From Gemmatimonadaceae bacterium (GTDB lineage Bacteria; Gemmatimonadota; Gemmatimonadetes; Gemmatimonadales; Gemmatimonadaceae), in NCBI GenBank assembly GCA_020853635.1, contig JADYYN010000131.1, positions 1-40,853 of the forward strand: a stretch of 40,853 bases of DNA. Direction: 5' to 3'. Below the pieces are notes generated by a model. That model had not been told where the DNA came from. It saw only the letters and a program-made list of their open reading frames with translations, and did no database searches. Positions 1 to 40,853 of the stretch are shown in pieces (the first letter of the stretch is position 1; every line of letters starts with the position of its first letter). Position numbers and translations under genes: made by a program.

Positions 1-552
1 TCCTACGGCGCGCGTCGCGGCAACCACGAAGTCATGATGCGCGGCACGTTCGCGAACATCCGGCTCAAGAACGATCTCACGCCGGGCATGGAAGGCTGGT
101 GGACGCGTTCGGCCAAGGACGCTGAGCCTACGTCGTTCTTTGAAGCGTCGCAGGCGTACCAGAAGGCCGGCACGCCGCTCGTGATCATCGCGGGCAAGGA
201 GTACGGCACCGGTTCGTCGCGCGACTGGGCGGCCAAGGGCACCATGCTGCTCGGCGTGCGCGCGGTGATCGCCGAGAGCTTCGAGCGCATCCATCGCTCG
301 AACCTGGTGGGCATGGGCGTGATCCCGCTCGAGTTCGTGAACGGTGAGACGCGGCAGTCGTTGGGCCTCACGGGCTTCGAGTCGATCACGATCGAAGGCA
401 TGTCCGAAACGATGACGCCGCGCGCGACGCTCACGGTGAAGGCGGATGGCAAGACGTTCCAGGTGCGCAGCCGGATCGATACGCCGGAGGAGATGAACTA
501 CTACCGGCATGGGGGGATCCTGCAGTACGTGTTGCGGCAGTTGGCGCGGTGA
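1..552 (+). CDS. acnA: Aconitate hydratase, C-terminal part (5' end outside window)
   Basis: This is the C-terminal 183 residues of a TCA-cycle aconitase, which interconverts citrate and isocitrate in the cytoplasm. The window opens inside the gene; frame 1 is open from base 1 to the TGA at 550-552. The piece is the swivel domain, recognised by [15 protein letters not shown] followed by [19 protein letters not shown], both highly conserved in AcnA/IRP-type aconitases; the Ser-Ser-Arg loop contributes substrate-binding residues. The 4Fe-4S cysteines lie in the missing upstream part. Nothing in this portion looks damaged. The motif is more like AcnA than AcnB. A hairpin followed by five T's and a heptamer array lie downstream. 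Confidence 0.96.
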
Positions 553-582
553 GGCTCTTGGCGCTGTGATGGGAACGGCGCG

Positions 583-617
583 GTGAGTGGTGAGTCGGGA
601 GTTTTGAGTAACGGCGG
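583..617 (+). repeat. Purine-rich heptamer array, left arm (acnA / lipid kinase gap)
   Basis: Five consecutive 7-bp units of consensus GTGAGTN decay from left to right: GTGAGTG, GTGAGTC, GGGAGTT, TTGAGTA, ACGGCGG. It starts 30 bp after the aconitase stop. The first 13 bases and the 9 bases GTAACGGCG at 608-616 recur with identical 12-nt spacing at 22644-22677. Confidence 0.75.
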
Positions 618-656
618 GGAGGGGACTCACTTGGGGTCGCTCTCCCCGTAGTTTTT
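615..656 (+). terminator. Candidate intrinsic terminator after acnA
   Basis: CGGGGAG (615-621) pairs perfectly with CTCCCCG (642-648) across a 20-nt loop and is followed by TAG and five T's (652-656). The long loop makes it weaker than the other terminators here. It overlaps the end of the heptamer array. Confidence 0.45.
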
Positions 657-670
657 CCTGGTCGCAGTGC

Positions 671-707
671 CTCACCTCTCCCATCTCCCCTCTCCCCTCT
701 TGAGTCT
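671..707 (+). repeat. Pyrimidine-rich heptamer array, right arm, before the lipid kinase
   Basis: In phase from 673 the units are CACCTCT, CCCATCT, CCCCTCT, CCCCTCT, then the degenerate TGAGTCT. The same consensus (CCCATCT) occurs before queE (13051-13085) and before the DUF4287 gene (39845-39879). The array runs into the probable TTG start codon at 700. Confidence 0.75.
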
Positions 708-1584
708 CAAGCTTCGCGTTCTGTTCAATCCGGCCTCCGGCCGCGGCCGCGGCGCGCGCGTGATCGGGGGGATACGGGAGGCGTTCGCGCGGTATGGGTT
801 CACCGACGTGCGGGGGACGGAGCGCGCTGGCGATGAAGCCCGACTGGTGCGTGAGGCGCTCGACGATGGGATCGACACCATCGTGGTGGCGGGTGGTGAT
901 GGCACCTGGTCCAAGTGCGCGGTGCCGCTCGCGCGTGCGGGGTCGCCGGCGCGGATGGCGTTGTTGGCGGCGGGCACGGGCAACGACTTCGCCAAGAACC
1001 TCGGGCTCGACCCGCGCGATCCCGCGGCGCTTGCCAAACGTCTGGCGGACGGCGACGTACGCGAGCGGCGCGTCGACATGGGACGCATCGACGACCATTG
1101 GTTCCTGAACGTCGCTGGCTTCGGGTTCGACGCGGCCGTGCTTGAAGCGACGCAACGCAGCACGCTGTTGCGCGGACCGGCACTCTACGTCGGCGCGGCG
1201 CTGCGAGAGATCTTCGCCTACGATGGCATCGAAGTGCGCATCGACGGCGCGGCTGCGCGGCGCTATCTGCTCACGGTGTTCTCCAACGGCGAATACTTCG
1301 GTGGCACGTTCCGCATCGCGCCCGATGCGCGGATCGACGACGCGCAGCTCGATGCGATCCTCATCGACGACGTCGCGAAGCTGCAGCGCCCGCTGCTTCT
1401 CGCGCGTGCGATCTCAGGGTCCCACGTGCGTGGACCGCATTGCACGCATCGTCGGTTCGCCGACATGCGATTGGAGTTCGCGGCGGCACCGCTCTGCGAG
1501 ATCGACGGCGAACTCGTGCGCACCGCGAGCGCGCAGGTGCAGGTCGCCAGCGTGCCTGCAGCGCTCCGCGTGGTCGATCGCTGA
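700..1584 (+). CDS. Diacylglycerol kinase / YegS-like lipid kinase
   Basis: A 294-residue ATP-dependent lipid kinase of the DAGK catalytic family (diacylglycerol, sphingosine or phosphatidylglycerol as substrate; the sequence does not decide which). The N terminus reads MSLKLRVLFNPASGRGRG if TTG at 700 is used, matching the usual family start. The nucleotide loop GGDGTW lies at residues 65-70, followed by GTGNDFAKNLGL, and a C-terminal beta domain ends in EIDGE. A GTG at 667 is also in frame but would add 11 residues encoded by the heptamer array, which I reject as spurious. There is no Shine-Dalgarno sequence; the pyrimidine array occupies that place. It probably acts at the inner face of the cytoplasmic membrane. 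Confidence 0.88.
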   Translation: MSLKLRVLFNPASGRGRGARVIGGIREAFARYGFTDVRGTERAGDEARLVREALDDGIDTIVVAGGDGTWSKCAVPLARAGSPARMALLAAGTGNDFAKNLGLDPRDPAALAKRLADGDVRERRVDMGRIDDHWFLNVAGFGFDAAVLEATQRSTLLRGPALYVGAALREIFAYDGIEVRIDGAAARRYLLTVFSNGEYFGGTFRIAPDARIDDAQLDAILIDDVAKLQRPLLLARAISGSHVRGPHCTHRRFADMRLEFAAAPLCEIDGELVRTASAQVQVASVPAALRVVDR

Positions 1585-1662
1585 GTCTCACGCCGCGAAA
1601 GGGGAACCTTCTTCCTGTTCGGCAGGTTCAATCAGTCTATCTCCAACCGCGCAGGCGCCGCC

Positions 1663-2235
1663 ATGAATACCGACCTCGTCAACTCTCGCAGCATCCGCGC
1701 GATCATCGCCGTCGCCGCACTGGCCACGGCGACCACTTCGCTCGACGCGCAAGCCGCGCCGACGGTCGGCAGCATCGCGCCGGACTTCTCGCTGCCCGCC
1801 GCGACCAAGGACGGCATCCTGCCGCAGAACGTCTCGCTCGCCGGTCTGCGCGGGCGCACGGTCGTCATCGCCTTCTTCCCCAAGGCCCGCACGCCGGGCT
1901 GCACGCATCAGATGGAGGCGTACCGCGACCAGTTCGCGACGCTCTTCAATGAAGGGAAGGACGTCACCGTGCTCGCCGTGAGCACCGACGACCCCGAGAC
2001 GCTCCGCGAGTGGGCCGCCGAGCAGAAGTTCCCGGTCACGTTCGTCAGCGACGAGCGCGGCGTGCTCGCCAAGCCGTACGATGTGAAGTATCCTGCTATC
2101 AACATGTATCGCCGCGTTCTCTTCGTGGTGGCTCCCGACGGCAAGGTCACGCACGTGATGCGGCCGTTCAAGGAACTCTCCGCGGACGCCTACACCGAAC
2201 TCGCCACGGCCGTGAAGAAGGCCGGCGCGAAGTAA
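1663..2235 (+). CDS. Secreted peroxiredoxin (AhpC/TSA, BCP-like), first of a tandem pair
   Basis: A 190-residue thiol peroxidase, predicted to reduce hydroperoxides outside the cytoplasm. Residues 1-31 form a signal peptide ending in LDAQA. The thioredoxin-fold core follows (VGSIAPDFSLP at 35-45), with the peroxidatic cysteine C80 in FFPKARTPGCT. In classical BCP a resolving Cys lies five residues further on; here that position is Met and there is no other Cys, so it should be a 1-Cys enzyme needing an external reductant. The next gene, 25 bp downstream, is a clear paralogue. The ATG is not preceded by a Shine-Dalgarno site. A GGAACCTT at 1603-1610 resembles an ECF-sigma -35 box, but no convincing -10 follows. 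Confidence 0.9.
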   Translation: MNTDLVNSRSIRAIIAVAALATATTSLDAQAAPTVGSIAPDFSLPAATKDGILPQNVSLAGLRGRTVVIAFFPKARTPGCTHQMEAYRDQFATLFNEGKDVTVLAVSTDDPETLREWAAEQKFPVTFVSDERGVLAKPYDVKYPAINMYRRVLFVVAPDGKVTHVMRPFKELSADAYTELATAVKKAGAK

Positions 2236-2260
2236 GCCCACTCGTACTCGGATCCTCCAC

Positions 2261-2866
2261 ATGACCCGCTCCGTCCGCTCGCTGCTCGCACGCACCCTCG
2301 CGCTCGCCGTCGCCGCGGTCGCGCTGCACACCTCGTCCGCGCGCGCGCAGCAGCCCGCCACGCCGGCGCCCGACAACGGCCCAAAGGTCGGCGACATGGC
2401 CCCCGACTTCACGCTGCCCGGCGCGACCAAGGACGGCGTGACCGCCGAGCCGATCAAGCTCTCCAGCCTCAAGGGCCAGACGGTCGTCATCGCGTTCTTC
2501 CCGCGCGTGCGCACCAGCGGCTGCACCGCGCAGATGAACTCGTATCGCGATCAGTACGCCACGCTGTTCAACGGCGGCAAGGGTGTGACGGTGCTCGCCG
2601 TCTCCACCGACAGCGCCTCGCAGCAGGCGAGCTGGGCGACCGAAGCGAACTTCCCCGTCACCTTCGTCAGCGACGTCGCCGGCACGCTCGGTGCGCCGTA
2701 CGACGTGATGGTGGAGCGCAACGGCCAGAAGTTCATGCGCCGCGTGCTCTTCGTCGTCGGGCCGGACGGTCGCATCAAGCATGTGATGCGCCCCTTCCGT
2801 GAGCTCGCTGCCGATTCGTACACGGAGCTGAAGGCCGCCGTCGAGAAGGCGTCCGCGGGCAAGTGA
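2261..2866 (+). CDS. Secreted peroxiredoxin (AhpC/TSA, BCP-like), second of the tandem pair
   Basis: A 201-residue paralogue of the preceding peroxiredoxin, sharing VIAFFP, the FVSD block, RRVLFVV and HVMRPF...ELAADSYTEL. A signal peptide ends near SSARAQ (residue 30), followed by a short Pro/Ala linker. The peroxidatic cysteine is C88 in VRTSGCT; Ser replaces the Pro of the usual PGCT motif, and the resolving-Cys position is again Met. Being duplicated yet diverged around the active site suggests different peroxide or partner preference (inference). Its stop codon overlaps the ATG of the glycerate kinase gene by one base (TGATG), so the two are probably co-translated. Confidence 0.9.
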   Translation: MTRSVRSLLARTLALAVAAVALHTSSARAQQPATPAPDNGPKVGDMAPDFTLPGATKDGVTAEPIKLSSLKGQTVVIAFFPRVRTSGCTAQMNSYRDQYATLFNGGKGVTVLAVSTDSASQQASWATEANFPVTFVSDVAGTLGAPYDVMVERNGQKFMRRVLFVVGPDGRIKHVMRPFRELAADSYTELKAAVEKASAGK

Positions 2867-4209
2867 TGTCGCCTGGCGCGGCGCGCGACGTGGCGGCAGA
2901 CCTCCGGGCCTGCTACAACGCCGCCGTCGCCGCCGCCGACCCCGCGCAGGTGGTGCGTGCGGGCCTCGAGGCCCACGCCGCCGCACTCGCAACCCGACAC
3001 GATCGCCCGCACTGGGTGATCGCACTCGGCAAGGCCGCTCCCGCCATGGCGGGGGCGGCCATCGTGTTCTGTCACCAGACCGGCCGCACACTCGCCGGCG
3101 GGATCGTCGTCGTTGCGAGCGATTCGCAGCTCGCCACCGAGGTGGACGTCCCCACGAGCGAACTCGAGAAACTCGACGCCCTCATCGGTGACCATCCGGT
3201 GCCCGGCGTGCGGTCGGCGGAGGCCGCTGCGTGGCTGGCCGACGTCTGCACGCGGGTCCGAGGAGACGATGTGGTGCTGGTGCTCATCTCCGGCGGCACG
3301 TCCAGCCTGATCGGTGCACCCATCTCCGGCATCCGAGCGAGCGATCTGGAGTACCTGTACGCCCTGCTCCTGGGCGCCGGCCTCCCGATCGAGAAGACCA
3401 ACGCCGTCCGCAAGCGCTTCACCCGCTGGGGCGCCGGTCGGCTCGCGCAGGCGCTGCAGCCGGCGATGGTGTTGCCGATCCTCCTCTCCGACGTACCGAC
3501 GGAGGACCCCGCGATGATCGGCTCGGGGCCCATCTCCCCGGACCCGCTGGAAGCCGCGGAGATCGAGGCCATTCTTCGTGAAGCGGACTTGGCGCGGCGC
3601 ATTCCACTCTCGATCGCGTCAATCATCGGCACCATGCGCTCGGGGGTGTATCCCGAAACGCCCAAGCCAGACGAGGCCCCGTTCGAGACGGTCGCCAAGC
3701 CGTTCGTGGTGGGTAACACGGCTGCCCTCTCAGCCGCCGCCGCCGAAGCCACGCGCCGCGGCTACGACCCGGTGCTGCTGGCGCAGTCCACCCTCGAAGG
3801 CGACGCCACGGCGGCCGGGCGGGTGCTGGCGCACCTCGCGGCGCGGTCGATCCCCGGCTGCTGCCTCATCTGGGGCGGCGAAACGACCGTGCGATTGCCG
3901 TCGGAGCACGGGCTGGGCGGCCGATGCCAGCAGTTGGCACTCGCCGCCGCCGAGGTATTCGACGAACAGCGCATTGACGGCACGTGGATGCTCGCCGCCG
4001 GCACCGACGGACAGGACGGTCCCTCGCCGGCGGCCGGCGCGATAGTGAACGCGTCCACCTGGCGTCGAAGTGCCGCCAGCGGGGCGGCGCCGCACCGCGC
4101 GTTGGCCCGCTGTGATGCCTATGGCGCACTCGATGCCGACGACGCGCTGATCTCCGCGCGCCATACCGGCACCAACGTGATGGATCTCGTGGTGGCGGTG
4201 CGAGTGTAA
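2866..4209 (+). CDS. Glycerate 2-kinase (DUF4147 / MOFRL family)
   Basis: A 447-residue cytoplasmic kinase that phosphorylates D-glycerate to 2-phosphoglycerate, feeding glycolysis from serine-cycle, tartrate or glyoxylate routes. Family marks in order: VIALGKAAPAMA, GDHPVPGVRSAEAA, the glycine-rich SGGTSSLIGAP, KTNAVRKRF, and the C-terminal MOFRL domain with WGGETTVRL, GGRCQQLALAAA and AAGTDGQDGPSPAAGA. Length is normal for the GckA/TtuD type. An ATG at 2866 overlaps the previous TGA; an in-frame GTG three bases earlier is less likely. The link with two secreted peroxiredoxins is not a known pathway and may only reflect operon packing. 18 bp separate it from the next gene. Confidence 0.93.
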   Translation: MSPGAARDVAADLRACYNAAVAAADPAQVVRAGLEAHAAALATRHDRPHWVIALGKAAPAMAGAAIVFCHQTGRTLAGGIVVVASDSQLATEVDVPTSELEKLDALIGDHPVPGVRSAEAAAWLADVCTRVRGDDVVLVLISGGTSSLIGAPISGIRASDLEYLYALLLGAGLPIEKTNAVRKRFTRWGAGRLAQALQPAMVLPILLSDVPTEDPAMIGSGPISPDPLEAAEIEAILREADLARRIPLSIASIIGTMRSGVYPETPKPDEAPFETVAKPFVVGNTAALSAAAAEATRRGYDPVLLAQSTLEGDATAAGRVLAHLAARSIPGCCLIWGGETTVRLPSEHGLGGRCQQLALAAAEVFDEQRIDGTWMLAAGTDGQDGPSPAAGAIVNASTWRRSAASGAAPHRALARCDAYGALDADDALISARHTGTNVMDLVVAVRV

Positions 4210-4227
4210 GGGGGCGAAATTGCACGC

Positions 4228-5166
4228 ATGACCACGCGTGCCCCATTCACCGTCGCCATCATCCAGGATGGCGTCGCCGCGACCGCTGACGCGACCCTCG
4301 TCGCCACCGAGTCGCGCATCCGCGATGCCCACGCCAAGGGCGCGCAGGTGATCTGCCTCAAGGAACTCTTCAACGCGCCGTACTTCTGCAAGAAGCTCGA
4401 CGCGTCGCGGTTCGACCTCGCCGAACCCGTTACCGGCCCCACGCTCACGCGCCTTTCCGCGCTCGCGAAGGAACTCGCGGTGGTGCTCGTGGTGCCGTTC
4501 TACGAGAAGCAGGCGCCGGGCGTGTATCGTAACAGCGCGGCGGTGATCGACGCCGATGGCGCGCTGCTCGGCGTGTATCGCAAGATGCACATCCCGCATG
4601 ACCCACTCTTCGAGGAGAAGTACTACTTCGCCCCGGGTGAGTCGTCGGCGCCGGTGCAGCCCAAGGGTGTACGCGGCCCCGATGGCGAGGCAGGCGGCTA
4701 CATGGTGTGGAAGACACGTTACGCGACCATCGGCGTGCTCATCTGCTGGGACCAGTGGTATCCCGAGGCCGCGCGCATCACGTCGTTGCTCGGCGCCGAG
4801 ATCCTGTTCTATCCCACTGCCATCGGCTGGCACCCAGCGGAGAAGGCCGAGTGGGGCGCGGCGCAGGTCGATGCCTGGCGCACCGCGCAGCGTGCGCACG
4901 CGATCGCCAACGGCGTGTTCGTCGCGTCGCCCAATCGCGCGGGCTTCGAGCCTGAGGCCGGCACCGACGGCATCGAGTTCTTCGGACATTCGATGATCTT
5001 CGATCCGTACGGCCGCTACATCGCGCAAGCGGAGACCGGAGAGACGACGCTGTTCGCGAAGTGCGATCCCGCGCTCATCGAGTACACACGTCGCAACTGG
5101 CCCTTCCTGCGCGATCGCCGCGTGGACTCGTACGGACCGATCCTGAACCGGTGGATCGGGTCGTGA
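4228..5166 (+). CDS. aguB: N-carbamoylputrescine amidase
   Basis: A 312-residue nitrilase-superfamily enzyme that hydrolyses N-carbamoylputrescine to putrescine, CO2 and ammonia. The catalytic triad is visible: E46 (CLKELFNAPYF), K119 (YRKMHIPHDP) and C173 (GVLICWDQWYPEAAR). The sequences around the Lys and Cys are characteristic of AguB rather than of general omega-amidases. A purine run AAGGGGGC lies 12-19 nt upstream of the ATG. The neighbour agmatine deiminase, started by a GTG overlapping this stop (GTGA), supplies its substrate, which settles the assignment. Together they make the two-step agmatine-to-putrescine route. Confidence 0.95.
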   Translation: MTTRAPFTVAIIQDGVAATADATLVATESRIRDAHAKGAQVICLKELFNAPYFCKKLDASRFDLAEPVTGPTLTRLSALAKELAVVLVVPFYEKQAPGVYRNSAAVIDADGALLGVYRKMHIPHDPLFEEKYYFAPGESSAPVQPKGVRGPDGEAGGYMVWKTRYATIGVLICWDQWYPEAARITSLLGAEILFYPTAIGWHPAEKAEWGAAQVDAWRTAQRAHAIANGVFVASPNRAGFEPEAGTDGIEFFGHSMIFDPYGRYIAQAETGETTLFAKCDPALIEYTRRNWPFLRDRRVDSYGPILNRWIGS

Positions 5167-6266
5167 CGCCTGCGCACACGGCCAAGGCGGAGCATGCCCC
5201 CGCCCTGCGCTGGCCCGCCGAGTGGGAACGGCACGACGCCACATGGATCTGCGGGCCGCACCACGAGCCGGATTGGCCCGGCAAGTTCGGCCCCATCCCG
5301 TGGGTGTACGCCGAGATCGCGCGGGTGCTTGCGGAGCACGAGCGCGTGCACATCCTCGTGCACGACGAAGCCACCGAGGAGCAGGCGTGGCACTGCCTCA
5401 AGATGCATGAGGTGCGCGAGAGTCGCGTGCACCTGCATCTGTGCCCCAGTGACCGCGTGTGGCTGCGCGACTCGGCGCCCACGGCGGTGCAGCTCGCGGA
5501 CGGCAGTGTGCGCTGGGTCAACTGGGGCTTCAACGCCTGGGCGAAGTACGACAATCACTCGCTCGACGGGCGGATCGGCGGGTTCATCGCCGACCACACC
5601 GGGCTCGCTCGGCATGAGCCGCAGCGCGCGGATGGCCGCGGTCGTGTGATCCTCGAAGGCGGCGGCATCGAGACCGACGGGCTCGGGACGATGCTCGTGA
5701 CCGAGGAGTGGTTGCTGACCGACGTGCAGGTCCGCAATCCCGGAATGACGCGCGAGGCCTATGAGCGTCTCTTCGCAGAGGAGCTCGGCATCACCAAGAC
5801 CATCTGGCTCGGCGAAGGCTGTGTGGGCGATGACACCCACGGCCATGTGGACGACATCGCGCGATTCGTGGCCCCAGGGGTGGTGGTGTTGGCGCACGAA
5901 GAGAACCCTGAGGACGAGAACCACGCGCGGTCGCTCGACAACCTCGAGCGTCTGCGCGGGGCGACCGACGCACGCGGCGAGCCGATCAAGACCGTGACAC
6001 TGCCGTATCCTCGGCCAGTGATCATGGACGGGGCGCGACTGCCCGCGAGTTATGCGAACTTCTACATTGCGAACGGTGTGGTGATCGTGCCGACGTTCAA
6101 CGACGCCAACGACCGGATCGCGCTGAACACGTTGGCCGAGCTGTTCCCGGGCCGCGCCGTGGTGGGGATCCACGCGGTGGACCTGGTCTGGGGTCTCGGG
6201 ACCCTGCACTGCCTCACGCAGCAACAACCGTCCGCACGCGGTCGACGAGGAAAGAGCCACACATGA
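5163..6266 (+). CDS. aguA: Agmatine deiminase
   Basis: A 367-residue cytoplasmic guanidino-group hydrolase converting agmatine to N-carbamoylputrescine and ammonia. Family blocks seen: WPAEWERHDATWI, WLRDSAPTAV, EGGGIETDG, GHVDDIARF and, near the C terminus, LHCLTQQQP with the nucleophile C350. The open frame extends about 100 bp into aguB, but the GTG at 5163, overlapping the aguB stop, gives the proper family N terminus. The usual EGGNIHVDG block is altered (EGGGIETDG), a small departure near the active site worth noting. Its TGA overlaps the ATG of the kinase gene by four bases (ATGA), so the polyamine genes and the kinase are translationally coupled. Confidence 0.94.
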   Translation: MTPAHTAKAEHAPALRWPAEWERHDATWICGPHHEPDWPGKFGPIPWVYAEIARVLAEHERVHILVHDEATEEQAWHCLKMHEVRESRVHLHLCPSDRVWLRDSAPTAVQLADGSVRWVNWGFNAWAKYDNHSLDGRIGGFIADHTGLARHEPQRADGRGRVILEGGGIETDGLGTMLVTEEWLLTDVQVRNPGMTREAYERLFAEELGITKTIWLGEGCVGDDTHGHVDDIARFVAPGVVVLAHEENPEDENHARSLDNLERLRGATDARGEPIKTVTLPYPRPVIMDGARLPASYANFYIANGVVIVPTFNDANDRIALNTLAELFPGRAVVGIHAVDLVWGLGTLHCLTQQQPSARGRRGKSHT

Positions 6267-9200
6267 GCGAACCCACCGGGACCGATCCGATCCGCGAGGC
6301 GCTACAAACGCGTCTCGGTGGGCAATACGCCATCGAGGGGCTCCTCGGTCAGGGCGGCATGGGCAGCGTGGACCGCGCCCGCGACATCACGCTCGACCGG
6401 CCCGTTGCCATCAAGGTCATCTCGGGCGACGTGGCCACCAACCCGCAGCTGCGTGATCGCTTCCTGTTGGAGGCACGCACCGTCGCCAAGCTGCGGCATC
6501 CGAACATCGTGGCCGTGTACACGGCCGGTGATGCCGGCGGCCTGCTGTACTTCGTGATGGAGTTGGTGCCCGGCGAGTCGCTCCGCGACCTGCTCTCCCG
6601 CGAGGGGAAGGTGGAGCCCGCGCGCGCCGAACGCGTCCTCCACGAACTCGCGCTCGCGCTCGACTACGCACACAGCAACGGGATCGTGCACCGCGACGTG
6701 AAGCCGGAGAACATCCTGCTCGACCGCGAGACGGGCCGCGCGATGCTCACCGATTTCGGCGTGGCGCGTGCGCTCGAGGGCGACGGGCGCATGACCGGCA
6801 CCGGCATGATCCTCGGCAGCCCGCGCTACATGAGCCCCGAGCAGGCGACCGGCGAGTCGACTATCGACGGACGCAGCGACCTGTACGCGCTCGCGCTGGT
6901 GGGCTACGAGACGTTCACCGGCAAACCGGTGGTGGATGCATCGAACGTCGCGGGGATGCTGGTGAAGCATCTCACCGAGACGCCCAAGCCGTTGGCCGAG
7001 GCGGCTGCGTCGGTGCCGGAAGGTGTCGCGACGGCGATCGACCGCGCGCTGGCGAAGGATAAGGAGCAGCGTTGGGCGTCTGGCCGTGAGATGGCCGAGG
7101 TGATCGGCATGGCGTGGACGCCGTCCGGTGGGAGCTCGGGCAGCGGCATGCGCACCGCGATCGGTAGCCTCGGCGCACGGGGCACGGCGAGCGGGAAGGG
7201 CGCGGCGAGCAAGGGTCGGTCGTTGGTGATCGGCGGCGTGGCCGTGGCCGCACTCGTGGCGACGGCGTGGGCGATGCTCGGTGGCAGCGGCGTGCCGAGC
7301 GGGGTGGACCCGCGGCGTTCGTACGCCGTGATGCCGTTCGAGGTGCAGAGCGGGAACGCCGACATCAAGTGGCTGCGCGACGGTGCCGTGAACATGCTCA
7401 CGCTCGCGCTCGCGCAGTGGAAGGACTTGGACGTCGCGGACTACGAGCGCACCATGGTGTTGGTGCGCGATGCCGGACTCGAGGAGAAGCGCGTCGATCT
7501 CGACAAGGCGTTGGAGATCGCGCGGCGCGCGAACGCGTGGACCGTAGTGACGGGCACCATCACCACGACCAGCGATTCACTGCGCGTGGATGCCCGGCTC
7601 TACGATGTGGCGAGCGGCAAGTCGTTGCAGACGGAGTCGCGCACCACCGCGCTCAACACCGACCCGCGCCCGCTGTTCGACGGGCTCGCACGGTATCTCA
7701 TCGGCGTGGCCGGTGTGACGGGCTCGGAGAGCGTGGATCTCGCCGCGGCGACCACCAACTCGCTGGTCGCCTATCGCGCCTACCTCGAGGGTGTGCGGGC
7801 GCTGTTCTCGTGGCAGGTGCTGCGCGCGGATACGTTGTTCCAGACCGCGATCCGCAACGACTCGACGTTCGCGCTGGCGTGGCACAAACGCTCGCTCGCC
7901 TTGGGATGGGGTGATGCGACGGGCGCGGGCTACCTCGAGAGTGCGGCACGGGCTTTGGCGCTGGTGGACCGTCTGCCCAAGCGCGAACAAGCGCTCGTCC
8001 GTGGGCACTACGCACTCTCGCGCGGATTGCGCGCAAGCACCACAGGCGGCGATGGCTCGAAGGAACTGAAAGAAGCGCAGGACATCTACCGGACATTGAT
8101 CGAGACGGATTCGAGCGTCGCGGAGGCGTGGTACGGCTACGGCGATGCGCTGTTCCACACGCCGTTCGACCCGCAGGACTACAACGCCAGCACCGGCCGC
8201 ATGACCGCGTCGCTGCGGGCGTTCCACCGCACGCTCGCGCTCGACTCCACGTTCCATCTCGCGTATTCGCATCTGATCCAGCAGTACCAGCTCTTCACCG
8301 GGCAGCAAGGTCTCCTGCTGGTCGGGGACACGGTGCAAGTCGTGGCCGATTCCAACGATGTCCGGCGTATCGGAGGACCGGCGCGCCTGATGGCGCTCCG
8401 TGACACGGCGTTGGCGCGCGGCTTCGAACTCACGCGCGGCTGGGTGAAGGCGGACCCCGACGCCGTCCCCGCCGTGGCAATGCTCGCACAGGGCTACGTG
8501 GCGGCCGGCAAGATCGACTCCGCGCTCGCGTTCCTCGATGCCTCCCTCACGCGGCCTGCGCTCGCACGGTCGCCGCTGCGATTCGTCGCGGGCACGTACC
8601 AGATGGCCGCCGATGACCCGAGGGGAATGAAGACGCTGCTTGATGCCACGCGCGAGCTCTCACCCGCCGAGATGCGGAGCCAGATCCCGACCTCGGATCG
8701 CTTCACCATCATCGCCTCCGCCGTCACGGCTGCCGGCATGAGCGGCAGCATGGCGGAGGTCGAGCGCACCGCCGACTACTTCGTGAAGACCGACAGCGTG
8801 CTCCCGTTCGGCTCGGCCCCCACGCGCCCGCTGCTCAGCGGTTTCAAGCTCGGCCTCGCCGGCGCGATGCGCGGATCGCTCACCGCCGCGGAACGGACGG
8901 AGCTGCTCGCGGGCCTGCGTCGGGTCGAGCAGTCCAAGGACGCGGCGCTCGTCCAGCTGCGGCAAAGCATGATCCCGCTCGCGTACGTCGCGTTCATGCT
9001 CTCCGGCGACACGGCGTTCAGCGCGGTGGTGAAGCGGGCGTCGGGCCCGGCGCAGCAACAACCCGACCTCGAAGCACGTCTGGCCTTGCTGCGCGGCGAC
9101 ACTGTAGAAGCCCGCCGCATCGCCGGGACGTTCTCCTCGCCGGACTCGGTGCGCATCGCCCGCCTCGGTCTCGCCGGCCTCCGCACCGTCATGCGCGCGG

Positions 9201-9487
9201 AGGTACTGGAAGTACTTGGTGACAAGCGCGGCGCGATCGCCCAATATGAAGCCATGCACCCGAGCCGATTCGTCAACGCGTTCATCGATCCCGGCTATGC
9301 AGTGTACGTCCGCACCTTCGCGGCTCGTGCTCGTCTCTATGAGCAGGTGGGCGAACGCGACAAGGCGATCGCTGCGTGGCAGGACTTCGTTCGCCGCTGG
9401 GAGAAGGGCGACAGCATCACCGAACCGGCGCGCACCGAAGCGCGCGCCGCACTGCAACGACTCCGCGACTCCGCCCCCCGCCGCTGA
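6263..9487 (+). CDS. Transmembrane Ser/Thr protein kinase with TolB-like and TPR sensor region
   Basis: A 1074-residue PknB-type kinase. The cytoplasmic catalytic domain covers about residues 20-285: glycine loop LGQGGMGS (28-35), Lys51 in VAIKV, HRDVKPEN with catalytic D145, and DFG with D164; all essential residues are present and Arg precedes the catalytic Asp, so activation-loop phosphorylation is likely. A Gly/Ser linker leads to one membrane helix (about 320-340). The outside part begins with a TolB-N/FlgO-like alpha/beta domain (YAVMPFEVQSG to about 480) followed by helical, TPR-like repeats to the end. This layout is common in Gemmatimonadota and Acidobacteria. The ligand and phosphorylation targets are unknown. 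The next gene starts at the base after its stop codon. Confidence 0.93.
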   Translation: MSEPTGTDPIREALQTRLGGQYAIEGLLGQGGMGSVDRARDITLDRPVAIKVISGDVATNPQLRDRFLLEARTVAKLRHPNIVAVYTAGDAGGLLYFVMELVPGESLRDLLSREGKVEPARAERVLHELALALDYAHSNGIVHRDVKPENILLDRETGRAMLTDFGVARALEGDGRMTGTGMILGSPRYMSPEQATGESTIDGRSDLYALALVGYETFTGKPVVDASNVAGMLVKHLTETPKPLAEAAASVPEGVATAIDRALAKDKEQRWASGREMAEVIGMAWTPSGGSSGSGMRTAIGSLGARGTASGKGAASKGRSLVIGGVAVAALVATAWAMLGGSGVPSGVDPRRSYAVMPFEVQSGNADIKWLRDGAVNMLTLALAQWKDLDVADYERTMVLVRDAGLEEKRVDLDKALEIARRANAWTVVTGTITTTSDSLRVDARLYDVASGKSLQTESRTTALNTDPRPLFDGLARYLIGVAGVTGSESVDLAAATTNSLVAYRAYLEGVRALFSWQVLRADTLFQTAIRNDSTFALAWHKRSLALGWGDATGAGYLESAARALALVDRLPKREQALVRGHYALSRGLRASTTGGDGSKELKEAQDIYRTLIETDSSVAEAWYGYGDALFHTPFDPQDYNASTGRMTASLRAFHRTLALDSTFHLAYSHLIQQYQLFTGQQGLLLVGDTVQVVADSNDVRRIGGPARLMALRDTALARGFELTRGWVKADPDAVPAVAMLAQGYVAAGKIDSALAFLDASLTRPALARSPLRFVAGTYQMAADDPRGMKTLLDATRELSPAEMRSQIPTSDRFTIIASAVTAAGMSGSMAEVERTADYFVKTDSVLPFGSAPTRPLLSGFKLGLAGAMRGSLTAAERTELLAGLRRVEQSKDAALVQLRQSMIPLAYVAFMLSGDTAFSAVVKRASGPAQQQPDLEARLALLRGDTVEARRIAGTFSSPDSVRIARLGLAGLRTVMRAEVLEVLGDKRGAIAQYEAMHPSRFVNAFIDPGYAVYVRTFAARARLYEQVGERDKAIAAWQDFVRRWEKGDSITEPARTEARAALQRLRDSAPRR

Positions 9488-10585
9488 ATGATGCCGCGTC
9501 CCCCCGCGCTCGCCCTGCTCCTCGCACTCTCGCTCACCGCCGCCTGCGGTGAACAGCGCGGTCCCATCGTCTTCGGCATGGCCGGCCCGTTCGATGAAGG
9601 CTTCGGTCGCGCCAACCGTCGCGGCGCCGAGCTCGCCATGCGGCAGATCAACGCCGCCAACGGCATCAAGGGCGACTCGCTGCTGATCCGCTTCATGGAC
9701 GACGGCGGTGAGGGCTCACGCGCCGCGTCCATCGCTCAAGGCTTCGTCGAGAACGACAGCATCGTCGCAGTGGTGGGACACGTCACGTCCGGCGCGATGC
9801 TCGCGGCGGCGCGGGTCTACGACGGACAGCTCACCGCACTCGCCACCACGGCATCATCGGCCTCGCTCTCGGGCATCTCCCCGTGGGTGTTCCGCGTCAT
9901 CTCCTCCGACGTGCAGAACTCGGTCGACCTCGCGAAGTTCGCCACGCGGCTCGGCAAGAAGCGGGTGGCCATCCTCTACGAGAACAACGCCTACGGGCGC
10001 GGCCTCGCCGAGAACTTCCGCAAAGCGTTCCCGGACTCGGTCATCGGGCTCGACCCCATCTCCACGAGCGGCGACGGCGCCGAGATCTACGTGAGCTGGA
10101 TCGCTGCACGGCGGCCTGATCTCGTGTTCGTCGCCGGTACCGAACGCTCGGGGATCGCGATCCTGCGCGAAGCGCGGCGACAGAAGGTCGGCGCCGAGTT
10201 CCTCGGGGGCGACGGCTGGACGGGCGTGGCGGCGGATTCCTCCTCTGAGGGCGCGCTCGTCGGCGCGCCGTTCACGCCGCTCGACCCGCGCCCGCGCGCG
10301 CAGGAGTTCGTCAGCGCGTTCCGCGAAGCCTACGGACAGGACCCCGATGGCAATGCCGCGCTCGCCTATGATGCGGTGAAGCTCCTCGCGAGTGCCGTCG
10401 AAGCCGTGGGCCGCGACCGCGCGAAGATCCGTGAATGGCTCGCGACGCGCACCGGCGAGAGCGCGCACCCCGGTGTCACCGGCACCATCGCCTTCGATTC
10501 GCTCGGCGACCCCGCCGGACAGGCGTTCACCATGACCCGCATCGTGCGCGGGAAGCTCACGGTCGCCGAACGAGGCACGCCGTGA
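9488..10585 (+). CDS. Branched-chain-amino-acid-type solute-binding lipoprotein (Peripla_BP_6)
   Basis: A 365-residue extracytoplasmic binding protein. The lipobox LTAAC places the lipidated cysteine at residue 20. The mature part is a two-lobed type I periplasmic fold: [61 protein letters not shown] and [13 protein letters not shown] are typical of LivJ/UrtA-like proteins. No permease or ATPase of an ABC importer is nearby; the gene lies between a sensor kinase and a chemoreceptor and is coupled to both (ATG directly after the kinase stop; its own TGA overlaps the GTG of the chemoreceptor). I infer that it serves as a ligand-presenting subunit for signalling rather than transport. The ligand cannot be read from the sequence. 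Confidence 0.88.
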
Positions 10586-12285
10586 ACCTCCTCGAACTGC
10601 GCACCATCCGCTCGCGTCTCATCGCCGGCTTCACACTGCTGGTGGGGCTTGTGGTGTTCGCCGGCTCCATCGGCTACTTCGCGATCGGCGCGTTCAGCCG
10701 CGAACTGGGCGGCACACTCATCTCCGTGCGACGCGAGGGCGAACTCACCGGAAAACTCCGCACGAGTCTCGAGCGCGAGCTCGGCAAGGCGTCCGTGTTC
10801 TTGGCCCGCGGGGACGCCGCCTCGCGCGCGGCATTCCGCGAGGCCGCCTGGGCGGCCCATGCGACGCTGCGCGAACTGAATAGCAGCCCTGGCCTCACCT
10901 CCACCGAACTCGGGCTCATCGCCGCGATCGACGAATCGCTGTCGGCGGTAGAAGTCGGACTCGCGCAGGCGCACTTGTTGCGCGACCTGGGTCGCATGGA
11001 CGCCGCGACCGCGCGCGCCGACGCCGTACTGCCACTCGAAGTCGAACTCGATCGCGATGTCTCGCGGCTCGTGGCGATGCGCACCGCGCAGGTCACCCGC
11101 GCGACGCAGGATCTCGATGCAGCAGCGAAGGCACGACGGCAGTTCCTGCTCGCGGCGGTGATCGGCGCGTTGATCCTCGGTGTGTTCACGTTCGCGAGTG
11201 CGTATCGCTCCATCGTCGGGCCGCTGCGGCAACTGGTGCGGCACGCGCGCAGCCTGAGCGAAGGCCGCCTCGACTTCCGCACCGAGACCGATCTCCCCGG
11301 CGAGTTCCAGGAGCTCGCCGAGGCGATGAACAGCACCGCATCCTCGCTCTCGCGCGTGGCGAGCGTCTCCCGCGGCACGGCCGAGGAAGTCGCGACGTCG
11401 GCGCATCAGCTGACCTCGGCGGCCGACCAGATCTCGATGGCGGCGTCGCAGACGGCGACCGCGATGTCCGAAGTGACCGAAGGCGCTGAAGGTCAGGTGA
11501 GCTCGCTGCGCGAAGCCGATGTGGCGCTGCAGGAAGTGCGCGAACGTGCACACACGGTGCGAGCCGGCGCCGAAGAGGTCGCCGACCTCGCGGCGGAGAT
11601 CGAACGTCAGGCGCGCGAGAAGCGCATCGAGATCGCCCGCGCGCGCACGCTGCTGTACGAGATCCGCCAATCGGTCGATCGCGCGGCCGCCGAGGTGCGC
11701 GAACTCAACAGCACGGCGGAGAGCATCAATCGGTTCGTCGGCATCGTGAGCCGCATCGCCGAACAGACGAACCTGTTGTCGTTGAACGCCGCGATCGAGG
11801 CCGCACGCGCCGGCGCGGCAGGTCGTGGCTTCGCGATCGTCGCCGACGAGGTGCGCAAACTCGCGGACCAGGCGCAGCAGGCCGCCGACGACGTGGTGCA
11901 GCTCACCGCGGTGGTCTCGCGTCGTGTGTCGAGCACCACGGCCGCGATGGAGACCGGATCGCTGCGCGTGGGCGACATCGAGAAGGTGTCGACGGGCATC
12001 GACGGCGCGCTGGAGTCGATCGGCACCGCCGCCGAGTTCACCAAGGCGGCCGCCGTGGGGCTGGGTGAAGCCGCCGATGCGAATGTCGTCGCCGTGAATC
12101 ATGCGGTCGCGGGCATCTCGCTCGCGGCGCGCACGGCGGAGGGCCACGCGGCCGCGGCCGAACAGGTGAGTGCGTCGACCGAGGAACAGAGTGCGGCCTG
12201 CGAGGAGATGTCCGGTGCCGCGACCGCACTGCTGCAGGGCTCGATGCGCCTCAAGGACATCGTCGCCGGCCTGCGCACGGAGTGA
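10582..12285 (+). CDS. Methyl-accepting chemotaxis protein
   Basis: A 567-residue transducer. TM1 lies near residues 12-36, a helical periplasmic region at about 37-186, TM2 near 188-208 ([20 protein letters not shown]), HAMP at about 209-260 (IVGPLRQL...LSEGRLDF), then the coiled-coil signalling domain with the conserved hairpin tip [20 protein letters not shown] from residue 391 and [15 protein letters not shown] after it. It should control a CheA kinase through CheW. No C-terminal CheR-docking pentapeptide is seen. The GTG start overlaps the stop of the binding-protein gene (GTGA), which also fixes the start, since the frame is open further upstream. The periplasmic helices could dock the lipoprotein encoded just upstream (inference). 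Confidence 0.93.
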
Positions 12286-12986
12286 GCGGCGTGACCGGAG
12301 TGACGCTCGCGCCTGTTCCCGAAGGGACGCCCGACGTGGTGCTGCTGAGCGGCGGACTCGACTCCACGACGGTGCTGGCCCTCGCGACCAAGGCGGGCTA
12401 CGCCGTGAACGCGCTCACGTTCCGCTACGGCCAGCGGCACGACATCGAGATCACGCGCGCCCAGCAGATCGCCGCGCGCTGGAAGGTGGCGCGTCACGTG
12501 GTCTGCGATATCGACCTGCGGTTGTTCGGCGGCTCGGCGCTCACGGCGGAGATCGACGTGCCCAAGGACCGCGACGCCGCGGCCATGGGCGAGGGCATCC
12601 CGATCACGTACGTGCCCGCGCGCAACACGATCTTCCTCTCGTTCGCCCTCGCGTGGGCCGAGGTGCTGGGCGCCAACGATCTGTTGATCGGCGTGAACGC
12701 ATTGGACTACAGCGGCTATCCCGACTGCCGTCCGGAGTACATCGCGGCATACGAGACCATGGCGAACCTCGCGACGCGCGCCGGCGTGGAAGGCACGGCG
12801 CGCACGAGAATCCTCACGCCGCTCATCGCGATGACCAAGGCACAGATCATCCGCACGGGATTGGCGCTGGGGGTGAACTACAGCGAGACGATCTCGTGTT
12901 ATGATCCCGCAGCCGACGGCACGCCCTGCGAGCACTGTGATGCGTGTGTGTTGCGGGCCCGGGGTTTTTCGGAACTGCAGATGTGA
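12282..12986 (+). CDS. queC: 7-cyano-7-deazaguanine synthase QueC
   Basis: A 234-residue ATP-dependent enzyme making preQ0 from 7-carboxy-7-deazaguanine and ammonia, in queuosine biosynthesis. The PP-loop [10 protein letters not shown] is near the N terminus (about residues 22-31), FRYGQRH and [15 protein letters not shown] are family blocks, and a zinc site is formed by C206, C216, C219 and C222. GTG at 12282 overlaps the chemoreceptor stop (GTGA), so queC is translated as the last member of a signalling operon, an unexpected position. The TGA (12984-12986) lies on the first bases of a heptamer repeat array. queE follows about 110 bp downstream; queD and queF are not in the window. Confidence 0.96.
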
Positions 12987-13008
12987 GAGGGGAGATGGGA
13001 GATGTGGG
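12985..13008 (+). repeat. Purine-rich heptamer array, left arm, after queC
   Basis: Units GAGAGGG, GAGATGG, GAGATGT and a partial GGG. The array begins inside the queC stop codon. Bases 12993-13006 (AGATGGGAGATGTG) are the exact reverse complement of 13072-13085, giving a perfect 14-bp stem around a 65-nt loop. Inside that loop CCGGG (13016-13020) can pair with CCCGG (13028-13032). Confidence 0.8.
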
Positions 13009-13050
13009 TTGTTCGCCGGGCAGAGTTCCCGGTCCACGTCGACCATGCGT

Positions 13051-13092
13051 CACCTCTCCCCTCTCCCATCTCACATCTCCCATCTGCGTCTC
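13051..13092 (+). repeat. Pyrimidine-rich heptamer array, right arm, before queE
   Basis: In-phase units CACCTCT, CCCCTCT, CCCATCT, CACATCT, CCCATCT, then GCGTCTC. The last good unit ends exactly 8 nt before the queE ATG, the same spacing seen before the DUF4287 gene. An 18-bp stretch (13063-13080) is identical to 39843-39860. No Shine-Dalgarno sequence is present. Confidence 0.8.
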
Positions 13093-13093
13093 C

Positions 13094-13723
13094 ATGTATT
13101 CAGTCAAGGAAATCTTCTACACACTCCAGGGTGAGGGCGCCCACGCGGGCCGCCCCGCCGTGTTCTGCCGGTTCGCGGGCTGTAACCTGTGGACGGGGCG
13201 CGAGGCCGATCGCGCGACGGCGGTGTGTTCGTTCTGCGACACCGACTTTGTGGGGATCGGACCGGACGGCGGGAAGTTCGCCACGGCCGAGGCGCTCGCC
13301 GACGCCGTGGCGGCGCACTGGCCGGCTTCGGCCGGAGGTACCCCCTACGTGGTCTGCACCGGTGGCGAACCCCTCCTGCAGCTCGATGCGGCGGCCATCG
13401 CCGCCCTGCACGCGCGGGGCTTCGAGGTGGCGGTGGAGACCAACGGCACCCAGCCCCTCCCCGAGGGACTCGACTGGGTCTGTGTGAGCCCCAAGGCGAA
13501 TGCGCCCGTGGTGGTCGCGGGCGGAGACGAGCTCAAGCTCGTGTACCCACAGGCGCTGGCGCGGCCGGAGCGATTCGAAGACCTGGACTTCCGCCACTGG
13601 TACCTGCAGCCGATGGACGGGCCGGATCTGGCGGCCAACACCGCCGCCGCCATTGCCTACGTCCTCGCCCATCCGCGCTGGCGGCTCTCGGTGCAGACCC
13701 ACAAGGTGATCGGGGTCCGGTAG
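13094..13723 (+). CDS. queE: 7-carboxy-7-deazaguanine synthase QueE (radical SAM)
   Basis: A 209-residue radical-SAM enzyme turning 6-carboxy-tetrahydropterin into 7-carboxy-7-deazaguanine, the step before QueC. The N terminus MYSVKEIFYTLQGEGAHAGR is the family signature and fixes the start, although the frame is open about 150 bp upstream through the repeat arrays. The cluster motif is C30-X14-C45-X2-C48, the E. coli-type spacing rather than CX3CX2C. CTGGEPLLQ, VETNGTQPLP and VSPKA follow. Length fits the short QueE type. Its distance from queC, filled by a potential long hairpin, means its expression could be uncoupled from the upstream operon. Confidence 0.95.
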   Translation: MYSVKEIFYTLQGEGAHAGRPAVFCRFAGCNLWTGREADRATAVCSFCDTDFVGIGPDGGKFATAEALADAVAAHWPASAGGTPYVVCTGGEPLLQLDAAAIAALHARGFEVAVETNGTQPLPEGLDWVCVSPKANAPVVVAGGDELKLVYPQALARPERFEDLDFRHWYLQPMDGPDLAANTAAAIAYVLAHPRWRLSVQTHKVIGVR

Positions 13724-13831
13724 CGAGGCGTCCGTCCCCGCTTGTCGCCCCGGACCGCGCGCCCGGGTTTGTATCGCACCCCGGTACCCGCGCAACCCCC
13801 CGCCCCCCTCGGCGCCTCTATTGATTGAGTA

Positions 13832-13860
13832 TTGACGTTTGGCCCGGCGGGCGGGAACTT
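13832..13860 (+). promoter_or_regulatory. Weak candidate promoter for the TonB receptor
   Basis: The 236-bp gap before the receptor gene holds TTGACG at 13832-13837, a good -35 hexamer, with GAACTT 17 bp further on as a poor -10. About 100 nt of leader would separate it from the start codon. Otherwise the gap shows only a short stem, CCCGG (13748-13752) with CCGGG (13763-13767) and three T's, a possible weak terminator after queE. Confidence 0.25.
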
Positions 13861-13959
13861 AGGGACGGTCCAAAGACCTGTGACTCAGCTCACTCCAGGG
13901 ACCCGTGGCCTCGTGCGGCTTCGGTCCTCACACCCCATGCACTTCGAGGTGCGATTCGT

Positions 13960-16827
13960 ATGCGAATCCGTTCCGTCAGCAGGGTACTCGCGATGCTCGG
14001 CTTCTTCGCCGTCGCTGGTACCGCCGACGCCCAATCCGGGTCCATCGCCGGCCGCGTGACGCAGGCCGAGGGCGGCGCCGCCATCGGCGGTGCGCAGATC
14101 CAGGTCTACTCCGGCGGGACGCGCGTCGCCGCGGGCCAGTCCGCGGATGACGGCAACTACCGTGTCGCGAACGTCCCCGCGGGCACGTACGCGGTGCTCG
14201 TCACCCGCATCGGCTACAGCGCCAAGCGCACCGAAGGCGTGGTCGTCACCTCGGGCGGCACCGCGACGGTGAACGTCGGCCTCGCCGAGATCGCCACGCA
14301 GCTCAATCAGGTCGTCACCACCGGCACGCGCGGTGCCGAGCCCGAGAAGATCCTCGACTCGCCCAACTCGATCTCCGTGGTGTCCGCGGATCGTATCGCC
14401 GAGCGTCCCTCGGTGACGATCACGGACCACCTGAAGTCGACGCCGGGCCTCTCGATCTCCAACGGCGGCATCGTGCAGGCGAACATCGTCTCGCGCGGCT
14501 TCAACAACGCCTTCTCCACGTCGATGCTGATGCTGCAGGACTACCGCTTCGCCGGTGTCCCGTCGCTCCGCGTCAACGTGCCGTTCCTGTTCACCGGCAC
14601 CGGTGAGGACGTCGATCGCATCGAAGTGCTGCAGGGCCCGGCCTCGGCCCTCTACGGCCCGAACTCCGGCGCCGGCGTGCTGCACGTGATCACCAAGTCG
14701 CCGTTCCAGTCGAAGGGCACCACGCTGACCCTCGACGGTGGCGAGCGCTCCATGGCCCGCCTCGCGGGCCGTCACGCCGGCACCTTCGGCAACGAGAAGT
14801 TCGGCTACAAGATCTCCGGTGAGTACTTCTCCGCGAAGGACTGGGAATACACCGACCTGAACGAAGTCGACCTCGGTCCCAGCGCGAACCCGGTGGCGAA
14901 CGCCATCTATAAGACGTATCCGGCCGGCGATCCGCGCGTGCCGGCGTCGCGTCAGGGCCAGGCGAAGTCGCGCGACTTCGACCTCCTCAAGTACTCCGGC
15001 GAAGCCCGCCTCGACTACCGCCCGAACGAGGACACCGAAGCCATCACGACCTTCGGGTACACGCAGGCCGCCAGCGCGCTCGAGATCACGACGACCTTCG
15101 GCGCCGCGCAGGTGAAGAACTGGAGCTACACCAACCTCCAGCAGCGCTTCCGCCACAAGAAGTTCTTCGCGCAGGTGTTCTACAATGCGTCCGATGCGGG
15201 GAACGACAACGCCACCGACGACGCCGGCACGTTCTACCGCCGCTCCGGCATCCCGGTCGTCGACCAGTCGACCGTGCTCGTCGCGCAGGCGCAGCAGGGC
15301 TTCAACTACAAGAGCACCAAGTACACGGCCGGCGTGGACTACATCGCCACGACGCCGAAGACGGCCGGCACCATCATGGGCCGCAACGAGGACGATGACA
15401 ACATCAACGAGATGGGCGCGTACCTGCAGCTCACGCACCCGCTCAGCGATCGCGTCGACTTCACCGGCGCCGTTCGCGGCGACATGAACTCGCGCATCGA
15501 AGGCACGCAGTTCTCGCCGCGCGCCGCCTTCATCTTCAAGGCGACGCCGACCCAGAACTTCCGCCTCACGTTCAACCGCGCCTTCAACTCCCCGGCGTCC
15601 TTCTCGCTCTTCCTCGACCAGTGGTCGGGCCAGCGCGTGAATCTCGGACCGGCGCTCGGCAACACCGACGTGCAGATCTTCGGCAACCCGGCCAAGGAAG
15701 GCTGGCGCTACGACCGCGGCTGCGACGCCGCCATCAACGGCGGCCTCTGCATGCGTTCGCCGTTCACCGGCCCGAACCCGGTCGCAGCGACCGGCTCGGC
15801 GATGGTTCCGGGCATCATGGCGACCAACGGTGCTGCCCTCGCGGGCGCGGCCGGTGCCGCCTTCGGCCTCTCGCCGGCGCAGGTCACCGCGATCCGTAAC
15901 GCCCTGGCCGGCCTCGCGCCGACCGACGCGCAGGTGCGCGGCGTGCTGCGTAACCTCGGTGCCCCGGGCACCCCGGTCGTGCCGTGGACCAATCCCACGG
16001 ACCTCGGCGCCCTCGGTGCGAACTTCTCCAACACCTGGGAGATCGGCTACAAGGGGGTCTTCAACAACAACCTCCGCGTGTCCGCTGACTTCTGGTACCA
16101 GATTCGCCCGTCGGATCCGACCACGCAGGTCGTGAACCTCGACGACGCGGTCTTCCTCGATCCGACCACGCTCGGCGCCTACCTCGGCGCGCAGATCGGT
16201 CCGGTGCTCGGCGCCAACGGCGTTCCGGGTGCTGCGATCCCGACCGTGATCACGGGCTGGGTCACCCAGCTCGCCCAGCTCCCCGGCGGCCTGCTCAGCT
16301 TCGACAACCCGCTCTGGGACAAGAACTACCTGCTCTTCACGTACCAGAACTCCACCGGTCAGGTCGACGTCCGCGGCATCGATCTCGCGGCCGACTACCT
16401 CATCAACAACACGTGGACGGTCGGAGCGACCTACTCCAACCTCAACCGCAACGTCTTCGAGAAGGCGCCTGGCGTGACCGCGGCCAACCCGCTCACCGCC
16501 AACGCGGCGAAGCACCGCGCCTCGATCACGCTGCGCATGGATGACCAGGAGCGCGGCATGACCGCCGAACTCCGCGGCCGCTACACCGACGCGTTCCCGG
16601 TGAACTCGGGCGTGTACAACAGCTACAACGTCGGCACGCCGAACCGCTACGAGCAGGTTCCGGTGAACGCCTTCCTCGACGCCGGCTTCTCGTATCGCCT
16701 CCCGGTGGCGGCGAACGTCCGCTGGTCGCTCAATGCCCAGAACATCTTCGACAACCGCGTGCCGACGTTCATCGGCGTGCCGGAAGTGGGCCGCTTCATC
16801 ACCACGCGTATCCAGTACAACTTCTGA
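13960..16827 (+). CDS. TonB-dependent receptor with N-terminal carboxypeptidase-regulatory-like domain
   Basis: A 955-residue outer-membrane receptor. MRIRSVSRVLAMLGFFAV with cleavage after GTADA is the signal peptide, which is why I start at 13960 and not at the in-frame ATG 45 codons upstream. Next come a beta-sandwich CarboxypepD_reg-like domain (about 25-105: GSIAGRVTQAEGGAAIGGAQ), the plug (about 115-225: PNSISVVSADRI, GEDVDRIEVLQGPASALYGP) and the 22-strand barrel ending in the usual aromatic residue (RIQYNF). A loop with an unusually Ala/Gly/Pro-rich stretch sits near residues 600-700 and has a Cys pair (RGCD...GGLCM). No SusD-like partner lies next to it. The substrate is unknown. A strong terminator closes the gene. 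Confidence 0.93.
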   Translation: MRIRSVSRVLAMLGFFAVAGTADAQSGSIAGRVTQAEGGAAIGGAQIQVYSGGTRVAAGQSADDGNYRVANVPAGTYAVLVTRIGYSAKRTEGVVVTSGGTATVNVGLAEIATQLNQVVTTGTRGAEPEKILDSPNSISVVSADRIAERPSVTITDHLKSTPGLSISNGGIVQANIVSRGFNNAFSTSMLMLQDYRFAGVPSLRVNVPFLFTGTGEDVDRIEVLQGPASALYGPNSGAGVLHVITKSPFQSKGTTLTLDGGERSMARLAGRHAGTFGNEKFGYKISGEYFSAKDWEYTDLNEVDLGPSANPVANAIYKTYPAGDPRVPASRQGQAKSRDFDLLKYSGEARLDYRPNEDTEAITTFGYTQAASALEITTTFGAAQVKNWSYTNLQQRFRHKKFFAQVFYNASDAGNDNATDDAGTFYRRSGIPVVDQSTVLVAQAQQGFNYKSTKYTAGVDYIATTPKTAGTIMGRNEDDDNINEMGAYLQLTHPLSDRVDFTGAVRGDMNSRIEGTQFSPRAAFIFKATPTQNFRLTFNRAFNSPASFSLFLDQWSGQRVNLGPALGNTDVQIFGNPAKEGWRYDRGCDAAINGGLCMRSPFTGPNPVAATGSAMVPGIMATNGAALAGAAGAAFGLSPAQVTAIRNALAGLAPTDAQVRGVLRNLGAPGTPVVPWTNPTDLGALGANFSNTWEIGYKGVFNNNLRVSADFWYQIRPSDPTTQVVNLDDAVFLDPTTLGAYLGAQIGPVLGANGVPGAAIPTVITGWVTQLAQLPGGLLSFDNPLWDKNYLLFTYQNSTGQVDVRGIDLAADYLINNTWTVGATYSNLNRNVFEKAPGVTAANPLTANAAKHRASITLRMDDQERGMTAELRGRYTDAFPVNSGVYNSYNVGTPNRYEQVPVNAFLDAGFSYRLPVAANVRWSLNAQNIFDNRVPTFIGVPEVGRFITTRIQYNF

Positions 16828-16848
16828 TACCGGGGTCGCTGGGCAGGT

Positions 16849-16887
16849 CGAAGCGGGGTGGGCCACTTGGCCCACCCCGCTTCGTTT
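16849..16887 (+). terminator. Intrinsic terminator after the TonB receptor
   Basis: A perfect 16-bp stem (16849-16864 with 16869-16884), loop ACTT, followed by TTT. It begins 22 bp after the receptor stop codon. Its tail runs into the TATGTT box just before the GDPD start. Confidence 0.9.
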
Positions 16888-16892
16888 ATGTT
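16887..16892 (+). promoter_or_regulatory. TANNNT box 6 nt before the GDPD start (leaderless candidate)
   Basis: TATGTT lies exactly 6 nt upstream of GTG 16899. No Shine-Dalgarno site is present, and no -35 can be named because the terminator stem occupies that position. Confidence 0.3.
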
Positions 16893-16898
16893 CCAGTG

Positions 16899-17678
16899 GT
16901 GCTGCCCCTTCTCGATCCCGCGCGACGGTTGGTCATCGGACACCGTGGCAATCGCGCCCATGCCCCGGAAGACACGCTCGAATCCTTCGCGCAGGCCGTC
17001 GCCTTGGGCGTCGATGCGATCGAGTTCGACGTGCACGTCACGCGCGACGGCGTGCCGGTGGTGATCCACGACCCCACGCTCGAACGCACCACGGACGGCC
17101 ACGGCGTGGTGGCCGAGATGACCTTGGCCGAGATCGGTCGGGTGGACGCCGGCGCGCGCTTCACGACGGACGGTGGCCGCACATTCCCCTATCGCGGCAA
17201 AGGCATCCGTGTACCGACGCTCGACGAGACGCTCGATGCATTCCGCGGGTTGCCGCTCATCATCGAGCTCAAGGTGGCGTCCGCCTCCCAGCCCGTGCTC
17301 TCACTTCTCGAGCGCCGTGGTGACAGTGGTCGGGTGCTGCTCGGTAGCTTTCTGCAGGCCGCGCTCGACCCGTTCCGGCGCGCCGGATTGCCCACCGGCT
17401 CGTCGGTGGAGGCGCTCAAGCCGCTGTACGTCCCCGCGCTTTTCGGCGCCCGACCGACCTCACTCCCTTTTGACGCGATGATCATCCCCCCACGTCATGG
17501 CTTGCTCCCGCTTCCCGTCGCACAGTTCGCGCGCATGGTTCACGCGCGCGGCGGGCCGGCGCATGTATGGACAGTGAATGACCCGGCAGAAGCTCGGGCG
17601 TACTGGGCCAAAGGTGTCAACGGACTCCTCTCCGACGACCCCGCGACGCTGCTTGCGGCACGCGGCGGTGCGGCATGA
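16899..17678 (+). CDS. Glycerophosphodiester phosphodiesterase (GDPD)
   Basis: A 259-residue TIM-barrel phosphodiesterase that hydrolyses glycerophosphodiesters to glycerol-3-phosphate and an alcohol. The catalytic histidine is H15 in IGHRGNRAHAPEDT; the metal ligands are in AIEFDVHVTRDG and the second catalytic His in VVIHDPTLERTT. VWTVNDPAEAR and GLLSDDP near the end are typical. No signal peptide, so cytoplasmic. GTG at 16899 and GTG at 16896 are both possible; I prefer 16899 because of its spacing to the TANNNT box. The stop overlaps the ABC exporter ATG by four bases (ATGA), suggesting co-translation and perhaps a shared role in lipid turnover. Confidence 0.93.
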   Translation: MLPLLDPARRLVIGHRGNRAHAPEDTLESFAQAVALGVDAIEFDVHVTRDGVPVVIHDPTLERTTDGHGVVAEMTLAEIGRVDAGARFTTDGGRTFPYRGKGIRVPTLDETLDAFRGLPLIIELKVASASQPVLSLLERRGDSGRVLLGSFLQAALDPFRRAGLPTGSSVEALKPLYVPALFGARPTSLPFDAMIIPPRHGLLPLPVAQFARMVHARGGPAHVWTVNDPAEARAYWAKGVNGLLSDDPATLLAARGGAA

Positions 17679-19555
17679 CGAGTCGGATCACTGCCGCAAA
17701 GGAGAAGCGGTCCGCCAAAGCCGAGGCAAAGCAGGACGCGAAGTCCGCCGGCAAGAAGAAGGTGAACTACAAGGCTGCGTGGGCTGAAGCGCGCAAGCTC
17801 ATGTGGCAACATCGCGGCTCGCTCGCGATCGGACTCAGCCTCATGCTCGTGAATCGGCTCGCCGGGCTCGTCCTGCCCGGCAGCGCGAAGTGGATCATCG
17901 ATGAGGTGCTCACCAAAGGACGCCTCGAGTTGCTCACGCCGATCGCCATCGCCGGCGGCGTCGCGACGGTGCTGCAAGCGTCGAGTTCGTTCGCGCTCTC
18001 GCAGGTGATCTCGGTGGCCGCACAGCGCGCGATCACCGATCTCCGCCGTGCCGTGCAGGCGCGCGTGCTGCGGCTGCCGGTGAGCTTCTTCGATTCCACA
18101 CAGAGCGGCGTGCTGATCAATCGCGTGATGAACGACGCCGAAGGCATCCGCAATCTCATCGGCACCGGCATCATCCAGCTCGTCTGCGGTGTGCTCACCG
18201 CGTCGATCGCGCTGGGCTACCTGTTCTATCTCAACTGGTTCCTCACCGCCTGCACACTCGGGTTCCTCGCGGTGTTCGCGGTGGTGATGGCAGTCGCGTT
18301 CCAGCGTCTGCGGCCGATCTTCCGCGAGCGCTCCAAGATCCAAGCCGAGGTGTCCGGCCGACTCGGTCAGGCGATGGGCGGCGCGCGCGTGGTGAAGGTG
18401 TACACGGCGGAGAAACGCGAGGAGATCGTCTTCACGCAGGGCGCACATCGCCTGTTCCGGAACATCGCGAGCACGATCACGGGCACGAGCGCCATCGCGG
18501 CGGTGAGCACGGTGATCATCGGTGCGGTGGGTGTGCTCATCCTCACCGTCGGCGGACGCGCGGTGGCGGCGGGCACCATGACCCTGGGCGATCTCATCTC
18601 GTACATCTTCTTCGTCGGCCTCGTGTCGTTCCCGGTGGTGCAGATGGCGAGCATCGGCACGCAGCTCACGGAGGCGTTCGCCGGGCTCGACCGCATCCGC
18701 GAGATCTTCGAGACGCCCACCGAGGACGAGGACGACGCGCAGCGTCAGTTGCTCGCGCGCCCGGACGGCGACGTGGTGTTCGACGACGTGTGGTTCGAGT
18801 ACCGCGAAGGCATCCCGGTGCTCAAGGATGTGTCGTTCACCGCGAAGGCCGGCACCACAACGGCGCTCGTGGGTTCGAGCGGCTCGGGCAAGAGCACGCT
18901 CATCTCGATCATCCTCGCGTTCAATCGCCCCATGAAAGGCCGCGTGACGATCGGTGGGCAGGACCTCGCCACGCTCAAGCTGCGCGACTACCGCTCCACG
19001 CTCGGCGTGGTGTTGCAGGACAACTTCCTGTTCGACGGCACCATCGCGGACAACATCGCGTTCTCCAAGCCCGGCTCGACCAAGCAACAGGTGCGTGAGG
19101 CGGCGCGGATCGCCAACTGCGAGGAGTTCATCGCCGGCTTCCCCGACGGCTACGACACCATCGTCGGCGAACGCGGTGTGAAGCTCTCGGGCGGGCAGCG
19201 GCAGCGTGTGGCCATCGCGCGCGCCATCCTCGCCGACCCGCAGGTGCTGATCCTCGACGAAGCGACGTCGAGCCTCGACTCCGAGAGCGAGCGACAGATC
19301 CGCGACGCGCTACGGGCGCTGCGCAGCGGACGCACGACGTTCGTGATCGCGCACCGGCTCTCCACCATCCGCAGCGCCGACCAGATCCTCGTGCTCGAGA
19401 AGGGCGAGATCGTGGAACGCGGTTCACACCGCGAGCTGATGGCGCTCCGCGGGCGATACAAGGAACTGCACGACACGCAGCACGAGATCGAGAAGGACCT
19501 CTTCATCAATCCGGGCGAGGACTTCACCGAGGCGGCGAAGGGCGGCGCGCTCTGA
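17675..19555 (+). CDS. ABC exporter, fused permease-ATPase (ABCB/MsbA-like)
   Basis: A 626-residue half-transporter expected to act as a homodimer in the inner membrane. A lysine/alanine-rich cytoplasmic tail (residues 1-45) precedes six membrane helices (about 50-340), then the nucleotide-binding domain: Walker A GSSGSGKST with K406, Q-loop in VVLQDNFLF, signature LSGGQRQRV, Walker B VLILDEATSSLD and H-loop VIAHRLSTIRSA. Lipid, lipid-A precursor or drug export are the usual roles of this group; coupling to a GDPD hints at lipids, but the sequence does not prove it. The charged N-terminal extension is longer than in E. coli MsbA. Confidence 0.93.
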   Translation: MTSRITAAKEKRSAKAEAKQDAKSAGKKKVNYKAAWAEARKLMWQHRGSLAIGLSLMLVNRLAGLVLPGSAKWIIDEVLTKGRLELLTPIAIAGGVATVLQASSSFALSQVISVAAQRAITDLRRAVQARVLRLPVSFFDSTQSGVLINRVMNDAEGIRNLIGTGIIQLVCGVLTASIALGYLFYLNWFLTACTLGFLAVFAVVMAVAFQRLRPIFRERSKIQAEVSGRLGQAMGGARVVKVYTAEKREEIVFTQGAHRLFRNIASTITGTSAIAAVSTVIIGAVGVLILTVGGRAVAAGTMTLGDLISYIFFVGLVSFPVVQMASIGTQLTEAFAGLDRIREIFETPTEDEDDAQRQLLARPDGDVVFDDVWFEYREGIPVLKDVSFTAKAGTTTALVGSSGSGKSTLISIILAFNRPMKGRVTIGGQDLATLKLRDYRSTLGVVLQDNFLFDGTIADNIAFSKPGSTKQQVREAARIANCEEFIAGFPDGYDTIVGERGVKLSGGQRQRVAIARAILADPQVLILDEATSSLDSESERQIRDALRALRSGRTTFVIAHRLSTIRSADQILVLEKGEIVERGSHRELMALRGRYKELHDTQHEIEKDLFINPGEDFTEAAKGGAL

Positions 19556-19583
19556 CGTGAAGGCTGCGGTACGGCGAAACGCA

Positions 19584-19620
19584 GAACGGGCGGCGCGCTC
19601 TCGGAGCGCGCCGCCCGTTC
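19584..19620. terminator. Bidirectional terminator between convergent genes
   Basis: A perfect 17-bp GC-rich stem (19584-19600 with 19604-19620) with a three-base loop, placed between the ABC exporter stop (19555) and the stop of the minus-strand lipoprotein gene (19634). There is no long T run on either side; the stem itself is the evidence. Confidence 0.85.
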
Positions 19621-19633
19621 TCACATCACGAGC

Positions 19634-20077
19634 TTAGTTCTTCTTGCCCGAGACCTTGGAGCCGTCGCCGGGCATGGACCACTCACCTTCCATCATGTTG
19701 CCGTTGATGGTGAGGACCATGGTGCCCATATCGCCGGTGGGCACCGGGAAGGTGGCGGTGAGCACCTTGCCTTCGAGCGTGGCCTTGGAGAGGCCGATGG
19801 TGCCGAACGCGGCCGTGCCGATGGAGCCCGACCACCTACCGTCGGGGAGCTTCACGAGATCGAGGGTGACTTCCATCGACTGCCCCTGCGCGACGAGGCC
19901 GAGCAGCCACTTGCCGGCGGGGTTCACGTCGGCGGCGGGCGCAGCGGCCGGGGCCACAGCGGCCGGCGCCGGCTGCACCACGGGGGTGCCGGTGACGGAG
20001 GTCGAGGTGGTGGTCGTAGACTTGCACGCCGTGGCGACGAGTGCGAGGCCGGCGAGGGTGACAAGGCGAAGCTGCAT
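19634..20077 (-). CDS. Small lipoprotein of unknown function
   Basis: 147 residues. The lipobox LVATAC puts the lipidated cysteine at residue 18; then come a Thr/Ser stretch and a Pro/Ala-rich linker to about residue 50. The remaining 95 residues alternate as short beta strands (AGKWLLGLV, DGRWSGSIGT, MVLTINGNMMEGEW) resembling a small calycin-like beta-barrel, but I recognise no named family. ATG at 20077 has CAGGAG 10 nt upstream, one of the few Shine-Dalgarno sites in the window. GGAACT and CGTATT, 16 nt apart upstream (20160 to 20133, minus strand), have the look of an ECF-sigma promoter, but this is weak evidence. Confidence 0.75.
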   Translation of the reverse strand: MQLRLVTLAGLALVATACKSTTTTSTSVTGTPVVQPAPAAVAPAAAPAADVNPAGKWLLGLVAQGQSMEVTLDLVKLPDGRWSGSIGTAAFGTIGLSKATLEGKVLTATFPVPTGDMGTMVLTINGNMMEGEWSMPGDGSKVSGKKN

Positions 20078-20228
20078 GGGTCACGGACTCCTGTGAGGGT
20101 GGGCCGGACTTCGTGCCCGGCGAAGTGACGACAATACGATATCTGCCGCCACCGAGTTCCGACAGGCAACCCCGCGGGGAGAGTTTGGACGCCTCGCCTC
20201 GCGCGTCACAACCGCTGCCAGCGGCCGC

Positions 20229-20234
20229 TAACTT
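20229..20234 (+). promoter_or_regulatory. TANNNT box 6 nt before the first MFS gene (leaderless candidate)
   Basis: TAACTT lies 6 nt before GTG 20241, with no Shine-Dalgarno site between. GTCACA, 18 bp upstream (20205-20210), is a mediocre -35. The rest of the 163-bp divergent gap shows nothing else clear. Confidence 0.35.
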
Positions 20235-20240
20235 CCTTCC

Positions 20241-21443
20241 GTGCCGACTCCCCCCGACGCCGACGGACCACCCGTCGCGTGGCGCCTCCTCGCCCTGCTC
20301 GCCTTGGCCGAGCTGCTGGGGATGTCCACGTGGTTCACCGGCGTGGCCGTCGCACCGCAGCTCGACGCCCGCTGGGGCCTGAGCCCTGAGCAGGTCGGCG
20401 GACTCTCGACGGCGGTACAGCTCGGTTTCGTGGCGGGTACGGCGCTGGTCGCCCTGCTCAACCTCGCCGATGTCATTCCCGCGAAACGCTTCTTCGCCGC
20501 GGCGGCCGTAGCCGCTGCGGGCGCCAATGCGGCCCTGCTCACCGCTGAAAGCTATGAGGCGGCAGTGGCGAGCCGCGCACTCGTGGGCGCCTGCTTGGCC
20601 GGCGTGTATCCCCCCGCGATGAAGATGGCCTCTACCTGGTTCCGGGCGCGGCGCGGACTGGCCGTCGGCACGGTGGTCGGCGCACTCACGGTGGGGAAAG
20701 CCAGTCCTTACCTCTGGCGCCTGCTGCCCGAGGCGACGCTGGCGCAGGTGGTCCTCTCCGCGTCGGCGGCATCGGTCGTGGCCGCTGCGCTGGTGTCGAT
20801 ACTCTGGCGGGACGGGCCGTTCGCCTTCCCCTCGCGGCCGTTCGCGTGGTCACGCATCGGCGACGTGGTGCGCTCGCGGAACTGGCGCCTCGCCACCGGC
20901 GGATACCTGGGACACATGGCAGAGCTCTACTCGTACTGGACCTGGATCCCGGCGTTCGTCGCCGCGAGTGCGGTCGCCCACGCGGGTGATCCCACCGCCG
21001 CCAGCGCACCGTGGGTCGGCGCGCTGAGCTTCGGCACCATCGCCGTGGGTGGGCTCGGCTGCGTCTGGGGCGGACTCGTCGCCGATCGCATCGGTCGCGA
21101 GCGACTGGTGATCCTCGCGATGGCGGTGAGCGGGCTCTGCGCGCTGCTGATCGGGCTCACCTACGGGCGCACACCGTGGTTGCTCGCGCCCATCGCACTC
21201 GCGTGGGGCTTCTTCGTCATCGCCGACTCGGCGCAGTTCAGTGTGCTCGTCACGGAGTCCGTGCCTGCGCATGCGGTGGGCACCGCACTCACTTTGCAGG
21301 TGTGTCTGGGCTTCCTGCTCACCACGCTCACCATCCAGCTCGTCCCGCCGGTCGTAGCGGTGTTCGGCTGGCGCGGTGCGTTCGCGATGTTGGCCATCGG
21401 GCCACTGCTTGGCATCGCGTCGATTCGTCGGCTCCGTCACTAG
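20241..21443 (+). CDS. Major facilitator superfamily transporter
   Basis: 400 residues with about 12 hydrophobic helices, in the inner membrane. STWFTGVAVAPQL in TM1, LVGACLAGVYPPAMKMASTW in the TM4-5 region and GGLVADRIGRERLV in the loop before TM9 are typical MFS features; the last is the repeated DRxGR-type loop motif. Substrate unknown; the N-terminal half resembles the sugar/organic-anion or cyanate-type families without a clear match. The GTG start gives the proper TM1 distance. A second MFS gene starts 9 bp after its stop; the two are not close paralogues by eye. Confidence 0.85.
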   Translation: MPTPPDADGPPVAWRLLALLALAELLGMSTWFTGVAVAPQLDARWGLSPEQVGGLSTAVQLGFVAGTALVALLNLADVIPAKRFFAAAAVAAAGANAALLTAESYEAAVASRALVGACLAGVYPPAMKMASTWFRARRGLAVGTVVGALTVGKASPYLWRLLPEATLAQVVLSASAASVVAAALVSILWRDGPFAFPSRPFAWSRIGDVVRSRNWRLATGGYLGHMAELYSYWTWIPAFVAASAVAHAGDPTAASAPWVGALSFGTIAVGGLGCVWGGLVADRIGRERLVILAMAVSGLCALLIGLTYGRTPWLLAPIALAWGFFVIADSAQFSVLVTESVPAHAVGTALTLQVCLGFLLTTLTIQLVPPVVAVFGWRGAFAMLAIGPLLGIASIRRLRH

Positions 21444-21446
21444 ATT
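21441..21446 (+). promoter_or_regulatory. TANNNT box 6 nt before the second MFS gene
   Basis: TAGATT lies 6 nt before GTG 21453; its TAG is also the stop codon of the first MFS gene. No recognisable -35, so it may be chance. Confidence 0.25.
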
Positions 21447-21452
21447 GCGACC

Positions 21453-22661
21453 GTGCACGAGATGAACCGCCCGGCGCTGCGCGCCATCGCGCTCGCGACC
21501 TTCCTGACGCTGGTCCCCATCACGTTGCTCGTGCCGGGACTCACCGAGCTGGTGATGGAGACGCACGGCGGGACGCGCTTCCAATCGCATCTCTTCGTCT
21601 CGCTGAATCAACTGGCCGGCATCGTGGCGGTGCCGTTCGCCATCCGTTTCCATCGTCGCTATCCCGACACGCGTCGCTGGATCGTCGCGTTGCTCGCCGT
21701 CGATGCGGTCGCCTTCCTCGGCATGCGCGCGGCGGATTCGCTCGGCATGTTGTTCTTCTGGCGCGCGCTGGACGGCATGGCGCACCTGCCTGCGGTGACG
21801 TTCCTCATGATCGCGGCCAACCGCGCGGGCGGGCAGCGACGCGGGGCGTCGATGGGTGTGGTCGCATCCGCGCTGATGATCGGTGTGGGCGTGGGTGCTC
21901 CGGTGGGTGGCATCCTCATCGACCGTGACCCGATGCTCGTGTACTCGGTGGGCGCGGTGTTGCTCGGCATCGCGGCGCTCTCGGCGCTGGCGGTGCAGCC
22001 CACGGCGATGCCGCTCGCCTCACCGGCGCCCGGCTCCCGGTATCGCTGGGATCGCTCACGCGCCGCGGCCTACATGCCGCTCGCGTACGGGTTCGCCGAT
22101 CGCTTCCTCATCGGCGTGTTCGTCTCGACGTTCACGTTGTTCCTCACCGAGGTGCACGGTGTGAGCGCGGCCTCGCGCGGCATGTTGATGTCGCTGTTCC
22201 TGCTGCCGTTCGCATTGCTGAGCTGGCCCGCCGGACGACTCACCGACCGGGTGGGCTGGTACGGTCCCATCGTTGCGGCCAACATCCTGTTCGGCGTGGT
22301 CTATGCGACGTATGGCGTGTTGCCGTTCGAGTGGCTCCCCGTGGCGATGGTGCTCTCGGGCGCGTTGAGCGCGCTGATGTTCGCGCCGAGCCTGGTGCTG
22401 GTGAGCGAGTTCGCGCGCCGCGGATTCGGCGAAGGGTTGTTCGGCTCATTCCAGATCGCCGGCTCGTTCGGCTTCCTCACCGGCCCGCTCGTGGGCGGTG
22501 TGCTGGTGGAAGTCCTGCGCCGCAGTGATGGCACGCCGCAGTGGGCGGCGATCTTCGCGGTGGTGGGGGCGGGGCTGGTGGCGCTTGGGCTCTTTAGCTG
22601 GCGGGTGCTTGGCGCGTTGGTGAGGGAATGGCGGAAGGGCGCTGTGAGTGGTGAGTTGTGA
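21453..22661 (+). CDS. Major facilitator superfamily transporter
   Basis: 402 residues, about 12 membrane helices. The inter-domain loop carries AGRLTDRVGWYGPIVAANILFG-type MFS sequence, and RALDGMAHLPAVTFLMIAAN fits TM4-5 of drug/sugar carriers. Substrate unknown. GTG at 21453 or ATG at 21462 could start it. The last six codons (AVSGEL and the TGA at 22659-22661) lie inside a heptamer repeat array, so the C-terminal residues were supplied by the repeat. Confidence 0.84.
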   Translation: MHEMNRPALRAIALATFLTLVPITLLVPGLTELVMETHGGTRFQSHLFVSLNQLAGIVAVPFAIRFHRRYPDTRRWIVALLAVDAVAFLGMRAADSLGMLFFWRALDGMAHLPAVTFLMIAANRAGGQRRGASMGVVASALMIGVGVGAPVGGILIDRDPMLVYSVGAVLLGIAALSALAVQPTAMPLASPAPGSRYRWDRSRAAAYMPLAYGFADRFLIGVFVSTFTLFLTEVHGVSAASRGMLMSLFLLPFALLSWPAGRLTDRVGWYGPIVAANILFGVVYATYGVLPFEWLPVAMVLSGALSALMFAPSLVLVSEFARRGFGEGLFGSFQIAGSFGFLTGPLVGGVLVEVLRRSDGTPQWAAIFAVVGAGLVALGLFSWRVLGALVREWRKGAVSGEL

Positions 22662-22677
22662 GCTATAGGTAACGGCG
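22644..22677 (+). repeat. Purine-rich heptamer array, left arm, at the end of the MFS gene
   Basis: Units GTGAGTG, GTGAGTT, GTGAGCT, ATAGGTA, then ACGGCG. It matches 583-616 at the same phase and spacing. Bases 22648-22662 are the exact reverse complement of 22719-22733, a 15-bp stem. Within the loop TGCGGG (22679-22684) pairs with CCCGCA (22690-22695). The array contains the stop codon of the MFS gene. Confidence 0.8.
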
Positions 22678-22704
22678 ATGCGGGAGCCCCCCGCACCGCC
22701 GCTA

Positions 22705-22732
22705 CTCACCACTCACGACTCACAACTCACCA
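22705..22732 (+). repeat. Pyrimidine-rich heptamer array, right arm
   Basis: Four perfect-phase units CTCACCA, CTCACGA, CTCACAA, CTCACCA. With the left arm it forms a hairpin between two convergent genes and may work as a bidirectional terminator. CGCCGTTAC (22772-22780), the reverse complement of the GTAACGGCG tail of the left arm, carries the stop codon of the minus-strand peptidase gene. Confidence 0.8.
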
Positions 22733-22776
22733 CGCCGTTGGCAGTTGAAGCCGTGAGTAGTTGAAGCCATTCGCCG

Positions 22777-23835
22777 TTACCGACGTTCCGGCTTCCCCCC
22801 CGCCTTCCACTCCGGCTTCGCCCCATCCGCCACCACTCTCACCGCCTTCGCCGTCGCGTTGATCACCGCGGCGAAATGCGGGAAGTCCATCGTCTCCACT
22901 TCGTCGTTCACGCCGTGGTAGTCGCTGTGACCACCGAAGCTCGAGATGGTGTGTGCCGGGATGCCCTGCAGCGCGAACGGGTAGTTGTCGGAGCGCGAGA
23001 AGAAGTTCTGCGCGGGGCGCGGGTCCTGGATCACCGCGACACCGGCGGCGGCGAGCATCTCGCCCATCGTCGAGCGCTCGTAGCCGGTGAGCCAGCCTTT
23101 GCCTGGGCCGCCGGCGAGTGAGTCGGGACGGCCGATCATCTCGATCTGCACATCGGCGATCACCTGCGCGAGCGGACGCACCGGATTGCGGATGAAGTGG
23201 TTGGTGCCGGTCATCCCGTTCTCCTCGCCCGTGAACGCGACGAAGATCACCGAACGCTTGGGCGCACCCTTCTCCTTCAACTGGCGCGCCGTCTCGAGCA
23301 TCGCGATCACACCCGACGCATCGTCGTCCGCGCCGTTGAAGATGCTGTCGCCGTCCACCGCCCGCGCCGAGTTCATGCCGAGGTGGTCGTAGTGCGCCCC
23401 GACGATGACGTACTCGTCGCGGAGCACCGGGTCGCTGCCACGCAGGATGCCGACGACGTTCACCGCCTCACGACGCTGCGCGGCGGGGATGGTGTCGTAC
23501 ATCTCCTTGGACGCCGCGAGCATGGGCCGCGACGGTCCACCCGGCGTGCGCGGCGCACCGGCGTAGATCGGCACCGTCTGGAAGAACTGCTGATCGCCGG
23601 CGGGCTCCAAGCCAATGCGCTGCATCTGCGCCGCGATCACCCGCGCCGCGCGCATCGCACCGGGTGTGCCGGTCAGGCGGCCTTCGAGTGAGTCGTGCGC
23701 GATCATCGACAGCAGACGACGTGCGTCGTCGGGCGTGGTCGCGCGCTGCGCGCGCACGTCAGCAGCACCGACGCCGAGGGCCACGAGGACGAGTGCGGCC
23801 GCAGCGAAGGTCCGAGAGAGGGGAACGGAGGACAT
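22777..23835 (-). CDS. Secreted M28-family zinc aminopeptidase
   Basis: 352 residues; signal peptide to about residue 29 (ADVRAQ), so periplasmic or surface-located. The two-zinc site of family M28 is complete by motif: H148 in GAHYDHLG, D170 in NGADDDASG, the general base pair E204-E205 in FTGEENG, Asp in IEMIGRPD and His in FGGHSDYHGVNDE. I start at the ATG giving MSSVPLSRTF; a further in-frame start 17 codons upstream would put extra residues before the signal peptide. The role is probably release of N-terminal residues from peptides. It converges on an MFS gene, separated by the heptamer hairpin. Confidence 0.93.
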   Translation of the reverse strand: MSSVPLSRTFAAAALVLVALGVGAADVRAQRATTPDDARRLLSMIAHDSLEGRLTGTPGAMRAARVIAAQMQRIGLEPAGDQQFFQTVPIYAGAPRTPGGPSRPMLAASKEMYDTIPAAQRREAVNVVGILRGSDPVLRDEYVIVGAHYDHLGMNSARAVDGDSIFNGADDDASGVIAMLETARQLKEKGAPKRSVIFVAFTGEENGMTGTNHFIRNPVRPLAQVIADVQIEMIGRPDSLAGGPGKGWLTGYERSTMGEMLAAAGVAVIQDPRPAQNFFSRSDNYPFALQGIPAHTISSFGGHSDYHGVNDEVETMDFPHFAAVINATAKAVRVVADGAKPEWKAGGKPERR

Positions 23836-23905
23836 ATATGGGTGGACAGAGGACGGAATCGAGATGGGACCGGGATGCACGAACATCCAAGTCTACCCCG
23901 CACTC

Positions 23906-23933
23906 TTGACCCCTGCCAACGGCGGCCTACGAT
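23906..23933 (+). promoter_or_regulatory. Sigma-70-like promoter of the acyltransferase gene
   Basis: TTGACC (23906-23911) and TACGAT (23928-23933) are 16 bp apart. The -10 ends 7 nt before the ATG at 23941, so the transcript would start at or beside the start codon. No Shine-Dalgarno site. The clearest promoter of the leaderless type in the window. Confidence 0.55.
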
Positions 23934-23940
23934 TCCCGGG

Positions 23941-24579
23941 ATGCCATCCTCCCCCCCGGCGCGCCGCGGCGGTCCCGTGCAGGTCCCGATCATCAGCGCG
24001 AACGTCGCCACCCGCGGCAACGTCCTCACGCGCTGGTTCCACACCGGGCTGATGCGGCTCACCGGGTGGCGGTTCAGCGGCGAAGTGTTCCCCGACTGCC
24101 GCAAGTTCGTCCTCATCGTCGCGCCACACACGTCCAACTGGGACTTCATCGTCGGCATCATGGCGATGTATGCGCTCGGCATCCGCGGGACGTACTTGGG
24201 GAAGGACGCGCTGTTCCGCTTTCCGCTGGGCCCGCTGATGCGTTGGCTGGGCGGCATCCCGGTGGACCGCAGTGGCAAGAGCGATGTCGTGACGCAGACG
24301 GTGGAAGCGATCGAACGCAGCGAGCGCATCATCATCGTCATCGCCCCGGAAGGCACGCGCAAGCACACCACACGCTGGCGCTCGGGGTTCTATTGGATCG
24401 CACAGAAAGCGAACGTGCCGATCCTGCCGGTAGCGTTCGACTTCTCGCGCAAGGAAGTGCGGCTCTTCCCGCTCTTCCATCCCACCGGCGACCAGGCGGC
24501 CGATGTGGCGAAGATCCGGTCGCACTACACGCCCGACATGGGACGGTTCCCAGAGCAGTTCGCGCGCGTCAGCGAGTAG
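23941..24579 (+). CDS. 1-acyl-glycerol-3-phosphate acyltransferase-like protein (PlsC family)
   Basis: 212 residues, a membrane-associated lysophospholipid acyltransferase-like enzyme. The HX4D catalytic motif is H63-TSNW-D68, and PEGTR at 135-139 is the substrate-binding block; LGGIPVDRS between them is also conserved. The closest group is the short acyltransferases that handle phosphate-free or unusual lysolipids, so the exact acceptor is uncertain. The frame is open for 80 codons upstream, but that stretch overlaps the divergent peptidase start, and the ATG at 23941 fits both the family length and the promoter. Confidence 0.9.
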   Translation: MPSSPPARRGGPVQVPIISANVATRGNVLTRWFHTGLMRLTGWRFSGEVFPDCRKFVLIVAPHTSNWDFIVGIMAMYALGIRGTYLGKDALFRFPLGPLMRWLGGIPVDRSGKSDVVTQTVEAIERSERIIIVIAPEGTRKHTTRWRSGFYWIAQKANVPILPVAFDFSRKEVRLFPLFHPTGDQAADVAKIRSHYTPDMGRFPEQFARVSE

Positions 24580-24605
24580 GTCTCGCCGCCCACCCCTGCG
24601 CGCGG

Positions 24606-24611
24606 TACTTT
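24606..24611 (+). promoter_or_regulatory. TANNNT box 7 nt before the TIM-barrel isomerase gene
   Basis: TACTTT lies 7 nt before ATG 24619, with no Shine-Dalgarno site and no good -35. Same geometry as the boxes before the GDPD, MFS and acyltransferase genes. Confidence 0.35.
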
Positions 24612-24618
24612 CCCTGCT

Positions 24619-25509
24619 ATGACGACTCGCCGGGATTTCCTCCTCGCTCTGGGCGCGACTGCCGCCCTCCCGCTCGTGGCCCACGCCGGTGATCGCGTGG
24701 ACGCGCTCGCCTCGCCGACGGCGCCCCGCACGGCACTCGACGACCTCCGCCGGAACCCGCTCGCGGGCGTCGGCGTGCAGCTCTACATGCTGCGCACCGC
24801 CATGCGCGCGGATCCGGAAGGCACCATCGCGCGCATCGCGAAGATCGGTTACACCGAGATCGAATGGTGGGGCAACTGGCAGCGCACGCCGGCGCAGGTG
24901 CGCGCGCTCCTCGACGCGCACAAGCTGCGGGCACCGGCCGCGCACGTCGATCCCAAGGAACTCGCACCGGATCGCATCGGTGCGCTGCTCGACACGGCGG
25001 CCACCATCGGGCACTCCACGTTGATCGTCGCGTGGTCGGGCGCCGAGACGCGCAAGACGCTCGACGACTGGAATCGCTTCGCCGGGACGTTCAGCGTCGC
25101 GGGCGAGACGGCGGCCAAGTACGGGATCCGCGTGGGCTATCACAACCACGACATGGAGTTCCAGCGCGTCGAGGGCGTCACGTACCTCGATCACTTCATC
25201 GCCGCCAGCGACCCGCGGTACGTCGACATCGAACTCGACTGCTTCTGGGCGTACAAGGCCGGACATGACCCGGTCGCACTGCTCACGCAGCACAAGCAGC
25301 GCATCACCATGCTGCATCTCAAGGACTCGTCGGGCGCGCCCACGCACCAGCAGCGCGACATCGGGGCGGGCGTGATCGACTGGAAGCCCGTGCTCGCCAC
25401 GGGGCTCGCCAACCGTGTCACCAACGTGTACATCGAACGCGATGACCCCGCCGACGCGTGGGCGTCCGCAGAGGCAGGGCGCGCGCACCTGCGCACGCTC
25501 GGGTTCTGA
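24619..25509 (+). CDS. Exported sugar-phosphate isomerase/epimerase-like TIM-barrel protein
   Basis: 296 residues of the AP-endonuclease-2/xylose-isomerase-like fold. The N terminus MTTRRDFLLALGATAALPLV is a Tat-type signal (twin Arg at 4-5), so the folded enzyme should be exported, unusual for a true sugar-phosphate enzyme. Metal-site blocks: IEWWGNW, YHNHDMEFQ, DIELDCFWAYKAG and MLHLKDSSG. Relatives in Bacteroidota and Planctomycetes occur with Gfo/Idh/MocA and DUF1080 genes, where TIM-barrel members act on 3-keto-glycosides as lyases or hydrolases; I propose this here (inference). The M20 peptidase gene starts 6 bp downstream. Confidence 0.88.
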   Translation: MTTRRDFLLALGATAALPLVAHAGDRVDALASPTAPRTALDDLRRNPLAGVGVQLYMLRTAMRADPEGTIARIAKIGYTEIEWWGNWQRTPAQVRALLDAHKLRAPAAHVDPKELAPDRIGALLDTAATIGHSTLIVAWSGAETRKTLDDWNRFAGTFSVAGETAAKYGIRVGYHNHDMEFQRVEGVTYLDHFIAASDPRYVDIELDCFWAYKAGHDPVALLTQHKQRITMLHLKDSSGAPTHQQRDIGAGVIDWKPVLATGLANRVTNVYIERDDPADAWASAEAGRAHLRTLGF

Positions 25510-25515
25510 TTTCGC

Positions 25516-27024
25516 GTGGTGACTGAGCGTCGCCGCTTCGACGCGGGCACCCGCGTCGCGCGCGCGGCGCGACGCGTGACTTCGCGCGCACTCGGCGTGA
25601 CGCTTGTGGTCGCGTTCGTCGTCGAGGCGATCCTTCCGCGTCAGCGTGCCGCCGCGCAGGGGGCGAGCAAAGCCGGCGCACCAGCGGCAAAGGCGGCGGC
25701 GATCTCCGTGGTCGCACGCGCACGCAACATCCTCGGCGAGATGGTGGCCGCCAACACCGCGTCCGGCAGCACGACGCCGCTCGCCAACGCACTCGCCGCA
25801 CGCTTCCGTGCCGCCGGCTTCCCCACCGCCGACGTCATGGTGCTCGGCGCCACGACCAAGAACCGCAACCTCGTCGTGCGGCTCCGCGGCACGGACCGCA
25901 CGCGCGCCCCGTTGCTGTTCCTCGCCCATCTCGACGTCGTCGGCGCCGAGCGCGCCGCGTGGAAGACGGACCCGTTCGTGCTCACCGAACGCAACGGCTA
26001 TCTCTACGGCCGTGGTGTGCTCGACGACAAGGGCCCCGCCGCCGCGTACGCTGCCGCGTTCCTCGATCTCAAGCAGCGCGGCATTGTGCCCTCACGCGAT
26101 CTCATCCTCGCACTCACCGCCGGCGAGGAGAGCGGCGAGGACAACGGCGTGCAGTGGCTGATCGCGAATCGCCCCGAGCTGATGCGCGCCGAGTATGTGA
26201 TCAATGCGGACGCCGGTGGCGGCGATCTCCAGGACGGACGTCGGATCGCGTTCCTCGTCCAGGCGGCGGAGAAGGTGTATCTCGACCTCACCCTGAGCGC
26301 GAAAGGCCCGGGCGGCCACAGCTCCGTGCCCGCGCCACCTTCGCCGATCGATGCGGTGGCCACGGCGGTGGCACGCATCGCGCGCTACGAGTTCCCGCTC
26401 AGTGTGAACCCGGTGGTGCGCAGCTACCTCGAGCGCCGTGCGAGCATCAGCGGTGGCGAGACGGGTGCAGCGATGGCAGCACTCGCGCGCAATCCACAGG
26501 ACGCGATCGCCGCGCGCACGCTCTCGAGCAACCCGGTCTCCAACGCACTCATCCGCACCACCTGTCTCACCACCCTGATGTCCGCCGGAACCGCGCCCAA
26601 TGCGATCCCGTCCTCGGCGAGCGCGAACGTCAACTGCCGCATCGTCGCGGGAGACCCCGCAGATTCCGTGATCGCGCAGATCAAGCGCGTGATCGCAGAC
26701 ACCTCGGTGCACGTCGCGGTCGCGTATCCGGCCGTGCCCAGTCCGCCGTCAGCGCTGCCCGCGGCACTGGAGCGCATTCTCCGGGAGACCGTCGCCGGCC
26801 TCTGGGGCGAACTCCCCATCATCCCGTACATGGAGACAGGCGCGACCGATGGGTTGTATCTTCGGAACGCAGGAATCCCGGTATTCGGACTGATCGGCAT
26901 CTTCGCGCCGGACGATGCCCTCGCTAGCATGCATGGCAACGACGAACGTGTCCCCGTGGCGGCCTACGAGGACATGGTCCGTTTCTCTACCCGTTTGATC
27001 GAGCGCCTCGCGCGCGAACCGTAG
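25516..27024 (+). CDS. M20-family metallopeptidase, exported
   Basis: 502 residues. Basic N terminus, then one hydrophobic segment (about residues 29-43) and an AAAQG cleavage-like site: signal peptide or membrane anchor. The catalytic domain shows H138 in LAHLDVV, D170-D171 in VLDDKG, E204-E205 in TAGEESGED, NADAGGG and a C-terminal HGNDER histidine, all the co-catalytic zinc ligands. GGHSSVPAPPSPIDA marks the dimerisation domain. It belongs with carboxypeptidase/dipeptidase-type M20 enzymes. GTG at 25516 or 25519. A peptidase inside a sugar-type cluster is odd; the short spacing suggests co-transcription with both neighbours. Confidence 0.92.
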   Translation: MVTERRRFDAGTRVARAARRVTSRALGVTLVVAFVVEAILPRQRAAAQGASKAGAPAAKAAAISVVARARNILGEMVAANTASGSTTPLANALAARFRAAGFPTADVMVLGATTKNRNLVVRLRGTDRTRAPLLFLAHLDVVGAERAAWKTDPFVLTERNGYLYGRGVLDDKGPAAAYAAAFLDLKQRGIVPSRDLILALTAGEESGEDNGVQWLIANRPELMRAEYVINADAGGGDLQDGRRIAFLVQAAEKVYLDLTLSAKGPGGHSSVPAPPSPIDAVATAVARIARYEFPLSVNPVVRSYLERRASISGGETGAAMAALARNPQDAIAARTLSSNPVSNALIRTTCLTTLMSAGTAPNAIPSSASANVNCRIVAGDPADSVIAQIKRVIADTSVHVAVAYPAVPSPPSALPAALERILRETVAGLWGELPIIPYMETGATDGLYLRNAGIPVFGLIGIFAPDDALASMHGNDERVPVAAYEDMVRFSTRLIERLAREP

Positions 27025-27047
27025 TCTCCACCCCACTCCGTCCCCTC

Positions 27048-28289
27048 ATGTCCTCCTCCCGTCTCGGCGTCGGCTTCATCGGCTCAGGCTTCAACACGCG
27101 CTTCCACATCCAGGCCTGGCAGGGCGTCCGCGACGCCGACGTGCTCGGCGTGTGGAGCCCCAATGCCAAGAACGCCGCAAGCGCAGCCGCCCTCGCGCGC
27201 ACGCTCGATGTGGGCCAGGCCAAGGCCTACAAGTCCATCACCGACATGGTCGCCGACCCGGCCATCGACGCGCTCTGGCTCTGCGGGCCCAATCAGGCAC
27301 GCATCGAGAACGTCGAGGAGATCGTGCACGCCATCAAGAGTGGCAAGGGCACGCTCAAGGGCATCGCCTGCGAGAAGCCGCTCGCGCGCAACGTGGCCGA
27401 GGCCAAACAGGTCGCGAAGCTCGTGAAGAGCGTGGGCCTCAAGACCGGCTACCTCGAGAATCAGCTCTTCGCGCCACACGTCGAGGCCGGCAAGAAGCTC
27501 ATCTGGGCGCGCGGTGCTGCGACCACGGGCCGCCCCTACCTCGCCCGCGCCGCGGAAGAACACGCTGGTCCGCACATGCCCTGGTTCTGGAACGGCGCGC
27601 TGCAGGGCGGCGGTGTGCTCAACGACATGATGTGCCATTCGGCGCTGGTCGTGCGGCATCTGCTCTGCGAACCTGGCAAGCCACTCAGCTCGGTGAAGCC
27701 CGTGCGCGTTACCGGCCACATCGCCTCACTCAAGTGGTCGCGCCCGGCCTACGCCAAGAAGCTCGGCAAGATGATGGGACCGTCGATCGACTACTCCAAG
27801 CGCCCCAGCGAGGACTTCGCCAGCGTCATGATCGAGTTCGAGACGGCGGACGGCCACAAGGTGATCGGCGAAGCCACCACGAGCTGGAGCTTCGTCGGCG
27901 CGGGCCTGCGCCTCTCGGCCGAACTGCTCGGCCCCGAGTACTCGATGAAGTGGAACTCGCTCGACTCCGGCCTGCAGTTGTTCTTCTCGCGCGAAGTCAC
28001 CGGCCGCGCGGGCGAGGACCTTGTGGAGAAGCAGAACGCCGAGCAGGGTGTGATGCCCGTGGTGCCTGAGGAGTATCTCGCCTACGGTTACACCGGCGAG
28101 GACCGCCACTTCGTGAAGGTCTTCCTCGGCAAGGAAGAGCCGATGCTCACGTTCGACGATGGTGTGGAAGTGGTGAAGATGCTCATGACCGCGTATCAGA
28201 GCGCGGAGAGCGGGCGCACTGTGGCGTTCCCCGGCAAGGCGATCGAGAAGTTCGTGCCCGCCGTGGCTAAGGGGACCTGGAAGCCCTGA
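27048..28289 (+). CDS. Gfo/Idh/MocA-family oxidoreductase, cytoplasmic
   Basis: 413 residues, NAD(P)-dependent sugar or polyol dehydrogenase. The nucleotide-binding motif GFIGSG is at residues 9-14, EKP with K110 follows the Rossmann fold, and the catalytic Asp/His are D193 and H197 in LNDMMCH. No signal peptide, in contrast to the second Gfo gene at 29020. Substrate unknown. It probably belongs with the isomerase and peptidase upstream (23-bp gap). Its 3' end overlaps the end of the convergent cutC gene by 23 bp, and its likely terminator lies inside cutC. Confidence 0.92.
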   Translation: MSSSRLGVGFIGSGFNTRFHIQAWQGVRDADVLGVWSPNAKNAASAAALARTLDVGQAKAYKSITDMVADPAIDALWLCGPNQARIENVEEIVHAIKSGKGTLKGIACEKPLARNVAEAKQVAKLVKSVGLKTGYLENQLFAPHVEAGKKLIWARGAATTGRPYLARAAEEHAGPHMPWFWNGALQGGGVLNDMMCHSALVVRHLLCEPGKPLSSVKPVRVTGHIASLKWSRPAYAKKLGKMMGPSIDYSKRPSEDFASVMIEFETADGHKVIGEATTSWSFVGAGLRLSAELLGPEYSMKWNSLDSGLQLFFSREVTGRAGEDLVEKQNAEQGVMPVVPEEYLAYGYTGEDRHFVKVFLGKEEPMLTFDDGVEVVKMLMTAYQSAESGRTVAFPGKAIEKFVPAVAKGTWKP

Positions 28290-28935
28290 CCAGATCGCCG
28301 AACACCTGAGCGTCGGACGCGCGGGCGTGCACTTCGTGCACGCCCGTTTCGTTTATGATGCGTTGCACGTTCTCGGCGCGCACGTTGCCGCCGGGAAGGA
28401 TCACGATGCGTCCCGCGGCACGACGCACGTGCCGCGCGAGCGTGCCCGTGCCTTCGAGCGCGGTGGGCGCGTGGCCCGAAGTGAGCACCACGTCCACGCC
28501 CAGCGCGATCAACGTATCGAGCGCGGCATCGGCGTCGGGTGTGCGATCGAACGCCCGGTGACAGCCCACCCGCATGGGACGCGCGAGCGCGATGAGTGCA
28601 CGCATGCGCTCGACGTCGAGGCGACCGTCGGCGTGCAGCATACCGAACACCACGCCCTCCACCCCGGCGTCCTTCGCCATGAGCACACCGTCGCGCATCT
28701 CGGCGAACTCCGCATCGGAGTAGTGGAAGTCGCCTTCGCGCGGGCGGATCATCACATGGATCGGCACAGCGATCGGCGTGCGGCCTTCGTCGGTGAGCGC
28801 CGCGCGTACTGCGCCGATCAACGCGCGTGAGGGCGTGAGTCCGCCTTCACCCGGCCCACACAACTCAAGACGTCCTGCACCGCGTTCCACCGCGGCACAG
28901 GACGTCTCGAGTGTATCGACGTACGCTTCGATCAG
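28267..28935 (-). CDS. cutC: CutC-family TIM-barrel protein
   Basis: 222 residues, recognised by RLELCGPGEGGLTPS, HVMIRPREGDFHYSDAE, GVVFGMLHADG, CHRAFDRTPDA and NETGVHEVHA. CutC was named for copper homeostasis, but its biochemical role is unsettled; the surrounding genes suggest carbohydrate chemistry (inference). The frame runs 25 codons further upstream, but those codons are the heptamer array (…TIHHPPSA), so I place the start at the CTG giving (M)IEAYVDTLETSCAA; the start codon is uncertain. The coding sequence contains a terminator-like hairpin serving the opposite strand. Confidence 0.85.
   Translation of the reverse strand: MIEAYVDTLETSCAAVERGAGRLELCGPGEGGLTPSRALIGAVRAALTDEGRTPIAVPIHVMIRPREGDFHYSDAEFAEMRDGVLMAKDAGVEGVVFGMLHADGRLDVERMRALIALARPMRVGCHRAFDRTPDADAALDTLIALGVDVVLTSGHAPTALEGTGTLARHVRRAAGRIVILPGGNVRAENVQRIINETGVHEVHARASDAQVFGDLVRASRSP
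28322..28354 (+). terminator. Intrinsic terminator of the Gfo gene, embedded in the cutC coding sequence
   Basis: A perfect 11-bp stem (28322-28332 with 28336-28346), loop TTC, then TTTCGTTT, starting 33 bp after the Gfo stop. On the other strand it encodes the conserved TGVHEVHA of CutC. Confidence 0.7.
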
Positions 28936-29015
28936 TGCAGATGGTGGATGGTGGATGGTGGATGGTGGAACGGAGTGCTTATCCACCATCTTCCCTCCGC
29001 CATCCGCCATCTGCC
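28936..29015. repeat. Paired heptamer arrays between the Gfo-2 and cutC genes
   Basis: On the + strand: GGTGGAT three times plus GGTGGAA (28943-28970), a 10-nt spacer, then ATCCACC, ATCTTCC, CTCCGCC, ATCCGCC, ATCTGCC (28981-29015). GATGGTGGA (28961-28969) pairs perfectly with 28982-28990, and CAGATGGTGGATGG (28938-28951) with 29000-29013 at 13 of 14 positions. The arrays fill the whole gap between the Gfo-2 stop and the cutC start. Confidence 0.82.
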
Positions 29016-29019
29016 CTTT

Positions 29020-30369
29020 TCACAGACTCCAGCCCGCGCGGTAGGTCGGATTTACCCACTCGCTCGGCGGCGTCACGTTCTTGATGACACCCGTGTCCGG
29101 ATCCATCTCGAGCGTGCGGCCCATGCGCACCGCGAGGCACCCGATGAGGATCATCTCCGTCATCGGACCCGCGTAGCCGGCGAAGTTGCTGCCCGGCTGC
29201 GTGCCGTTCTTCGCCGCGGAGAGCCACTCCTTGTACACGCCTTCCGTGCGCGGGTACTTCACGGGCACCGGCTTCGCCTTGATCTCGGCGTTCAGCGTTT
29301 CGTTGAGCAGGCGCGGATTCTCGGCGTACGTGCCGGCGAGGATCATGCCCTTGTCACCGATCCAGAGCTGACCGCCCGTGGGATCATGCGGCCACGCCTG
29401 ATCCTCGGGGTAGCCCTCAGGGCGCGGCGGGACCAGCGAGCCGTCGCGCCAGTTGAGCGTCACGCCGGGACGGTTGCCCATCGCCGGGAACTCGTACGTG
29501 ATGCGCTGCATGGCCGGCGCGGTCTCGGCGAACAGCACCGTGCTCTCCGGCGTGATGCGCGACGGATACTTGAGCCCGAACGTCCAGTACGCGGCATCCA
29601 TGATGTGGCAGGCCATGTCGCCCATCGCGCCGGTGCCGAAGTCCCACCAGCCGCGCCAATTGAACGGCGCATACCGCGGATGATACGGCCGCTCCTCGGC
29701 GGGGCCGAGCCAGAGGTTCCAGTCGAGCGTCGGCGGCACGTTGTGCGCGTCGCTGGGACGATTGATCGCCTGCGGCCAGATGGGGCGGTTGGTCCAGTAC
29801 TCCACGCGGCTCACCGTGCCGATGAGGCCGGCCTCGACCCACTCGCGAATGAGGCGGATGCCTTCGAGTGCGTGGCCCTGGTTGCCCATCTGCGTCGCCT
29901 GCTTGGGCCGCTTGGCCGCTTCGGCCTTGAGCGCGCGCACTTCACCGATGGTGCGGGCGAGCGGCTTCTGGCAGTACACGTGCTTGCCCATCTTGAGCGC
30001 CATCATCGCGGCGGCCGCGTGCGAATGGTCGGGGGTCGACACCGTCACGGCATCGATGTTGTTGCGCTCCTTCTCGAGCATCTCGCGATAGTCCTTGTAG
30101 CGACGCGCCTTGGGATTCGCGCGGAAGGAGCCCTCGGCGGCCTTCCAGTCCACGTCGCAGAGCGCGACGATCTCTTCGTGCGCGACGCCGCGCACATCGG
30201 TCGCGCCCATGCCACCCACGCCGATGCAGGCGATGCGCATCTTCTGCGACTGTTGCTGCTGCGGCGCCGGCTCGGAGAGAGCATGCAGCGGCTGCGGCAT
30301 TGCGGCCAAGGCTCCCGCGGCAGCGAGCCCACCGACGAATGAGCGACGATCGAGTTCTTTGTCTGACAT
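29020..30369 (-). CDS. Gfo/Idh/MocA-family oxidoreductase with Tat signal
   Basis: 449 residues starting MSDKELDRRSFVGGLAAAGA, a twin-arginine signal (RRSF), so the cofactor-loaded enzyme is exported. Rossmann motif GVGGMG, then CQKPLAR in place of EKP (Gln for Glu), and the catalytic Asp/His D251 and H255 in MGDMACH. WDFGTGAMGDMACHIMDAAYW is the hallmark of the large Planctomycetes/Bacteroidota-type subgroup found with DUF1080 genes. In that system such enzymes oxidise the C3 hydroxyl of glycosides. ATG at 30369 lies 8 bp after the stop of the carrier gene; a TTG at 30381 is less likely. Confidence 0.93.
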   Translation of the reverse strand: MSDKELDRRSFVGGLAAAGALAAMPQPLHALSEPAPQQQQSQKMRIACIGVGGMGATDVRGVAHEEIVALCDVDWKAAEGSFRANPKARRYKDYREMLEKERNNIDAVTVSTPDHSHAAAAMMALKMGKHVYCQKPLARTIGEVRALKAEAAKRPKQATQMGNQGHALEGIRLIREWVEAGLIGTVSRVEYWTNRPIWPQAINRPSDAHNVPPTLDWNLWLGPAEERPYHPRYAPFNWRGWWDFGTGAMGDMACHIMDAAYWTFGLKYPSRITPESTVLFAETAPAMQRITYEFPAMGNRPGVTLNWRDGSLVPPRPEGYPEDQAWPHDPTGGQLWIGDKGMILAGTYAENPRLLNETLNAEIKAKPVPVKYPRTEGVYKEWLSAAKNGTQPGSNFAGYAGPMTEMILIGCLAVRMGRTLEMDPDTGVIKNVTPPSEWVNPTYRAGWSL

Positions 30370-30377
30370 GCGAATCC

Positions 30378-31586
30378 TCAACGGGCGGGAGTGGGAGCCT
30401 TCGTGTCGGTCTTGAACGTGAAGAGGAAGAGGAACAACACCACGAGCGCGCCGTAGGCCGGGATCGGCCAGATGGCGGTCCAGTCATGCGTCACAGCGCC
30501 GGACGCGGCGGTGCTGGCGTAGCGATCGACCACCCAGCCCGACGCGAACGCGCCGATGAAGTAGCCGAGCCCGTTAGTGACCAGGTTCACGAAACCCTGC
30601 GCCGCCGCGCGCACCTTCTCGCCGGCGACTTGGTCGGTGTAGATCTGTCCACTCACGAAGAAGAAGTCGTAGCAGATGCCGTGCAGCAGGATGCCGGCCC
30701 AAATGAGCGGCATGCCCGTGGTCGCGTTGCCGTTGGCGAACGCGAAGTAGCGCAGCGCCCAGGCCAGCATGCCACCGATCATGATCCACTTGATGCCGAA
30801 GCGTGCGAGCAACAACGGCAGCGCGACCATGAAGGCGACTTCGCTCACCTGCCCGAAGGTCTGGATGAACGCCGGCTCCGGCACACCGATCTCGCTCAGG
30901 TAGAGATTGGTGAACGAGTAATAGAACTGCAGCGGGATGCAGAGCAGGAACGACCCGAGCACGAAGATGGCGAAGCCCGGCTTGCCGAGCAGCGAGAGCG
31001 CGTCGAGTCCCACGAGGTCACGCATCGAGATGGGCTTGCCGGCCGCCTTGGGCGGCGTGGCCGGCAGGAAGAACGAGAACAGGCCCAGCACCACCGACGC
31101 GCCGGCCGCCAGCTGCATCGGCAGTGCGAGCGCCTCGGCCTTGAGCACCTTGCCGACGATCACGCCGGCCACGATCCACCCGATGGTGCCCAGCACCCGG
31201 ATGAGCGGGAACTCCTTCGCTGGATCCTTGATGTGGTGGAACGAGATCGACGTCGTGAGCGACAGCGTCGGCATGTAGCAGAGTGCGTACGCGATCAGCA
31301 TCGGGTAGAACGACGAGAAGTCGGTCTGCAGCGACACCATGTACAGCAGCCCACCGCCGAGCAGGTGCAGCACGGCGAGCATCTTCTCGGTCGCGAAGAA
31401 CCGGTCGGCGATCATTCCGACGAAGAACGGCGACACGATCGCCGCGATCGCCGTGGCCCCGTACGCCGCACCGATCTGCGCGCCGGTGAACTTGAGCGTG
31501 GTGCCGAGGTACGTGCCCATCGTGACGAACCAGGCCCCCCAGACGAAGAACTGGAGGAACATCATCACCGCGAGACGCGCCTTCAT
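30378..31586 (-). CDS. MFS carrier of the nucleoside:H+ symporter (NupG-like) family
   Basis: 402 residues, 12 hydrophobic helices. The start [20 protein letters not shown], the [23 protein letters not shown] loop and [18 protein letters not shown] are characteristic of NupG-family carriers from soil bacteria that sit next to sugar dehydrogenases. It probably imports the sugar or nucleoside product made by the exported enzymes on either side. The ATG overlaps the stop of the DUF1080 gene by four bases (ATGA), tying the two together. Confidence 0.9.
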
Positions 31587-32314
31587 TTCTTCAGCTCACG
31601 GATGCGGATATTGCGGAACGAGATCTCGTCGCCGTGTTCCTGCAGACCGATATGTCCCTTCCGAGCGAGGCCGTACGTGGGCCACTGATTGAACTTCGTC
31701 TTCGCGACCTTGGCGGTCCATTCCGGCGTCCACGCTTCGTACTCGAGCAGCTTCACATCGTTGAGCCAGTGCTCGACGTGCGGACCCACGGCGATGACCT
31801 TCGCCTTGTTCCACTCGCCGATCGGCCTGGTCACGTCGCGGATCGGCGCGTCGAGCGCGTAGTTGGCGCCGGCCGAGGTCAGCGTGTTCTTGCCGTCGTT
31901 GTGCACCTGGTTGTCGAGGATCTGCATCTCGGGCGCGTTCTCGTAGATCACCTTCGTGCCTTCATTGGCACGATAGAAGATCCCGCTGTTGCCGCCGCGC
32001 TTGATGCGCCACTCCACCTCGAGCTCGAAGTCGGCGTATTGCGCCTTGGTGACGATGTCTCCGCCGAAGCGAGTACGAGTGAGCACACCGGTGGCGGCGT
32101 CGAACGCCCAGGCCGACGGCATGGAATCCACGCCGTATCCGCGCCAGGCCTTCGTCGAGCCATCGAGGAGATTGATCCACGGGCCGGCCTTGGCGCCGGC
32201 GACCATCTCCGGCTGGGCCTTGGGCGACGAAGCACAGGCGCTGAACGCGGCCGTCGCGGTGGTCAGAAGGGCGACACCGACCAACAGCCGGGCGCCGGAG
32301 CGAAGCAGGTCCAT
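31583..32314 (-). CDS. DUF1080 lipoprotein (3-keto-disaccharide hydrolase family)
   Basis: 243 residues. The lipobox FSAC lipidates C27. The rest is one jelly-roll DUF1080 domain: [45 protein letters not shown], and [19 protein letters not shown]. Members of this family cleave glycosides whose C3 has been oxidised, a glycosidase route that does not act on ordinary sugars. First gene of the minus-strand unit DUF1080, MFS, Gfo-2, (repeat) cutC. GAGGA lies 4 nt before the ATG. The 180-bp divergent gap upstream contains CGTAT-CGAA-ATACG (32357-32370), a small perfect hairpin or operator-like site. Confidence 0.92.
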
Positions 32315-32494
32315 CGCGTCCTCAGAGCTACAGGGGGAGTGTGTCGAGCGGCGGGAACGTATCGAAATACGACCCCACCGGGAAGACGTTGAGCAGGGCC
32401 GTGCGGACTCCCCTCACCCTGCGTGGGCGCCACGCTGACTGCCGAGCCCGCGCCCCGGTGCCATCTTGCAGGTAGTGATCCCCCTGGAGGCTCC

Positions 32495-33067
32495 ATGCGT
32501 ATCCGGCCCGCGCACCTCATCCCTGCCCTGCTCCTACTTGCCATCGCCTGTGGCCCCGCGATCCGCTACGAGCGCGATGCGACGGTGCGCCTGAGCGAAG
32601 GTGCGGGCTGGGCCTGGGGCGCACCCGACAACGACGGACTCACGATCCGTGAGGGTGCGCTCATCCCGGACGACAGTGTCGCCCGGCTCATCGCCGATGC
32701 TATCGAGCAGGAACTGGTGAATCGTGGTTTCCCGCGGGTGCGCGCGGAGTCGGCGCAGTTCGTCGTGCACTTCCACATCGGGCAACGGCTCGTCACGGAC
32801 ACCGTGCCCCCGACGGATGACCGCAACGGTCCCGACGGGGTGCGCAGCGCACCGGGTCGCTGGGGCGGCTACGGCACACCCGAGGACATCCTCAACCGCA
32901 CCTTCACGTGGGAGGAGGGCATGCTCATCGTGGACGCCGTGGTCCCGTCGCCCCGGGTCGTCGCGTGGCGCGGCATCATCGCGGGCGAGATCCCGGAGCG
33001 CGCACGCGCGGCGCCGCAGGCCGCCGTGGGCGACGCCGTGAAGCGACTGATGCGCGGCTTCCCCTGA
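32495..33067 (+). CDS. DUF4136-type lipoprotein
   Basis: 190 residues. The lipobox LLAIAC lipidates C19. The rest matches the DUF4136 pattern: a Y/W-rich start (TVRLSEGAGWAWG), an alanine-rich helix for the variable subunit (ARLIADAIEQELVNRGF), and VVHFHIGQ before a Gly-rich loop and FTWEEGMLIVDAV. Function unknown; these are envelope lipoproteins. ATG at 32495 with GGAGG 4 nt upstream gives a firm start, although the frame is open further. A strong terminator follows, so this is a single-gene unit. Confidence 0.82.
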   Translation: MRIRPAHLIPALLLLAIACGPAIRYERDATVRLSEGAGWAWGAPDNDGLTIREGALIPDDSVARLIADAIEQELVNRGFPRVRAESAQFVVHFHIGQRLVTDTVPPTDDRNGPDGVRSAPGRWGGYGTPEDILNRTFTWEEGMLIVDAVVPSPRVVAWRGIIAGEIPERARAAPQAAVGDAVKRLMRGFP

Positions 33068-33089
33068 TCACCCGGAGTCCGCATCTTCC

Positions 33090-33125
33090 CCGCGCCCGGT
33101 GTCCGCACCGGGCGCGGTTTTGTTG
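33090..33125 (+). terminator. Intrinsic terminator after the DUF4136 lipoprotein
   Basis: A perfect 12-bp stem (33090-33101 with 33106-33117), loop TCCG, followed by TTTTGTTGT. Confidence 0.92.
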
Positions 33126-33156
33126 TCCGGGCCGCCCCCCACACCTCAGAACGTCC

Positions 33157-35379
33157 GTGACACGCCACACTGCACTCGCCGCGCTCCTCGCTCTCACTCT
33201 CCGTGCCACGTCCGCTGATGCGCAGACGACCGCCGGTGCCGCACGCCGCGGCACGGCGACACCGGTCACGGTAGCGCCGCGCATCGACGGACGGCTCGAC
33301 GACGACGCGTGGCGCAACGCCGCACTGTACGATGCGTTCGTCCAGCGCGAACCCATCGAAGGGAACCCGGTCTCGGAGCGCACCGAGGTGCGCATCGTCA
33401 CCGACGGCACGGCGCTCTATGTCGCCGCGTGGCTGCTCGATCGCGAGCCGCAACTCATCGTGCCGAGCGAGAAGATCCGCGACGTGACGCTCACCAACAG
33501 CGACTACTTCGCGTTCATCCTCGACACCTACCACGATCGGCAGAACGGCTTCCTCTTCGGCACCACACCGGCCGGCATCGAGCACGACGCCCAGATCATC
33601 CGCGAGGGTGAGGGTGGTGGCGTGTTCCAGCAGGGCCAGAACCGCGCGCAGGCCGGCGCGCTGGGTGGCATCAACGTGAACTGGGATGCGAGCTGGACCG
33701 TCGCCACGTCGCAGGACTCGCTCGGGTGGTACGCGGAGTTCCGCATCCCGTTCTCGACCATCCGCTACGGCGCCGGCGACGTGCAGACCTGGGGCCTCAA
33801 CATCATGCGGGGCATCCGCCGACGGAACGAGGAAGCGTTCTGGTCGCGAGTGTCGCGGCAGTTCAGCATCAACCGACTCTCACAGGCCGGCACGCTCGAG
33901 TCGCTGGCGGTGCCCGCGCAGCGCATCGCCACCGTCACGCCGTACGTGCTCGGCAACACGGCGCGCAACTTCGCGACGCAAACGCAGTTCCGCGGCGTCG
34001 GGGAGACCGGCGCCGACGCCAAACTCGGACTCACGCCGAGCCTGACGCTCGACCTCACCTACAACACCGACTTCGCGCAGGTCGAGGTCGATGAGCAGCG
34101 CACCAACCTCACGCGCTTCCCCATCTTCTTCCCCGAGAAACGCCCGTTCTTCCTCGAGAACGCCGGCATCTTCTCGGCCGGCACACCGCAGGCGGTCGAT
34201 CTCTTCTTCACCCGCCGCATCGGCATCGACTCCGTCGGACAGCCCGTGCCGATCCTCGGCGGTGGGCGACTCACCGGGCGCATCGCGGGACTCACCGTGG
34301 GCGCGCTGCAGATGATCACCGACGATGTGAACGGCGTCGCCGGCAACTCATATACCGTCGCGCGCGTGCTCCGTGAGGTCTCGGCGCGCTCGCGCGTCGG
34401 GGTGATCGCGGCGCAGCGACTCCGCGTCGGCGACAGCGACGACCACAACCGCGTGTACGGCCTGGATGCCCGCGTGGGCATCGGTCAGGCCTGGACCGCC
34501 GACGCGTGGGCCGCGCGCAGCGAGACCCCGGGCCGCAGCGGCGATGCCACCTCGTTCAGCGGTCGTCTCGCCTACGTGACGCGCGACTGGAGCCACTCGG
34601 CGCGTGTGCTCAAGGTAGGGGACGATTTCAATCCCGAGCTCGGATTCATGAGCCGACCGGCGGGGTATCGGTTCGACGAGCTCATGTTCATGCGTCTCGT
34701 GCGCAGCAGTTCGTGGGCGACGGTGCGCCAGTGGAACCCGCACGTCTCACTGCGTCGCTACGTCGGGACGGACGGCTTCCTGCAGTCATCGCACGTGCAC
34801 GTCGACGTGACCGAGGTGGAGTTCAACAGCGCCGGACGACTAGGCCCCGAGCTGAACTTCTACTCCGAGGGACTGCAGGCGCCGTTCACCATCGCGCCGG
34901 GCGTCGTGCTGCAACCGGGGCAGTACCAGTGGGCGCAATACGGGCTCGACTGGTCCTCCAATCCGAGCGCACCGTTGTCATTCCTCAGCCGCGTGGACGT
35001 GGGACCGTTCTACAGCGGCTCGCGCGCCGGTGGCAACATCTCCGTCACCGCGCGGCAGGGCAGCTCGATCTCGGCGTCGCTGCTCTACGACTACCAGGAC
35101 GTGAACCTGCCCGAAGGGGACTTCGTCCGTCAGCTGATGGGCGTGAAGCTCGCCTACTTCTTCACGCCACGCGTCTTCGTGCAGTCGCTCACCCAGTACA
35201 ACAATCAGGGAGAGGTGTTCACCGCGAACCTGCGGTTCGCGTGGCTCAACACGGCAGGCACCGGTCTCTTCGTGGTCTTTAACGATGGCGAGTCCGCCGA
35301 CAGCTTCACCCGCTGGCGCCTCCCCATCCAGCGGTCCCTCACCGTGAAGTACTCGTATCAGCTCGGCCGTGCCGGCTGA
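33157..35379 (+). CDS. DUF5916 outer-membrane protein with CBM9-like domain
   Basis: 740 residues. Signal peptide (LAALLALTLRATSADAQ, about residue 23), then a carbohydrate-binding-module-9-like beta-sandwich (PRIDGRLDDDAWRNA to about residue 200), then the DUF5916 region, predicted as a beta-barrel: FPIFFPEKRPFFLENAGIF is its most conserved block and aromatic-ended strands continue to YSYQLG. Function unproven; related proteins occur beside proteases and TonB systems. GTG at 33157 is chosen because it gives the signal peptide; the frame extends upstream through the previous gene and its terminator. It ends 9 bp from a convergent gene. Confidence 0.88.
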   Translation: MTRHTALAALLALTLRATSADAQTTAGAARRGTATPVTVAPRIDGRLDDDAWRNAALYDAFVQREPIEGNPVSERTEVRIVTDGTALYVAAWLLDREPQLIVPSEKIRDVTLTNSDYFAFILDTYHDRQNGFLFGTTPAGIEHDAQIIREGEGGGVFQQGQNRAQAGALGGINVNWDASWTVATSQDSLGWYAEFRIPFSTIRYGAGDVQTWGLNIMRGIRRRNEEAFWSRVSRQFSINRLSQAGTLESLAVPAQRIATVTPYVLGNTARNFATQTQFRGVGETGADAKLGLTPSLTLDLTYNTDFAQVEVDEQRTNLTRFPIFFPEKRPFFLENAGIFSAGTPQAVDLFFTRRIGIDSVGQPVPILGGGRLTGRIAGLTVGALQMITDDVNGVAGNSYTVARVLREVSARSRVGVIAAQRLRVGDSDDHNRVYGLDARVGIGQAWTADAWAARSETPGRSGDATSFSGRLAYVTRDWSHSARVLKVGDDFNPELGFMSRPAGYRFDELMFMRLVRSSSWATVRQWNPHVSLRRYVGTDGFLQSSHVHVDVTEVEFNSAGRLGPELNFYSEGLQAPFTIAPGVVLQPGQYQWAQYGLDWSSNPSAPLSFLSRVDVGPFYSGSRAGGNISVTARQGSSISASLLYDYQDVNLPEGDFVRQLMGVKLAYFFTPRVFVQSLTQYNNQGEVFTANLRFAWLNTAGTGLFVVFNDGESADSFTRWRLPIQRSLTVKYSYQLGRAG

Positions 35380-35388
35380 GCGGCGCGG

Positions 35389-37143
35389 CTACGGTCGACG
35401 CTCCGGGAACACGAGATCGTAGAACGCGACCTTCTCGCCCTTGTCGATGAACGTCGACTGCGAGACGCGTGACCCATCCGGCGCCGCGACCGTGAGGAAC
35501 ACCTCCACGCCGACCGGGATGTCGCAGATCGCGTAGCGCCCTTCGATGGTCGTGCGCGCGCGCGCGGTCCGCGCTTCGTCGAGGTTGGACGTCGCGCCGC
35601 GCGGGATGCGCGCGACGACCGAGCCACCGACGACCACACTCCCATCCCGTCGTGCGACGGACCCCATGAGTACCGCATGACCGGGTTTGTCGCCGCACGA
35701 CTCGGTCGCCAGCTCGAGCAAGGTCTTCACGCGCACCTGCTCACGCTGCGTCCGTGGCGTTTGGTCGAACCGCACGCGGATCCGCTCGGGCTCCACGTCG
35801 AACGCGGAGTAGTACGGCGTGGTGATCTCCACGGCATAGTCGCCGCCGACCAGCCCGTCGAAGCGTACTCGGCCCTGTCCGTCCGAGACGACCTGCTGGT
35901 CGGAGCCGGAGAACGCTGCGGCGGCCCCTGGAGACGGCACGAGTCGACCAGCGTCGACCGAGACCACATCGATGTCCAGCACGGAGGTCGCACGCGACCA
36001 CAACACCTCGGGTCGCTCCTTCGCTCGCACCGCGAGCAGATCACCGCCGGTGACTCGCATGCGTGAGGTCTGCGGCACCTCGAAGTAGTCCGAGCGCCAC
36101 GTATTCACCGCGGTGCCCGCCCGGCGCACCGTATCCGCGAGCGCAGAGCGCACGGGGATCGGCGCACGGATGAGCCAGCGCGGAAGGATCCACGCACCGT
36201 TGGTGAGCTGTGCGAACTCGATCTCGCCGCCCGCCTGCATGTCCTTCACGGTCTCGGGCACGTTCACGTACGAGAACTCCACCTTTGCCAACTTCCGCGT
36301 GTCGGCCTCGAACAGCAACACGCCCTTGATCTCCGACCGGCGCACGGTCGCGAGTGGCGCGAACTCCAGCGCGATATGTGTCGGCGCGGCCGCCGAGGGT
36401 GGCCGCATGGTGAAGCAGTGGGAACGGGTGAAGTACGGCGACAGCAGCACGGTGAGATCCGGCGCCACGTAGCGCAGCCCGGAATCGGTGGGCGTCACGT
36501 ACCCGCGCGTCTCGAGAGTCTCCGGCGCGAATGACGTCCACGGCTGCACGCCCTCGCTGCGCACTCGACCGAACACCGACTCCAGCAGCAGCGGCGGCGG
36601 GCGCGTGTCGAGCTTGCGGCTGTGCAACATCATGTCGAACCGATAACTCAACTCGCGGATGGTGATGTCCGCCGCGAGGATGGCCGTGCGGGCTTCGTCC
36701 CAGAGGATCGCCGACGCGAGCCCCTCGGCGGGATTCGATTTGCAGTCGGCGGTCTCAGAGGCCGTGACCGTCGGCAAGCGCACCGGCAGCTGATCGAGCG
36801 CCAAGCGCACCGTGGTGTCGCGGCGCACGTCGATCGCCGCGCTGGTCCACGGCAGGAATCCGATGCGCAGCGTGCGAAGACGATACGTCCCGGGCGCAGG
36901 CGCCCGGACGACGAAACGCCCCTGCATGTCGGAGAGACTGCGCGCCCGCACCGTCTCGGCGTCGTCGAGCAGCAGGACCACCACGCCGAGGATCGGCGCA
37001 TCGTCGATGCCGCGCACGACGGTGCCGTTTACGGCCTGCGCACGCAGCGCGGCGGGCGCGAACACCAGGGAGAAGAGCATGAGCGCCGCTGCGGACGGCG
37101 CAGCGAACGCCGCACGAAGCGCGCGCGAGAACGAGTGGATCAC
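35389..37143 (-). CDS. Secreted protein with carboxypeptidase-regulatory-like domains
   Basis: 584 residues. Hydrophobic signal ending APAALRAQ (about residue 36), then a CarboxypepD_reg-like domain (about 38-120: VNGTVVRGIDDAPILGVVV, DMQGRFVVRAPAPGTYRLRTLRIGF split by a loop), a long middle region of the kind seen in TonB-receptor-like proteins without barrels (LLFEADTRKLAKVEFSYVN), and two more Ig-like repeats at the end (GQGRVRFDGLVGGDYAVEI; TIEGRYAICDIPVGVEVFL). Gemmatimonadota carry many such proteins; the role is unknown. I chose GTG 37143 (37149 also possible) because a promoter and operator-like palindrome lie directly upstream, excluding the ATG at 37248. Confidence 0.75.
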   Translation of the reverse strand: MIHSFSRALRAAFAAPSAAALMLFSLVFAPAALRAQAVNGTVVRGIDDAPILGVVVLLLDDAETVRARSLSDMQGRFVVRAPAPGTYRLRTLRIGFLPWTSAAIDVRRDTTVRLALDQLPVRLPTVTASETADCKSNPAEGLASAILWDEARTAILAADITIRELSYRFDMMLHSRKLDTRPPPLLLESVFGRVRSEGVQPWTSFAPETLETRGYVTPTDSGLRYVAPDLTVLLSPYFTRSHCFTMRPPSAAAPTHIALEFAPLATVRRSEIKGVLLFEADTRKLAKVEFSYVNVPETVKDMQAGGEIEFAQLTNGAWILPRWLIRAPIPVRSALADTVRRAGTAVNTWRSDYFEVPQTSRMRVTGGDLLAVRAKERPEVLWSRATSVLDIDVVSVDAGRLVPSPGAAAAFSGSDQQVVSDGQGRVRFDGLVGGDYAVEITTPYYSAFDVEPERIRVRFDQTPRTQREQVRVKTLLELATESCGDKPGHAVLMGSVARRDGSVVVGGSVVARIPRGATSNLDEARTARARTTIEGRYAICDIPVGVEVFLTVAAPDGSRVSQSTFIDKGEKVAFYDLVFPERRP

Positions 37144-37178
37144 GGACACGACCGGCGTTGGGGAGACCGCATATGCTG

Positions 37179-37209
37179 ATTCTACCCTTGTCCCAGCGGA
37201 TGTGGTCAA
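37179..37209 (-). promoter_or_regulatory. Promoter of the carboxypeptidase-regulatory-domain gene
   Basis: On the minus strand TTGACC (37209-37204) and TAGAAT (37184-37179) are 19 bp apart. The -10 is 5 of 6 to consensus. The leader to GTG 37143 would be about 30 nt. Confidence 0.45.
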
Positions 37210-37218
37210 CGCTGGGAC
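37190..37218. promoter_or_regulatory. Operator-like palindrome GTCCCAGCG-N11-CGCTGGGAC
   Basis: Two perfect 9-bp arms (37190-37198, 37210-37218) flank 11 bp that contain the -35 box of the minus-strand promoter. A further half-site TGGGACG occurs at 37238-37244, 25 bp from the first. A dimeric repressor could act here; the regulator is not in the window. Confidence 0.5.
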
Positions 37219-37321
37219 GAAAGGAGTTGCGCGGTGTTGGGACGTCATCCGACAGCCATTCGCGGGTTCGGCCGGATACCCTAGACAATTTGTCGGAATT
37301 GCAATAACCTCAATCGTCATA

Positions 37322-37340
37322 AATGATACCCATTCTCATC
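37322..37340 (+). promoter_or_regulatory. Fur-box-like site before the PepSY gene
   Basis: TGATACCCATTCTCA (37324-37338) matches the 7-1-7 Fur consensus TGATAATNATTATCA at 11 of 14 defined positions, in an AT-rich pocket 30 nt before the ATG. PepSY membrane proteins are often iron-regulated, which supports it. Confidence 0.5.
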
Positions 37341-37368
37341 TAAAGTTAACCTCGTACTGCTAAACAAG

Positions 37369-38526
37369 ATGCGAACTGTCGGCAGCGTAGTCCGCAGTGC
37401 CTTCTTCTGGGTCCACCTCGCCGTTGGCGTCGCCGCGAGCGCACTCATCCTCCTCATGTCCGTCACCGGTGTGCTCCTTGGATTCGAACGCCAATCCATC
37501 GCCGCCATCGACGGCACGGCCGCCGTCGCGCCGGCCCCAGGACTCCCGCGACTCCCGATCGACTCCGTGCTCGCTCGGCAGGCCATCGACCGCGCTGATG
37601 TCGCCAGTGTCGTCATGCGCGCCGAGCCCGATCGGCCGCTGACCATCCGATTCCGCGAACGCGATCGCTCGGCGCTGCTCGTCGACCCATGGCGAGGCAC
37701 CACCGTCGAGGCCCCGCCACCGGGGAAGGGTCAGGCCTTCTTCTCGGCGCTGCGTCGCTGGCATCGTTGGGTGGGCGCGACCGGCAGTGAGTGGCGCACG
37801 CGATTCCGCGCGGCGACCGGTGCGGCCAATCTCGCGTTCCTGTTCCTCGTGCTCTCGGGCCTGTACCTCTGGTGGCCGAGCCAGTGGACGAGGCAGCGGC
37901 TCGTCGCCACCACCGTGCCGCGCCTGAGCGCCACGGGGAAAGCTCGCGACTTCAACTGGCACCACAGCTTCGGATTCCTCGCCGCGGTCCCGCTCGCACT
38001 CGTCGTCGCGTCGGGCGTGTTCATCTCGTACCAGTGGCCGGGGCGACTGCTGGACCGCTTCGTCGGCTCGCCGGAGGAACGCGCCGAGTCAGCACCACCG
38101 TCGCCCGAACTCGCGCCACGCCACGACGACGCGCCCCTCGACCGCAGCGTCGCACACGCGATCGCCGCACACCCGGACTGGCGACAACTCACCCTCACGC
38201 TCCCGGCCGACCGCGACTCCGTGCTACGGATCGCCGTGGCCGAAGGAAATACGTATCGCCCCGACCAACGCTACACGCTGACCTTCGCACGCACGAGCGG
38301 CGCGGTACTCGCCACGAGCGGCTACGCCGACCTCAGCCTGAGCCGACGGATCCGCGCCTGGGTGCGCTTCGGCCACACCGGCGAAGTGTTCGGCGTCACC
38401 GGGCAACTCGTCGCGACGCTCGTCACCGCCGTCGGCGCGCTGCTCGTGTGGACGGGCCTGGCACTCAGCTGGCGGCGCTGGCGTCAGTGGCGCGGCCGCC
38501 GTCGCGTCCTATCTTCTCCTGCGTGA
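37369..38526 (+). CDS. PepSY-associated membrane protein, probably iron-regulated
   Basis: 385 residues of the PepSY_TM family, thought to act as inner-membrane reductases in siderophore-iron uptake. TM1 at about 12-38 with H16 (FFWVHLAVG), then RRWHRWVG, a second TM region (NLAFLFLVLSGLYLWWP), NWHHSFGF before TM3, and RFGHTGEVFGVTGQ leading into the last TM. The conserved histidines fit haem binding. A periplasmic PepSY-like stretch (PDWRQLTLTLPADRDSVL) lies near residues 265-285. Regulation by Fur is suggested by the upstream site. The gene downstream encodes a secreted plug-like protein; a 7-bp hairpin (38527-38533 with 38541-38547) lies between. Confidence 0.88.
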   Translation: MRTVGSVVRSAFFWVHLAVGVAASALILLMSVTGVLLGFERQSIAAIDGTAAVAPAPGLPRLPIDSVLARQAIDRADVASVVMRAEPDRPLTIRFRERDRSALLVDPWRGTTVEAPPPGKGQAFFSALRRWHRWVGATGSEWRTRFRAATGAANLAFLFLVLSGLYLWWPSQWTRQRLVATTVPRLSATGKARDFNWHHSFGFLAAVPLALVVASGVFISYQWPGRLLDRFVGSPEERAESAPPSPELAPRHDDAPLDRSVAHAIAAHPDWRQLTLTLPADRDSVLRIAVAEGNTYRPDQRYTLTFARTSGAVLATSGYADLSLSRRIRAWVRFGHTGEVFGVTGQLVATLVTAVGALLVWTGLALSWRRWRQWRGRRRVLSSPA

Positions 38527-38565
38527 CCCGCGGCGAGCGACCGCGGGCTGTGCGCAGGAGCGGAG

Positions 38566-38994
38566 ATGCGGCGGTTCATCGGTCGGCTCATGTTGGCAGT
38601 GCTCGTTCTCGCAACGTTCGCCGTGAGCAGCGACGCGCAGGAGGCGAAGAAGAAGCGCGGCGACCGCAATCGGCTCCTGCAGGAGGAGATCGTCGAAGCG
38701 GGTGCCGCCATCGTCACCGCCCGCGACGCGATCCGCATGCTGCGGCCGCAGTGGCTCAATCCGCCCATGGGCCGCATGGCCTCATCAAACGTCGGCGGCG
38801 CCGGCGGCGGTCAGCAGAGCTTGATCCTCTACATCGACGACCAGCGCCAACCCGATCTCGAGATCCTCACGCAGGTGAAATCGGCCGACATCGTCGAGAT
38901 GCGCTACCTCGATCAGAATCGCGCCGTGCAGTACCGCGGCCCTGGACATGAAGCGGGCGTGATCGAGATCAAGACGCATCGCTCCAAACCCTAG
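38566..38994 (+). CDS. Small secreted protein resembling a TonB-receptor plug domain
   Basis: 142 residues. Signal peptide to about residue 25 (AVSSDAQ), a Lys/Arg-rich segment, then a compact domain whose end (LILYIDDQRQPDLEIL, KSADIVEMRYLD, GHEAGVIEIKTH) copies the layout of the TonB plug signature (…IDGV…, DIESIEVLKG, GVILITTK). There is no barrel, so it cannot be a receptor. AGGAG lies 5 nt before the ATG. Function unknown; possibly a periplasmic or cell-surface partner of TonB systems. Its TAG overlaps the GTG of the next gene by one base. Confidence 0.7.
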   Translation: MRRFIGRLMLAVLVLATFAVSSDAQEAKKKRGDRNRLLQEEIVEAGAAIVTARDAIRMLRPQWLNPPMGRMASSNVGGAGGGQQSLILYIDDQRQPDLEILTQVKSADIVEMRYLDQNRAVQYRGPGHEAGVIEIKTHRSKP

Positions 38995-39809
38995 TGACCG
39001 ACGCTCCGGATCCGGCGTCGCAGGCGCCGACGCTGCGCGGCACGCTCCGCCCGCTCTACCGCGCCCTCCTCGGCGAGGGGATGCGCGCGCGACTGCGTCC
39101 GCTCACATATCCCGCCGACACCGCGTTCCGTGCCGCACTCTGGCGCGGGGCACAGGGCGCGGTCGCCGCAGGCCCCTTCACCGGACTCAAGCTCGCGCCG
39201 CGTCCGTTCCTCCCGCACCTCCTCGGGACGTACGAGCGCGAGCTGCATCCCACCATCGACGCGCTCTGCACGCGGAAGTGGAAACGCGTCATCAACATCG
39301 GTGGTGGCAACGGCTTCTACATCGCCGGACTAGGCCGTCGCATCCCGGGCGCCGAACTCATCGTGTTCGAACTCACCGCCGAGGCCCGTGCGGTGATCGC
39401 CGCGACCATGACGCGCAACGGCCTGCAGGACCGCATGACCATCCTCGGCGCGGCGGATCAGAGCAACTTCGCCGCCGCACTCGGTGATGGCGAGGACACA
39501 CTCGTGGTGATCGACGTCGAAGGGCTGGAGATCGAACTCACCGATCTCACGCGGATCCCCGGGCTCCGTCGCGCGACGCTGCTCGTGGAGACCCACGACG
39601 TGATCCGTCCCGGCTGTCGCGACGCGGTGGTCGCACACCTCGGCGCCACACACGCCGTGAACGCGATCCCCACTCAGGCGCGCACGCTGGCGGACTTCCC
39701 GCGTGAGTTGTCGCCCTGGTTGATGCGACTCGCCCCGAGTCGCTGTGTAGAGGCCGTGCAGGAGTGGCGCGGCGGGCCGCAGGAGTGGTTGCTGCTCGAA
39801 CCGCGGTAA
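38994..39809 (+). CDS. Methyltransferase-like protein (FkbM/SAM-binding fold)
   Basis: 271 residues. A Rossmann-type nucleotide site VINIGGGNGFYIAGLG begins near residue 98, followed by the acidic strand end AELIVFELTAEARAV, the second strand MTILGAADQSNF, and TLVVIDVEGLEIEL, which matches the conserved Asp-Val-Glu-Gly of FkbM methyltransferases. The first 90 residues are Arg/Leu-rich and unassigned. Substrate unknown. The GTG start overlaps the previous stop (TAGTG), so it is coupled to the plug-like gene. Confidence 0.72.
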   Translation: MTDAPDPASQAPTLRGTLRPLYRALLGEGMRARLRPLTYPADTAFRAALWRGAQGAVAAGPFTGLKLAPRPFLPHLLGTYERELHPTIDALCTRKWKRVINIGGGNGFYIAGLGRRIPGAELIVFELTAEARAVIAATMTRNGLQDRMTILGAADQSNFAAALGDGEDTLVVIDVEGLEIELTDLTRIPGLRRATLLVETHDVIRPGCRDAVVAHLGATHAVNAIPTQARTLADFPRELSPWLMRLAPSRCVEAVQEWRGGPQEWLLLEPR

Positions 39810-39842
39810 GTCGACATGAGTGGCGCGGCTGTGAGCGCCCTA

Positions 39843-39880
39843 CTCCCATCTCACATCTCCAATCTCCCATCTCCCATCTC
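39843..39880 (+). repeat. Pyrimidine-rich heptamer array before the DUF4287 gene
   Basis: Units CCCATCT, CACATCT, CCAATCT, CCCATCT, CCCATCT end 8 nt before ATG 39888. Bases 39843-39860 are identical to 13063-13080. No matching purine arm is seen upstream. Confidence 0.8.
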
Positions 39881-39887
39881 GACGCAC

Positions 39888-40139
39888 ATGGCGCCCAAGA
39901 AGATCCCCCTGCCCCCCGCCCCGAAGCCCGGCGAGAAACTGAAGGGCCCCGAATCGTACTTCCCGAGCATCGAGAAGACCTATGGCAAACCCATGCGCCA
40001 CTGGGTCGACCTTACGGCGAAGTTGCTGGAAAAGAAGGCGCACATGGAAGTGGTCGCGGTACTCAAGAGCGAGCACGCGCTGGGCCATGGCCACGCGAAC
40101 GCGATCGTGGCGTACGTCCGCGCCGCGCTCGCCGAGTGA
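39888..40139 (+). CDS. DUF4287 small protein
   Basis: 83 residues. SYFPSIEKTYGKPMRHWVDL and SEHALGHGHANAIVAYVRA are the DUF4287 hallmarks (a helix pair ending in GHGHA). The first 15 residues (APKKIPLPPAPKPGEKL) are a Pro/Lys-rich tail. Function unknown; probably cytoplasmic. The frame is open to an ATG at 39816, but those codons are the heptamer array, so I use 39888. It converges with glnS, 9 bp apart. Confidence 0.85.
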   Translation: MAPKKIPLPPAPKPGEKLKGPESYFPSIEKTYGKPMRHWVDLTAKLLEKKAHMEVVAVLKSEHALGHGHANAIVAYVRAALAE

Positions 40140-40148
40140 GGGCGGGAG

Positions 40149-40853
40149 TCAGCCCTTCTTCACTTCCTTCGCCCAACTGTCGCGCAGTCCGACGATGCGG
40201 TTGAACACCAGCTTGTCGGCCGTCGAGTCCTCGTCGCTCATGAAGTAGCCGGTGCGCTCGAACTGATACCGCGACCCCACCGGGTCAGCGGCCACATTGG
40301 GCTCGATCTTCGCGTCGCGGATGATCACCAGCGACTCCGGATTCAGTGACGCGAGGAAATCCTGCCCCTCGGGCACGTCGTCGGGATCGGGGTTCGAGAA
40401 CAACCGATCATACAAGCGCACCTCACAGGTCTTCGCGTGCGCCGCCGAGACCCAGTGGATGGTGCCCTTCACCTTGCGGTCGGCGTTCGCGCCGCCGCTG
40501 CGCGTCTCGGGGTCGTAGGTGCAGCGCAACTCGGTGATGTTGCCCGCGGCGTCCTTCACGACCGCTTCGCACTTGATGATGTACCCGAACCGCAGCCGCA
40601 CCTCGTTCCCCGGCGAGAGCCGGAAGAACTTCTTCGGCGGGTCTTCCATGAAGTCGTCGCGGTCGATGAAGAGCTCACGCGAGAACGGCACCGCGCGCGT
40701 GCCCGTCTTGGGCACGTCGTGCGGATAGTTCTGCCCCACCAACTCCTCGCTCTGCCCTTCCGGGTAGTTCGTGAGCACCACCTTCACCGGATTCAGCACG
40801 CACAACACGCGCGGCACTTCCATGTTGAGGTCGTTGCGCACCGCATGCTCGAA
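40149..40853 (-). CDS. glnS: Glutaminyl-tRNA synthetase, C-terminal part (5' end outside window)
   Basis: 234 residues of GlnRS, which charges tRNA-Gln. The visible part is the two-beta-barrel anticodon-binding region: PRVLCVLNPVKVVLTNYPEG, REDLF-like RELFIDRDDFMEDPPKKFFRL, GNEVRLRFGYIIKCE, KVKGTIHWVSA, and FERTGYFMSDEDS near the end. The catalytic HIGH/KMSKS core is beyond the window edge. Presence of GlnRS implies direct charging, at least in part, rather than only the GatCAB amidation route. Confidence 0.96.
   Translation of the reverse strand, partial: FEHAVRNDLNMEVPRVLCVLNPVKVVLTNYPEGQSEELVGQNYPHDVPKTGTRAVPFSRELFIDRDDFMEDPPKKFFRLSPGNEVRLRFGYIIKCEAVVKDAAGNITELRCTYDPETRSGGANADRKVKGTIHWVSAAHAKTCEVRLYDRLFSNPDPDDVPEGQDFLASLNPESLVIIRDAKIEPNVAADPVGSRYQFERTGYFMSDEDSTADKLVFNRIVGLRDSWAKEVKKG

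Follow-up and report, generated by a model that had tools for sequence, protein, structure and literature searches.

Palindromic elements built from short tandem repeats occupy gene boundaries in this Gemmatimonadota MAG and in genomes of many phyla. They lie at or near stop codons, run from a G-rich array through a core to a C-rich array, have the potential to fold, are enriched (in the present family) in terminator-like cores and turn over fast between related species. Our best explanation, which we hold with slightly less than even confidence, is that they may serve as bidirectional 3'-end hairpins bracing terminators, the G-rich arm being a spacer after the stop codon.

The window, that is, the whole stretch of 40,853 nucleotides analyzed here, contains runs of 7-bp units at five gene boundaries, all located where the original prediction had placed them. 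In a scan of the window, 20 or more matches in 28 were reached only at lag 7 and its harmonic 14, with none at lags 4 to 6 and 8 to 13. A criterion of 17 matches in 21 yields six lag-7 arrays, versus a mean of 0.065 and a maximum of 2 in 200 third-order Markov simulations, and all six lie outside coding calls. Elsewhere in the same genome, 206 kb of contigs chosen by number, 93% of whose bases are called coding, contain eight such arrays, all intergenic, and 24 of 28 are intergenic in 760 kb of a congener, G016; the gene caller penalised arrays, which may slightly favor the intergenic counts in both genomes. The site-3 element matched 43 rows in a search, counted as 30 places besides itself because a palindrome matches on both strands. 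The arrays being intergenic, beyond simulation and present in further copies, the periodicity is equally common neither in coding regions nor in random sequence, and the original prediction withstands the objections it had raised against itself. Its 'strict phase' needs softening: phase is kept within an arm, yet one position varies freely and units are mixed. No Rfam match was obtained in the window at gathering score.

Four loci had been described as purine-rich arrays followed by pyrimidine-rich arrays able to fold together; sequence and RNA fold z-scores confirm G-rich-then-C-rich pairs at sites 1 to 4 (-2.5, -4.2, -9.6 and -7.8, respectively). Site 1 is the weakest, its two arms differing in part of their units. 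Its G-rich arm (GTGAGTG GTGAGTC GGGAGTT TTGAGTA; 583..610, + strand) begins about 30 nt past the stop of an ORF ending at 552. The core (611..669, +; fold z -3.15) is terminator-like: a hairpin at 614-649 is followed by a T-run at 652-656, and a terminator scan matched 632-648 with tail TAGTTTTTCC. The C-rich arm (670..703, +) reaches the TTG start of a lipid-kinase-like gene (700-1584 in our own gene call; family matches under curated cut-offs). At site 2, the G-rich arm (12979..13012, +) overlaps the TGA stop (12984-12986) of queC, whose product scores above the TIGR00364 cut-off. A core in which RNA folding places a short hairpin (13013..13048, +) leads to a C-rich arm of TCTCCCM-like units (13049..13087, +), 6 nt ahead of the ATG (13094) of queE, a gene named from its place and sequence. 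The G-rich arm of site 3 (GTGAGTG GTGAGTT GTGAGCT; 22644..22664, +) overlaps the stop (22659-22661) of an MFS-like gene, itself a weak family match, and is followed by a core hairpin (22668..22706, +) and a C-rich arm of ACTCACN units (22702..22733, +); the entire element folds with z -9.62. Convergent to it, an aminopeptidase-like gene, recognized by family matches, ends at 22777.

Site 4 comprises an arm that is G-rich on the + strand (4.3 copies of GATGGTG; 28936..28972), upstream of a cutC-like gene on the - strand, and an arm that is C-rich on the + strand and G-rich on the - strand (28981..29017), which lies 2 nt past the stop (29020) of a - strand gene at 29020-30369; the element folds with z -7.80. 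Site 5 consists of a C-rich array of CTCCCAT units alone (39843..39883, +), 4 nt ahead of an ATG at 39888; it has no clear G-rich partner and does not fold (z -0.44 with upstream DNA). Sites 2 and 3 have a core hairpin and no clear U-tract; a distinct core hairpin is lacking at site 4. On the + strand, G-rich arms contain at most one GGG run at sites 1, 3 and 4, and three at site 2.

The order of the arms is nearly invariant. At strict settings, the G-rich arm comes first in 37 of 37 opposed neighbor arrays, with no C-then-G pair and four neighbors on the same strand; arm units are complementary in 30 of the 37. Under relaxed settings C-first exceptions appear: G016 has 2 among 26 pairs, and a second congener, G012, has 2 among 6. 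One of 13 lag-8 pairs in G016 and one of 16 lag-14 pairs from named loci are also C-first, and the pattern list holds one C-first neighbor pair (G016 C2:530406/530435). By comparison, array-free 3' hairpins are G-first only by 39:23 and 32:17.

Placement follows the stop codon. Tandem elements in the named genomes (n = 68) start at a median of 3 nt from it: 45 begin within 10 nt of the stop and 13 end within 10 nt of a start codon, the stop being nearer in 54 and the start in 14. Of the 29 convergent cases in these genomes, 16 have each of the two stops no more than 10 nt away. Convergent gaps are enriched (29 of 107 elements versus 62 of 459 in the background, p=0.001) and divergent gaps are rarer (10 of 107 versus 96 of 459, p=0.006). 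The Gemmatimonadota set shows the convergent excess (16 of 45 versus 76 of 563, p=0.0003), a reduction of divergent cases (5 of 45) that is not significant (p=0.23), and a looser start at the stop (median 11.5 nt; within 10 nt in 24 of 56).

At least 118 stretches, drawn from many phyla, contain paired GTGAGTN arrays; hosts include Mucilaginibacter lappiensis, Niastella yeongjuensis, Sediminibacterium goheungense and Mesorhizobium species. The viral collection yielded only 13 stretches. Many other units have a similar layout, mainly with periods 7 and 8, and a few inverted pairs have lag 9, 10 or 15. A period of strictly 7 is ruled out, as 8-bp arrays (CACAGAGR, CACGAAGR, ATTTGAAA) keep the layout. 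Among relatives, the strict paired pattern is rare (2 of 61 genomes, our own included). Units vary between loci within one genome, and at the queC|queE boundary pairs are present in four species of the genus, with units that differ. GTCA-type units are present in both arms of 18 out of 120 elements, in the left arm only of 14, in the right arm only of 24 and in neither of 64. The string GTAG, as a string occurrence alone, is found inside GTGAGTA arrays. At 111 orthologous boundaries of G016 and G012, an element is present in G016 only in 7 cases, in G012 only in 3 and in both in 1; this single shared slot, versus about 0.3 expected, is not significant.

All 120 named elements fold with z below -2 relative to mononucleotide shuffles (median -39 kcal/mol). 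When cores of at least 30 nt from the present family were folded, a hairpin with a U-rich tail was found on either strand in 18 of 32, versus 3.6 expected from shuffles; a GC-rich hairpin followed by a U-tract is thus seen in these cores as in that of site 1. Array-free control gaps give 15 of 100, but they were trimmed at 70 nt whereas cores extend to about 140 nt, so that part of the excess may reflect length. Folding was substituted for an earlier search by perfect stems (hairpin and U-tail in 4 of 35 cores, 0.1 expected), because the latter missed obvious imperfect stems. Named loci show a weak U-tract signal, with T4 in 13 of 68 tandem cores versus 7.2 expected and downstream in 6 versus 7.6. 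The stop-to-core distance has a median of 45 nt in the Gemmatimonadota set (below 24 nt in 3 of 56) and of 29 nt in named loci (24 nt or more in 90 of 126). The two arms of an element resemble each other more closely than arms taken from different elements do (p=2e-8). When the units of the arms are reshuffled, however, the match is hardly any worse (p=0.04, with 54 up and 35 down); selection on exact pairing is therefore not established, and we dropped exact complementarity as proof of RNA selection. A common G-quadruplex function is ruled out, since units without GGG share the layout.

In the explanation we favor, RNA entering from either side would encounter the G-rich arm first, at or near the stop codon, then the core, often a terminator-like hairpin in the Gemmatimonadota family, and then the C-rich arm. 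The G-rich arm, which cannot fold on itself because it is poor in C, would hold the terminator beyond the reach of a ribosome that sits at the stop codon and represses termination. Upon read-through, the two arms may pair, capping the mRNA 3' end or separating two genes. Arrays would lengthen by slippage, and template switching within the hairpin might make one arm a copy of the other; most loci would therefore have the same unit in both arms, with differences between loci and between species. The spacer is made plausible by the E. coli terminator tR2, which according to PMC4824070 is repressed near a stop codon and maximal beyond 30 bp. The same source recommends GC-poor spacers, which the arms are not, and the spacer leaves the G-first order unaccounted for because a C-rich arm would be equally unstructured. 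We also count against the 3'-end explanation the single arm directly ahead of a start codon at site 5, as well as the looser stop start in Gemmatimonadota, the weak U-tract in named loci, the divergent cases, the shorter control gaps and a unit order that agrees between arms hardly better than after shuffling.

The arrays may alternatively be neutral or selfish slippage DNA, doubled to palindromes by template switching and surviving only in the harmless space after stops. The fast turnover of presence (7, 3 and 1 of 111) and of units at queC|queE speaks for this, as does a proposal, cited as reference 33 in PMC4692102, that links heptamer excess to the polymerase footprint. Nevertheless, we consider it rather unlikely, since slippage predicts neither the order rule (37 G-then-C, none C-then-G, four on the same strand) nor terminator-like cores, nor that arrays in tandem pairs should begin at the stop codon when there is room on either side. 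Quite improbable, in our opinion, are miniature MITE- or REP-like elements moved by a transposase acting in trans, even though presence differs between congeners, near-identical 26-bp octamer arms recur at several G016 loci and the GTGAGTN unit is common to many phyla. Insertion gives no reason for arrays to begin at the stop codon, the viral stretches are few, and, by eye, some G016 cores within identical arms share a terminator while others do not. Furthermore, none of 17 genomes from the genus, among which 11 are 90% complete or more, contains PF01797 (Y1 transposase), versus 5 of 14 named genomes as positive control, and REP-type mobilization was rejected on this ground. The proposed mobility draws weak support from the presence differences; of the original inference, a genome-wide, changeable, structured gene-boundary family with terminator-like cores in the lineage is supported.

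Slightly less probable still is that the arrays are bound by a protein reading the repeats in RNA or DNA, or that they are sites connected with the ribosome. GGAG and GGTGA units do resemble Shine-Dalgarno sequences, at sites 1, 2 and 5 a C-rich arm ends beside a start codon, GTGAGTN leaves one base of seven free, and translational control was suggested for TAACTGA arrays ahead of start codons (PMC4679880). Against this, units vary from locus to locus within a genome and, at a given slot, from species to species, and arrays track the stop more than the start.

Beyond the bidirectional 3'-end hairpins, we may hypothesize, as a reading less likely than not, that many phyla share a sequence-blind process building polar 3'-end palindromes from mostly 7- or 8-bp units: period, G-first order and stop placement would be kept, the architecture being inherited and the unit a replaceable local dialect. 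If so, one common generating or selecting machine would be indicated, for example RNA polymerase-ribosome coupling at stop codons. Periods, G-first order, stop start, unit replacement and terminator-like cores together pose a testable question on how transcript ends are set, which can be addressed in the isolates from the scan, M. lappiensis, N. yeongjuensis, S. goheungense and Mesorhizobium species.

Bidirectional intrinsic terminators share the hairpin and U-tract with the site-1 core and many congener elements, but ordinary ones have no repeat arms. STRR, the heptanucleotide repeats of cyanobacteria, are likewise intergenic heptamer arrays with a patchy distribution across distant phyla. 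So are the TAACTGA repeats of Beggiatoaceae as presented in PMC4679880, which differ as direct repeats (169 sets, one inverted) mostly ahead of start codons. REP palindromes (GTAG-/CGTC-tagged), following PMC3733652, also occupy gaps that separate tandem or convergent genes, for the most part 3' of coding sequences, and some provide the stop codon; they differ in not being short-period tandem arrays and in often accompanying RAYT transposases, which the PF01797 search did not find here. The absence of paired, inverted heptamer arrays from accounts of this lineage agrees with our search of the Gemmatimonadota literature, but the layout is known elsewhere. The main text of an mSystems paper (PMC13289151) contains neither 'repeat' nor 'heptam'. 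According to Rehm et al. (2015; PMC4692102), an excess of heptamers in numerous bacterial genomes was noted in 2007; they leave its function open and described 70 and 75 convergent GGGAATC array pairs in two Xanthomonas genomes, close after stops. Since placement is equal, the layout is not a new kind: in that study, Xanthomonas GGGAATC/GGGANTN and Nostoc GGGGA(C/T)T arrays are intergenic 7-bp units with some free positions, their G-rich strand is the coding strand soon after stops, divergent gaps are under-represented, and most Xac repeats are transcribed. The window likewise has non-coding tandem 7-bp units and, at four of five sites, convergent G-first pairs. Those units, however, are G4-forming motifs, whereas GTGAGTN and GATGGTG have no GGG runs and none of the G-rich arms of the window has four. 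Unlike those arrays, the present ones have many units, an 8-bp period with a common layout, cores that are often terminator-like and slots holding different units in different species. What is new is the occurrence of GTGAGTN pairs across phyla and of period-7 and period-8 units with G-first order, a start at the stop codon, unit swap at queC|queE and, in the present family, terminator-like cores.

All five gene boundaries at which 7-bp arrays had been predicted do carry them, by Tandem Repeats Finder and a scan of repeat periods (lags), namely sites 1 (about 583-703), 2 (about 12979-13087, between queC and queE), 3 (about 22644-22733), 4 (about 28936-29017) and 5 (39843-39883). No lag other than 7 and its harmonic 14 is conspicuous in the window. 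Six arrays reach at least 17 of 21 matches, each outside coding calls, against 0.065 in simulated sequence, which is beyond chance. The claim that four loci hold a purine-rich array followed by a foldable pyrimidine-rich partner also holds: sites 1 to 4 are paired, G-rich arm before C-rich arm, with RNA folds of -52.6 (z -2.5), -55 (z -4.2), -54.9 (z -9.6) and -50.8 kcal/mol (z -7.8), respectively, and site 5, a lone C-rich array, is without a fold as RNA. Between its two arms, site 1 has a hairpin and, after it, TTTTT. At 39843-39883, 13049-13087 and 670-703, the C-rich arms reach to within 4-6 nt of a start codon, or right up to it, leaving scant space for a Shine-Dalgarno site upstream of those genes.

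Further copies were found in the window's own genome (a 4.17-Mb draft in 295 contigs, 83.7% complete), where the site-3 element gave 43 matching rows, by our count 30 other places. The three-unit pattern CTCMCNW matches 51 of 148 family genomes, with 108 and 100 matches in the window's genome, where the reversed control gave 8 and 8 (overlapping matches counted). In some genomes the control exceeds the pattern (64 and 100 versus 32 and 23 in G021; 122 and 111 versus 0 in G036), so that it is no clean null and other units are present there. The strict paired GTGAGTN pattern occurs in 2 of 61 relatives, the window's genome included. On contig C1 of the congener G016 lie octamer elements whose 26-bp arms, GCCACAGAGGCACAGAGACACAGAGG, are nearly identical and whose cores are partly alike and partly not, for example at genome positions 106315-106499 (6315-6499 of stretch L091), 109488-109673, 361170-361356 and 664812-665001; in another congener, G012, the arms consist of CACGAAGR instead. 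A GATGCGG-unit array lies at 868-916 of stretch L089 of G016, and the word GATGCGGG recurs in the cores of several elements of G016 and the window's genome.

Presence and absence at orthologous boundaries, a comparison proposed in the original prediction, differ between congeners. Among 111 boundaries shared by G016 and G012, an element is found in G016 only at 7, in G012 only at 3, in both at 1 and in neither at 100, which indicates fast turnover. The queE gene was matched in 14 of 17 genomes of the genus, and its boundary with queC shows GGGAGAT-type arms in the window's genome, GACGGAA in G008, GACGGAT/GACGGAG in G005 (about one base off G008), GGATGAA in G015 (C-rich arm identified by eye), a remnant of the C-rich arm in G003, different spacers in G010, G011, G006 and G016, and almost no spacer in G001, G009, G012, G004 and G013. 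Upstream of the lipid kinase gene, G002 and G012 have pairs of other units flanking a hairpin with a T-run. The convergent boundary 19555/19634 holds a plain terminator-like hairpin in the window's genome and G003, and octamer arms around such a hairpin in G012 and G005, by eye. At the aminopeptidase 3' end, heptamers in the window's genome correspond to nested octamer layers in G015; there (L305-L306, at the boundary that corresponds to window 22661-22777), the 315 bp between the convergent genes look by eye like several nested inverted layers around one core, made of different short repeats and as if added successively. In contrast to these fast-changing array hairpins, the terminator-like hairpin GCGGGGTGGGCC..GGCCCACCCCGC at 16828-16895 is seen by eye in 8 of the 9 congeners having this boundary, the ninth being cut by the gene call. 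A GTGAC..GTCAC-like inverted repeat at about 13860-13900, in the long leader of the gene at 13993-16827, was recognized by eye in roughly 8 of 11 congeners and is possibly a regulator site.

The array family is broader than the original prediction supposed. Scanning one genome per species (257 billion bases) for GTGAGTN GTGAGT, 10-40 bases, ACTCACN ACTCAC gave at least 118 stretches, with about 0.03 chance matches expected if uniform bases are assumed. The 80 matches listed, assigned to phyla from record names, come from Bacteroidota, Pseudomonadota, Planctomycetota, Acidobacteriota, Cyanobacteriota, Chloroflexota, Chlamydiota, Patescibacteria and Gemmatimonadota, and hosts among the matches listed include both isolates and MAGs. 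These loci were selected for the GTGAGTN unit; once it was masked, they held 54 other arrays at lag 7, 18 at lag 8 and 38 at lag 14, with at most 6 at each remaining lag within 4-15, and varied units (ATGAGTT, GATGAAT, GTTATTG, GTGTTTG and others). Lag 7 supplied 19 inverted pairs besides the chosen element and lag 8 another 15, every one G-first; of the 16 at lag 14, 15 were G-first, and lags 10 and 15 gave 2 each. Some of these pairs overlap or share an arm.

Gene positions were called with a codon model built for this analysis, whose stops are reliable and starts less so. In the 118 loci, 68 of the 120 GTGAGTN elements separate tandem genes, 29 convergent and 10 divergent ones, while 3 fall in a called ORF and 10 at an edge; convergent gaps occur more often than expected (p=0.001) and divergent gaps less often (p=0.006). 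For elements between tandem genes, the median distance from the stop to the element is 3 nt, and from the element to the next start 34.5 nt. With relaxed settings, the Gemmatimonadota set gave 46 pairs of period 7 or 8. Their outer edges are separated from the stop by a median of 11.5 nt, and by 10 nt or less in 24 of 56 cases; against a background consisting partly of contigs picked for arrays, convergent gaps are enriched (p=0.0003) and the divergent reduction is not significant (p=0.23).

The likeliest role, which we favor tentatively, is that of 3'-end hairpins bracing terminators. Of the Gemmatimonadota set's 32 cores with a length of 30 nt or more, 18 contain a hairpin and a U-rich tail, on one strand or the other, where shuffles predict 3.6; the control gave 15 of 100 array-free G016 gaps, cut at 70 nt. 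The median stop-to-core distance is 45 nt in this set (n=56) and 29 nt in the GTGAGTN loci (n=126). According to PMC4824070, whose authors recommend low-GC spacers with little structure, the E. coli terminator tR2 is repressed nearly completely when a stop codon is close by and reaches its maximum beyond about 30 bp. The G-rich arm, poor in C, at least cannot fold on itself, whichever side it is read from, and may serve as a spacer between stop codon and terminator core; we infer that this spacing could be linked to such repression near stop codons. The main rival to terminator-bracing hairpins, neutral slippage DNA tolerated 3' of stop codons, seems to us somewhat less likely. Neither reading explains the G-first rule. 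Across five data sets, neighboring lag-7 or lag-8 arrays at most 160 bp apart run G-then-C in 37 cases, C-then-G in none and on the same strand in 4; complementary units build both arms in 30 of the 37 and not in the other 7. Looser settings gave a few C-first pairs (2 of 26, 2 of 6 and 1 of 13, plus one in the pattern list). Array-free hairpins located 3' of stop codons in these genomes show a weak G-first bias (39:23 and 32:17).

As the original prediction had stated for this lineage, we found no published account of such arrays in Gemmatimonadota, in a literature search poor in subscription papers. Paired heptamer arrays are nevertheless not unprecedented. The TAACTGA repeats of PMC4679880 are direct repeats. 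In placement, the closest analogue is the GTAG/CGTC REPs (PMC3733652), but no Y1 transposase was found in 17 genomes of the genus. For two Xanthomonas genomes, Rehm et al. (2015, PMC4692102) report 186 and 183 arrays of the GGGAATC type, among them 70 and 75 convergent pairs; the arrays lie close after stop codons, with few divergent cases, and are transcribed, with no function assigned. They are the same kind of thing as the elements described here.
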